A DNA stretch of 64,000 nt from Kalaharituber pfeilii (lineage: Eukaryota > Ascomycota > Pezizomycetes > Pezizales > Pezizaceae), in the NCBI GenBank assembly GCA_015179045.1, contig WHUZ01000026.1:620001-684000 (forward strand), in the 5' to 3' direction. The stretch's first letter is position 1, and every line of letters begins with the position of its first letter. Both the position numbers and the translations under genes were made by a program. This document shows, piece by piece, positions 1-64,000 of the stretch. The notes beneath the pieces are model-generated. The model saw only the letters and a list, made by a program, of their open reading frames with translations. It made no database searches and was not told the origin of the DNA.

Positions 1-1209
1 CATTTCTCGACCAGCGCCTCAATGAGAGTTTTTGCCTATTCCACGTTGCTGCCAACTCATCCCAAGACTGCACCAATTGCCCAGTGTTCCCAACCGGCCA
101 GGCCGCTGACCAGAATGAAAGGGCCCAGGCCGGCCAGGCCAAGGTTCAGGGCAGGAGGGCTTGTTACGAGGCTCTTCAGGGGCCACCTTCAGGTTACTTG
201 GACACGGATTTAATATAAACCTTTCGATATCTTCGGATACCTATCTAGACTTTTTTTATTGAGCAGCACTTTTTGCAGGTATTCAGGTAAGTAATTTTTT
301 TTTAGTATCGCTTGACTATATACTAATTTCTTATTAGTACTGCAGGGAGACAGACATTCCAACCACCGGTACTAGTGATGATGATTCCTTCAGTAATCTT
401 CACTCTCCATAGTGCAGTTCAAGTTTTGATCTTGCATCGACGATTCCCTGCAGTCAAATCTGATGCCGAAATCGGGTCTTCTGGAATCTGGGTTACAAAA
501 ATCTGGTGGAAGCTGTGCATGGCACGTAATGGAAAGCGACAGTGTAAAATCAGTAAGCAAAATCCTAAACATTAGAGAATGAGGTATACGTAGAAGCTAG
601 AGGACGTTCTGTATATAGCTACTGTATAATTTAACTCACACTGCAACCTGAATGGTCTGAACCGGCCTGGGCGGCCTGGGCCGGCCTGAAACATTAACTG
701 ATATTCTCACAAAGCCCGGCCTCAGAGGCAAGTAACTCAAGCATTTCTCTCATGACATCCAGGTCCTCTGCGATTGATAAAGGCAGGCTTCGACATGTGT
801 CTTCGAGGGATGGTGATGGCAAGATTGCTATGGCATCTACTGTACTTACACCGAGAAAGGGATAAGTTCCATTCACTAGATTTGACACGGCTACCCGTGT
901 TCTTACCCACACGCCAGTGGTACATTGGCAAATGGCAAATGGGTCGACCTATCCACCAAACTAGATACAAGCATGTCCAATATGAGAAGGATTTTGTATG
1001 AAAGGCTACAACCCTGACCACTCTCCTACAAATCAAGAAACAAATATATATAGGCATATTCTTAAGTTTCTGCTTGGTCTTGTTTTACTGTTCCTGCTCC
1101 AGCTCACTACTTGCTGCTCCTGCCCCTAATCCTGTTCGCCAATCCGGCCTTCCGCTACTACTCCCCTCGCTGCTCACTCTAGCCGGAGTCGTTGTCTGCC
1201 ACATTTATT
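1..1209. other. No supported gene
   Basis: I see only short reading frames on both strands with no recognisable protein. GGCCNGGCC-type C/G-rich words recur near 95-150 and 660-690 (for example GGCCTGGGCGGCCTGGGCCGG), which may be relics of a repeat. Nothing else can be supported. Confidence 0.5.
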
Positions 1210-2425
1210 TCATACAACCCCAATGCTATGACACTTCCGACAGCAAAAGTGCTTATCGACCCGAACGAAATTGGAAGTCTCACACCATTTACATTTATAT
1301 ATGAACGGCTCAAAGGAGCGTTTAAGACGATCTTCACCAAGCACCGCACGCTGGCCTCCAGGTAACTCTACCACAAGGCCAATTTCGTCGTCCATATAAT
1401 TACATCCTGGACATTTGATGCTCATCCTCCCCTTATATTTGCAGGTGGTGCATTGTCGAAATAAAAGGTGATTGCTAGATGCAGTAGCTACTTGTAAAGT
1501 CTTTGGATTTTCACCATTTTTGTGAGGCTCTTCGACCCGCGGTGGTGTTTTGATCGCAGGCAACAACATGACCACAGCCTTGGCAAACTGCGGACAAGCA
1601 AGGAGTGTCTCACCAAATGCGTTCTTATCTCTAAAACCATCTAATGACCAGGCGCAGTATTGAGCAAAGTACTTCAGTAGCTTCTCTGATGGGACAGCAA
1701 TGTAGGATGATGAAGTTGTGTTACCGGTTCCACATGGGAGATTCTCAAAGGCGTAGGTTATGGCAGATAGGATTGCCGCAATATCCTCTTCCTTAGAGAC
1801 CGTGCCGACGTGGGCTAGCAATTCAGTGATTTTTGAGTAGGCGAGACCCTTCAGGAGTAACGTATTGAAGCGGTGTGCAAGCACATAGATTTTGGTATGA
1901 TAAAGTAGAGTCGAAGAGCTTTCCGGAAGAGGGCTGCATCACTCATATCGTGTTAACATAGGCATGTGGGATATCTGGGTAATAAAATAGCGTATACTTG
2001 CAAACGCGCGTAGGAGGCTCACTTACGTTGTATAATCTTTTGAATAGGCCCACAGGAGGAATGCTCTCATTGTCGGCTCATCAACATCGCTCAATTCCAT
2101 AACATCCTTCAGGCCTTCTTTCACGTCGTTGATGACATGCTTGTGTAGTTCCGGAGAAAGTGATGCGAGCAAGTCCCGATGCACATAAAACTCTGGCTTC
2201 TTTTTTGGTAGGTTCGCTGAGGGGGAACAATCGGTGCGGTTATTGACCGTACCTTTTGGATCATTTAGTACAATCTTGAAAAAGGAGGACTGTAGAAAGT
2301 CGTGACTTGGACTATGTCATGGGGTGTCAGTGGAGGTCAGTTGAAGGATTACAGCCAAAGGCATGAAGGTCATACGTACTCCATTATCAATGAGCCTCTG
2401 TAAGACGTAATCTAGGCACTGGAGA
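1210..2425 (-). CDS. BTB/POZ-domain protein with C-terminal zinc-ribbon-like CxxC pairs (5' end unresolved)
   Basis: Three exons can be joined in frame: 2425-2380, 2289-2027 and 1933-1210, with introns 2290-2379 (GTACGT...CTACAG) and 1934-2026 (GTAAGT...TGCAG, with a TTAAC branch-like site). The second exon reads FYVHRDLLASLSPEL and then DVDEPTMRAFLLWAYSKDY. The splice gives TTPLPESSSTLLYHTKIYVLAHRF and so on, the classic fungal BTB pattern (yVhrdlL..S..f, then vYvLAdrf..L..LA). The C-terminal half carries CTTC-x8-CPGC and CKWC-x11-CRKC, two zinc-ribbon-like pairs. BTB domains are protein-interaction modules, often Cul3 adaptors in general; the partner here is unknown. No start codon is visible in the first exon (it begins after a likely acceptor at 2426-2428), so a further upstream exon or loss of the 5' end is possible. 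About 343 aa are accounted for. Exon phases agree at both junctions, which supports the model. Confidence 0.72.
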
Positions 2426-2429
2426 CTGT

Positions 2430-3408
2430 AAAATCATAGCAAGACTCTCACAGCAGCAAAGCTATGAGAGTCAGGTCGGAGTAATGTCCTGAGTTGTGAT
2501 TTCCTTTATAGGCTGGGAGTTACTGGTACTACGCTGCGCCGACCCCCTACTGTAGTTACCCAACTACCCGGAGCCAGGGGATATTCGTTGCGTTCGCTGT
2601 GCGTCCAGTAGATTTCAAAATACCAAATTTTGCCTTGCTGTGATGTAATGCTTTTGCTGGCTGTCAGTTCACGTTGGTTCGAGAATGTGTTAACGTATCG
2701 TATGTGATGTTCGCTGAGGGGGAGGCTTATTAAGCAGATGCTGGTCAGATGGGTGCTGCTAATTACTGAAGCATTCTTGGCAGGCAACCACTCTACACTA
2801 CACACTAAATCATAAAAATTAAAGCAAGATAAGGAGTACTGTATCCAAAGCACTTAGAACTGTAAAACTTCTAAGACCAGAAACAACTGTTCTCCGGAGT
2901 AAGCAATATGTCGTAGTTTTCCCCGTACGCAAAAACACGTTCTGAGGAAATTTACTTCGATTGAAACCAGTGGTAAGCTGTAACATAGAGGTAGCGGTAA
3001 CAGCGGCGGTAACAGTGACAGAAGCCGCAAGACCCAGTTGCGCGTGCCAGAGGATGTTTTTATCAACAGAACATCTATACATAACCATAATTATTCACTT
3101 TCTCTGGGTACCATTTCCTGGGAAGGTTATATATTTTGCGGGGTGGGTTCTACCATCAGTCGCCTCCAAAGTGACACCAGGAACAGTGTCGACATCTCGG
3201 GCTCTTTTAAGTGGTCAAGTGGGGAGAGAACTCGGAGGAGTCTTAGCAGATTGCCACATCCAGAAGTCCACACATTTGGTATAGCTTGCCCAGTTGGTAT
3301 TAGTCTAGCTTGCAATACTTGGTCAGTAAAACAATGGACGACTCAACTTCATCCAATTGCGTCACGTTTACATCTTGACTTGGTCCCTCATGCGTGGTAT
3401 CTTCGTGG
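2430..3408. other. No supported gene
   Basis: This stretch should hold the missing first exon and promoter of the neighbouring minus-strand BTB gene, but I could not fix a start codon or donor site. Several 60-140-codon reading frames overlap on both strands and none resembles a known family. Confidence 0.4.
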
Positions 3409-3825
3409 TTTTTTTTTTTTTTTAATATCATTGATTGCGTGCCGCCCTATGGGCTATGGCGAGTTTTAATTACATAGGAGATAAGAGCAGAAAAAAGAAG
3501 TGGAAAGGTAATAGATAAGTAAGATGACGAAGTTAGGGAAAATTAGTGTGTGTCCCCTTAGCGCTCCACCCATCTGATCAGTTCCGCCAACCGGTCCCTT
3601 CATCTTGGTAGTGCTTCTCGGCCCCGGGCCACTTTCTCTTCCATATCCGTCCCAGATGTGTTCTGATGTCTCTTCCTCCTCCTCACACCATCTGCAGTCT
3701 GGCCCGTCTGCCTTGCCTATCCCGTATCGGTGGGCCCGTAAACCCTTGCCGATCCCTTGCCTCGCCCTGGATCTGTGCATCACGTCAATTAGATCTGGCC
3801 CATACGTGAACACGTCAGTCATCGC
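3409..3825 (-). mobile_element. 5'-truncated non-LTR retrotransposon (LINE) relic, 3' end
   Basis: On the minus strand the residues HRYGIGKADGPDCRWC followed by EEEEETSEHIWDGY (about 3750-3650) match the post-RNase H tail of fungal non-LTR elements, with the terminal CCHC-like motif C-x2-C...H. Downstream, at 3463-3424, is the family's terminal hairpin (CTCGCCATAGCCC...GGGCGGCA) and then poly(A), seen as T12 at 3409-3420. I did not find a target-site duplication, and the reading frame after the motif has drifted, so this is an old copy. Confidence 0.75.
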
Positions 3826-3829
3826 TCAG

Positions 3830-5850
3830 CAATGGAACAACGGCACAAATGCAAAACATTGACAAATAAAAAAAATTCAAATAAAATGAGACAAATTTAA
3901 CATTCTATCCATATCGAACTTCTTTGTACTCATAATACACACTAATTTTGTGTAGGCAGCACATTTTGTTTTGGACATTATAGTCCTCCACCTCATTAAA
4001 CCTGGTCCCTCTAAGACCCGCAAGTACCCATAGCTCCGAAGGTGCATCTTTATTTTTTAGTAAGGACAACATCTTGAGTTCGTGTTGACGGCCCAACTGA
4101 GTCAGGCTTTCGTCTGCCAACTGTATTATGAAGAACTAGTCCATCTAGACCCCCCATGTAAGACACAATCTCCCACATAGCACACTTGAATATGCTATTG
4201 ATAAGAGACCAATTCCTCTCCAATCACTTGTCTTTCAAGTAGTATACTTCCTCTTGTTTTGAGATTTGCCAGCTCAGTCAGGCTTTCCACCGACAGTCAT
4301 ATTATAGAATTGATCCGTCTGAAGCCTTCACACTGAGAAGTTTCTTGTATTTTAAAAGGTGTATCCTCTCTCACTTTGCACCTAACAGTCCAATTTAGCC
4401 AAGGGTTTCCTCTACCGACTGTATTGTAGACTTGGTCCATCTGGAGCCCCCATTTACCCGAAGGCCCTCTACAACACTCATTATGAAAATGAGCAACTAG
4501 TATGAGAAAATATAAAAAGAGTAACTGTCGAAAACAAAAGCAAATGGGAGTAGGTGACCTACCAAGGAATATTTTACGTTATCTCTAACTGAGAAGGCGT
4601 AGAGGGAAATGGCATCTACGACTCTACGAGGCAGAAGTGGGACAAGCACAGATGCGCGAGGCAGAAGCACAGGCAGTAGGAGCAGTATAGGTGGAGGTAG
4701 GAGAATATGAGATAGAAGAGTCAGAGATAGTTTTCAGTTCCATGATATGTTGCAGAAGTGCCACTACACATATGGGAGCAGGGGAGACGATAGGATAGGC
4801 AATAAAAAAGGAAAAAGGGGAAAAGTAGAGAGTCTTCAGAGTGAGTACTAGGAGGAGCCATTGGAGGGACTGTTAGAGGCTCTCACAGAGGGAATAGGAG
4901 AGGCACAGCTGCATACGAGGTAGGGAGTACGAGAGGCCGTGGTAGTACGCTGAATCTATAGGAGAAAGGATATAAGACGTTACAGGTGGTGGGAGAATTG
5001 AAAGAGAAGCAGCGGTATGAGAGGTGATGGGAACAGTGGAAGGGCAATAGGAATTGTGGTCGGAGAGGCAGCAGTTACAAGAGAATACGAGTTATCTACT
5101 TGGCTTGGACTCGAATTGGAGCTAGGAAAGAGGGGTATCCAGAAACTTCCTACGATAGACTGTAATACTCCTATTCCTAAGATTTAGTTCTAGTAGAACT
5201 GGGGTTCTCTGTTTTAATTTTGTGCTTTTATTTTGCACATTGAGAGGGAGTAAGTGGGAAGAGATTTATGTATGTAGATTAATCTTGGGTACATTTGCCT
5301 CAGGAACTTATTACAGTTGTTGCAAAGTACATCCTCAATTACTTTACTAATCAAGGTTCAACTAGAAAGGTATTGACTATTGGCGGCTATGCATGAGATC
5401 TCCCAGTAAGAAATATTTGAGTCTTACCAAATCCACTAAGAAGCACTTCAAGGAGGCCTTGAAGGGTCTGAATATTTATTCTCATAACTAAGTCCAAAAG
5501 CAGGAGGCTATCTTAGCACATTACTATCTGGGCAGCAGACGCAATCAATCACCTGTACCCTTCTCTGACCTGGATGCTTTCCATTCCAATACAGTCGAAC
5601 TTGTCATATTTGGATTCTATGTAACTGGATAGCCTCTCATATTGGATAGAATGTTTGACACAAGCTCGAGCCCAAAATAGGCAATGGATATTCGCTCTAC
5701 TAGATATCCACCCAAGCTGAGCAGCCAAGAACAGTATTGATAGCAAATCAGTGTTCGTTTATTTGATGAGAGAATCTCACTAAGACCAAACTTTGCTCAT
5801 GATAGTTTAGTAATTCAAGACTTGCACCCCTGTACGGAATTCTACTAAGC
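3830..5850. other. Gene-free stretch with degenerate repeats and a purine-rich block
   Basis: No coding region is convincing. 4085-4480 holds a degenerate tandem repeat (separate entry). About 4550-5110 is strongly purine-biased on the plus strand (long runs of gaggcagaag-, ggaggtagga- and agaggcagc-like words) with stops in all frames. The rest shows nothing recognisable. Confidence 0.45.
4085..4480. repeat. Degenerate tandem repeat, about three units
   Basis: Units near 4090, 4268 and 4388 share a core of the form TCAGGCTTTC, then CCGACTGTATTATAGAA-like, then TCCATCTGGAGCCCCCAT. Spacing is uneven (about 120 and 180 bp) and identity is modest. The minus strand of the first unit is open for about 70 codons (LADESLTQLGRQHELKMLSL). 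This may be a relic of a repeat-protein gene such as a TPR protein, but I cannot show that. Confidence 0.35.
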
Positions 5851-5854
5851 CGTC

Positions 5855-6819
5855 TTATCCAATATGACAAGCTGAACTATAATCTCCACGCGCCATATCA
5901 AACTTTGGTCCCGTACCATAATTCAGCTCTTTACCCTCCGTCACCTCCACCACTCCAAAGAAATACTCCGTCCAATCCATCCCGAGTTTCCTCATCCAGT
6001 CGCCACTCGGTGACGTCAATCGCAGCCCATTCCGCCGTAACGCTTGTAGCGTTTCGTGTTCCCGTCTTTCCTTCCCGTTCAACCTGTCCAGCCCTCTATA
6101 CATATAGTGATGATTCTCGTTATTCATTTGTGGTTCAATGAATTGATCTATGTTGTGCTCTCCTATGGATACAATATACGCCGTTGGAGAGCTCTTCGCA
6201 CGTCCGACAACTGCCTCCAGGAAGGTGGCCATGGCTTGTTTGTCTAGCTGCTGTACTCCTACCAACTCCACACCTTCAATCGTTAGCTCCGACGTCGGAA
6301 CGGTGCGAGCCGGATTGCTCTCCGGAACGTAGTACAGCGTGTGTGTGAGGTCATAGTCGTATCCAGATGGGTAGATTTCAACGTACCCAATACTGCGTCC
6401 GGGTAAAAATTGACAAAGCATGGAGTACTGACCCCAGCGAAAACGATCGAAAAGCGGTTGGTGGCTGAGCAGGACCCCACGGGTCGATGGGCGATGGCGA
6501 GCGTTTTTGGAACGCTCCAGTCATGACTTGTATTGCCAGGGATAAGATTTTGTACCGAGATATCGATGGCGTAGTGTTTGGATAGAAAGTCGCGTTGCTT
6601 CGAGTCAAGTTTTGGCGACCGTTTGAAGTCGTGGGTCAACAATCCGCTTGCCAGTCCGGGGCACATTCGTTTGTGGATCCCCTGCCAGTCTGCTCTCTGG
6701 CATTCCCGACTGCAGTACCAGACTTGCTTACATTCCCCACAATGTTTGGTTGCGTCGTGGGTGCAACTGTTATAGCCACACTTGTGAGTATTGGTGTTCG
6801 TCAACTTGGAATCCGGCAT
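5855..6819 (-). CDS. MYND zinc-finger protein, apparent -1 frameshift
   Basis: The N-terminus (6819-6700) contains a MYND finger: C-x4-C, then HCGECKQVWYCSRECQRADW and HKRMC, with the usual Cys/His spacing except that the first pair is CX4C. MYND fingers bind proline-rich peptides and occur in many fungal proteins of unknown job. The finger is followed by an uncharacterised domain. The first frame runs to about 6437 (NRFSIVFAGV) and the second takes over at once (YSMLCQFLPGRSIGYVEIYP) to the stop at 5855. No intron-sized sequence with splice sites separates them, so one base appears to be missing at about 6426-6437. The full product would be about 320 aa. Either the gene is newly broken or the assembly has an error here; the intact downstream frame (188 codons) favours a recent event or an error. 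Confidence 0.72.
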
Positions 6820-6829
6820 ATTATATAAC

Positions 6830-7454
6830 GTGGTATTAGTTCTTGGATGAATAATTGGGGTACCGTCGCAAGTCGGTTATTAGGACATGCTGAGGACTTG
6901 GATATGCCCTTTATTCATCAACGGAGTTCAGGCCCCCAATGCCAAGTAGAGTTTTGTAGTGAAAATAAACATGGTGAAGTACAGTCCCTAGCCAAAAGTC
7001 TTGGTAATTGCGATCTGAGCGCCCGCTGATAGCATAGTTCTTATTCACAAAATTGCAATATCTCAAGGACAAGCAATCCGATTAGCCTGCTACTTGAACT
7101 AGGGAGAGTATATAGTGTATAGCAAAGTTCTAGTACAGGAATATATGTAAGTGCAAAGAGTTGAGTGTACTCTTCAGGAAAATTTCTAGTAACTGGCAGA
7201 TTACACCCATATACCACCATATGTTGGAAGCCTATAAATTTCTGTTATTAGAATTATATTCCTAGTGATAGAATTTTTTAATGATAGAACATACTCCAAA
7301 CTTCATAATTCTGGTTATAGAACAGTAGGAAGCCTAGCAATCCTGCGAGCGTCCCCACACTGTGACCGAGGCTCCGAGCCTCTGGAGGGGCCTGTTAGTT
7401 CATATTCAGTCGGTTTCTCTCTTCCGCTCTCTGTGCTTTAGCGATTTAACAGTG
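6830..7454. other. No supported gene
   Basis: This lies upstream of the MYND gene and in front of the tandem array, so it should contain the MYND promoter. Around 7240-7320 an A/T-rich segment has weakly inverted arms (TTCTGTTATTAGAATTAT against ATAATTCTGGTTATAGAACAG), possibly a decayed small MITE. Confidence 0.35.
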
Positions 7455-7687
7455 ACTCTTAGCAATATGAGCTATCAGGGATATTTGCCTCGTCATAGTT
7501 TGCTGGGGCAGCACACGAGTAATGAAAGATATACACATTGGGGACATTCGAAGATAGACTAACAGTCAACAATTTAATCGGGAATTCTGAACGGTCTAAT
7601 CGATTGAATGGTTTGAATACATCTTCCCCATGTTGCGACTGTTCAAAAGTTGCTAAATAATGCATCGTTGGAAACAACGGTCTAATT

Positions 7688-7844
7688 CTTTGGGGCCAGT
7701 CGTTTTAGCCGGGCCAGTTGATCATGAGTGGGGAATGCATCAACTAACATGGATAGTGCTACGAACATCATCCTCAAACTTTTGTGGAAGAAATGCGGGG
7801 CCGGGGTCATTGATCAATGGCCCGATTAGATGACTGGCTCCGAA
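7688..7844. mobile_element. Short inverted-repeat element (MITE)
   Basis: The left end TTTGGGGCCAGTCGTTTTAG and the reverse complement of the right end TTCGGAGCCAGTCATCTAAT match across about 40 bp. The sequence TAATT flanks both sides (7683-7687 and 7847-7851). Units 2 and 3 read AACGGTCTAATTA without the insert, so they are empty sites. No coding capacity. A related right end is seen at 40231-40305. A hAT-type origin is possible but not shown, because a clear 8-bp duplication is not visible. Confidence 0.75.
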
Positions 7845-7859
7845 CATAATTAAGAATTT

Positions 7860-8641
7860 TTAATCGCTCTTGCAGTCGGAATATTTCCCCTCTTATAACG
7901 CCTTTGAAACACATCCTGACAAAATCGATTTTTCTTCACATGAGCACATTTAAATTTGGTGGAGGAATTGTACTAGAAGTCTCGCAGTTCTGTTCTCGTA
8001 CACAATCGCAGTTTTATCCTCAAGGTGGCAAAGTTGCTATGAGCGATGAAAAGATAAGTCTAGTTAAGTATGCAAAGCAATGGTAGTGTAGCAACATATA
8101 CGGAAAAGGTGCGCAGGGATGCGTGTTGCATTGTTCACACTTATGTCTTGTATTCAATGTATAGTATGTGCTCCTAACATCCACCTATCTATAACGTAGA
8201 TGTTGCTACAGGTAGTAGGGACTAGCCTTGGCATCGCTGTCGCCATCAGCATCCTTGTTCTGGTTCTTTTTTTTTTTTTTTTTTTTCACATCACGTAACC
8301 CCGCTTGCAGCGCCAAGTCATGGCAGGTCCCTGGGCAAGCCCTCAAAGCCCGGAGACAGGCTTAACAAAGAAAGTTTTCTATATACACATCCCCGTTCCA
8401 CCCCCTTCTAAAGACCTGATTCCAGAAACTTCCGGACAGTTCTTCCGGTTTCTGCATCAGGGAGGCTCCCCTATATCTCTCCACCTCTCCCCCCTCCCCT
8501 CTCCTCCACACCTTCGCATCCCGGCTTGTTCTGGTTCGAGACTGTCCTTGTTCAAATTTTCCACCGATTAACCCCATCTAAGAGTCCAAACCATAAGCGC
8601 TTTATTCGAGTTTGAATCTACTTCGAATACCTGGTTTAGAA
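7860..8641 (+). promoter_or_regulatory. Upstream region of beta-trefoil gene copy 1
   Basis: This holds a T21-type run at about 8268-8286, C/T-rich stretches at 8460-8515, and then ATAAGCGCTTTATTCGA shortly before the ATG at 8642. The last about 60 bp before the start are conserved with copies 2 and 3 (ACCATAAGC-CTTTATTCG), marking the likely core promoter or 5' leader. Most of the rest is unlike the other units, so copy 1 may be expressed differently. Confidence 0.45.
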
Positions 8642-9714
8642 ATGTCCGCAAGTGCCATCATCACAGACAATATGGCTCGGGGCTGCACAGAAGTTCCTCA
8701 ACGTGATCGGGATCTGATGGACGCAGATGACTACCTGACTGATACCAAGCTTGACAGTTTATGGGACTGGTACTGTGCTGCGAACCGGCAGAAGATGGAT
8801 CCACAAATGATTTTTATAAAGCTTGTGAACTCGGTACTTATCATGGTGTTACTGTGCATCACAGAGCTATTATTGATAAGACATTTTAGGCCCGAAAACC
8901 TTATCGAGATAACCTCTTGCGCTCACGTGGCCTGTTCAGTCCAGGAACTACTCGCTACACACCAAGTGAATATACGACAACTGAAGATATTGCTGAGGGG
9001 CAACAACTATCAGATGAAAGCAAGGACCAATCTGCCACACAAGCACTACATACCAACCTTACGCTTGCATTGGATTCATTGCAAACAAAGCAAATAATTG
9101 TAAATCAACTCCAGGACCGCATCAAAGCTATGGATCAAGAGCAGCAGGAATATGAACAGAAAGTACAAGATGAGAAAAAGAAATTGGAGCTCGATCTTGA
9201 AACAATTAGAGCAGAGTATGAGCAGCATCACAGTCCCACGCCAATACGTGTAGCAATCAAAGTAGGAAACAGCAAGGACGAGAGGTTCATTCAGATAGTA
9301 AATGGCCAACCGCGGGTTCATGTGGCAACGCCTAGCCCACCTGGTACTACTATTAGTATCAGTGCACAGGAGACTTTCGAACTCTTGCGACATTCGAACA
9401 ACATGGTTTCCTTCAAGTCTACCTTCTACCCGAATACATATCTAAGCGCTGATGCATCTAAGGTTCGCAACGGGGTGAATAATCCTGGGGGGTCTGTCGG
9501 TTGCAGCAATAGTTGTGGCAGTGCGGAGAAGTTTTGGATTCATCGGGCATTTGATGCCAAAGTGGGGATTGAGCTTGTGGATTTCCAGGACCGTTTCCTC
9601 AGTGTGTATGACAACACAATCCGTTTACAGGGTTTTAAGACTGTGTCAGAGTTATTTTATCTTGTGTGGGTTCCTCACCATAACCCTCATCATTTCAGAT
9701 GTTTGGTTAAGTAA
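8642..9714 (+). CDS. Coiled-coil plus fascin-like beta-trefoil protein, copy 1
   Basis: Two exons, 8642-8833 and 8890-9714 (338 aa), joined by a 56-nt intron (GTACTT...CATTTTAG). Without splicing, two overlapping frames appear, which the intron resolves. Residues 1-64 form a conserved region (DRDLMDADDYLTDTKLDSLW then DWYCAANRQKMDPQMIF). About 115-170 is a charged heptad-rich coiled coil (LQDRIKAMDQEQQEYEQKV). The C-terminal 150 residues read as a beta-trefoil of the fascin/actin-crosslinking type, with the motifs NTYLSADASKV, SAEKFWIHRAFD and ELVDFQDRFLSV (compare g.YLSad...EkF.....vaL....gryLsv). Such folds bind actin, sugars or lipids; the ligand is not predictable here. No signal peptide, so probably cytosolic. 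Copies 2 and 3 are about 85-90% alike by eye. Confidence 0.82.
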
Positions 9715-10327
9715 GCAACCAAATCAGCAGGTGAGGATTTGCAGTAGATTGTGACAAAACTCAACTGGTCGGCTATAACATTGACCATGCAAGGATATTG
9801 TTCAGGATTATGCATGGCCTTGCCTCGGAACTGTATGATATTTCTTAAAAAACTGTGGAAGAATTGCACCCGTACAATCGTTTCTTTCCTTGTAGCTTTT
9901 CATTGCTTAACAATATCTACAATTGAACTGTTATGATAACTTCATCGAATCTACATTAGACCCTTTGCTGAGTGACCAACTTGTCCAATGTTTTCCCTCG
10001 CCGCAGATAAGGAGGCGATGGAGAGAACTCGGACTGCAGGTTATGTCAGGCAGCGGATGAGGAGGCGGCCCACTAGTGGCGTGGATTGCAAAGCCCGAGG
10101 GCCCGTGGATGCCGTGAGAGGAGCTCTTGGGAAATCCCGTGCCGAAAGCAAAAGCGGACAGAATCAAGAAGTTTGGCGAACAGAGGCCTTGTGAGGTCGG
10201 GCCATGTCGTAAGGATGGAGATCGCGAACTTTCCCCATTCTTGTTGAAAAGAAGCTTACACTGAAGGCTTGTGTAGTACGGTCAGTCCAGCTTAAAGAAT
10301 ATCTCAGTTCCAGAGCCATGTTGCATG
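9715..10327 (+). pseudogene. Conserved 3' block of unit 1 with a decayed second ORF
   Basis: Downstream of each beta-trefoil gene the units keep a block containing AGATAAGGAGGCGATGGAGA and a coding-like segment. In unit 1 the frame MFSLAADKEAMERTRTAGYV (9988 on) runs 68 codons. In other frames the residues EKKLTLKACVVRSVQLKEYL (about 10240) also stay open. The pieces do not join in one frame in any unit, so this looks like a broken gene of unknown family. Confidence 0.45.
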
Positions 10328-10886
10328 TGTTACGGCTAAGACTTACTCGATAAGAGGAACACTTACCCTGAACCATTAGTAAGACCAATGCTGACAGAGC
10401 GGACTGATCACCCGTTAGGCTTGGCAGAAGGTTCTTTGTCTTTCGAATAGGGTAGTGCTAAGGAAGTGTGTGTCATTATTTATGGTAAGGCTTCGGACCT
10501 CTAAGGCACTCAGTTTATGAAGCTAATATGCGCACATGCATTAGTACATATCACTATCTTGCGTCTGTACTATTTTTGCATGTTTCTGTTACGTTGACCT
10601 GTTACCACATGTATTGGCATTGATAAGGAATTGTCAATTGTATGAGGCGCTCAAGTCTATATAAGCGCTGGTGATAGCATAGGTAGAAGAATCAAGACAC
10701 TAGCGGTGTTCTAAGTTCTCTATAACTCTGAAACCTATCGTTTCCTTATTACGCCCGTGAACCGCTCCGCTCCGCTGCGCGCCCCACGCCGGGTAGCTGC
10801 CCTTCCGGTCCGCCGTATATACGCCTCCGTAGCTGTAACATCCAGTTCCAGCGCACGGCGAAGCCTAGCCCCTCACGCCCGTAACA
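10328..10886. mobile_element. Solo LTR, 559 bp, 5-bp target duplication
   Basis: It begins TGTTACGGCTAAGAC and ends ACGCCCGTAACA (TG...CA with an 8-bp inverted end TGTTACGG/CCGTAACA). It is flanked by GCATG at 10323-10327 and 10887-10891. The paralogous junctions at 14683 and 17841 read GCATGACGC or GCATGAGGC with no insert. A TATATAAG box at about 10658 fits an LTR promoter. No internal retroelement sequence is present, so recombination between two LTRs has removed it. Superfamily not determined. Confidence 0.9.
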
Positions 10887-11189
10887 GCATGACGCTGAGC
10901 TGATAGTTGTGGTAGATTTGTTAAGGGTGAAGAGGAGGAAAGCTCTTAACAATATGAGCTATCATGCATATTCAGTCATACCCCTCTCGGGGTATACAAG
11001 TAATGGGGAAAAAACATATATATTGAGTTATTCAGAGCTAAGCTAAGCTAAACGGTGAACAATTTATTCGGGAATTCTGAACGGCCTAATGGAGTCAAAT
11101 GATTTGAATACATGCGCCCTATATTGCGACTCTTCAAAAGTTGCCAAATAAGGCACAGTTTGAAATAACGGTCTAATTAAGGATTTTCA

Positions 11190-11950
11190 ATCACTCTATT
11201 GACCCCCATAATATGATCAAACTGGCTATACTTCCTCATCATGGGTAATAGAGTATACATCAAGATGAGTAAGATCTCAGGTAGGATCAGACACTTGGCA
11301 GCTCAAAGTATGTCTAGCATAGGATTTGGTATAAACAAAATTGGTCACTACACAAATCTTAAAAATTGGCCTAATGAATATGCAGATCATAATTCCATTT
11401 ATTCTACCATTCTCTGGCTTCAATTTGAGCCCACTTGAAGGCTATTTGCACTTACAGGAACTTCCTGTTGTGGCATCTGGAAAATGCACAATATTTTAGT
11501 TGCGCGCAATATTTTGGTACAGGAACATACAGTGCTATGTTGTAGATCTCAAGCTTTGACTAAACATGTATTGCAATATAGCACTTGTCACTATTGCATG
11601 AGCAGATGGAGCGTTGCAAAGAGTGGGTATTTGCTGGGGAGTACTGCGGGGGCTATTTTACAAGGTACAAAATCGATACAATTGTAGATGCTACAGATGT
11701 AGCATTTCTCGCTTTTTTTCTTTCAAATTGAGAATCAGTGCAGTCAATATAGTCTATAACTAATTCATTGTATATACCAGTGCCATATACTGCGAGATAT
11801 TGCCTGCATTCGGTTGTGGGGGGGATGCCAAGTTGCCTGGCGTTACATCGCTACATAGTAGTACTATAGCGGGGCCTAGCCTTGGCTCCAGAATGCAACT
11901 TGGCCTGTCAGCCTTGGCATCGCTGTCGACACTTGAACGACCGTTCAATT
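11190..11950. mobile_element. Relic related to the right half of the pogo-like element, unit 2
   Basis: About 11515-11810 aligns by eye with 34900-35250 of the pogo-like transposon: GAACATACAGTGCTATGTTG against GAACATGCGTACAGTGCCATG, then TAGATCTCAAGCTTT, TTTCAAATTGAGAATCAGTG and ATATTGCCTGCATTCGG have counterparts in the same order. No inverted repeats or target duplication are visible at the ends. The segment lies directly upstream of beta-trefoil copy 2 and is also in unit 3, so it predates their duplication. Confidence 0.6.
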
Positions 11951-12071
11951 AAGAGCATTTAAGGCGCATCAGTATCCTTTTTTAATTTTTCCACTCATTG
12001 ACCCATCCAATAGTACAAACCATAAGCACTTTATTCGCCCGTTTAAATCTACTTTCAATACCCTCTTTAAA

Positions 12072-13117
12072 ATGTCTGCAAGTGCCAATATCACAGACAA
12101 CATGGCTCGGGGCTGCACAGAAGTTTTGCAACGTGATCGGGACTTGATGGACGCAGATGATTACCTGACTGATACCAAGCTTGACAGTTTATGGGACTGG
12201 TACTGTGCTGCGAACCGGCAGAAGATGGATCCACAAATGATTTTTGTAAAGCTTGTGAACTCGGTAAATCATGGTCTGACTGTAGGTCTCGGAGCTGTTA
12301 CTGATAAGACATTTAGACCCGAAAACCTTATGGAGATAGCCTCTTGCACTCACGTGGCCTGTTCAGTCCAGGCACCACTCGCTACACACCAAGTGAATGT
12401 ACGACAACTGAAGACATCGCTGAGGGGCAACAACCATCACATGAAGGCGAGGGCAAATCTGCCACACAAGCACTACATACAGACCTTACGCTTGCATTGG
12501 ATTCATTGCAAACAAAGCAAATAATCGTAAATCAACTCCAGGACCGCATCAAAGCTATGGATCAAGCGCAGCAGGAATATGAACAGAAAGTACAAGATGA
12601 GAAAAAGAAATTGGAGCTGGATCTTGAAACAATCAGAGCAGAGTATGAGCAGCATCACAGCCCTACGCCAATACGTGTAGCAATCAAAGTAGCAAACAGC
12701 AAGGATGAGAGGTTCATTCAGATAGAAAACGGCCAGGCGCGGGTTCATGTAGCCCCATCTATTGGAACTACTACTAGTATCAGTGCACAGGAGACTTTCG
12801 AACTTTTGCGGCATCCGAGCGGCATGGTTTCCTTCAAGCCTATCTCCTACCCGAATACATATCTAAGTGCCGATGCATCTAAAGTTTGCAAATGGGTGAA
12901 TAATCCTGGGGGGTCTGTCGGTTGCAGCAATAGTTGTGGCAGTGCGGAGAAGTTTTGGATTCATCGGGCATTTGATGCCAAAGTGGGGATTGAGCTTGTG
13001 GATTTCCGGGACCGTTTCCTCTGTGTGCATGGTGACGCAGTTCGAGTACAGGGTTATAAGTGTGTATCGGAGTTATTTTATCTTGTGTGGGTTCCTCACC
13101 ATAACCCTAATAGATGA
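12072..13117 (+). CDS. Coiled-coil plus fascin-like beta-trefoil protein, copy 2
   Basis: Exons 12072-12263 and 12317-13117 (330 aa) with a 53-nt intron, GTAAAT...GACATTTAG, and a CTGAT branch-like word 15 nt before the acceptor. The first exon is nearly identical to the other copies. The coiled coil is unchanged in pattern (IKAMDQAQQEYEQKVQDEK). In the beta-trefoil, substitutions cluster in likely loops: the stretch after RVHVA is PSIGTTTS, and the terminal turn reads CVHGDAVRVQGYKC in place of SVYDNTIRLQGFKT. The protein ends shortly after VPHHNP with NR. No signal peptide or membrane segment. The gene is intact; the upstream region is derived in part from a pogo-like element. Confidence 0.82.
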
Positions 13118-13129
13118 GATGTTTGGTTG

Positions 13130-13462
13130 AGTAAGCAGCCAAATCAGCAGGTGAGAATTTTCCGTGGATTGTGACAAAACTCAACTGGTCAACTATAACA
13201 AGGATATTGTTCAGGATTATGCATGGCCTTGCCTCGGAACTGTATGATATTTCTTAAAAAACTGTGGAATCATTGCACCCGTACAATCGTTTCTTACCTT
13301 GTAGCTTTTCATTGCTTAACAATGTCTACAATTGAACTGTTACGATAACTTCATCGAATCTACATTAGACCCTTTTTGTCCAATGTTTTCCCTCGCCGCA
13401 GATAAGGAGGCGATGGAGAGGGCTCGGACTGCAGGTTATGTGAGGCAGCGAATGAGGAGGCG
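13130..13462 (+). other. Conserved 3' block of unit 2 (first part)
   Basis: This corresponds to 9715-10060 of unit 1 (GGATATTGTTCAGGATTATG, CACCCGTACAATCGTTTCTT, AGATAAGGAGGCGATGGAGA). It is the empty-site reference for the two short LINE tails of unit 3. It ends at AGGCG where the solo LTR inserted. Confidence 0.7.
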
Positions 13463-14233
13463 TGTAACAATCCAACCCAGACCCCTCGCCCAAGACCCTC
13501 CAGCTCCGGTCCTATACTGGCAACCAACATACGACTCGCCAGTACTCGTACACGTGCAGCTGACCCTGACACCCTTGCAATTCGCCGCACTCCTTCTAGC
13601 ACTCCGATATATATCCCTGCACCTGTGAGCACGCTTAAGCGACATGGCCGCCAGCATCCCGGTCATCGCTTAACAGCCCGAACCCGAAGAACCTGCCAGA
13701 ACCTGCTAGAAGAACCCGGATCCCCAGAACCCGCCGGAAAGCCGCAGAACCCGCCGGAAAGCCGTAGAACCTGCCGGAAGCCATAGAACCTGCCGGAAAG
13801 CCGTAGAATCTGCTGGAAACAGGTATCGCCGAGCTTATTCCCTGGTATTCCTGACGCTTCTACCCGCTTCCAGTCATTTCCCTGGCCATCCATGTACTTC
13901 CTGTCATTTCCTTTGTTTTCCATGTACTTCTAGTCGCTTCTCGGTTTTCCATGTACTTCGTTTGTTTGCTTGTTTGCTTGTTTGCTTGTTTGCCTGGATT
14001 TCCCACCGAGGGTTTTCTATAAAGAGGCCCTCCTCCCTCCTCCCTCTTGCTTGTCCACGCAACAACTTGTATCCTACTCAAGTTGTGTATTTAGCTTTTA
14101 ATACATCTACCTCTCGATATCATATAGCTCCGACCGCCTCTGCCTCCGTTCCACTGTGAAATCGCCTCGGCGCCCGCCGCCCACCCCGTACCCAGATCTT
14201 GTACCTTGACCTGACCCGGACCCGTTCATCACA
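13463..14233. mobile_element. Solo LTR, 771 bp, 5-bp target duplication
   Basis: It begins TGTAACAATCCAACCCAG and ends CCCGTTCATCACA, flanked by AGGCG at 13458-13462 and 14234-14238. Unit 1 reads GAGGAGGCGGCCCACTAG uninterrupted, the empty site. Inside are a TATAAA box at about 14018, degenerate repeats of about 20-27 bp built on CAGAACCTGCCGGAAAGCC (13690-13830), and a GTTTGCTT repeat (13955-13990). The 5-bp duplication and TG...CA-like ends are those of Ty1/copia or Ty3/gypsy LTRs; I cannot tell which. Confidence 0.88.
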
Positions 14234-14238
14234 AGGCG

Positions 14239-14682
14239 GCCCACTAGTGCCGTGGATTGCAAAGCCCGAGGGCCCGTGGATGCCGTGAGAGGAGCTCTTG
14301 GGAAAGCCCGTGCCAAAAGTGGAAGCGGACAGAATCAAGAAGTTTGGCGAGCAGAGACCTTGTGAGGAAGGGCCATATGTCGTAGGGATGGAGATCGTGA
14401 TTGACATGGGCAAGGACATGACTTTCTCTTTCCTTATCGATTTAACCGGGAGGACGCAGTTAGCATTATGTTCTTTTCCTTATTCACTTACTTTTCCAAT
14501 TATTCCCGTTGTACCTAACCTCGCTATAGCCCACAGGGGCGGCAAGCGAGTAATGATATTTTAGGAAAAAAAATGGAGATCGTGAATTTCCCCTATGCTT
14601 GTCGATGAAAAGAAGCTTACATTGAAAGCTTGTGTAGTACGTGCAGTACAACTTGAAGAATATCTCGGCTCCAGGCCATGTG
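14239..14682 (+). pseudogene. Decayed second ORF of unit 2, split by a LINE
   Basis: From 14293 the frame reads ELLGKPVPKVEADRIKKFGE, then QRPCEEGPYVVGMEIV; skipping the LINE it continues NFPYACR to a stop. Further on LKACVVRAVQLEEYL is open in another frame. The composition is protein-like, and the same stretch occurs frameshifted in units 1 and 3. I do not recognise the family. Confidence 0.45.
14401..14572 (+). mobile_element. 5'-truncated LINE, 172 bp, with target duplication
   Basis: It ends CTCGCTATAGCCCACAGGGG, CGGCAAGCGAGTAATGATATT and a short A-rich tail. The word ATGGAGATCGTGA flanks it (14388-14400 and 14573-14585). Unit 1 (10216-10230) has a single GATGGAGATCGCGA, so it is the empty site. 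Confidence 0.9.
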
Positions 14683-14999
14683 GCATGACGCTGGGCTGAT
14701 AGTTGTGGTAGATTTGTGACAGGTGAAGAGGAGGAAAGCTCTTAACAATATGAGCTATCATGCATATTCAGTCATACCCCTCGGGGGGCATCCAAGCAAT
14801 GGGGAAAAAATATATATATCGAGTTATTCAGAGCTAAGCTAAGCTAAACGGTCAACAATTCATTCGGGAATTTTGAACGGTCTAATGGGGGTCAAATGAT
14901 TTGAATACATGGGCTCTATATTGCGACTCTTCAAAAGTTGCCAAATAAGGCACAGTTTGAAATAACGGTCTAATTATGGAGTCTTAATTATTCTATTGA

Positions 15000-15660
15000 C
15001 CCCCATAACATCACCAAACTGGCTATACCTTCTCATCATAGGTGATAGAGTATACATCAAGATGAATAAGATCTCAGGTAGGATCAGACACTTGGCAGCT
15101 CAAAGTATGTCTAGCATAGGATTTGGTATAAACAAAATTGGTCACTACACATATCTTAAAAATTGGCATTAATGAATATGCAGAACATAATTCCATTTAT
15201 TCTACCATTCTCTGGCTTCAATTTGAGCCCACTTGAAGACTATTTGCACTTACAGGAACTTCCTGTTGTCGCATTGCGCGCAATATTTTGGTACAGGAAC
15301 ATACAGTGCTATGTTGTAGATCTTAAGCAAACATGTATTGCAATATAGCACTTGTCACTATTGCATAAGCAGATGGAGCGTTGCAAAGAGTGGGTACTTG
15401 CTGGGGAGTACTGGGGGGGTTATTTTACAAGGTACAAAATCGATACAATTGTAGATGCTACGGATGTAGCATTTCTCGCTTTTTTTCTTTCAAATTGAGA
15501 ATCAGTGCAGTCAATATAGTCTATAACTAATTCATTGTATATACCGGTGCCATATACTGCGAGATATTGCCTGCATTCGGTGGTGGGGGGGGATGCCAAG
15601 TTGCCTAGCGTTACATCGTTATCTACTTGATACAGCCTTGGCTCCAGAATGCAACCAGAC
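15000..15660. mobile_element. Relic related to the right half of the pogo-like element, unit 3
   Basis: This is the same segment as 11190-11950, with small deletions (for example around 15270 and 15330). It sits directly upstream of beta-trefoil copy 3, and the last about 150 bp before the ATG are shared with unit 2. Confidence 0.55.
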
Positions 15661-15836
15661 TAGCTTGGCCTGTCAGCCTTGGCATCGCTGTCGACACTTG
15701 AACGACCGCCAATTAAGAGCATTCAAGGCGCATCGGTACTCTAATTTAATTTTTCCACCCATTAACCCATTTAATAGTACAAACCATAAGCGCTTTATTC
15801 GACCATTTAAATCTACTTCGAAGACCCCCTTTAGAA

Positions 15837-16894
15837 ATGTCAGCAAGTGCCATCATCACAGGCAACATGGCTTGGGGCTGCACAGAAGTTTTGCAACGTG
15901 ATCGGGACTTGATGGACGCAGATGACTACCTGACTGATACCAAGCTTGACAGTTTATGGGACTGGTACTGTGCTGCGAACCGGCAGAAGATGGATCCACA
16001 AATGATTTTTGTAAAGCTTGTGAACTCGGTAAATCATGGTCTGACTGTAGGTCTCGGAGCTGTTACTGATAAGACAGTTAGGCCCGAAAACCTTATCGAG
16101 ATAGCCTCTTGCACGCACGTGGCCAGTTCACTCCAGGCACCACTCGCTACACACCAAGTGAATGTACGACAACTGAAGACATCGCTGAGGGGCAACAACC
16201 ATCACATGAAGGCGAGGACAAATCTGCCATACAAGCACTACATACAGACCTTACAATCACCTTGGATTCATTGCAAACAAAGCAAATGATCATAAATCAA
16301 CTTCAGGACCACATCAGAGCTATGGATCAAGAGCAGCAGGAATATGAACGGAAAGTACAAGGCGAGAAACAGAAATTGGAGCTGGATCTCAAGACAATCA
16401 GAGCAGAGCATGAGCAGTGCCCCAATCTTGCCCGAATACGTGTAGCAATCAAGGCAGCACACAGCAATCAGAGGTTCATCCAGATTCTCAGGGGCCGGCC
16501 GCGGGTTCACGTGGCCCCATCTAGTGGACCTCCTACTAGTATTAGTGTACTGGAGACTTTCGAACTTTTGCGACATCCGAACGGCATGGTTTCCTTCAAG
16601 CCTACCTCCTACCCAAATACATATCTAAGCGCTGATGCATCTAAGGTTCGCAACGGGGTGAATAATCCTGGGGGGACCGTCAGTTGCAGCAATAGTTGTG
16701 GCAGTGCGGAGAAGTTTTGGATTCATCGGGCATTTGATGCCAAAGTGGGGATTGAGCTCGTAGATTTCCAGGGGCGTTTCCTCAGTGTGGATAATGATGA
16801 AGTTTGTGTGCAGGGTTTTAAGTCTCCCCCCGAGCTATTTTATCTTGTGTGGGTTCCTCGCCATAGCCCCGACCATATAAAATGTTTCGGTTAA
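15837..16894 (+). CDS. Coiled-coil plus fascin-like beta-trefoil protein, copy 3
   Basis: Exons 15837-16028 and 16082-16894 (334 aa) with a 53-nt intron (GTAAAT...CAGTTAG) at the same place and phase as in the other copies. The N-terminal exon is conserved (ITGNMAWGCTEVLQRDRDLM). The coiled coil is slightly changed (IRAMDQEQQEYERKVQGEK). The beta-trefoil is the most divergent of the three: RIRVAIKAAHSNQRFIQIL near the start and SVDNDEVCVQGFKSPPELF near the end, but the core (NTYLSADASKV, SAEKFWIHRAFD, IELVDFQGRFLSV) is kept. The protein ends HSPDHIKCFG. The gene is intact; just past its stop are two very short LINE insertions. Confidence 0.82.
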
Positions 16895-16928
16895 GTATGT
16901 GACAAATTCAGCAGGCGAGAATTGGCAG

Positions 16929-16985
16929 ATTTTTTTTTTTTTTTTTTAATATCATTAATCACTTGCCGCCCTAAGGGCTATGGCG
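16929..16985 (-). mobile_element. 57-bp LINE tail (hairpin plus poly(A)) with target duplication
   Basis: T17 followed by ATATCATTAATCACTTGCC and GCCCTAAGGGCTATGGCG, which is the terminal hairpin of the LINE family on the minus strand. ATTGGCAG flanks both sides (16921-16928, 16986-16993). Units 1 and 2 have single, uninterrupted sequence here. Confidence 0.9.
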
Positions 16986-17126
16986 ATTGGCAGTAGATTG
17001 TGAAAATCCCCCCTGGTTAGCTATAAGATTGATTATGCGAGGATTGTGCTCAGGATTATGTATGGCCTTGCCGCCGAACTGACATTTCTTCAATAACTGT
17101 GGGCTCATTGCACCCGTACAATCGTT

Positions 17127-17183
17127 CTTTTTTTAATTATTATTTTTATCATTACTCGCATGCCGCCTATGGGCTATGGCGAG
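17127..17183 (-). mobile_element. 57-bp LINE tail with target duplication
   Basis: CTTTTTTTAATTATTATTTT, ATCATTACTCGCATGCC and GCCTATGGGCTATGGCGAG, bounded by CGTACAATCGTT at 17115-17126 and 17184-17195. Units 1 (9870) and 2 (13276) read CACCCGTACAATCGTTTCTT without the insert. Confidence 0.92.
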
Positions 17184-17274
17184 CGTACAATCGTTTCTTA
17201 CCTTGTAGCTTTTCGTTATTTAACAATGTCTTCAAATTGAACTGTTACGATAACCTCACAGAACCTACATCAGT

Positions 17275-17492
17275 ATTAAGGGTCGCTCTCGGGTGAGTCG
17301 TAACGAAAAGAAACGGTGTTTGAGTGAAGTATATATCCTGTGCCTATCGAAGAGAAGAGAACAGAAGAAAGAAGATCAGGACAATAGAAAGACCTGCCAC
17401 AACCCCGGCAGCCCAACCACCTCAGGTACCTCCTTCCTCATCCAGTATCCTCATACTCTGCGGTACAATCCGCATTCTCTTTCCGTAACAGT
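17275..17492. mobile_element. About 214-bp unidentified insertion in unit 3
   Basis: Between CTACATCAGT and TTAGACTCC, where units 1 and 2 read straight through (CTACATTAGACCC), unit 3 has about 214 bp more. It begins ATTAAGGGTCGCTCTCGGG and ends TTTCCGTAA, with CAGT on both sides. The right end CCGTAACA resembles the end of the 559-bp LTR, so this may be a damaged LTR fragment. Confidence 0.5.
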
Positions 17493-17949
17493 TAGACTCC
17501 TTATTGAGTGTCGTACCTGTCCAACGTTTCTCCCTCTCCGGAGATAGCGAGGCGACGGACAGGACTTGGACTGCAGGTAATGTCAGGCAGCGGACGAGAC
17601 ACGCCCCACTCGTGTCGTGGTTTGCAAGGGCCGAGGCTCGTCGACATCGTGAGAGGAGTTCATATGAAAGCCTGCGCTAAAGGAGGTGGAAGCAGCAGAA
17701 TCAAGGCGTTTGCGGAGCAGCGGCCCTGTGGGGAAGCACCATGCTGTCGTAGGGGGGGAGATCTTGAAAAGAAACTTACACTGAAACCTTGTGTAGTACG
17801 TGGTACAACTGAAAGTATATCTCCGTTCCAGGGCCACGTTGCATGAGGCTGAGCTGATGATTGAGGCAGATTTGTTAAGGAGCAAGAGGAAGAAGAGCTC
17901 CTAACCATTTCAGCCGTACAGGCGGTGAGTTGATTAGAATATGCATATC

Positions 17950-18585
17950 AAGAGGATCAGCTAGGCAGCGGTAGGTAGACCCACGCCGGGTTAGGCGAGC
18001 AAGCTATAGAGGCGGAATTGAAAATTTGCGAGAAGGGCTCAAGCGATGTAGCTCCTATTTGGGTCAAGAGACACAGAGGTATAGAGGAATGGGAATGAGG
18101 AGACGAGGTCCCGAAGGTAAGGGCATACCAACTACTGCAAGAAGGGATGGTCACTGAGGCGGAGATGGGCGCAAATCTAGACTTCAAGAGACAGAGATTC
18201 AAGGACAGGAATAGGCTAGGATTGGCGTATAGGCCATTGCTGAAACTATATTAGGGAAATTGGTACAAGTGCTGGAAGCTCTTGGGCTAAGAGCATGAAA
18301 GTTCAAGATAGCAATGACAGAAGGGCTAAAATGCAGGTGCTGTGTGGAAGAGGAGAAGGAGACATCCCAACATCTGTGGGACAGGTGTGAGTTGTAGAAA
18401 ATAAGATGATCGGAACGAGAAAGGAGAGGGGGTGGGACGCAGTAACATTGGTGAGCGAAAGTAATGCGACGCAAGGGGTGGAAGGTGTCGCCCACAGGTG
18501 ATTGGGCGTAATTCTCGGTTGCTTTCTTAAGTAGGCTTTGTCGCCCTAGCCCATGAGGCGGTATGCGAGTAATTATTTTAAAGAG
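17950..18585 (+). mobile_element. Degenerate LINE 3' half
   Basis: Broken reading frames carry the family's signature words: VKRHRGIEEWE (RNase H motif, normally WIKGHKGIQGNE) at about 18061, RLGLAYRPLLKLY at about 18210, and CRCCVEEEKETSQHLWDRC at about 18330. The terminal hairpin TCGCCCTAGCCCATGAGGCG lies at 18541. Many stops make this one of the older copies. Confidence 0.75.
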
Positions 18586-18755
18586 ACAAATTTACACTAA
18601 CAAAAAAAGCAAATCTGGCTGTTGTTACTACAGTAGAGAGGTAAAAAGTAACGGGGATACTTTATGTAATGCGTGCCTGATCTTTTCTGGGCCGCTTTTT
18701 TTTTTTTTTTTTTTTAGTTTGTGTTTTTAGTATGAATTCTTCTCATTTTACATAC

Positions 18756-18841
18756 CTACTAGCCAGTAAAATATGTATTCGGACAGGGGTACTAAAGCAC
18801 AACATGCGCTATGTCCGAATACATATTTTACTAGCTAGTAG
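18756..18841. repeat. 30-bp near-perfect inverted repeat with 26-bp loop
   Basis: The left arm (18756-18785, CTACTAGCCAGTAAAATATG then TATTCGGACA) and the right arm (18812-18841) are reverse complements with a single mismatch; weaker pairing extends a few bases further out. The loop is 26 bp. It could be a tiny hairpin MITE, a cruciform or a transcribed hairpin. No duplication of the target is evident. Confidence 0.8.
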
Positions 18842-18877
18842 CTACCGGTACTAGCTCTGATATGTTAGGTGCTCCTT

Positions 18878-18923
18878 TTTTTTTTGTTTGAAAATCTTCA
18901 CTCGCATGCCGCCCTGTGGGCAA
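18878..18923 (-). mobile_element. 46-bp LINE tail, truncated inside the hairpin
   Basis: T-rich tail, then CACTCGCATGCCGCCCTGTG and GGCA, flanked by AGGTGCTCCTT at 18867-18877 and 18924-18934. The 5' part of the hairpin (TATGGCGAG on this strand) is missing. Confidence 0.85.
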
Positions 18924-19284
18924 AGGTGCTCCTTATAAGGATTCTATTTTGAATTTATAAAGTGCTCTTGTAGATTGGGTTTTCAATACGTAGGTACATA
19001 TTTACATGTAAGTAGTCTTCGACCACCGAAGTGGCGTTTTATTTGGAATTAAGAATGCAGATGCACAGTAGGAACTCGATCCAGCATATGGTAGACAGGG
19101 AGGGTTTTGTGGGATACCTGTGCATGAAATGTGTTGCAAAGGGAGAAACATCGTGTGGTACGGTTATGATACGTGATTGTCTACTTCGCCCAATGCACCC
19201 GAAGCTTAAGTGGAACTACAGTAGTTTGGTTAAATTAATATGATATAGTGCACTTGAACACACATAGGCGCAGATTTACATTGT

Positions 19285-19450
19285 ACTGTGGTGTAGCAGT
19301 TGAAATGCTAGCACATTGATTCTAGTAGTACCTTCGAGTCCCGCTCCGCCGGAGTAACCGGCTCTCCGTGTTATCTCCGCGCATAATGTAGCGCTAGACC
19401 ATTACCTGGTCTTTTTATGCGAGTACGGTAATGATATTACATTAAAAGGG
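19285..19450 (+). mobile_element. tRNA-derived SINE with a LINE-like tail (candidate)
   Basis: The head has A-box-like TGGTGTAGCAGTTGAAATG and, 33 nt on, B-box-like CCTTCGAGTCCCG, the pol III promoter layout of a tRNA. An unrelated body follows, ending GCGAGTACGGTAATGATATTA before an A-rich tail; this resembles the LINE terminus GCGAGTAATGATATT-A(n). TTACATT occurs near both ends (19274 and 19437) and may be the target duplication. No tRNA cloverleaf could be closed, so it is not a functional tRNA gene. Confidence 0.55.
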
Positions 19451-22400
19451 AAAGAAAAAGAAACAGAAATAAATCTGGTTTATTTGTCCAAAGCTATCGA
19501 GCATGCCAATAGTCAGGAGCGTTGCGATGAGTGCATGTATTCTACTACCAGTGGACAAACTCGAATCCATGAATCAGCTAGCTACATGCAGGCGCAGCTG
19601 AGGGGGTTAAATTACATGCAACCGGGGAGCACGTGCACCCTCGGCAGGACCATGCACTGCTGGCCAATATCTATGAAATGAAATTCTATTCAACGTTCCT
19701 CTCCGAGAGCCTGGGCATGTATAACACTACCCATTGTCAAAGTCTTGGAGCGACTTATCTCTATCCGCTCAAATTTAATGGTCTGCTACGACAGTAACAT
19801 TTGGAAAAGTACGGCATATTCCAGTACTCGAGTGCCCAATAAAAAAATCACGGATGTTGTGAAACCAGGCTACTAGTACTGTCAATTTTATATCAAACCC
19901 ACGAAGAGGATTGATGTAAGAATTAAATGTATACTGTGCTTTGACCTTAGAATATTGCTCCCATCTTGTCTGCTTACTCATCACCTCCATTTCTGAATAG
20001 AAGGTATAACTTCTAGTCTACATAACAACATGAAGCTGTATTTAAAAATTGTTTTGGAGAATATATGGAACTATTCTCCGATATGCTGGGACTTTTTTGC
20101 CTTTCATATGCATGCCATCTAATTGTTCAGAATTTATTGTGCCAAGTAACAAGGAAAAATATCGAAATATTAAGATCCGGTCGCCGGCCAGCTTTCCGAA
20201 GAGATTATCATCTCATGTCTACAATTACGGTACACCCAATCTCGATGTACACCTGCAATACCTATCTTCGCCTCTGAGCCAAGGAATCCATCCCCACTAG
20301 GAGCATTACATGCATTCGTGAGCTTACAAAGATACTTAGTAACAAGGTCCCCGTCATCTTTTCCCACTGCAAATCCGTAGGAACCAGTAAAAAAGAAAAA
20401 AGATTTTTATTAATAGCAACACAATTATTATTTACCGATAGGTAGCCCCCTACCTAATCCAGCCCCCTATTTGTCGTTTGCATGCATGTAGTCATCCCAC
20501 GCTTACCATAGAACTAAACTTTTCCTGCTAGTGCTTGTTTTCTCGCCTAACTTGTTAGTTTAGCCTAACATTATGTCTTGGTCTTAGCGTCAGTAGTGGG
20601 ATCAATGGAGCTAGCTTACATCAGAAGCTAAGAAACGTTGAATCGGGAATTTCCTTATTTAGGTAATGTATTGAACATTGATGATTTTACTCTGTTCAAT
20701 TGTGTCGCAATTTTTATAAGGGGGATTAAGACTGAATGGACAAGTTTTTCCATTCGGTGCTTCAATGGTAGGTATTCGGTTCGAAAGGTTGTAGTTTGGT
20801 AGTTGAATGCAAAATTCTACTCGGAGATGCACAAGGCAGGGAATAAATCAGGATGAGTAATGCTAAGGAATAATGAATATGTTCAATTCAATTTACTATC
20901 GCGGAGGCACGGTACAGTAACGATTCGTCATTATGTCAATGGTATTAAGAGTATGAGACTAAAGAATGGTACACTTTCAGCTTAGCTAATACCACTGCCA
21001 AGACCTCATTTGCAGCTCTATTCTGTCGCTCTTTAGTTTCGCCAAGCCTCTCCACCAAACTTGTTCTCGTGCCCAGATTCTCCACTATAACTGGAGCTGA
21101 GGCAGTGTCAAGTTACAAGACTAGGGCTGAGGGTTTTCTCTCCATCCGCGCGCTTGGAAACATTAAAGTAATGACCAGAGATCTTGGCACTCTCTCGGCT
21201 ACAGGGATGGAAAAAGATGAGCCCTCGTGAGATATGTACAAACTTTCTCACTCAGCGTTGGAGGGAAAGACTATAGTTGATACATAGTATTGGTTGCACC
21301 AATCGTTCGGGCCGAATACTAATACAACAAATCAGAGACTATCCCAAGTCAATACAGCGAGGTGAAAAGTAAGTAGTCGCCCTCTTAAGATGTCAATACT
21401 AGTACCAGCCATAAACTTTTGCACTTGTTATATGCTAACTTAAGCCTCAATGAAAAATTGGTCAAGTCTCCGAAATGAAAATTGTCACGGGATAAATGTT
21501 TCGGATTTACAACCGAATGGAACTCGCCGATTCCGGTGTGGTTATGATAGATTCCTAGAAGTACACCCAAGGGTTACAACTCGACGTCATTGCCAAAAAA
21601 TCATCTACTCAAAGCCGACAAGATTTTTCTCAGAAAAAATAAGATTATTTGATATCAATACCCAATTTTACTATTTTAACAATAAATCAAAGCGAAACAG
21701 TGGCTCTTTCTCTCCGATAAGATTGCGGTCGCTGCAGCCATGGGGCGGGAACGGTCTAGCGCAGGCGGTGTTGAAGTTTCTCTACACCGGACATGCAGTA
21801 AAGTATCGGAGTAAGCAAATAATGGTCATCACATTTGAGGTGCTTTCCAAATTCGATCAGGAAATGCCAAGCATTCTCACGGGACTATGTGGAAAGAGAT
21901 TGGTCGTGCTTCTATATTTGTGTACGTTACCTTCTTCCCCTGTCAAATTGGGATTCGGTGTTTTGGAAGCTTCCGCGCATCGCATGAAACGACAAAGTCC
22001 CTTAAATTTACTGCAGGCTGATGATGACAGTGCAGGGTTACAAGGTACTTGAGGGCGTAGCAACGTGGGGAAGTTTCCACAGTTGTTCTCGAAGGGCGGG
22101 AACGGTTGCCCAGCCCCCCATGTCCCTGTTATGCCCGGCGCATACCGCTCTACCGGCTGTACAATTTTTTTTTTCTGACGCGGTGAGCGAAAACCTGGCG
22201 CGAAGAGAGGAAGCCTTCCCGGAATTGGGAACTCGGGTAGTAGTATCTGACGCGAGCGAATCGGGGTCGAGATGGATACAAATACCCCCTCTCCATCCAC
22301 CCCACAAGCTCTCCTCTCCATTCCTCAGTCCTCACCAAACCAACCAACAAAGCACAGCAAAGTCATCGGCCCGCGGTCGACGATTATCTCCTTTGTGTTT
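19451..22400. other. No supported gene
   Basis: A 200-codon frame at 21450-22052 begins MKNWSSLRNENCHGINVSDL, but it shows no family resemblance and overlaps a long frame on the other strand. I judge it chance. The stretch otherwise holds A/T-rich intergenic sequence. Nothing repeated was noticed. Confidence 0.4.
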
Positions 22401-22835
22401 TTTTTTCTCTTTTCCTCTAATCTCCCCTTTTCTGCTTTTCGCCTCTTATTCATCGGAGTTTTTCTGAAGGGCCTTTTTTCTTTCACTAGAAAAGAAGACT
22501 GTGATAGAGAGACTTCCCGATTCGATTCGATTCGACTTTTTTGCCTTGACGGTTTTTTTTCACTTCGATTAGTTCCGGGCATTTTGGTTCCTGGGACATT
22601 TTTTTACACATCTTAGACAAGCGGTAGATAAGACTTCATTGTCCGGAGACATCGTTTGCCTGTTCCCGCATTTTTCCTTTTTTTCCTTCGCATCGATATC
22701 CGATAGCCATATACCCCTCCCCCGCCGTCAGTTTTCCTAGAAGCAAAAAACCGAAGCAAGCAGCCTAGCGCTCAAGCACGAAAAGAAAAGAATAAACACA
22801 AAAAAAAAAAAAAACAGCCAACATAAAAAGACAAA
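22400..22835 (+). promoter_or_regulatory. Promoter and leader of the Cys/Pro-rich surface protein
   Basis: The plus strand is pyrimidine-rich (CTTTTCCTCTAATCTCCCC, TTTTTCCTTTTTTTCC), typical of strongly expressed fungal genes. It ends in an A-rich leader (A16 at 22799-22814, then ACAAAATGA) just before the ATG at 22836. Confidence 0.5.
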
Positions 22836-24553
22836 ATGAACAGCAAGCTATTGTTCCTCTGGGTCACGCTCTCCCTCGGCCTGGTTTCCGCAGCACAGCA
22901 AGGAAAGAGAGATGGTGATGATGAATGGCATACCTTGGTCAGGAAGGGGGGAACTACGCGGCGCCGACGCCAACCCCGCCAACATACGAGCCCCCGCAGC
23001 CAGTAGAGTCCGCGCCGTGCGAGTACGGAAAGGACTGCAGTCCTCCTAAGAATCCTCCGGAGAATCCAGGACCACAATGCGAGTTTGGAGCGGAGCCGGA
23101 TGGAAAGACTTGTAACCCACCACCACCAGCGCCTCCTCCACCAAGCTGTCAGTACGGTGTCGAGCCTGATAAAAAGACTTGCTCCCCACCACCACCGGCA
23201 CCTCCTGCACCAAGCTGTGAACATGGTTTCGAGTCTGATGGAAAGACTTGCTCTCCCGCCCCACCACCACCTCCTCCTGAAAAGCCAAAGTGCGATTATG
23301 GAAAGGACGAGTACAATAATTGCAAGCCTCCTCCGGTTACCACCACCTCTGAGGCCCCCCCGCCAGTAACGGAGACTCCTCCTCCGGTTACCACCACCTC
23401 TGAGGTCCCCCCGCCAGTAACGGAGACTCCTCCACCACCAGCTCCTCCACAGTGCGAGCACGGCTTTGAGCCAGACGGAGTGACTTGTTCCCCACCTCCC
23501 CCAGAGCAGCCCCAGTGCGAGTACGGCAAGGACGGACAGAATAACTGCAACCCTCCTCCAACAACTACCACTTCCGAGGTCCCTCCAAAGAAGACCGAGA
23601 CCCCCCCACCAGAGAAACCCCAATGCGAGTATGGCACAGATGAGAACAATGCTTGCAAGCCACCACCAGAGAAACCCCAATGCGAGTATGGCACAGATGA
23701 GAACAATGCTTGCAAGCCACCACCAGCCGTTACCACCACCAAGGAAGTACCACCTCCACCACCAGCCGTTACCACCACCAAGGAAGTACCTCCTCCACCA
23801 CCAGCCGTTACCACCACAAAGGAAGTACCACCTCCACCAACTGAGACCTGCCCAGTCAACGACAACGGCGAATGCAAGGACTGCTCTTCCTGCGATGGTG
23901 GCTACACTCCACCCCCACCTGGCCCTGACTCCCCACCGCCATCCTACATTGACTGGCCCTGCCGCGATCCGAAGAAGTGCCCTCCTCCACCTGGCTGCTT
24001 CTGGCCCCCTTCTTGCAAAGACGCCGATTCCTGCGTCCCAGAGATCTGCACTGACCCTGAAGAATGCCCTGCCCCAGTCGGCTACCCTTGCGCAGATGGT
24101 AAGTGCAAGCCCGAGCCCTGCACCGACGCTAAGAAGTGCCCTCCACCACCCGGCACCGTCTGGCCTTGCGAGGACCCCAGCAAATGCGTCTGCCCTGGCC
24201 CATGCACCGATATTTCCAAGTGCCCTGCACCACCAGGAACGTACTGGCCCTGCTCAGACCCAAGCAAGTGCACTCCGGTCCTATGCGAAGATCCAAAGAA
24301 CTGCCCTACTGGCGGCGAAGGGAATCAGGTCAGTACCACTGCGCCACCAAGCAAGCCAAGTGGATACGAGGCCCCAAGCACCACTTTCACTACTGTGACC
24401 AAGACTCCATTCCCCGGCAATGATACAAGTGGACAAAACATTACTACGCCAAAAGGGCCAAAGCCGGATGAATATAATGGCGGTGCCCCATCCTTGGCGG
24501 TCGGGGCTGGCTTTGGGTTCGTGACATTTGCGCTCTTCTTGGTGCTAGTCTAA
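22836..24553 (+). CDS. Secreted Cys/Pro-rich repeat protein, GPI-type; 1-base frame break near the N-terminus
   Basis: The ATG at 22836 opens a clear signal peptide, MNSKLLFLWVTLSLGLVSA, then QQGKRDGDDEWHTLVRKGG. The long downstream frame (from 22925, about 540 codons) is one base off. It reads GGNYAAPTPTPPTYEPPQP, so the two would join if the G6 tract at 22946-22951 had seven G. No intron fits. The body has repeated modules C-E-Y/F/H-G...T/N-C-x-PPPP (about residues 30-300), Thr/Pro linkers (PAVTTTKEVPPPP three times), then a second Cys-module set (CTDPEECPAPVG, CTDAKKCPPPPGTVWPCEDP). The end, EYNGGAPSLAVGAGFGFVTF then ALFLVLV, is a GPI-attachment tail. It is probably a cell-wall or surface protein. 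Either the frame break is a sequencing error in a homopolymer or this allele is not secreted. Confidence 0.78.
23612..23842 (+). repeat. In-gene minisatellites: 57 bp x2 and 39 bp x3
   Basis: Units of 57 bp (23612-23668, 23669-23725) encode EKPQCEYGTDENNACKPPP. Directly after, three 39-bp units (23726, 23765, 23804) encode AVTTTKEVPPPPP. The copies are almost identical at the DNA level, so the array has expanded recently and may vary in number between strains. Confidence 0.9.
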
Positions 24554-25543
24554 GTGAAGTGTATTATGGTTTCGGTAGCGATGATATAGGGTAAGGTGTT
24601 GGTTTCAATCTGATGGATGGTAATTGGGGCTTCTTGTTCATAGTTTCTTGTTCTTCCTTTCTTTGCTCCTTTCTTACTCTGGCGTCTTGTTTTCTTATTA
24701 TCAGCTATACCATACAATCTGTCTTCTGTTTTCTTTTTTTTTTCTCTGGTTGGTCTACTGCGCTATAGATTTTCTTATGTCTTTCAATTGCTTTCGGTAT
24801 TTTTTTTGGCTTCTGACGGTATATTTACATGGGGGTTCAACTATATACATAATGATTTCATTGTAGTGTCTTTTGGCTTGATATCTCAATTTTGCGGAGG
24901 AAATATGTTGGTTAAGTGCTGGAAACTAAGTAGTGTTAATGAAAAATCTGAGGACTGTCTTATCTATCATACATACTACAGTAGCATTTGATATTGTTCT
25001 TCTTTGCCATTTTTGAGTTCGAAATCATGCGAGCTGGTTAAAATTGACTATATCCTAGCAGCGGGTAGCGAATAGTTTCCGACAGGTAATCAAATCCGTA
25101 AAATATACTTAGCGCTGAGATGAGCTTAATCACCTGCCTATCACAGATGTAGGGATATTGATGCAGGTGGTGTGTAAGCGTCACATGCCTATACATATTT
25201 CACCGGATGTTCAGGGACTTACCGGTAGATACTGTGAGTAAGCGGTTTGGCAAAGCTGGAAAAAAAAAAAGAAAAAGAAAAAAAAAAAAAGAAACCATTC
25301 GGAAATTAGATCTATGAAATTCATCCCACGGATGCAGTTGGGAGTAGAGTCGTAAGCAGACATATCGGGGACTGCATTCGGGATATAGTTTTTGTAAAAA
25401 TAAAATTGTTGTAAGATGGCAACCTTTATTCTGATTTGGTTGGTACCCGAAGGAGGTGCGATAAATATACGGTTAATTACTAATGGTCTATGGGTGTGGG
25501 GGATAGGGCTGATTAGAGTCTGAGGGGGAAATAAAGGTAAGTA
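24554..25543. other. 3' flank of the surface gene; no other gene
   Basis: T-rich sequence follows the stop (24620-24800), as expected for a fungal 3' UTR. A (A/G)-rich run lies at 25259-25292. No further coding sequence is convincing. Confidence 0.45.
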
Positions 25544-26190
25544 CAGTCCGACCTTGCTATAATGAACACGTAAAATTTGGCCTTTTGTTTCACTACAGCA
25601 AAGTTTTCAGTATAGAAAACTGGGGCAAATTACAACCTCTGTATTGACTTACTAGTAATGGAAATAGCTACATTAAGAAATCATTTGAATAGGACAGTGG
25701 TGGTAGTGATAGAAATAGAAATGTAAGGAGCAGTGGTAGTGGGAGAAGAATATAACTTAGATGTAAATCAGGAGTAGATTGAGATTCGTCATCAGGACGC
25801 TAACAGTGAAGATGTCTACTAGCAAACGGTGAGCATTCATACAAACAACATACCCGGAATGAACAGACACTTCACAACTTCGTTTAAACCAACTCTAGCA
25901 CTTAGTGACATAGTTGCTGTTTGCTGGGCTGCTTGGGAATTACTGGTGCGCAGGAGGCAAGGCGGTAGCAGGGGGGTTTCAATGGATAAGATCAACTACT
26001 TTTCATTATAGCAAGAACAATTTGTATGTAGATAAAAATAACTTCCTAGAGTATTTTTTTCATTACACTATTTGGTGCGATTTCATTAAAGCAAGGTCAA
26101 ATTGCATGGGAATGGAGATCCAAGAGCACGGTGTATTCATAATAGCAAGGTTTCCACTATAGCGGGGTTCATTATAGCAAGGTCGGACTG
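25544..26190. mobile_element. Non-autonomous pogo/Tc1-mariner-type element, 647 bp
   Basis: The left end CAGTCCGACCTTGCTATAAT and the reverse complement of the right end match for about 26 bp. TA dinucleotides flank both ends (25542-25543, 26191-26192), the target preference of Tc1/mariner and pogo elements. TAGCAAG/TATAGC words recur inside near both ends (subterminal repeats). No transposase is encoded. Confidence 0.88.
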
Positions 26191-26267
26191 TAAGTAGCTC
26201 CGGTTAGAATCATTCAGAAGCCGTCAAGAACAATGTATTGTGGAAGGAACATAAACGGGGTCTTGAA

Positions 26268-26557
26268 AGGGTTGAGGGAATGGACGTATATGATAGGGAG
26301 GGTAGATGGGCCAGAGTGTAGATGGTGTGGCATGGAAGAGGAAACATCTGAACACATCTGGTCCAGATTTGAGCTTTGGAGGAGGAGGTGGCCAGGGAGG
26401 TGACATTGGAGGGTAGCGCACTTTTTGTGATTTATTTTGACCAAAATTACCTATTTCGATCTTCTTCCGTCTTATTATTTCCTTTATGTTTAATCTCGTC
26501 ATAGCCTACGAGGCGGTATACGACTACAGTACTGATTTTTTTTCGAAAAGAAAAAAA
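26268..26557 (+). mobile_element. 5'-truncated LINE, 290 bp, with target duplication
   Basis: It encodes PECRWCGMEEETSEHIWSRF at about 26312 (the terminal CCHC-like motif), then the hairpin CTCGTCATAGCCTACGAGGC at 26496 and an A-rich tail. AAACGGGGTCTTGAA (26253-26267) recurs as AAACGGGTCTTGAA (26557-26570). The hairpin's inner stem is GCCT/AGGC instead of GCCC/GGGC, so pairing is kept. Confidence 0.85.
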
Positions 26558-27076
26558 AACGGGTCTTGAATACATGTTGGGTACCTAATTACAAATCACA
26601 TTTACGTCCTAAGGCGGAAGGTTCGCGCAACGGAGAAGCACCCTTATGTCGCACAGAGGGTGAACTTGATCATTGTAGGCATGGAGCTGTGTAAAAGTTT
26701 GGCAAGCATGTACGTATTGTTGACGTCGTATTGGTAACGTGGTGAAAGCGGAAATTGAAGTGAAGGAAGAGGTGGTTATGGAGAACAGGGGAGGGGTAGA
26801 TATTGAGTACACGCCATCAGGCTCAGGGGTAAAATACATCCATTGAAGCTAAGTGAACCTTCCCTTGCTGGCAGGGCCGTACTTATTCCACCCTAAAGCG
26901 GAGCCTTTGTCTCATTAGTACAGTAGAGTTGCCGTTAGCGCAATAGTCACGGATTCAATGAAATAGCTGAGGTAAAATAAAATTTTCGCTATTGTGACTG
27001 GGACAAGAAAGTTCTTAAAATGGCAACTTTAAGTCACAGGACAGGTTGTCAGCAAGAAAAGCTCAAATCCACTACA

Positions 27077-27109
27077 TGAAATAAAAAAAAAAAAAAAAAA
27101 AAAAAAAAA
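27077..27109 (+). mobile_element. Poly(A)-only retro-insertion with 14-bp target duplication
   Basis: TGAAAT plus about 27 A residues lies between two copies of TCAAATCCACTACA (27063-27076 and 27110-27123). No hairpin is present. This is what target-primed reverse transcription leaves when it stops within or just past the tail. Confidence 0.85.
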
Positions 27110-27486
27110 TCAAATCCACTACAGCACCAGCCGAAGAATCGGAAGTGAGTTTGACAAAAGGAAAGGGGTGAAGAGAAAGGTATTATATTGATAACGTTTA
27201 ATTGGATGACTCGAGCTCGCTGTATACTGCTGAGACGTGCTCGGCCTGATCCCTCCAAAAATACTGAGCTCCTCTCAACATCATGTGGGCGCACCAAAGA
27301 AACCCTGAACAAAAGAAGCTTTCGTTAGTTTATCTAAAGGGTTATTGGACGACTCTGCCTGATGCTAATAGTGCTGGCAACTGTAATCACATGAGGCGAA
27401 AGCTTAGGGTTCCGAGATTGAGGGCAACAATCAGGGGCACGTAATGCTTAAGTCATGAATTCGACTCTGGTTTGCGGATGAGTTGT

Positions 27487-27541
27487 TTTTTTTTTTTTTT
27501 TTTTTCATTAATCGCGTGCCGCCCTATGGGCTATGGCGATG
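27487..27541 (-). mobile_element. 55-bp LINE tail with 13-bp target duplication
   Basis: T19, then CATTAATCGCGTGCCGCCCT and ATGGGCTATGGCGATG, flanked by GCGGATGAGTTGT at 27474-27486 and 27542-27554. Confidence 0.92.
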
Positions 27542-28753
27542 GCGGATGAGTTGTGGAGCTGTCGCGTCATTATAACAAGCGAGGGAGGACTGGAGTAAAG
27601 ATATAGAACGACAACAACAGGGCTATTGTGAGGAGAATTGAGTGCAGCTTTGCGAATGCCCCGACGAGCCACCCGTTAACCGTCGAACTGCAGAACAGAG
27701 AGCTTTTTCCAAGCTACGTTGGAGGTGATACGTAGTTATGGTGGCATCCTGTAGGAGAAGGCTGATTAGGTGTTCAAAAAACTGTAAGGGGGATAATTAG
27801 GGTTCACAAAGCAGAGATGGGACCTGAACGGAGCTAGCTTCATCAGGTAGAGTTCAGGCAGACTGTCAAGTAGTCTGGTTGGCTCTCAAGTGTAGAAAGG
27901 CTATTAACATCAACTGGGCGGACGACTTGTGCGCTGAAAGTTGTGTCGTCAGGGTAACGGTAAATGTGAGGTTTCGTAGCAAAGCCTTGAGATTCTACTT
28001 GCGTTGAGACAGTGAGATGACGTATCACTTAAGCATTAATTGCAGCAAGCAATGTGTGATTGGCGTGCGTAGAGGTTACAGGGGTACATCTCAACGCTGA
28101 ATGACCTTAGGTTCCAGTTCCGTAGCCCACAAGGCCCACAATACACCATACGTACTTTTTCGTGTCTCTAATGTGTTAACGCTAATGACAATAATTTTTT
28201 GGCATCGCAGTTCAGGCTAAGTCTCGTTAAGTCAAGCTGCCGTTGTTCCTTTCCTCTTGTGGTATGCGCTTGAGGGTAAACGTGGCCCATTAGCATGCCA
28301 GTCCCTGATGTAGCGATGAACCAAAGTTATGAAACTTTGAATTTGACGGGAAACTAGACTAGACTGCCTGAGTTTGAGCCCATCGTAAGTACGCTTAAAG
28401 GAGCGTCATGAATTTCTTCACTTGTGTGTTTAAGCTAAATGTTGTCCTCAATAAAGGCAGTTAGAGCTCAGTTCAATATATCGACTTCAGTAGCATATAG
28501 CCATATCCGCCACCCGGGTCCATCATCTTACACTGCCGGTATAGCGGCTCTACAAAGTTAACAGTAAATACATGATCTATAGCCGTTTCTTTAGCACCTT
28601 ACTTTGCACCCTCTGCATGACGTGAAGCATCCTGATATCATGCTTAAATAGAGCGCCCCTAGCCATTCACAACACATTTTTTTTCACACCCTCAGCTCCG
28701 CCACTCAAGATAGTAAATTCCTCAGACACTCCTTTTTCTGCTGTTGTGAAACG

Positions 28754-29737
28754 ATGCAAAGTACGCTCCTTCTTCAGATTTTGTTTGCCTATCTGGCCGC
28801 AGCGCAGCTTCAGGACCTGAATGCGGAGGTGAGTTCCTTCTCCACGTTCCCAGGAACATTGCTTGCGACTCGGGCTAGATTGCTAGTCGGCTAGCTTTGG
28901 TGAAGTAGTGATCGACCTTTATGTCGTTACTTGTACACCGCCCCGGGAGCTATGACGCGATTAGTGATCCATCGATCAGCTGAACTTACTCTTTCTTTTT
29001 CCAACATTCAGGCCCCTGATGATGCAACTGGGCCCCCAGAAACCGTTCAAGATGGCGCTGTTATTCTTCCTACGGCAACTCTGAGCACCGGGGTTCCCGC
29101 AACCACTATCCTGCCCGGTGTACAGCCTGGTGGCCCTGGCGGCCCCGGAGGAGCCACAGGGCCTGGTAACAATCCTAACGTACCGCTCCCTCCTAGTGCC
29201 AGTGAGTCTGTGATTCCACCTGGAGGCACCTCCGGCGAGCCTGTCGGCATCCTCCCGCCTGCCCCCGAGCCTCAGCCCGGCCCAGGTCATCGCCCTCCAG
29301 GTCTGGGTCCGCAACCAGGCCCGGGTCCACAGCCAGGCCCGGGCCCACAGCCAGGCCCGGGTCCACAGCCAGGTCCGGGTCCACAACCAGGCCCAGGCCC
29401 ACAGCCTGTGCCAGGGCCTATCGTCGGCCCTGAGCTTCCACCAGGACCATCTCCAACGGGCGAAATCATTGGGCCGTACCCAGTTCCTGTTCCCGGCCCT
29501 GGCAGCACAGGAGCTCCGGGACATCCCACACCTAATGAACTCAGTAGCGCCATTATCGGAGGCGGCGGTGGCGCAGGAGGGCCTAGCAGCACTGCAATTG
29601 TGGGCGCTCCAGGGCCGATCGAGACCGGGCCCCCAGCGACTCCACCTCAGTACGTCTCTGGCGCTGGAGTGGTCAACTCCACTTTCGGCAGTGCACTCGC
29701 ACTACTCGTTTGTGGGCTCTTTGCGCTCATGAGATAA
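28754..29737 (+). CDS. Secreted Gly/Pro/Gln-repeat protein, GPI-type
   Basis: Exon 1 (28754-28828) encodes a signal peptide, MQSTLLLQILFAYLAAAQLQ, then DLNAE. A 183-nt intron (GTGAGT...ACATTCAG) leads in phase to exon 2 (29012-29737). The product is about 266 aa. The middle is low-complexity: PGVQPGGPGGPGGATGPG, then five or six GPGPQP units, then a Gly-rich stretch (IIGGGGGAGGPSS). The C-terminus VVNSTFGSALALLVCGLFAL then MR is a GPI-type tail. It has no Cys-rich domain or catalytic motif, so a structural or adhesive wall role is the best guess. A plus-strand ORF starting at 28931 exists, but that start lies inside the intron; the signal peptide makes the spliced form more likely. Confidence 0.8.
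29305..29406 (+). repeat. 18-bp in-gene minisatellite (about 5.5 units)
   Basis: Units of the form CCAGGCCCGGGTCCACAG encode PGPGPQ. Copies differ mainly at third positions, so the peptide repeat is conserved while the DNA drifts. Confidence 0.9.
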
Positions 29738-32037
29738 GGGAAGCAGCCATTTCCTGGGGAGATACTGTCCGTTGGGGCACGGTGCAGCGTGCTCTTTCGT
29801 CGGCGACCTTGCTTTTTACTCTTGTCATTGGCACCTTCGGACGACAAACCACTGGTTCTCTTCCACACCTCTCGACTCAGTTCCCATGCCATCTTGTTAC
29901 CTTTCTAGTTCCCCTTTTCCCACCTTAAGAGTATTCATCACTATTCGCTCATTGGTTACACTCTGCAAGTCTTCGCTGCTTTACTTTACCGCACCAATAA
30001 CCAGCACTACGAAAATTTACCATAAAAATTGCAAAAGGGCATAGCCAAATTCTCACAAGACGTTCTCTACCCATTTCAACAATTGGGTTGCGGGGGCTAA
30101 CGACTTGTCGTGACTCGCCCACACGAACAACCTCAGGGTAACCGCCCAAGCACCTCTTATTCAGGCCCCCTCACTATTGCGATTACTACGTTCATTCGTT
30201 CCGAGTTCCAAGTTATGTTCGTTCGTTCCCGTTATTGCCGTTCATTTTCAGAGATCCAGAGATCCAGGGATAGTTTTACATCGCTAAGTATCACTAAATC
30301 GAACAAAAAAAGGTAAAATGCAAAATTACAAAAAAAAGAAAAGGTTTATCTCTTTTTTCCGTGGTATAAGACAGATGAATGTTTACATTTCATTGAAAGC
30401 GATGTTATAATTCGGGCAGCCAGGGCAGTAGCACCAGATTACTATGTTTCAGCAGCAGATGTACAAGGCAAAAAAGGCAAATGGCAAAGGTAAAGCAAGG
30501 CAAAGTCAAATTACAATTTATGTGAAATGTGGAAAGTGCGTAGGCAAAGCAGAGCAAGAACGAAAAAAAGAAAATGGAAGGAAAAAACACAATATATGTT
30601 TGTGTGTCGTGTGTTGCTTGATATTTTGTTTTCGTATGTATGTATGTATGCTGGCAATAAAACGATGTGCCATCGTAAAATAAGTTCATACTTTAAGTAA
30701 GCGGAACACTGTGGCTGATAACCCACTGGGGCCGGCCGGGCGAGTGAGACGGTGCATTGGGCAGCCGCTAAGGTCTTGGATCTTTCCTATCTGCTGCGGA
30801 AATTCATATTTGTACAGTATCATGTTCACTCAACTTCAGAAGGCAAGGCAGTGATCGAGTTTAGCCTTCCCGCCCGTCCCCTGCTAACATAGGGTATGCG
30901 CACGTGAACATGCAGCGCGTCTCACTCACAACCCTGTGCACCACTGCAGCACTCGACATCTCCACATGTTTTCTAGCAAACACTTTAGGTGGAGGATAGG
31001 AAAACGTTCATAGGAGCCTGAGATTATAGCATATGGCTGCTTTTCTGCCTTATACTGTAGGTCTAAACTATTCCCTCCAGTAGTGCTAATGCACGCATGT
31101 TTGATCTTCTGCATGCAAAGTATTTAATTGATTACTTACAGGTAAACAACGGCTAGTCTTATAGCTAACTAGAGAATAACAAGGCATTAACCCATGCAAG
31201 CCTTAACAACCATTGACAAGAGCGATATCTGAACAGGAATTGTAATTAAATCCAAACTTCATGTTACACCAGAGACCTCTAGGTACTAAACATAGTCCTT
31301 CGATAAATGTACTTACCCCTGCTTGATAGTATTTCATGGCAAAACAAAGACTGCCAGCGATAAAGCGTGAAGCCGCCACTCCGAACGGGCCGAAACCCTA
31401 CTTTAAGTCCTACTTCTTCTTGACCTGTACATGGCTAGCTAGCTCAATTGCAATTTTGCAGGTTCCAACACCTAGTTCAATTCTCACATTCATGCCCCTC
31501 GTGGTTTGTGTACACCCACATGTGAAGCAATATATGCACCAATGGTGCTTACTAGCTATAGCATTTAGACGTAAAATTACTAGGCAAAAGTCTTGGCGAT
31601 CGCTGATATCTTGGCATCACAAAATGCTTGTTGCGGAGCTTCGATTATCCATATCTCCACAATGCATAGCTTAATTTCAGAACTTTATCTGCAATTTGTA
31701 GATTTATGCCTTCAAGGTAAAGGCAAGTCATGAGAGCAGTTGTAGTCAATTATACAGTCAACTGACAAGGGGAGCAATAAAAGTGTTTTTATTGATAGTC
31801 TCTTTACAAAACAGTGCAGCTGTGTGCTAGGAAAAATTTTTAGTGACTGATCAATTTCGCTATAGAAAAAAATATTGAGCCAATCCTAGTTCATATTTTT
31901 TATATGTTTTTCTGTGGTGTTGTGAGCTCTGTAGAGAGCGTTGAAACGCAATTTTAAGCCTCAAATTGGCAATTTTGTATGGGAATTTTGAGATCTTGGC
32001 ATTCATTAGTGCTTGTAATTTTTTTTGGACAGTTCTA
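29738..32037. other. Intergenic, no supported gene
   Basis: This contains the 3' flank of the Pro/Gly gene and A/T-rich sequence. A 112-codon frame at 31336-31674 shows no family resemblance. I see no repeat or RNA gene here. Confidence 0.45.
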
Positions 32038-32280
32038 CCAGTACTGGATAGGATACGATCTGTGGATAGGAAGCGACCGGATAGAAATCAGGAGACAGCC
32101 CCGTCCTCCTCCAATTATTACTGTATCTCTTTCAATATTGATGCTATTCACATACAATCATCTTCATATCATGGCTTGCATCAAGAAGTAGCTACCTCAG
32201 GGCCTTACTCGTGCTATAGCATGGAGGCTAAGAATCCAGAAGTTAGTTTAGCAAAAGTAGGGGTTATTTTGATACCAATT

Positions 32281-32719
32281 TTTTTTTTTTTTTTTAAAAA
32301 AAAAATCATTAATCGCGTGCCGCCCTATGGGCTATGGCGATGTTTTAGTTACAAAAATGGAACGACATGTAAGGAGATAGGAGATGTAAGAAAATTGCTC
32401 TGTCTGCTTGAAAGAAAAGGGAAAATCATAATGAGGTAAGAAAACTCTTATAGTCCCGCCCAGTCCAGTATGTCCGCCAGTGTCTCTCCGCTGCCGTCTT
32501 CCTGCTTCCGGGGTCGGCATAGGTCGTCTTTGCCTTTTGGGCATTTCCGTCTCCAGACCTTGCACTGTGTTAGGATGTGTCGGGTGGTTTCGTTGTCTTC
32601 GCCGCACCAACGGCATTCAGGGCTGTCTCCGGTGCCGATTTTGTGTTGCCAGTAGCGTAGGCCCTTTCCACCAAGGATCCCGGCTAGGGTTGCGACCCTG
32701 CTGCCGAGGCGTTGTGGTG
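32281..32719 (-). mobile_element. LINE 3' fragment, 439 bp, nested in the pogo-like element
   Basis: On the minus strand: LRYWQHKIGTGDSPECRWCG, then EDNETTRHILTQCKVWRRK, the terminal CCHC-like motif in good condition. This is followed by the hairpin TCGCCATAGCCCATAGGGCG and a mixed A/T tail. TGATACCAATT flanks both sides (32270-32280, 32720-32730). The open coding stretch suggests a fairly young insertion. Confidence 0.92.
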
Positions 32720-32937
32720 TGATACCAATTCAACTACCCTGAGCCATCGACTACGAGGGGTACAGAAGGGCTGTATAGAGGCTCATGAGATGCAGCTTCT
32801 CACTAAAAGTGAGGAAAATGCACTCATCACTTGGACGACTACCATGAGTGACCTGGGCTTGCCAGTGAATCTCCAAATGTTACACGCAATAGCCATTTAG
32901 ATCTTCTGTGTCTGGCAAAGCAACAAATTACCATGCC

Positions 32938-33802
32938 GCACAGGGAGCCACCAAATCGATATATCTGGGCACATACGCCACAGTTAACGATGCGGAGTTA
33001 ATCGCCATAAGCGAAGCCTTGGACACGACGGAAGGGGAACTCCTGATACTCACCGACTCCAAAGTCGCCATAGCCAAGCTGAGGGGCATCGCCAACGGCA
33101 ACCACACCCAGGAAGGAACGGCACACAAAGCTAGAACGGCCTGGGAGAGACGGATTACCAAGGCGACCGGGACCTAGCAGTAATGTGGATCAAAGGGCAC
33201 AAAGGCATCCAGGGAAACGAAGAAGCGGACGAAGCAGCCAAGATAGGCACCTTCTTACAGTACTTACCCGAGGTCGTCACCGAAGCTGGGTTGAGACAGA
33301 ACGCCAGGCAAGCGAGGGCTCAAGAAAGAAACAGACTTGACTTATCCTACCGCCCATTACAGAGGCTTGGAAAACAGGTATCGAAGCTCGCGGGACTACT
33401 AGGCGCGAAAGCCCTACGAGCCTGGAGACACAAAATAGGGAAGGCAAACCGCCCGGACTGTCGCTGGTACGGCGAACACGACGAGACTACGAAACACCTC
33501 CTCGAAGCCTGCCGGGTGTGGTGAATGAGATGGCCCGGAGGAATGGAGGACATACGGAGACCGCCGAGGGTAGGAGACGACGACCTGGACCCATTACATA
33601 GCTTGATGGAACTAATTGGAGAAGAGGGATGAGTGGTAGGAGACGGTTCCGTTATTTGTTCAGTTATTTCACTTTTATTCCGTTATCTGTTCATTTATTT
33701 CAATTTTACTCGGAGGAGACAAAGGTCATTATGTATGTAACTACAACCTCGCCATAGCCCTTAGGGCGGCAAGCGAGTAATGATATTAAAAAAAAAAAAA
33801 AA
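32938..33802 (+). mobile_element. LINE 3' fragment with RNase H, 865 bp, nested in the pogo-like element
   Basis: It encodes the RNase H domain: TYATVNDAELIAISEALD (catalytic Glu), LLILTDSKVAIAKL (Asp), WIKGHKGIQGNEEADEAAK (His and Asp). Then come LDLSYRPLQRLGKQVSKL and CRWYGEHDETTKHLLEAC. A frameshift at about 33160-33180 splits the domain, and one Cys of the CCHC-like motif is Tyr. The hairpin CTCGCCATAGCCCTTAGGGC lies at 33749, then TAATGATATT-A(n). AAATTACCATGCC flanks (32925-32937, 33803-33815). RNase H places it in a Tad1/I-like group of non-LTR elements. Confidence 0.92.
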
Positions 33803-35304
33803 AAATTACCATGCCCTCACTGGCACTGCAGTTCCTCACTTGCCACCCCACAATCAATGCCAAATATATTCAATACCTTCCGAGAATACGGGTGAAGCAG
33901 GGCATGAATGTGGTAGCTCAATGTACATTTTATAAGACATTGTGTAATACTATTCAATTTTGCCATGTTACTCCTGACAACTTTTTGGAATTGCAGTGAG
34001 AAGGGTATTATCATGGAAAATACCCATAAAAATCTCCGCAAGTCAATTGTGCATGCTAGGCCTGGTCGTAAGGTCACAGCCACTGATGGTAGTCGAGAGA
34101 TTGTCACGCCACTTGAGACTGTGAATGCTGCAGGCAAGATTATACCACCATTTATTGTGTCGCAGGCAAAAAGTCATTGGCACAGCTACTACGGTAAGGA
34201 TGATGCGCATAAGCGGCCAGCAAGCTTTGATTACTCTAAGCACAGTTACTTAGATGATGGCCTCAGTCTTGAGTGTATGAAGTATCATTTTGAGCTGCAT
34301 ATGCGCCCTGGTACTGCATCCTTCGAGCCGCTGGCAGCAACCTCTGAACCAGCAACAATCCCTCCAGCACCCACTCGAATTACCAAAAGTGTCGGCACCT
34401 CCAACCTACCTAGCATCGAAAGTATACCTAGCAATTCTGCCAATTCTTCAAGATTGCTGCACAGGAGAGGATTGCAGCAGTAGCCACAAAGGAAAAAAGG
34501 GTGCAGATAAGCTCGAAAAGTAGAAAGCTGCTGCAGCCAAAAAGGAGGCCGCAGCAGCAGCTCATGTAGCAGCAGCCGCTGAGAAAGCTACCAACCGTGG
34601 ACAGGGGCATGGGTGCAGGCGTGGGTGAAGCTATAGACGAGGGGTTCTTGTGGTTGGTGTTAAGCGAGGGTCGGAGCTCATAGTAGTGGGGAGTGCGGTG
34701 GAGCCTTTCGAGTTGAATTCTGCATCACTGGAGTAACTGGAGGTGTCTGGAGGAGAGATGGTGGCTCCCACACAAGCCTTTTCACCTATAGAGCTTAATT
34801 CGGAACCAGCTGAGTCAGGATTTGAGTTCTTGCGGTCAGAATTGGAGATTGACAAGGTTGAGGCACCCTTCTAGTGCGGGAAATGGAATTTGACTGTATA
34901 TTTGAACATGCGTACAGTGCCATGCTGCAGATCTTGAGCTTCTGTTAATCCTATATTATAGTACAGTGTTTGGATATATCAGCATGAGTAGTACTGTGAT
35001 AGTGGGGGTGCTGTATCATGAGTATGAGCTTATAGGAGCCGGAGCGGGTTATTTTGTGGAGGTGATGAAACGTATAAAATTGTAGATCTGAAGATATAGC
35101 CTTCTCATCATTTTTTTTTTTTTTTTTTTTTTTTTCAAATTCGGAATCAGCGCATTTGGTTTAGCCTATATTCAATTTATTGCATATGTAGCTCATATAT
35201 TCCTGAAGATAATATAAAATAGCATCTGCATTTCCGGGTAAGGAATGGTGCGAAATACCCCAGTCGTTTCCTATCTGCAGATCGTATCCTATCCAGTACT
35301 GGTA

Positions 35305-37737
35305 TTTCCTAGATAAAAAATCCTCATTGCCACTCTCATTTAGTTGACGAAGCATAGGCTTCATAAAAGTAGCAGGTTTTTGTATATAGTGCCTAATGGC
35401 CAAGATAATATGTTTCAATGTTACACTACAATCCTGCTGCATAAGTAGAAGCCTATATTATCCTATTGTTCTATACCCTGTAGCATCATCAGTTCAAGTT
35501 GTAAGTTAATCGGGTCATTTGTCACTGTATATCTCAATTTCTTCCTCTTTGGACCCTATCGCTGACAGCGCTCAGATCACAATCACCAAGACTTTTGCTT
35601 GGTAATTATAATATCCGCATTACTATTTGCACCAATTTCATCCATGTATGAGCGTTGGAATTGGTAGCCATGGTTCGATATCCAAACTTCAGTTCAGTTC
35701 CTATGACAGGCAACGTTATGCTATCTACAGTATCGTTGACGGTTACTATACAGCCGATACGTTAGATTATGTGGCTCTACTGTATCCCTTAGGTCATATG
35801 CAAATATGCATACTATTGAGGGAGCAATGTTGCGAGGCATTTCCCCAGTGGAGTGAACGTGGGGAAGTTTTCATGCTTTACAATCTGAATGTGCGTTCAC
35901 GTATAGCTCAACGACACTGCAGCAGGCAGCTCTATTGTTGATTATCGCAGGGGTATGGTGTAATTAGAAATAGGGTTAAGGGTCAGGGCATCTCATACCG
36001 GTACTTGTTCAATTTGTATCCGGGTAATCGTGCGGTAAGAAATTGACTGCAGCCAATAGAATCATGCAAAGTCATGTGAGAGGTTAACGTAGTATGGCTG
36101 CACGCAGTGCACCTGGATTGGCGATTGACCATTAGCTCGATTGAGCCGGAATTTTCCCGAATGCTCTGTTTCAACTGCACGAACCACCCAAGCATTGGGC
36201 TTTGGCAGCTAGGTATTAGATTAAATGGCGATGTTTTCAATATAATACACTAAAAGCTCTTTTTTTTTTTTATATATCATTACTCGTGTGTCGCCCTGTG
36301 GGCTATGATGAGACGCACTAAAACCTCGTGGGTGCAACATCATGCTACCTCGACGATCATAGCTTTTGGCTTGATGCCGTCAAGGCTAGTAGTATGTATT
36401 TTAAACTAATCAGTAAACATATTGGGCATCAATATACAGACTACTTACTAATTCAACATGCAGTCGAAAATATCACACCCATGTGTGACTGATGAAAAGG
36501 CGAGCCGGTCTTGATTCAGGAAATACTGTATGTTTGTATCAAGCGCAGCCATATGGAGATTTAGCTTGCAAATCTTCTCCTCAATAACGGAAAGAACAGA
36601 TTTAACATCCGATATGTAATGAGGTACTAGTTTATAACGCTAAAGCACGTTTCATGTATCATGTAGGCATTAGGCCGCGGAAAGGTACTAGAATTCTTAC
36701 GGGAGACGGGAAGCGTTTGATTCTTGGCTACAAATGTAGCCGATTTCCGCATTTAATTCGCCAGTGCGCCTTATCCTATATGACGAGCCGGAATTCCAGC
36801 GATATTCCATGCAATACTGCCAAGGCTCCTCACCATTGAGATCCCAAAGCGTGGAACATTACATTCCGTTTGTTCCAGTACTGAAGTAGATGATATGGCT
36901 TACATGAACGTTGCCTTCAGCGAACTCGATATCCAGGCAACAGGGTTTAAGAGCTTCACGTATGATGACAAGTAGGCTATGTCGCCGATCATGGTGTGCC
37001 TGCGCTGATGCAGTGTTTCATATGAAAATATATTTCCTTCGTAATGTTTGCTACAGCTTCAGCAATAGATTTATCACCTGCAGCATTTCTTTGACCTCGA
37101 AAATTGGTTTTCGCAATTATATTGAGCTCAGAAAACAATCCAAGCTTCATCTTGATGTGAACCAGTGCAAACAAGCAGGCATAGAGTGAACTCATCCTTG
37201 CAAGCACGTTAGCCTGCGATTTGTGAAGTGTGTAACATTATGCCTAGTGTCTATGCCGGTAAATATACCTCTATTGCAGCAGGGAAGGGCAATCCTTGTT
37301 CAGGGCGCACAGATAAACAAAGGAACAAATGAACCGCACAGGGGAATCTTTGAATTTGTATTTTGTTAGATCCAGAGCTGCACCAAACACTCATTTTCCA
37401 GTTCTGCAGGAAGATTAAAGTAATATTTGTCACTTGCAAGAAATTCATTGCCGGTCCTTGATATACTAATAGGTTTCAATTAGTCTCGTGCTTAATCATG
37501 CGGACAATTCCTTGTACTTTAGCCAAGATCCCACAATGCCGATGTGCATTGCTTCCACCTGCAGTTTGTAGTCTGTTCACGGAAGCTCCTCTAGCTTTAT
37601 GCCGCCAATATATCGCAGAGTGCCTAGCCGCTTCGCGTTGCTCGTTGGTTAGCTCAACTATGATGCCGAAATTGTGAAACACATTGTATAGCTCACTATA
37701 GGTGCCTGTGCACAATAAATTTGGGCAAAATTTCACT
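35305..37737. other. Intergenic, no supported gene
   Basis: Short frames only, none recognisable (for example the minus-strand 86-codon frame at 37476-37736). One LINE tail lies at 36260-36315. Confidence 0.4.
36260..36315 (-). mobile_element. 56-bp LINE tail with 12-bp target duplication
   Basis: T13, then ATATATCATTACTCGTGTG and TCGCCCTGTGGGCTATGATG. CACTAAAAGCTC (36248-36259) recurs as CACTAAAACCTC (36316-36327). The single difference in the duplication and changes in the hairpin suggest moderate age. Confidence 0.85.
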
Positions 37738-37783
37738 CCAAGGAATATCGTTATTTGCTCTTATCAGAGGCGGGTGAAGAGTG

Positions 37784-37817
<34 letters not shown>

Positions 37818-37867
37818 AAGGAATTTCGTTACTTGCTCCTATCAGAGGCTGGTGAGGAGTAGGTTAA
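37738..37867. mobile_element. Poly(A) run between about 52-bp direct repeats
   Basis: Left copy 37738-37788 (CCAAGGAATATCGTTATTTG and on) and right copy 37816-37867 (CCAAGGAATTTCGTTACTTG and on) differ at about eight sites; A28 lies between. If this is a retro-insertion, the target duplication is unusually long; alternatively a tandem duplication was separated by poly(A). Confidence 0.7.
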
Positions 37868-37869
37868 TG

Positions 37870-38647
37870 TAAGGAAACGGTGAGTGATTATAGAGACGTT
37901 TCATGATCATTGGCTATTGACTTCAGCAGGTAATCCCGTGCCGTTTTTGATGAATGGTGACGTGGTTTGAACCAAACCTCCCTAGCAGTTAACATTGACA
38001 GTATCGGGAACGCCAAACCCAGTGATACATTTTGCGCATTGCATGTCTATTGTAAGCCCCCACCTGATCACCATTGATTTCCTAGGTTTGCAGACCTCAC
38101 TGATTTTCAAACGGATACGATATCGGCTCCTTAATTATTCGATAATCATTCATCAGCCACTATCTCCATCAACCACTGGTCACGGATTTGCCCTGACTGT
38201 TCCTTTTCGTACAGCGTGGGGTCTCTTCTCATTTCCCTTCATCACCAATGTAGAAGGAATAAGGGTGCCTGACCGTGGTTCCATTTTGCTTTCCGTGCGC
38301 CATGTATGCAATTACTTTATCGTACGCCCAGGAAATACTGCTGCAACAGTGACAAACTGGCAGGTACCAAACGCCTTTCGTAATGCTTAGGCATTCGTCG
38401 AAGGTTGACTATAGGCTTTTCAGATACTCAATAGGCTCGTGTCAAGTTTACCGGACCCTTGGTCAGATATGATGAGGAAATTCACATTCAATTCATCCGA
38501 CCGCTCGAGATGGGTGCCGGAAAACAATATTCACTAAATGAACCGCAATTAAATCTGCTTGAAGACTTCTGCTGTTTTTGACCTTTGAAACGTAAGGTAA
38601 CACCTGCTGTGGCTGTAACCCCAGCTATATTGGAAGCATTTAGATTA
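37870..38647. other. No supported gene
   Basis: A 131-codon plus-strand frame (37995-38390, beginning MTVSGTPNPVIHFAHCMSIV) is open, but I cannot relate it to any family and it lacks a clear promoter or intron context. Confidence 0.4.
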
Positions 38648-38656
38648 CCGAGAATA

Positions 38657-38725
38657 TCGCCATAGCCCTCAGGGCGGCATACGATATATGATATTAAAAA
38701 AAAAAAAAAGAAAAAAAAAAAAGAT
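38657..38725 (+). mobile_element. 69-bp LINE tail with 9-bp target duplication
   Basis: TCGCCATAGCCCTCAGGGCG, GCATACGATATATGATATT and an A/G-interrupted poly(A), flanked by CCGAGAATA (38648-38656, 38726-38734). It starts exactly at the base of the hairpin. Confidence 0.88.
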
Positions 38726-38979
38726 CCGAGAATAGAAGTCTGGAATACCAGACGTTCAATATCTCAACGAGATAACGGGAATCAGAGTTGACCATTCATA
38801 CATATGACTCTCACATAAAATTATCATGCCCTCACTCCTGGACATTTTGAAATCGGTACCGCTGCGTGCGTGTAGTATCAAACTACAGAGCGCGTTGGAT
38901 TCCGTTATCATCTGCCACGTGCACAGAACGAAGCTCACGTGCTACCACCTTCACGATGGCTACGCAGGAACGAGTTATT

Positions 38980-39135
38980 AGGGCCTTTTCCTTTACCTTA
39001 TTATTATCATCATAGTTTAGTTTCTCTACAGTTTCCCTGCATTATTTCGCTGTATCTCTCATGTAACTAAATCGCCATAGCCCTTAGGGCGGCAAGCGAT
39101 CAATGATATAAAAATAAAAATAAAAATTCTGCCGC
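38980..39135 (+). mobile_element. 5'-truncated LINE 3' UTR
   Basis: ATCGCCATAGCCCTTAGGGC at 39070, GGCAAGCGATCAATGATAT, then an AAAAT-repeat tail. The preceding about 90 bp resemble the 3' UTR of the 865-bp copy (CTGTATCTCTCATGTAACTA against ATTATGTATGTAACTACAAC). No target duplication found. Confidence 0.7.
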
Positions 39136-40230
39136 TGCACTAACAAGTTTTGGGGATGCTGGAATACTATGCGCTTTCTGCCGTGTCTCATGAAGCTGTT
39201 CACTACGGAATAAGATTAAGTAATTGGAAATTAACGATACTGGTAGATATGAAAGTAGGTGCAAAGTAGTCTAGTTGTACCATCTAACAAGTTGTATGTG
39301 AAAGTGCCTCCAGGGCGAAAGCTCTCCGAGTCTTGCGTAAGAACCTTTATCTCTTACCAGATCTAAGTCTCTCCGCTGAGCAAGTTGTATGGGCCTACTA
39401 ACAGTACATACAGAAGTCCTTCATTGCCTGTCACCGTTCGGGGCCAACCTTCTTATCCGGGCTAGTGGATAACTGGACTACTCATCACAGGGACAGGTGA
39501 CTGATCAATTTACAAGGATGAAGACCAAAAACGAGCCAAGATGCATAATTAGATACATGAGTAGAGATGTTGCCGCTTTACAGTACATGGTTTCTTAATT
39601 GACATGCTTTTTTTGTCCTTCCACTAAATCGTCACTTACTACCATTCACTATGACAGGTCAACTGACATGCATAGTGCTAGAAACACCACTCCGTTTACA
39701 TGATTTTTTAACTGGCCTTAATAGTTCTATGAACATCATCATTGCCCTCTTGATGCGCCTCATCATCTCAGTCTTGAAGTCTAAGTTTGTCAGGTTCAAG
39801 ACGATAGCGATTGTAGTGTTGCAGAGGCTGGAGGTAACGTTCAAATTCTTGTTGAATATCTGAACCGAAAGGCTCACAAGTTGAGGAGGCATCTTCAATA
39901 AGATCTAGAAGGGAGAATAATGAGAGGTGTGGTGGCCTTGGTTTGAAACGAGCAGGAGGAGAGACTGCTATTAGAATTTGCACAGGACAGGAAGAGATGC
40001 AAGTGGTGGAGGAGTGTAGGGAATGCGGTGATAGTGAATATCTCGAGATGCCCTATAACTAATTAGGGTACTTAATAAGTATATTCGCCAAGACAGACAA
40101 CAGGAGCGGCTACGTCTGTATGGCGCCGATAAATGCAACTTTTTACTCAAATATGCAGGGTATGTATTCGGAATTCGGACCAGTAACCCGGGACAGTCAG
40201 CACAAATGTGGATGGCCTGGGCCATCCACT

Positions 40231-40305
40231 TATGTGTGGAAGAAATGGCTGGCCCGAGCCAGTGATGAGTGGCCCGCTAAGACGGCTAGCCCCAAACACC
40301 ACTAA
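40231..40305. mobile_element. Fragment related to the 7.7-kb MITE
   Basis: TGTGGAAGAAATGGCTGGCC, then CAGTGATGAGTGGCCCGCTA and GGCTAGCCCCAAA, aligns with the right half of the element at 7786-7844 (TTGTGGAAGAAATGCGGGGCC and on). A matching left end is not seen. A minus-strand frame nearby (39983-39768) contains IQQEFERYLQ, vaguely like hAT transposases; too weak to claim. Confidence 0.5.
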
Positions 40306-40675
40306 GTCTAACTAAGTAAAGTTCAGAGATGACTATCATAAATTATAGCTTCGGCATTATTATGAATATTTCCTCACCGTCCACGGTGTCCACTACCTGT
40401 TAGCTGTGATACAGTAGGATAAGTGGCAACACAATCAGCACCACACCCTCAACACTAAACTTGTTGCTGGATATCCCATCCCAAGTCGGATTTGTACCAA
40501 CACATATACCTCCATGTAAACAATATATTTGCTGAGGTCAAAGCATTACTTATGTCTAATCTCCATCACCCCACAAGCCTCGCGTGCACAGAGGGAAAGG
40601 GCATTGTCTTGAAGGACTAACTAGCCGGAAGCTGTCACGCTATTCTAATACCCATGACTGAGACAGGCTTAGTAC

Positions 40676-40729
40676 CTCGCCATAGCACTTAGGGCGGCAT
40701 GCGAATAATGATATAAAATATAAAAAAAG
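40676..40729 (+). mobile_element. 54-bp LINE tail with 14-bp target duplication
   Basis: CTCGCCATAGCACTTAGGGC, GGCATGCGAATAATGATAT and an A-rich tail, flanked by GACAGGCTTAGTAC (40662-40675, 40730-40743). It starts exactly at the base of the hairpin. Confidence 0.93.
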
Positions 40730-40743
40730 GACAGGCTTAGTAC

Positions 40744-43700
40744 GAATTTGAGACAAGAATTATCAACAGGTCATGGATAGCTTACTGCAGCCGTTAAGGT
40801 AAGATAATCGAGAAAGTCGGAAAGTCCGCGGGGATGTAACGTACAATTCCAAACTAGATTTTGTCCAGGAGTGGTCTAGGTTGATCATGTACACCACCTT
40901 GCCTAGGCTTTTCTGGCATGCGTGCGGATGTGGGTACAATTTTCCAACAATGAGCTGCAAGGGTCTGCAGGCAATGTGGAGTACAAGCAGCTTCAGTTAA
41001 AGAAACCAGCAGTGTGGGCTTCACCTGTAGCTGTGTCTTCTTTGCATGCATATGTACGCAGCACATAAATGCGGCACAGCCGACTCTAACGAGTTCATCT
41101 TTGCGAAAACGCCTTTAACTTGTCTGAAAACGTGATCTTCGGCCTCGTAATCTAGACCAGCTCCTTGAAAAGGAAGGCGTTGTTGTGTAGAACACAATGG
41201 TGATAGCATCAGGACCTGCTAGATGTTACAACTCTAATTATTAACTCGCAAGTCAACATACCGTCCTGTTATGCAACACCGTTACCTTGTAGTCCGACCT
41301 ACATCACGATGGCACTATCTGAACCCGCTGCTGTGCACTAGCGACAGTACACTGTTAGGCCGACAGTAGGCTAATGGTTTGAACTGCAGGGCCTGTGCTC
41401 AGGATCTGAGACCCGCGGATGATCTCGATATCGATCTACCTAGTCTAACAACGGCAATGAGTCCACATTTTTGCTGTTACTGTGGAATGACCCACAACAA
41501 GCCTCTCATTTGCAATCGCGGTATCATTGTGATGTGCAACTAGATTCAACTCTTTGATAGCATGCTTGTACCCTGCTTATGATCACTACAAATGCATAAT
41601 CCATGTCAACTATTCGCTCACACCGATATCTACAACCATTGTGCAGAGAATCTGGTTATCAGATGGCAAGGGGACGAATAAACTCTAGTGAGTATGCTTG
41701 TCAGAGTAAGATTATTCCTCATCTTGCTCCGTATAGCGGTGAGGGATGACGACGATCTTGTCCATAAGTAAGGCGACGACTTTTTACTGACGGTGGGTCT
41801 ATTTTCATCACGAAGAAATAGAAAACAAACCAGCATCAGATTGATTTACCATATACACATCTCGTTCACTGAGGTCACTTCAAAGCAACGAGATTTTAAA
41901 GGCAAGTCAATATGCATTGTGGCGTACTTGCTGCCCTTGTTAACATGAAAACTCTCTATTCAGATAATGCTGCAAATAAAACTCCTATCCTAGACCCAGC
42001 TACAGCAGCAACCAGGTCGGTATCAATTTCAAAGTCCCGCAAAAGTGTACACGTACGTTGTATACGCATACCGAGATATTCCATATCGATTTACTGTAAC
42101 TGTTCAAGCACCAGGAAGCCTCTACCTTCATCTAACGCAAACACCCTTCGGGGACTATATATTCTCCGACAGACTAAGTCCCGAAGGCTAGTGCTGACTG
42201 GGGCTCGCCTACTTCTTAAAACGCCAGGTTGCGGCTTGACCTGGTCACATTAAGTTAGTATGATTATCAATCCTTCGTTGACAGTACGCAGTTTGATCTG
42301 TAAATTGAACCATTAGTTGGCAGTTATATAATGTGTATAGTACTATCGATCACGCAAAGCTTTATTCATCAAGCATACCCATGTCGCACTACTCGATCAT
42401 AGCCAATAAAATCACAGGCCAAGACCCATTCACCTTACGATATGTGTCTCGGTGTCCTTTAGCAAATAAAAAACATTCCAACATTCGGTGAAATTTTATG
42501 CCGCAATACCAACCCCCACTTCCCCATGACTGATATTTCATTACGTATACTCGTATGTCGAGTCTACTTATATCAATTTTGCATCGCAGCGCTGACAGAT
42601 TCATGATATCATTATAGTCTCTGAATAGGTTGCATATGAAAGCCCCGATATAGCCATCGCATATGGCAAGATGAATAAATACAAACTCAGGTGCTACAGG
42701 CTCCTTGTGCTTGTAGCTAGCATACATATCCTAATGAGGCTAACACATGTCGTATCTCGGATGAATCCACATCCTAAGTTTTTCTTATTGTTTTATTTTT
42801 GATTTGATTTCATCTGCATGTTCGTTCTATGGAAGTTTTGAAACTTCCCATAGTTCGTCTGTGCATACACTGAAACACTTCGAGCAGTGTACGTTGTGGA
42901 TACAACTTCAGCATCTTCTTCGTCCCCAACTCTTGTCAATTAGAAATTTAGGACGCAATTGGCACGCGCTGAGCCAAGCCACTAGTGCAGCAGCATGGAC
43001 CATACAACTCCGTCCCAAGGCTCCTCCAATAATTTGACTTTTCATAAGGCTTTTCCGATATCCGTATCAACCTCCTCAATCCTGCTCTGCGCTCGGACGC
43101 TTGCTTCTAAATTGGGACTCTTCTCCTACTTGCTAAGACGCAGTGCAACACTCCACGGGTTACGCAACCGCTTGCGCAAACTCACGATCAATTCAAGTCT
43201 GCGGACGTCTATGCGTGTATAATTTCCTCCGTTTGTCAGCAAAAGTGGGAGTACATAAATATTGAGAGTATATGATTGTGATGTTACATAGGGTGCACAG
43301 CCCCGACCATATGCATGCCAGGTCTTGCGGCAGGCACGTGTAACAATTAAATTCTGTTCAGCTAGTATAAACTGACCCCAGCCGTGCTCTTGTTTCATCC
43401 GTGATATACTCACATTGGGTGGAAAGCTGCCAAACGTGTATGCAACACCAATGTCATTGATGCGATCGCTGGTATTGCTTTGCCTTCTGCAATGGTGCCT
43501 TCCTCGGGCGCTGGCTCTCTGTTTCACCAGACTTCACAACTTGATGTATCTTCTTATACTGTAGCTAGAAGTTAGGTGAATAGGCATAGATATATCGTAG
43601 TACTACCTGATGATATCTATATATTTCCATATCAATGGGAACAGCAACGTCCATTGAGAAAATTTCTTCCTTATTCATAAAACACGTGTTTTACATATGT

Positions 43701-45637
43701 ACAGTTTCTTTTGAAGGATTTCCAAAAAAAAACAGGAAATATCCGATTTCGTGTGCCCGACATGCAAAGCGGGGAAACTTTCAGTGTGCTGGAAACGAAA
43801 TGTCATTGGATAAAAACGTTTCTGTGTGACACCATCATTATTAGAACTGTCTAAAAAAAAGAAAAAAGAAAAAAAGAACTGTGATTGAGTAACCTGATAT
43901 GCCCATCAGAGTGATTGGCTCTGCATATCTACAAATACCTATATGCGGCCTCTGCTTTAGATAGTCACCATAAAGACGCAAGGCAGAATATGCTATACCG
44001 TGATAACCCACCCGTAAGCTCTAGTGCAGAACCGCCGCTTCGTACGATATTCAACTGCGATTTTAACTGTTTACCCTCCAACCCAACCATAGGGCATATT
44101 TTACTATAAGGCCTTTATTGTGTAGCCGCCCCCCTGCTAGCTTTGTGCCCCAAACAGATAAGTTTTTCACTCATTGGCCTACTGTGGACATAGCTACGGT
44201 AACCAGCAGCATCCTATGCTTATTGGATTCTCACTGGCTCGTATTGTACAGCGCCTATAGTTCGCGGGTATTTCATTAAATGCTCCAATATTTGAATTAG
44301 TGAGCCCCGCCTTACCTGGGTGACGTATTCACACATCCATCATGACAGAAAACGCTTGCTGCCCTGTCATGCGGGTTCATAGCAAATATCTGCCCAATAC
44401 TGCATAAGGACACCAGGGTACACCACCACAATAGCAGCTGATCGTCAAAGTTTCATGCATAATTGGGATGGCATGCTAAGTGGTATTGTATGCATTCTGC
44501 ACCCCGCTACAGTAATCCGCACTTGGTCTTTTAACAGCACCTAAATTTACCACCCCTGCAACCCTGACTAACTGTGCGCACAATAATTTTAGTTTTCAGA
44601 TGAATCTATTCTTAGAGTACACATCCTAGCTTTTATCATAATGTTGCCCTTGCAGGCAATGTATCACTAAGATGTACGTCCGCTAAGGTAAGGAGGCCAA
44701 TGGAGGGTGTTGAGGCTCACAAATTAATTAGTGAGATGAAAGGAAAAGGGTTCGGGTAGATCTAGAGCAACGATGATGTGAAATGGGATGACATGTCAAG
44801 TCTAAATACAAGCAATAACTGGTCCACACAAATTTCGTCGCAATTTGTCACTGTTCACAGAAAGATCTCATTTCAGGCATGGAGGCGAATGTCTAATCAT
44901 TTTATAGTCGTTTGTATCTCAATGCCACATTTCTGGTTCCCTGGTTTATTCGATCAAATTCCAAACAGAAAAAATACAAACCCATATCTCCGAGCTGTAA
45001 ACAAAGCGAAAAAGAGACCCAAATGAACACCTGTTAGTAAAGAAAACGCTCGCTATCAACACAAAAGAAAAAAAGCAAATGAACCCGTCCTAGTATAAAA
45101 GTAAAAACCCAGAAAGGAAGAAGAAAAAAGAATAGAACAAGAAAAGTAAAAAGTAGCCAGCCCAATAAAAAGACACAGGAAAAAGAAACGAAGCTCTCCT
45201 GTTGAACCATGTAGACCTTATTGTGTGCCCAAGCCCTATACCCGATTTCCGACTGCAAGTGATTCCATCAAATCGTTTTGCCCCTTGTTCCCTACCGAAT
45301 CCCTTCACACTGCTTGCAATACCATATTCCGTGCTCTGATTCCTATGTCCGAAAAAAAAGGATTAAGTAGAAGAAGGAAAAGAAGCAAGAACGCGTTGCC
45401 ATCCAAACAAAAGGTGGTATAGTAACAATGACATGAACGAACGTAGGCTATGTGCAGGGAATAATTGGGCGCACAGCGCCAGAGCAAGGAGGCTTGGTCT
45501 GGTGAAGCGAGGGGGGTGTGGGGAGTGAGAAAACAACTTGCAAATGTAATGAAACGAAGCCCATAGTTTATCAAAGATGCAAACGCCGTGCGCAAACAAA
45601 GCAGACAAAGGAAAAGAACAAAACTGAAAACCATTCT
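40744..45637. other. Gene-free stretch
   Basis: Several 60-130-codon frames occur (for example minus 42389-42727 and 43126-43527), but none has family motifs, and overlapping frames on the other strand are as long. The only repeat noted is the poly(A) insertion at 43851. A/G-rich runs at 45060-45180 precede the 3' end of the transcription-factor gene. Confidence 0.4.
43851..43874 (+). mobile_element. Poly(A)-only insertion with 8-bp duplication
   Basis: CT and an A-rich run broken by G lie between two copies of AGAACTGT (43843-43850, 43875-43882). The small size makes replication slippage an alternative. Confidence 0.6.
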
Positions 45638-47748
45638 TCAGATCATCAAGAAGTCCCATCCGTTAGCAACCATGACATCTCTCCATCGGCAGCCGCCCAT
45701 CGCTGTGGCTGGGTTGTCCTCGAGACGCCACACCTCGCCAAGAAGCCTGAACATCCTGCCCCAAGATCCTTCGGTGCCCTCCGCTCCGAGCATGTCGTTT
45801 CGCCTGTATAGGAATTGTCGGAAGAGGCTGCCTTGAGTGGAGACGCTGCCGCCAATCAGGTACACCCAGACAAGAGACCGGTCGAACCCATCGACGCCCC
45901 CCGGGATCCGCTCGAGCGTAGCCACAAGCTTGTTCAGCAGCTCCTTAACCTGGATCTGGTTCCTGTCGAATCCAGGTACTAGCGAGCACAAGTAGATGCG
46001 GGCTGCGTATCGGAACGCGTCCGTCATGTGGTGCGCAAGTGTGGTCTGGTTGATTCCGCCGTCGGAGCGGACGATTGGGCCCACCGGGAGGCCACCGCTC
46101 GCTGCAAGGGCAATGTCTTCGGTCTCATCGATCTTGCTGGCGAGAGACTTAACATGTTCGCAGAGATCCATGTCGGAGAGCATGTTGTCGTTCTTAAGGG
46201 CCTCGAGGCATGCGATTTCGGAGATCAGGTACATCACTTGGTCGTCGCAGCCCATGAGCTCCATGAGACCCGAGTAGCCGCGGCAGAGGTGTTTCTCGCG
46301 ATAGGTATCAGCGAACTGCGGTGCGCGGCCAAGCATGGTTGCACCGAGGATGTCAACCCACGCAGTTAAGGTCATGTTGATAGGTGCGGGCGCGTACTGA
46401 GCCGGGATGCCGCCTGGGGCTGTTATCTCGTTGAGTGCTTGGGTCAGGTTGAGCTTATGCACAAGGGAAGTCGCTGCCTGGAAATGGCTGTGCCATGGAA
46501 TGTCGGGAAGGGTGTCATCTGGATGCCCGACGACGCATTGGAAGAGGATCATGGCAAGGGTGGCCTCCAGGATCTGCAGATGATCGGTGTCGTTCTTAAG
46601 GGTCTCGCAGAGCTCCGAGATCGTAGCATATCGGTGTCTCATGATATCTTGGTCAATGTATTCGGATGGGATCTGCTGTGTTGACTTGAGGTGAAGAGCC
46701 GCGACTGAGAGACAGCAATGCATGTAGCATTTATTCGTTGCAAGGGCGGGGAGCACAACTTCCTGTGTCGCCATGCCGCGGAGGCTGATGTCGAGTATGG
46801 GGAAGATGAGGCGGACAACAGACGCGAGGAAATGGTCGAAGAGCTGCCTGTCGCTGTCTTCTACCGGGAGGCATGGTGCTGAGGAGGTTGTGGAAGAGAG
46901 AAGTTCGGATGTGGTGGATATCGATGAAGGAGTGGGCTGGCCGAAGGCGAAATCAAGGAACTGGAAGTTCTCGATGCCTTCCATCTCGGGGCTGCCCATG
47001 TTCGAGTGGAAGCCATCGAGGCCGTTGAAGGTGGTGTCGCCGGGCGCGACCGACAGTCCGGCGCCGTACGAGGGCCGCCGGAAGGCTGTAGTTGTGAAGG
47101 CACTTGAGTTCTTGCGTACGGGAAAGCTGTTGACGAAGGTTTGCTTCTCAGTGATTACATCTACGTCGAAGGCGCCGAAGGGATATCCAGCATGTTGGGT
47201 GTGTGGGTGGGCGTGGAATGCGTGGAGTTGCTGAGTGTCCATGGGCATACCGTACAGGCCATCATCGAGGTCATTCTCCAGCGAGTATCCGCTCTCGATG
47301 CTCAGCGACCGCCGGCGTGAGCCAGGCAAGCCGAGCTGACTTGATCGATCGCTGGTGCAGTCGCTTGTCGGGGCGCTCCTTGAGAGCTCTGGAGGCGAGT
47401 CGGCGCTCAGTGGTGATACCTGAGCCTTCTCTGAGAGCTTTGTGCGCTTGATCAGCATCTTGATGGCCTCCTTCTGCCGCTTCCTTTGGTCCACATTGCT
47501 CCACCATACTGGTCTCTTGTATTCACAGTTCAAGCCGAGGTGTTTGCAGGCCTTGCAGAGCGGCTTTCCCTCGTCGCATTTTTTCCGTCGTAGTCGGCAG
47601 GTGAAGCATCCTATGAATCCCTAAATTAGTACATCAAGTGCTGACAATACCTCTTATCTCAATGGAAATTGAAAACGGAAACGGCGGTCCCACCTGTCCG
47701 AGAGCGACGATGTGTCTTTGTGCTAGTTTTGGGAGCCTTAGGCTGCAT
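45638..47748 (-). CDS. Zn2Cys6 fungal transcription factor, 675 aa
   Basis: Exon 1 (47748-47694) encodes MQPKAPKTSTKTHRRSRT. An 83-nt intron (GTGGGA...TTCATAG) leads to exon 2 (47610-45638). The splice completes the DNA-binding cluster CFTCRLRRKKCDEGKPLC then KACKHLGLNC (CX2CX6CX6CX2CX6C). The basic linker WWSNVDQRKRQKEAIKMLIK follows, probably for nuclear import and dimerisation. The rest (about 270-650) looks like the fungal-specific middle homology region, with Leu-rich helices such as FPILDISLRGMATQEVVLPA, HCCLSVAALHLKSTQQIPSE and ILEATLAMILFQCVVG. The end VMVANGWDFLMI is typical of the Pro1/ARCA-like group. It should be a nuclear DNA-binding regulator; targets are unknown. It is the best-preserved gene here and stands alone, with a long upstream region. 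Confidence 0.92.
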
Positions 47749-48500
47749 TGTTGGTATTGATGTTATCGTTGTGGTAGCCAGTGTGTATAAATCCTAAGCG
47801 TAATGACGCTACAAGAGGAGATGCTGGGAATGTGTTGCTAATGTGTTGCTAGCCCTTAACTATTAATCTCTTGACCGCGGGTGTTGCAATGAGTATATTG
47901 GATAGACACAGAGCTTGTCGAGTCTTGATTAAATTGAAAGCGGAATGGTGCCAGTCGCTCGCGACGTCGAAAACACTTGAACGAAAATAAATTAAGAAAA
48001 ACTGAGGAAATAGGAACCAAAAACTTAAATTCTAGCGTGCTAATCTATGATTGAATTGCCGAGCGAAGATGATGCGGACAGAAAAGGAAAATATATTGCC
48101 CAACTGTTGAATGGAAGAAATGCTGATAGCGATTAGAGGGAGGGGTGCTGAGCGTCGAATAGCTCTCACTTGCTCATTCCAAGGGTTGCGGGATATGTTT
48201 ACTTATGTATACGGCAAAAGTAATGCAACCAAAATGGGGGGACCACTGCGCAGTGACGGAGGGGTAACAGGATGAGATCAGGCTGGGAGGGCTGAGCAGC
48301 TGAGTGGTCGGTGCGTTAGGATAATACCTCCTTGTGCCGTGTGTTGGTTTGACGGGTAGTTCTGTGCGAATGCAAAGAGCGGACTTGTTCTTTATACACG
48401 CGCCTGATTAACGGTTAACTGGGGGGAGGGGAAAGCAAGGGGAATTGGTATTGGGACAGTGGGAGGGGGGTTGGTGGTCATGGATGTCTAGGAGAGGAAC
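47749..48500 (-). promoter_or_regulatory. Upstream region of the Zn2Cys6 gene
   Basis: About 750 bp with no repeat. A TATAAA-like word (TGTGTATAAATCC on the plus strand, 47785-47797) lies close to the ATG. Several G-rich blocks (GGGGGGAGGGGAAAG at 48421) occur. Binding sites cannot be assigned without knowing the regulators. Confidence 0.35.
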
Positions 48501-51500
48501 CCTGACACTAATTGGGTGGGTAGAAATACTGACTTTACTGGTGTCTCGCTTTACTTTTTTCTTCTTCAACTGTGTGGGGGGGGGAGATGCGCACGTGTAT
48601 TCAGCAAGCTAAACACATCGGTACACAAGCAAAAAAGTGAAAATAGTACATGGGGGAGCAAAAAGCAAGAAAAATCGGCGTGCATTTGCAAGGGTCCGGG
48701 GCAGTTGGTTGTGAGCAGGGCCAATGGGTACGAAAGTCAGCCAGGGTAGTGGGTGAGGTGATGGGGTGGCTACTTTTGCAGCTTGGGGTGCGTGCAGGGG
48801 ATGAACAACCGTAAATTGATAATGTGTTTCCTGCACCTTGTTATTATTTTAGACCGCACTATGAACTGCAACCCCTAGTCAGTTCATCGTCACATCCAAA
48901 AAGCGAAAATCGTGCCTGGCTGATCAGGTGCGGGGGGAAGAGAGGATCATGCAGTTCAGGTACTTGAGAGCAGCTCTTATGCATGTAGATAGCATGCACG
49001 ACACTATGCAGTTTTTAATTAAAATGAACATTTCATGACTCTTGTGGCCTGAAGAGGTACATTGAATAATGACGTGGATTACCAGTCATGACAGCCCGTG
49101 TACTTACATCCTCGTAAGAAATAAAATTGACAGGTCCATGCTTCATGGGGTGCAGTACGTACACTATCGTCTTATGAAGCACATAGATTTATGATTTACT
49201 GCGTTTCGCACTGTTAATGGACTCGTTTTTCTTTTTCTTTTTCAGACTCGACTACAAAATGAGAAGTGTAGCACATGAAAAGCAAGATAAGTACGAAATT
49301 CTGCTAACACAGGACTCTTACAAATCTTCATTGAAATTCCATTGAAACGAAACAACTTCCCCAGAATTCATGCTCTTGTCATTGCATTGACTGACGAGAT
49401 GATCCTGTCCTAATCAAGACAAGTGTATTATCTTCTCACCATAATGTGTGCCCTCGCCAGAGGATAAAATCGCCACCTACGGCCGCAAATGGGTCTATAA
49501 TACAAATTCCAATATCCCCTATATGCATCTTGTCATATTTGTGTTAGGTTATCCATTCCATAAGCGTACCAATCGCGCGCAGTTGTATTTCAAAACCCCC
49601 ACCTGGAAAAATCGGGTAAGTGATATCCGGATACCCCCGAAGTCCATGTACATGTATAATACGTAGGTTGGAGCCATAAAAGGAAAGGGGTTTAGAAATC
49701 CGGACTGTTCGCTTAGTAAAATGTGAGGATTATTTAGCTATTGGAAAATTACACCAGCCTAGTATCGTGCGCTCCCCACTTTCGCTCACTACCAGTACTC
49801 AAGCTCAGTATAAATTACGATGTCCTGGGGAATGCGCTAGTGTAAACTGTAAGGTACCGCAGCGCTGCATTAGTCCCCGTCCCGAGAAAGGCGCTTCACC
49901 ATTAGACTAACGCTTCACAGTTTCGAACCGGTGTTCCATAGAGTAGTGGTAGCTTCTAAAGTCACCAGTGACCAAGAGACTAATACTGTAGAACGTCAAT
50001 TACCTTTTTAAGACAACGTCAGGTGGGTTTCTGCCCAGGTATATTCTTGGCATTATGCATGACGAGCCTTGTTCTTCTGTTAACACCCTCAATTTCCCAG
50101 TCCAGCGGCCACCTCTCTTCATCTCCGACCTTCAAGTTTAAACCACGTAATCTTCACCCCTTCGTGATCCTTGTGCGACTCTATTTCTCGTAGTGCCTTT
50201 CCATTCTGAAAATATACACAATTAAATACATACTCTCAGGGTTTTGAGAGCTCTCGAAGACCTACTTCTCTGGATGGAAAATTCCGTTGAGATTGCCTTG
50301 ACCAGCGAGTGTCACTCTGAAACAGCCCAATTGTACTACCTGTATGCACGTAAGAACCCAATTAAGGCTTACGGCGGCAGTAAGGGAAGTTCCGAAGACC
50401 GCAGCGCCCCGCGATGTTCCTGTGAGCACTGCCTAGCGTGCCTCCTACCTGACACGAGGAACTTAGTCTTTTTTGGATATCATTTTTGATATGGTATGAA
50501 ACAATTCCCGTAGAGTACCGAAGACAGGCCTAGTAGGACTAAGAATGCTTGTGCGATGTTAAGAATGGACATTGAGCTCGTTTGTTAGGGAAATATCTTT
50601 GTTACTAAGTATATACATTTCCGTCACCAGAATGGATTTATTCTTCGTCAAAATCAAAAATGTCGAAATGCGACCGAGAATTGAAAATTGTCTGGAAACC
50701 AAATCAGGAGCATGTTTGAGGAAGCACTAGGATATATTCTGAAATTATGATAGTAATTTCAATTTTGTAGTACTTTGGACTAGCTGCGCTCGTTCCCGAG
50801 CTGTAAGTTCAGACGAATGGCTTGTCGTGTAGCTTCCCTCGTTCAAGGCGCTGTCCTCGTATTGCCTTTCATGATTTTGTTTTTATGTACTTGTTCTCCC
50901 TGTGCATTAGCCAATAAAGTTTAACAATGACATTGAACAAACCCCTGCCTCGCTTGCTAGGAAGGAGTTGAAGCATCAAAGGCAAGCTAGGAAACACCAG
51001 ATAACACTCATTCGATATTGCACTGATATAGATTCTATGCATCTGTGGCTTAGGGATGAGACAAGCTGATTACGGGCTGGGCACCACCGGAGGGCTGTTT
51101 TGGTATGTGAAAATGGCGAAGCCAACAAACCTGAAACGTTTGTACAGCCAAAAATATGTGGGGGCGTCTCGAAATGATGCCTGCTTGTGTTGCCGGTGCT
51201 GAAGGTAGGGCTTCTAGAAGGATGCGAGCGGGTTCTTTTCCGCCCCGGCGGATGTGCAGCGCCTCTAGGAGCTGCTCCTCGTCACCGGAGAAATCTTGTA
51301 GGCAGGAAGTCTGGCGAGGCAGATAGGTACCAGGGTTGGCAAGCATCCCTTGCAGAAATGTACAGGTTGGAAGGTGTTATCCATTGCTACTCGAGACCTC
51401 AATGGCGCTATACCTTGAGATGACAAGGAAAATAGACTGACATGGGAGTTTCAGCCGCCGTGAGGAGATTCAAATAAATGCGATTGTTGACTGCTGCCCA

Positions 51501-54500
51501 GAAGAGTTGACATCGCGCATCTATCCAGTAATTAGTTAGTTTGCAAACGGTAAACGAAGAGTCTTGTAGACTATACAATCGATATACAACTAGTTAGCAA
51601 GACTAGATATGCAAAGTATGTATGACACTTCCCTTGCTAACAGGATCGACCCTCAAGCTGATAGCACCCCGCATATCCACCCCGCCTGGTGTCAGTAGTG
51701 AGTCCTATCACGGACAACTTTGTCATATGCATATTGTACCAGTCGCAATCGCCATCATGACAAGCCTCATTTGCTCTTGTAGAGCTACCAGCATTCACCG
51801 GTAGGAGACCCATCTATCAGTGATCCCATGCGGGGTAAAACACAAGCCGGTATATTGTTTTACCCTTATCTTTTTGGAAATCTGGAAGCCGCATTGTTTT
51901 GGACAGATTAACGTTATCTATTTTCTCCATTTTTCTCCGTCCTATCATCGGTAGAGGATATATGCAATTTTTCTCAGAACCTTGTTCGGCACATTTGGCA
52001 TCTTAGCTAGGAAGAGCATCTCGCAAGCGTGCGGTCAGTTTGAGTCAAACACTGCTAGTGTCACAATAGGGTGGTTGCGAGTGTTGCTATATATATCTTA
52101 CCATGATGGCATGAGGTGCGGCGCATCTGGGATCCTGACCCGCATGCATATACCAAACTAGTTCGCACACAACCCAATGTTCTGGTATGTATTTTTGTCA
52201 AGTAGTCCGGTGGGTAGCACGCAATAGCATTTGGAATATTCGCGCGGGGGACAATGACGTTGCAGCATATTGTTACAACAACGCAAGCTACACAGATCTG
52301 GAAACACCCCAGGAATGTCTGAGGAAGAGTGAACCAGGAATTCAGAAGGCGTAATTGGTACCGCGCGATAATATTTGCTGGAGTGCTGGTATATGCACGC
52401 CTTCAACTCAGAACCTAGATTATCCTTATGCAAGTTGTTAACGATGCATATGGCACAGCGGGTAGCTATCGTGACGTTGATGTAGTCCATGAGACTAGAT
52501 GTATCAATCCGACCGTCACATCAAGCAAGTGCTACGCTAAAATTCGAAGCCGCAGGCGCAGCATCAGCTCCGGTAGCAGCATAGCAGTATTCTTCTAAAG
52601 AAATTGAGTTACCTCCATGCGGTGGGCATAAACGTCAACGCAGCTGTGTATATGTCGTCGTTTTGAAATCGGCGCGCGGAAATGCTACCGCTATGGAAGC
52701 TCTCTACTTAGCCGAGTGAGATCGAGAACACAGCCGAAACAAAACATTCTTGTACTAGTATTCATTCTTCCTTAGCCCCTGTACTGTACAGCAAAGTAAA
52801 TATCATGACCGGCTAATTGTAGCATAATCCCACAATGTCAGGCGGAAGTCTTTTCGTAGTTAGCATGACCACAAGAAATCGAAATTGTTACTCGATATTC
52901 TGGGGCCCGAGGCAAAGGGCGAGCTCAAACAACACGGTAAGCTTGGTGAGGTAGCTGGATTAATAATACTTCTATTCCACTGGTGCTAAACAATAAGTGT
53001 AACCGTACAGGTGTTATACCGGGAGCCAATATTCAAGTCCTTTACTTCTGCTAGCAAGATCTCCGGTATATCAAATAAGGCGAGGCATCATTTGACGCAG
53101 ACTCCGTGGATCCTAACTTGTGGATTAGCACGCCTTAAAGTTCTAGAAATTACCATCCAACGCAAAGGGACAAAAGGAATATAAATTCATCATGTTTTCC
53201 AGTATAGGGAATCCTTATACGTGTAGACCACGCCCTGTCATGCCCAAGATCTCATCCGGCTCCTGTATACTACTGTTTTCCGGATGATTCCATGTGCATG
53301 AGTATTTATGCACCAAGCTGCTTGTATACGTCTTAGTAGCACTCTGTACGGTACCAGCTCAGAGGTTTGCTCAACATCCTTGCCCTGTTATAACATTGCC
53401 GACTGTGATTGAGCAGCAGTAATATAACAATATCTGATCTTCTAGAAACTACTCCGTTATATACATTAATACATATTAATATAATTTTACGAACCAATAT
53501 TAACAGGATAACTATAAGAATCTGCCAGCGCCAAAATTACGCTAAGTACCCGATAAATACCTCCTCAAAAAACATTCAGTACATATATTTTATGAAGGCA
53601 TATCATATTTGTATATCGATTTGGTAGCAAGTCACATGTGTTAAGTGTTAAAACCAACAATAAACTAATATGAAACCAGATCTACCATTCTGGACTGAAC
53701 AGTGATAGTTTGGAACTCATTTGACTCAGTTAGGACCTCAGATGTAGATCCACACAGGGACATGCTTGTTCGACGATCAGCGCGGTCTTCTTGATATTGC
53801 CTTGGTTGGCATCAAATGTAAATTAAAAAAAAAATGGAATTCAACTGCAAATGCTTCGACACCAATTCCGATTGCAGATTTCAGCATACAGATGCTTGGT
53901 TAGTTGAGCATACATTTTCCTCATTCTTTCTCAGTACGGTAAATAATTTATTTTCCGATTTATGTCGTTACGTTATTTGCTAGACACTAGGGGACCGTTG
54001 GGCTGCATGTCTCACATATCCAAGGGATACAACTTCCTGGCCTTGGGAAGGACCGGAGCGAGGTTCGTAATATTCCGCTGTCAACTTGGAAGTGAAAACG
54101 GTGTGCAAAGGCCTCGTAATGAAGCTGTGCTATTCAGGAATTCGAAGCGTGAATCATTAATGTGTAAGGATCTGCTTAATCGATTGCAAGTTCTAGCGAT
54201 ATCTTTAAACAGCAGCATATCAAATTCTAGATCCTACCTAACTCAACATGGCTGGATATCTTCACATCGAATGAGTGCTATTACTTACAGGGAGACGTGC
54301 TCGTATACTGGTCTCCCTATTGGCGTGCGGACCTTACCGAACTGCCCGAACTTAGCTTTAGGATGAACCTAGTTGTTAGGTAACCCGTAACGACTCACTT
54401 GTGAGAGCGTCCTAATAGCATGTGTATGGCTGCCGATCCTTGTGCCATCTTGTTGGTAACGATGCATAAATATGAACCATGTGTTTAATTAAGGGAAGTT

Positions 54501-57500
54501 CAAAACTGGAATATGTCATTTCTGCTGTAATGATTGGTGGGTGCCAAGACTTGTTATCGATAACCACCGATAGGAAAAAAGCAAGATAAAAATTGTGATA
54601 ACAAGTAACATCGAATTGATATGCAGATAAGAACAATTTTGGGTTGTGTCAAATGAGGTAAAATATACTTAACGGGCTAGTGCAGATCCTATAAGGCTAG
54701 TTCCCGAGAGGGGGAAGCTAAATTAGGCGAAAATAAGAAATTGAAACTAAATGCTATATTTAGTAATAACATGTTATGGATTTTCGGCGGGCATTAAAGA
54801 CATTGGTCAGCTTAGATATACCAACTCGAGGAATTTAACTGCGAACTGCTACCAATTTAGGGACGCAAATTTTTCCTGTTCTGCACCACCAGTGTGAGGT
54901 CATATTATGACATCTTGAAGTTTGATTTTCATAGGTTTGCTATTTCGGGTCAATTAGTTGTTAATACATTGCAGAATACATTGCAGGTAGTTGGATCATA
55001 TCGCAAGTGATGATCGGGATCTAGACCCCTTCACAGCGAACTAAAGCTAGTCGTCTTCGGTAGGCTGATCCGTACATTGCGGGATTCCGAACCACTCATT
55101 GAGGAGAATCGGCACCAAAGTTGCACACTTGGAGCGAAATTTATCCTTGTTGGAATCAGAATTCAGGAACCACGCGCACCATCAACAGTACGAATTTGTG
55201 ACACAAACCCGACTGAATGATGATCGGACCCTGTAAGGTGAACTTGAATAGATCTGTCGGGTCATAAGAACCAGCACGTGGGGTACGACAATACTGAACT
55301 TCGATGTCATCTAGTACTCACTTAATTCGGACATACAGCGATCTCGTGGTATCCAAGACCACTGGTTTCTATTATACCAGTTGGGTATACAAGTATCACT
55401 CCTAGTGATGCATCATTTGAACGACAATTCCAACGTGAACTCGAAAGGTATATAGAAATGTAGAAGTGGTTAGTATCCAGACACGGACCACTCTCATTAA
55501 TTACCAAAATCCATAGCTAATCTCGGATGGTGCTTGTCATGTTGAACTTAGAATGAGAGATTTGCATCACACTGGGATTCTGGGACATGACCGCTAAGAT
55601 TTACCGTAATGATTCATCCGTCCAGGCTTATCCACTACCGAGCCAATGTGAATCAAGCAACACTTGGTGCTAGGTAACAGGGGTCCAGTGCCTCATGGTA
55701 GCAGCTAGCTTATGCTGACCATTTCCCAGGGACACCGGCGACGCACTCGAACGAAATAAGAAATGCAAAATCAAATAAGGAACTGAGACATGCATCGTAC
55801 AGTTCATGCAGTGTGGTTCTATTTAGGTTGGGCAATCGGATACAATAGAACGAATTGGGCAGGGTTTGTATTGTCTAGGATAAAATTAGAGATCTGCCAT
55901 ACGTAGCCAGTTAATTAAGTGGAGTTGAGTGAAAAGCTGGGCTAAGAATTGCGACCCTGCAAATCTAAGTCACTGAACTAATCCGGAAGTCGTGAATATG
56001 CCTAGAGCTATACGCATATCAAAAGAGAATCGTTCTTACATATTCAATTGCTTGAAAGTTGGTTTGCGCTGGGTAGGGTCATATTTTATTCATAATTTCC
56101 TTCTGAAGTGACAGTAATCTGTCCCTCTGCTGAGTCAATATTCTTCGTAACTAGTTTGCTTGCTTACGCGTGATCCGTGATTGTAATTTCGTCATATGAT
56201 CTGGGTGCAGCTGACTCAGGTTTTCACCTTTAAGTAATGTTGAATGTACTATATATTCAATGCATTCGGAAATTTAACTCCTCGTACATTAACATCCTCT
56301 CTAACAGCTACTAGAATATCCTATGAACCGTATGGCAGAAGTGATATCGATAGAACTCTTTGGGTGCTAACAAGCGTGTAGTCGCATGATATAGTGGTCT
56401 TTATATTTTATTCTTATCACTATCCAGGTCTATGTTACCTTAGGTATGCTCTAGTAGCTTGGAATCATTAAATGGTCGGATCATTTTGATAGAAATTAAA
56501 GCTGACGAAAAGCTGCAAGCGGCAGCTCCGAACCTTGTTAGTGACAGTAACTAACAGACCTACTATCCCTTGCACCAACAGGTTGGTAAGCAGCGTTGCG
56601 CACTGCCGTCGGTAGGACTTCGCCCTTGCTGGAACCATGGCTTGGCCCTGCGTAACAATGTCAGGTGACCATTCTAACAGGTCTCATGCGAAAAGCTCAC
56701 TATACATCCGAGGAATATATTCAAGCTCAAGCTCACGTACCCTACCATTTGTGCAATTGCTCGCTTCCGGCTGCGCAGAAGATTAGCACATGTATTCGAA
56801 TGGTGCTGACCGAATACGATCATTGAGACTTTTACCATAAAGTATGTTCATGTGTTTGCATTCTTTCGCATGACTGCAGCCTACTTAATGATAGCTGCAA
56901 ACCTCCTACTATAAGCTAGAATCGCATCGAAGGATTGCATATATATACCAGCTGTCAGCTCTCGGCACGCAGTTTCCATATTTCCTATTCGCGTTCTTAA
57001 GGGGCCGAGTCCAGAGTAACGGTTCGCTGTAATTAATGGGACTGATACTGAATCCGGAACTTCCCATGTTAGCTGTCAGCAATTGGATAATCTTTGCCAT
57101 TTTTCACTCACCGTGCTTCATTGAATTGGGCATAATGGACTCTACGATATATCCATATCACAAGTGCCGGCTTTTACTAGTACGATTTAACAACCGAATC
57201 GAAATAAACTGGGATAAAGAGAGGGGTATTTACAAAGCTTGCAGGGACATCCTGACCACGATGCAGATTGCTGATAAAGCAAATTTCGAAGGAATTGTCT
57301 CTTTGGACTAGCGTGTGTCTGCACTACAATTCCACATGAGCTCATTTTTTGCCAGCCTTTGCCATGTTTGTTAAAATTTTTGTTTACATAACTGCGTGTC
57401 AAAAACTACAGCAACATAATTGTTTGGAATACCTTACGCTCGCCTAGACAGGTATCTGCAGCTGCATATACATAAATGGAGGTTAATTCAAAGTTTTATG

Positions 57501-59460
57501 ATATGTTGTTACGCAGCTGTGAGGCTCGGTTTGACTATGAACAGTAAGAACAATGAAAGTAATTCGTCATCTAGCCTGTACCTTTCAACTCGCTGATTAG
57601 CTCAGACCTGATGCCAACCAGACAACTATCGAACATAACTTATTTATTCTCAGCAACATTGACATGCATGTCATGCTGCTTCATACTCCGTTGTCAATTA
57701 TTGATACAGCATTGATCATAAACGTGGCTTATGAACTACAGTTACCACTGGAACTCGCTGCTCACTTTACAAGGTAGTATTAGCGACTTAATTCATTCTC
57801 CGACAAGTTGGATACTATGGCAAGTTCTGATGGATGGCTGAATGCTCCACTCCTTTATAGACATGCGGGCTTCAACACCTGCAGAATGCGTGGTAGAATG
57901 AATCGGAATCACAGTCATGGTAGCCTCCGGCCAGCCTTCGTTTGAGATTAGGCTTCGGTATTGTGGGGTACCTGGTACGAGAACTCGGGCGCCCCGCATG
58001 TTCCTGGGCATTCTATTGTATCGATTGTGTAGATATGACGATACTACATGTATTAGTATAGAAAGTATACATGAGGAACAGCAGATAATAATATAGGACA
58101 TGGAATATTACCTGTACGTTCATATCGCCTTTCTTTTGAAATCCAATTTTCTGGAGCTATTATTATCAGGGCTGCAAAGGAATGACATGGCCTTACAATT
58201 TGATTTATGTGATATGATACTACTACTAGTAGGAAAAGTCACAAAGATGAAAGGGAAATTGCTAGCCAGTTTGGGGTCACTGCAGAAAGGCATCGAGTAC
58301 TTGAAGTCATTGCGGTCATTGCGCGACAAGTCGTATGTGTGGTATCGCGGTGTCTCAAAGCTAGCCTTAAGTGCCGTTCTGCATGTTGCAGAGGCTCGAC
58401 GTATTCCAAATAGGGAACTAACCATTTGTAAGTAACGCTGCAGCCAAGTAATTCTACTCGTAGATAAGGTTTTGATTAGCAGTCCGGTAACTTCGGAAAC
58501 CATTCCAATCCCGCTCGAGCTGGAAGAGCAATAGATCCTTCCCGCGCCCATGTCACTCATTATATATTTGAGTACCTCTTAAGAATTGGACTGTAAGATA
58601 TACCAGTAGTTTTGCTTGCTTACCTTTTTAAGTGTTTCACTCCACTCTGCGAATAAGGTAGTTATAAACATATATAAGACAACAAATTACCAAAAGATTG
58701 ATTACATAACACATTTGCCAAGATGCTTCAGTAGCAACGTATGTACTAAGCGCCTGGTCCGAGGCTAAATAAGGTGAGCTTATGCAATTGTATGGCTTGG
58801 ATTCCTAGAAATGGACGTAAAGCCATTGTGACAATTAAGACGATTATTTTCCGGACCATGCGTCAATTATCGCATCACTCGTTTTTCCACTTATCCGATG
58901 TATATTCTAACGCCTATTTAGATGCCTTAATTCCAGCAGAAGAAATGCATTAAAGCAACAATTCTAGCCGTACGTACAAAGAGCCCAATGCCATCCTAGC
59001 GTGTATGAATACTGTTATGGCTACATATAGGGGAAAACAGAAATATCAAGCCCATTTTATAGCGCACTAATTAGGTCTTATAAATCCCGATCCCGAATGG
59101 TCAGGACTGGTGTGTGGTATCTGATCATGAACCTTGTGGCCAGGCTTGAAGTGGAGGCATATAATTTACGGCAGTCACATAGGATTGTCAATCACTGATA
59201 TCAAAGCACATTTCGATTGTGTGATGTCCAACCAATACCAGCATCTTTCTTACGCCTTATGTAGGCGATATCTCATGCCATGCCTAATCTCCGAATTTTC
59301 GCATTTTTCACTAGTGATGTCCATCGGCACATGAAGGTAGCCTTCCGTTGTTGGAACTCCCACCTCAGTTCTCACACGCCAATGGAAAGTTGCGACAGCC
59401 CTAGCCCATGAAGGAAACGTCGGTAAGCGTTGTCGTCAGGCCCTACGACTCAGGAACAGG
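48500..59460. other. Long gene-free stretch
   Basis: About 11 kb without a recognisable gene. Frames over 100 codons (53962-54366 plus, 58100-58435 plus, 58120-58560 minus) overlap on opposite strands and have no motifs. 53400-53620 is very A/T-rich. I found no inverted-repeat element or LINE tail here by eye, in contrast to the left half. Confidence 0.4.
49855..49940 (-). other. tRNA-like fragment (weak)
   Basis: On the minus strand GTTAGTCTAATGGTGAAGC fits a pol III A box and part of a D arm (compare tRNA-Glu/Asp, TAGTNTAATGG). The B-box-like word CCGGTTCGAAAC lies before it, not after it, so the order is wrong for a functional tRNA. It may be a rearranged tRNA-derived repeat. Confidence 0.25.
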
Positions 59461-59462
59461 TA

Positions 59463-59912
59463 CAGTTACACCTTGCTATACCGGACGACTAAAATCCAGC
59501 ATTTTCTGTCCGGTTTAACCTAGCGTCCGGTATAACAAATTTTGCAGGGGTGGCCGCTAGGGGGTACAGAACTTAGTAAGCCAATTGAGAGGTATGATAT
59601 GTCTGGAGACTGGTGTTCCAGGGCGTATCCTCTTCCTAATCTCCTCAGATATTACATAACTTCAAACAATGAATTCAAGAAATAAAGAACATTTCAAAAA
59701 CACCACAATAACACACTAAAGGTACAAAAAGCAGTCTCATGATTTTGGCCTGTGTCTGGTTCAGCTAACTAGTTTATATGTAATTTGAATTTAAAAGTCT
59801 ACAGTTTTGTTGTCCGGCCCAGTTTAACTGGGCATCCGGTATAGCTAATTGTTTTGTATGTAAATTGCAAAAACCGTCAAGGGTCGTCCGGTATAGGCGC
59901 TAGGTAAATCTG
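59463..59912. mobile_element. Non-autonomous pogo/Tc1-mariner-type element, 450 bp
   Basis: Left end CAGTTACACCTTGCTATACC then GGACGAC; the right end is its imperfect reverse complement (about 33 bp). TA flanks both ends (59461-59462, 59913-59914). GTCCGGTATA and CCGGTATAGC recur as subterminal repeats. The ends share CAGT...ACCTTGCTATA with the 647-bp element at 25544. Confidence 0.85.
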
Positions 59913-59914
59913 TA

Positions 59915-62900
59915 TCACGTAAGTAGTCCCCCCTGTATTGTCGGTGCATTACACATGAAAAAATAAACGAAAAAAAGAATTCAAAATATGCCCTGGTCCC
60001 CCAACCATGTACCGAAGCTTTGGATAAAAACCCTGGGCCACTCGGAGTTGCGGTCATACAAACGAGCACAGGTCCAGCCTTGAGCTAGAGATGTGGCGGA
60101 GCAGGAAAGGGAGATACTCGGATTAGTTTCGATATCGAAGTACTTATTTCAAGTTCCCAGGGCCTTAGGGAGAATTCTACATCTCGTGCGCCGGGCCTTC
60201 TGCTTCTCCCTAACTAATCTACCCCTAGGAAGATGCAAGAAGTTTGTACAGGCCACTTTGCAGTTATGCCGGTCGTACTCGGGAAAGTGATCCAGCCCGA
60301 CTGTCCAGCCGTTAGAAAAATCTCTGGCAATTAACATCCCTTTTGCTGTTCATGCAGTGATAATGCTTGGCTTGTGACAAACAGACAAGGGCAAGGAGTT
60401 CTGTTCCATGTGCTTAAGCTTCTCGAGCTGCGCGTGATAGGATCAATGCTAGAGGCATCCGGGACAGGAATCCGCAGTTGCCACTTGCAACCTGCACTGC
60501 CTATGCCAAGCCTAGGGCTGGCGGTAGGCACACCCGCCCGATAACCATGACCACTTTGTGGCCCAAGCCTCCAACAACAGCCATTGCATGGATAATTGTA
60601 GGCTAACAAGACGAATTTCTCGCAGTGTGAGGCTAAGCTTCTCCAGTGCCTTCTGGAAAAACCTGAAACGAAGCGAGGCAACCAAGGTACCAAACTGGCG
60701 GGGCAGAAACGCAATGAAGAGCGAATTAAAGGTCTACTATACTTAGAACGCGGGGTGTGGGGGATGCTTCCGTTTCAGATTGATCGACATTGAGGCCTAT
60801 ATAGCGCCCGAGGGGCCGAGGAGCTTTTGTGTGACGGAGTGTATTAGCTGCACACATGTCGCATTTTCTGGTTACTGTTAACAGTTCAATGGCGAAAATG
60901 GCTGTACAGCTGACAGGGGATAGGATCGTGAGGTTAGCGTCGGGAGAGGCTTCCACCGGTTTATACCAATGCAGGAAGTATTCAGACTGCTCTGTGGACA
61001 CTGCAGCGGAGAAGGCAGCTTGCTTCTGTCAATAATATTGGGGGTGGAAGTGAATTTGAAGCTGCATTACGGGTAGTAAAATGCTCTTGCCATAATAGGT
61101 TGAATCTCCGGGCTGTCACACCATCTACAAACAGTTGCCTGGAGCCAGATGTACTTGGCCGAAGAGGGTGCATCGCCATTTGATGGTTTATCCTAGGCCC
61201 AATGGTTACAATTCGTGAATAACCAGGATCAAATAACGACCATTCCTCTATTGGCATCACTCTCAGTGTACGCATGGTGCCACACGGGTCATCCATTATT
61301 TACATCACCAAACAACTAATAATTTCCACCGAGCCATGAAAGGCAGGTGCGAGCATAGTAACTCCCAGATATATTCGTCCTAGTATAGCCACCAAGGGTC
61401 CCACTCCACGCGAGATAACAGAATCCATGCCAACCCCGGTGTATATTAGACCACGTGCAACATCTTTTGCGATGACAGGTCGGCCAGATGTATAGCAAGG
61501 TGCACTCGGAAGAATACCAGTGGCTTCATACTAGCATATATTGCAAATCATTGTCCGTGCGCTTCGGATCAATCTGGGATAGTTCTAGAAACCTGGAAAG
61601 GCAAGGCCACCAAGCTTCAGAAACGTGTCTGATGATTGAGTAGAAGGCGACATATGAGAAAAGCAATTACTATACTTGTTTCACGATATACTATATGCGA
61701 GAAAGCACAAGGACAAGGCTTAATGCTTGGCGCAATTAGGATTCTATAGCTAAATATAACCTCAAGCAGATTCCATTTTTTTATTTTTTTTTTATTTCAT
61801 TACTCGCGTGCCGCCCTATGGGCTAGCAGATTCCATTGCACCGGCTTATTTATAAGTAAATAGTATTGTTTATATTTAATAACTACGCAGACCTGCAAAA
61901 GCATACATGTATGAAACCACAGAAAATGCCAGAAGCTGGTACGCAGACAGGCGCTGGCCGCAATGAAGAACGTTACCTGAGGACTTCAACTGTATGTATA
62001 TGCCGTATGTCATGTCCGTTCGCATATAGTTGTCATTCATTATCCTAGCTAGAATTGCGGGTAACTCTCCCGTACATCTGCAAACGGGTGGCGCGGTATA
62101 TAGGGAGCCTGATAAGGCGAAATTTGCTCGTCATGAATCGTGACATCCTGAAGGTATGATGATTTCCTGAGAGAGCTTGCAGAACAGCACAGTTTCAAGT
62201 TGAGTGATCGGTCATGGTCGCCTAGCTACAGTATTCTAAAGCTATCCAAGTACAGTTAATATGACCTGAATTACCATTCAGACGATATTGTGATGTGGCC
62301 CGCAGCATGGCCTTCAGGAACTTTGTTCATGACTTTGATTTCCCAAGATGCTGGTAGCCGGACATATTAGGTACGACTATCCATATAATGCATCTGAGGG
62401 TACGTAAGAATGCAGATTCCGTTTTGACGGTGAGCGATGTAGCTACGCCTACTGAAAGTAAAATAGGTCTGAGAACTGTATAAATTTGCAATGCGGATGA
62501 AAAGGAAATTCAGTTACTAGACCATAACCGTCTAGCTAACTTGTCATTGCCAAGCATCATTTGTACTATCATTGCAGTCTCTGCACCCGCTTCGTACAGT
62601 CAGATGAATAAGGGTGGGCTCACCTCACGTGAGTTTGAGGTAACGTGATTCAGCCCTATATGCGTCCTGAACACCACCTGCCGGGGCAGCCTTTGGGGTG
62701 CGGATATGGGGGTGTGGGATTGCACGCCTCGCTGCGGCAATCTGAAGCAATATGGCAGTCGACGATATACTCATTTCTAATTGATATGCATTGTGGTAAA
62801 CGTGCACGTGTCCCATGCGGTGACCGGGTGCCCACGTACCCATACACCATGCAGAATCCCGAAGAAACACTTTCGCGAGTTTGGGATAAGGCCATCATGT

Positions 62901-64000
62901 ATTGCCAGCAAATGCCCTTATATAAACTGCCCAATGGGAGACTGTTTAAATCGAAGGAGAAGGTTTGGGATCCGATGGAAGAGCCTGCTTGTCGTCTCAT
63001 ATGGAACGCTGTGTATGGGCGGACGGGCAACTCATCCTTGCATTTGCAAGGCAATGGGCATTGCCCATAGTTACATGCGTGCAAATGTTCTGGAAGACCA
63101 ATAGCGAAGCAGGTCATGGCTATCGCTCTAGATTGAATACTACTCCACGCGGCTTGCAGCCTTATAACTTTCAATAGAACTGTTAATATAAAGATGTATA
63201 GGTCATTAGATTATGTATGACACAAGAGCCGTGGCCACCAAGGCCGGGCCTGCGAACATTACAGTAGTTGAAAATCGGAAGCAGCTCCGATGTTAAGATA
63301 TTTCGAGTCGTTAGTGAACATCCACAGGTTGATGCTGGTTGAAAGTTTATACATGCGCATACTGCCTATGCAAACACCCTCCGCTAAGCCCGAGGGCTTC
63401 TCACTACCAGCATAAAACTCCATAAAGCCTTATAACGTTCTTATTGTGCGCCAACGGAAGAATCATGAGTCATCATTTCCTTTGTAGTCCCTCTCTGTGA
63501 TCGACAACTATGTTTATGTAGATTGTAGGTATTGAAGAAATGAAGCCTTAGCTTTAGGAGTATGAGAATGGGACATTTTTCTATCCAAACACACCGAGGC
63601 CAAGCTGCGTCTAGCACCGCCATTCATGCAGCTGCTCTTGAATTTGTCCACACTTAACTCAATGGATTGATGTATCCAATATTTCAAGTTTACACGTTCC
63701 TCTGGTACCTTGCTTGAGTTCGTTGCAGTAATCAGGCACCCATGTACTCACAGGCCCAGTTTGAGCTTCTATATCTTCGTGCACGCCAATTGTCTTACCA
63801 GTGCTTGGGTAATATAACCTGAAGCTTATTGGATGACACGCAACCCAGCTTTATTGACTGTGATACTGATAGGTCTAAATACGTAAATGGGTCTCCAGCC
63901 CGGGAGCAAAACGATATACTTTGACTTCCACAAAGCTGCTGTGATCTCGTGAGCTTATCGTTGGCACGTCAGCAGGCATGACGAAGTTGACCAGTAATGC
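59915..64000. other. No supported gene; one LINE tail
   Basis: Frames at 60331-60714 (minus), 62645-63070 (plus) and 62656-63174 (minus) are long for intergenic DNA, but they overlap one another and show no motif. The only mobile element seen is at 61778-61824. Confidence 0.4.
61778..61824 (-). mobile_element. 47-bp LINE tail truncated inside the hairpin
   Basis: T-rich tail, then TTTCATTACTCGCGTGCCGC and CCTATGGGCT. AGCAGATTCCATT flanks both sides (61765-61777, 61825-61837). The hairpin's outer strand is missing, as in the 46-bp copy at 18878. Confidence 0.9.

What the first reader, a model, noticed from the sequence alone, without database searches (positions are those of the whole stretch)
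16929..61824. Hairpin micro-retroposons: at least eight 46-69-bp insertions made of a LINE's terminal hairpin plus poly(A)
Insertions at 16929, 17127, 18878, 27487, 36260, 38657, 40676 and 61778 each consist of the element-strand hairpin (outer stem CTCGC/GCGAG, inner stem GCCC/GGGC), TAATGATATT and an A-rich tail, with 8-14-bp target duplications. Six of eight begin at the base of the hairpin; two stop inside it. Random 5' truncation should spread the ends out, so the clustering suggests that the hairpin blocks reverse transcription or that a short hairpin RNA is itself the template. The 290-bp LINE copy has GCCT/AGGC in the inner stem, a compensating change that argues the fold is selected. 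Known LINEs have conserved 3' stem-loops read by the reverse transcriptase; a population dominated by hairpin-only copies would be unusual.
Basis: partly seen in the sequence, partly recalled or inferred. Interest (0 to 1): 0.78.

Follow-up and report, generated by a model that had tools for sequence, protein, structure and literature searches.

The report
Truffle LINE's hairpin-limited tiny insertions
In a desert truffle's genome a family of jumping genes has left many very short insertions that hold only the RNA hairpin at the gene's end plus a run of A's, as if the copying enzyme often lets go just after it has copied the hairpin.

Summary
In detail: all eight insertions are there (46-70 bp; hairpin, linker, A-tail, 8-14 bp target duplications). 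The window is from Kalaharituber pfeilii or a very close relative. GCGAGTAATGATAT occurs 6,516 times genome-wide (<=1 mismatch; reversed control 25). Of 179 sampled copies 84 have a confident target duplication (swapped-flank control mean 4.8). 27 of the 84 start 23-29 nt above the anchor, at the hairpin's 5' base (control 0); 1 starts at 33-49; 37 scatter from 50 to 900 nt. The fold is selected: outer pair C-G 2,957, A-T 1,441, mismatched 64; inner pair T-A 717, C..A 27. The source is an APE-RT-RNase H LINE, Tad1-like, whose subfamilies share the hairpin but little of the 3' UTR above it. Hairpin-only copies are about a third of the called insertions, not a majority. Best reading: abortive target-primed reverse transcription on leaving the bound hairpin. 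Chief rival: a hairpin-protected RNA stub is the template.

The parts
16929..16985 (-). hairpin-only insertion (arms ATCGC/GTGAT), A-tail, 8-bp target duplication CTGCCAAT
17127..17183 (-). hairpin-only insertion (CTCGC/GCGAG), 12-bp duplication AACGATTGTACG
18878..18923 (-). insertion ending inside the hairpin (starts TTGCCC), 11-bp duplication AAGGAGCACCT
27487..27541 (-). hairpin-only insertion (ATCGC/GCGAT), 13-bp duplication ACAACTCATCCGC
36256..36315 (-). hairpin-only insertion (arms CTCAT/ACGAG), 8-bp duplication TTTTAGTG
38656..38725 (+). hairpin-only insertion (arms ATCGC/ACGAT), 8-bp duplication CCGAGAAT; outside the counted set (4 mismatches to the anchor)
40676..40729 (+). hairpin-only insertion (arms CTCGC/GCGAA), 14-bp duplication GACAGGCTTAGTAC
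61778..61824 (-). insertion ending inside the hairpin (starts AGCCC), 13-bp duplication AATGGAATCTGCT
32938..33802 (+). 865-bp 5'-truncated LINE copy: end of ORF2 (RNase H part and cysteine-rich end, frame broken), 3' UTR, hairpin 33748-33777, A-tail, 13-bp duplication AAATTACCATGCC
3425..3463 (-). hairpin module of a longer LINE copy (TGTAATTAA upstream); no confident duplication
32303..32341 (-). hairpin module of a longer LINE copy (TGTAACTAA upstream); no confident duplication
39071..39109 (+). hairpin module of a longer LINE copy (TGTAACTAA upstream); no confident duplication
14521..14559 (+). hairpin module, worn copy; no confident duplication

Best explanation
These are products of an APE-type LINE (Tad1-like) that recognises its own RNA by a 3'-terminal hairpin. 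The enzyme holds the hairpin, nicks the target, primes on the A-tail and copies the linker and then the hairpin itself. To copy the hairpin it must melt it and give up the contact that tethers the RNA. At that point it often lets go: either because the grip is lost, or because the new cDNA, now holding both arms, folds on itself and peels off the template. The unfinished cDNA is joined to the target, leaving hairpin + A-tail between target duplications. Copies that get past this point run on and end at scattered places. Shown: LINE source, target duplications, the peak at the 5' base, some ends inside the hairpin, none found before it, selection on the fold. Inferred: hairpin binding by this enzyme, and release as the cause of the peak.
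For: Peak: 27 of 84 called ends at 23-29 nt, 3.86 per nt, against 0.57 at 0-22 (0.39 after removing 4 misplaced calls), 0.12 at 50-149 and 0.02 at 300-900; seen in both sample halves (12 of 44 and 15 of 40). Similarity upstream, which does not use duplications: of 30 copies that the earlier caller put at the base, 28 resemble no other copy above the hairpin, while 28 of 34 put at >=100 nt do. Same machine for short and long copies: duplications median 12 and 12 bp, tails 19 and 22 nt, hairpin variants in like proportion. Ends inside the hairpin are 3-5 times denser than at 50-149 nt, which fits drop-off in and just after the structure. No duplication-flanked stop before the hairpin (0 of 13). 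A LINE with a 1,101-aa ORF2 (endonuclease, RT, RNase H) ends in this hairpin. Among 26 of 32 long copies the module is 85% identical pairwise, the 70 columns upstream 41%. Covariation. In print, ORF2 proteins of zebrafish L2 LINEs bind their 3' stem-loop (PMC4176376, abstract and passages) and human L1 ORF2p holds a stem-loop just above the A-tract (PMC10830416, passages).
Against: Most ends fall in one narrow place rather than being spread through the hairpin, which a discrete template with its 5' end there would explain at least as well; by my inspection only 10 of the 14 calls inside the hairpin stand. In the human L1 assay it was unpairing the stem that gave shorter, more varied products (PMC10830416, passage), which the authors lay to initiation; it does not show stops at a paired stem. 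No binding or copying assay for this enzyme exists in what I saw. 95 of 179 copies have no confident duplication, so shares are uncertain.
Confidence: 0.55

Rival explanations
1. The template itself is short: LINE RNA is cut or eaten from its 5' end up to the hairpin, which is shielded by its fold and by the bound LINE protein; the RT then runs off this stub and a retroposon of some 50-70 bp results.
For: Most ends at the base sit from 1-2 nt inside to 3 nt outside the outer pair, where a 5'-3' exonuclease or a cleavage at the stem base would leave them; several of the extra bases (AC x4, C x3, AAC, GTAAC, AACAC) look like LINE sequence. The stretch 33-49 nt holds 1 of 84.
Against: Ends inside the hairpin are also enriched and need a second cause. 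Ends spread over several nt, though bases shared with the target blur them. No RNA data were available.
Confidence: 0.32
2. The hairpin blocks the RT as it arrives.
For: A stable hairpin is there (-11.2 to -12.9 kcal/mol for four 30-nt variants).
Against: The RT arrives at the 3' arm first. 0 of 13 A-tailed TAATGATAT sites (<=1 mismatch) without the 3' arm have a target duplication, and 113 of 118 exact A-tailed TAATGATAT sites have the arm (the reversed core gave 1 such match among 6 sites). The peak is after the 5' arm.
Confidence: 0.04
3. A separate short source gene (SINE-like) makes a hairpin RNA that the LINE mobilises.
For: The class is uniform in length.
Against: Hairpin-only copies carry much the same mix of variants as long copies (outer C-G/A-T 16/4 against 21/5; inner C-G/T-A 23/5 against 28/4), so many parents, not one. 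46-70 bp leave no room for a Pol III head; Rfam finds no RNA family in the window at gathering scores.
Confidence: 0.06
4. DNA-level element such as a MITE, or chance.
For: Short, hairpin-forming, with duplications.
Against: A-tails of varying length, duplications of 8-16 bp that differ from copy to copy, source LINE in the same genome; five swapped-flank control sets give 0 calls at 23-29 nt.
Confidence: 0.01

Closest known systems
Stringent-type LINEs with a 3' stem-loop read by ORF2 (ZfL2-1/2-2: PMC4176376, abstract and passages; SART1, R2, L2 and fungal Tad1 as named in PMC5135761, UnaL2 in PMC3747384, passages)
   Same: Conserved 3'-terminal hairpin with compensating changes, close to the tail, shared while the rest of the 3' UTR diverges
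   Different: In what I read there is no report of insertions that pile up at the hairpin's 5' base; here an A-tail plus hairpin, and a class of hairpin-only copies
MGL LINE of Magnaporthe and its MINE chimeras (PMC2104539, passages and its section 9)
   Same: Fungal LINE; RT leaves the template at preferred places, with hairpins predicted nearby; 10-20 bp duplications
   Different: There the RT jumps to another RNA, 230 nt or more from the 3' end, at GCC*A/U; here insertions end without a second RNA, mostly 24-27 nt above the anchor, 2-5 nt beyond the GCC. Only 1 of 84 calls lies at the GCC|A point, and that one is an over-extended match
Human L1 ORF2p holding a stem-loop above poly(A) (PMC10830416, passages)
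   Same: Architecture: stem-loop held at one side while the A-tract is primed
   Different: That paper says the L1 3' UTR lacks a like stem-loop (PMC5135761 argues for a conserved one); no hairpin-limited copies in the passages I saw
Plant L1/SINE pairs with a covarying 3' hairpin (PMC3747384, passages)
   Same: Compensating changes in a terminal hairpin; CGAG conserved beside the stem there, GCGAG is the 3' arm here
   Different: Different LINE clade; the shared CGAG may be chance

Membership tests
Tad1-clade LINE | One ORF2 with apurinic-type endonuclease, RT and RNase H | tested here: met
   L089 ORF2, 1,101 aa: Exo_endo_phos_2, RVT_1, RNase_H over their cut-offs
Tad1-clade LINE | RT falls in the Tad1 clade on a tree | not tested
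   No tree built; of 4 relatives at E<=1e-20 the only named one is a Bipolaris maydis protein, 25% identity; the clade name is recalled
Stringent-type LINE | Conserved, covarying 3'-terminal stem-loop | tested here: met
   5 of the 9 pairs hardly vary and give no signal either way
Stringent-type LINE | ORF2 binds, and needs, its own stem-loop | not testable with these tools
   needs binding and retrotransposition assays
Stringent-type LINE | A partner SINE with the same 3' end | not tested
   no search was made for one
SINE | Pol III-derived head (tRNA, 7SL, 5S) | tested here: not met
   the eight inserts are 46-70 bp of hairpin, linker and A-tail only; Rfam gathering search of the window: 0 matches
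LINE 5'-truncated copies made by TPRT | A-tail and target duplications of variable length | tested here: met
   84 of 179 called against a control mean of 4.8
LINE 5'-truncated copies made by TPRT | 5' ends at various places, without a sharp 3'-proximal peak | tested here: not met
   27 of 84 ends in 7 nt; that LINE copies are truncated at various positions is a passage of PMC3747384, that a sharp peak is unusual is recalled
MINE-type chimera | Second RNA fused at the 5' end at GCC*A/U | tested here: not met
   1 of 84 ends at the GCC|A point, itself over-extended; fused RNAs were not searched for beyond reading the short inserts

The most novel reading that the evidence does not exclude
A discrete RNA stub, the hairpin with its A-tail shielded by the LINE's own protein from decay, is the real template, so that one LINE family runs two life cycles: full RNA for itself and a stub that gives some of the smallest retroposons on record. 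Scaling the sampled share (32 of 179 to 32 of 84) to the 6,516 anchors gives roughly 1,200-2,500 of them in this genome.
Probability: 0.25. Interest if true: 0.78.

Novelty: new variant of a known kind. Interest (0 to 1): 0.58.

Why it matters
It gives a natural record, with thousands of copies and near-nucleotide resolution, of where a LINE enzyme lets go of its RNA. Why most LINE copies are 5'-truncated is an old question; here one step, leaving the recognised hairpin, stands out and can be tested in vitro. The genome-wide compensating changes are also a clear natural test that a LINE's 3' hairpin is under selection as a fold. Practical: insertions of some 50 bp are probably too short for usual repeat annotation and could disrupt genes unseen (inference).

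Tried and rejected
Literal RT block at the hairpin: looked for linker-only insertions and found none with a duplication (0 of 5 exact, 0 of 13 with <=1 mismatch; reversed core 1 of 6). The detector is weak for so short an insert.

GCC*A/U rule of MGL: not met. Single short source gene: variant mix argues against.

The first duplication caller and the second gave the same peak but over-extended some matches and took nested hairpins for duplications; the third is the one counted, while rests on the second. Even, by inspection, 4 of the 14 calls at -1..22 nt are wrong or misplaced: L016:6480 and L083:898 are nested hairpins, L034:321 (internal deletion) and L073:810 (over-extended match) begin at the base. 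Without them 10 remain inside, 9 of these at 0-22. The statistics use the uncorrected numbers unless said.

Dropped before counting: the A-tail test (11 A in 20 nt) and anchor test (<=3 mismatches) leave out worn copies, among them window 38656 and the LINE end at 18556; copies with the same flanks were kept once. The sample is the 177 copies plus 2 of L089, neither of which has a confident duplication. The 60 fragments L029-L088 (C2-C7) and the 20 pieces of C1 were picked because they hold an exact anchor from one search's listing (or lie next to one), so the sample leans to well-kept copies and to few contigs, though not by insert length. Upstream reach was capped at 900 nt, so the far end and any full-length peak are not measured. 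In one search, 15 of 158 copies without a recognisable 5' arm were left out; 27 copies without a duplication call also lacked similarity upstream, some of them hairpin-only by eye, others long copies just under the threshold.

Covariation counts are of copies, not of events: two main lineages (C-G and A-T outer pair) carry much of it by descent. Loops, the bulge base and the inner T-A pair recur in both backgrounds (listings), which speaks for more than one event, but no tree of events was made. The inner C-G count is a remainder, not searched. In one search two of nine pairs were never matched by 2,000 shuffles, two more rarely (1 and 27), five gave no signal. The third change (9 copies) is nearly one lineage. 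GCGAT copies were sought with a pattern of their own.

Literature: no report of hairpin-limited insertions in the listings (open-licence papers only). One search (species name) listed one paper naming Kalaharituber, PMC7550596, not opened.
Full report
What the window is. A Zn-cluster transcription factor at 45638-47533 (-) has the Fungal_trans_2 domain and is 100% identical over the 631-aa query to a protein of Kalaharituber pfeilii, a desert truffle; the next, from Terfezia claveryi, is 81%. The window is C179:620001-684000 of an assembly of 78.0 Mb in 360 contigs.

The observation. All eight insertions are as described: hairpin, TAATGATATT or a worn form of it, A-rich tail, and the same 8-14 bp on both sides. 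Six start at the hairpin base, two inside. The core motif occurs 6,516 times in the genome with at most one mismatch; the pattern read backwards 25 times.

The source. Longer copies run up from the same hairpin into a 3' UTR and the end of an ORF with RNase H-like sequence (window 32938-33802). A search with 81 residues of it scored 150 of 1,188 candidate places and gave 151 matches; the listed ones other than itself are 49-83% identical and lie in frames of up to 1,101 aa. RVT_1 has 1,113 candidate places, 150 scored. One place, L089, holds a 1,101-aa ORF2 with endonuclease, RT and RNase H domains, then about 110 nt of 3' UTR, then ATCGCCATAGCCCACAGGGCGGTAAGCGAT, AAATGATAT and 14 A; it has no confident duplication. 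So the hairpin is the terminal structure of a family of APE-RT-RNase H LINEs. Four relatives came up at E<=1e-20 in a search that scored 7,993 candidates, the best 29% identical, one of the four named (Bipolaris maydis). I call it Tad1-like from recall; no tree was made.

The hairpin is kept as a fold. It folds as a 5-bp outer stem, a 4 x 5 nt internal loop, a 4-bp inner stem and a 3-nt loop. In 133 of 158 copies, chosen only on unpaired positions, the outer pair is C-G 94, A-T 23, T-G 7, others 9; 2,000 column shuffles never reached the observed 124 standard pairs; the inner top pair is C-G 110, T-A 15, T-G 2, others 6, likewise never reached; five of the nine pairs hardly vary and tell nothing. 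Genome-wide, exact counts: C..G 2,957, A..T 1,441, C..T 22, A..G 42 for the outer pair, 4,462 in all; T..A 717, C..A 27, T..G 52 for the inner pair. Both inner states occur with both outer states and with many loops (listings). A rare third change, at the second outer pair, has 9 copies, nearly one lineage. Among 26 of 32 longer copies with called duplications the 39-nt module is 85% identical pairwise, the 70 columns above it 41%. This is what a recognition element looks like: it stays while the sequence around it goes.

Where the copies begin. From 355,872 bases (L001-L008 overlap other pieces in part) plus L089, 179 distinct A-tailed copies were anchored at their 3' side, so the choice does not depend on the 5' end. 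With a caller that asks for a match between the flank after the tail and a place up to 900 nt upstream, 84 of 179 pass; with flanks swapped among copies, five times, 4.8 pass on average. Ends: 1 at -1; 13 at 0-22; 27 at 23-29; 5 at 30-32; 1 at 33-49; 5 at 50-99; 10 at 100-199; 9 at 200-299; 5 at 300-499; 8 at 500-900 (controls 0, 0.8, 0, 0, 0.4, 0.2, 0.2, 0.6, 0.6, 2.0). The outer pair lies at 25. The densest 7 nt, 24-30, hold 30 ends; the best window away from the base holds 6 and lies inside the hairpin. By inspection 4 of the 14 calls at or below 22 nt are wrong or belong to the base; 10 remain. Region-based and copy-centred halves agree (12 of 44, 15 of 40). A test that does not use duplications: similarity to other copies above the hairpin is missing in 28 of 30 copies put at the base by the earlier caller and present in 28 of 34 put at 100 nt or more. 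A further 27 copies without a call also lack such similarity; some look hairpin-only, some are long copies just under the threshold, so 32 of 179 is a floor for the class. Duplication and tail lengths do not clearly differ between short and long copies (12 and 12 bp, P 0.19; 19 and 22 nt, P 0.06).

What this says about mechanism. In target-primed reverse transcription the enzyme starts in the A-tail and meets the 3' arm first. A block would leave linker-only inserts; none with a duplication was seen. The ends lie after the hairpin is copied, with a lesser excess within it. Two readings remain. In the first, the enzyme lets go as it leaves the hairpin, because copying destroys the contact that held the RNA or because the cDNA folds on itself. 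In the second, the RNA itself began there, a stub left by decay that stops at a folded, protein-covered end. The excess inside the hairpin favours the first; the sharpness and the narrow margin would suit the second. I put them at 0.55 and 0.32. That ORF2 binds 3' stem-loops is known for other LINEs (PMC4176376, abstract and passages) and L1 ORF2p holds one above poly(A) (PMC10830416, passages); in that L1 assay it was unpairing the stem that gave shorter products, so it does not by itself predict stops at a paired stem. For the LINE here, binding is inferred.

Against what is known. A 3' hairpin in a stringent LINE is known, including in fungal Tad1 elements (PMC5135761, passage). RT breaks at preferred places in a Magnaporthe LINE are known too, but as template jumps at GCC*A/U, 230 nt or more from the end (PMC2104539, section 9); that rule is not met here. 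I found no report of a class of insertions limited by the terminal hairpin (searches listed under Tried and rejected). I file it as a new variant of a known kind.

Noticed in passing
window 37738-37865: Two imperfect ~50-bp direct repeats (CCAAGGAATATCGTTATTTGCTC... and CCAAGGAATTTCGTTACTTGCTC...) flank a run of about 30 A; either an unusually long duplication around a tail-only insertion or two copies of another short repeat.
   Followed up: partly
window 18757-18846: Long inverted repeat (TAGCCAGTAAAATATGTATTCGGACA / TGTCCGAATACATATTTTACTAGCTA) just beside the insertion at 18878; looks like a small MITE or palindrome.
   Followed up: no
window 8612-9714, 12072-13117, 15837-16894: A unit of about 3.5-3.8 kb is repeated in tandem three times, each with two overlapping ORFs; the second reads like a beta-trefoil/fascin-like protein to my eye. 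No Pfam match for the third copy's ORF.
   Followed up: no
G000:C1: Of 32 listed exact GCGAG-type anchors on the 2.99-Mb contig C1, 28 lie in the first 563 kb and none between 0.57 and 2.32 Mb; two of the 12 listed GCGAT-type anchors do lie there. Suggests repeat-rich and repeat-poor compartments.
   Followed up: no
L016:6480-6560 (+) and L083 (- strand): Hairpin insertions lying in or right beside the A-tail of another hairpin copy, so tails may be targets.
   Followed up: no
L048:791, L026:7679, L017:7000, L067:803: Inserts with only 13-19 nt of element (part of the 3' arm and bulge plus the linker) and A-tail, with 9-14 bp duplications (two with one mismatch); the smallest called.
   Followed up: partly
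window 33965-34483: ORF that looks like a piece of a pogo/Tigger-type DDE transposase to my eye (recalled resemblance); no Pfam match.
   Followed up: no
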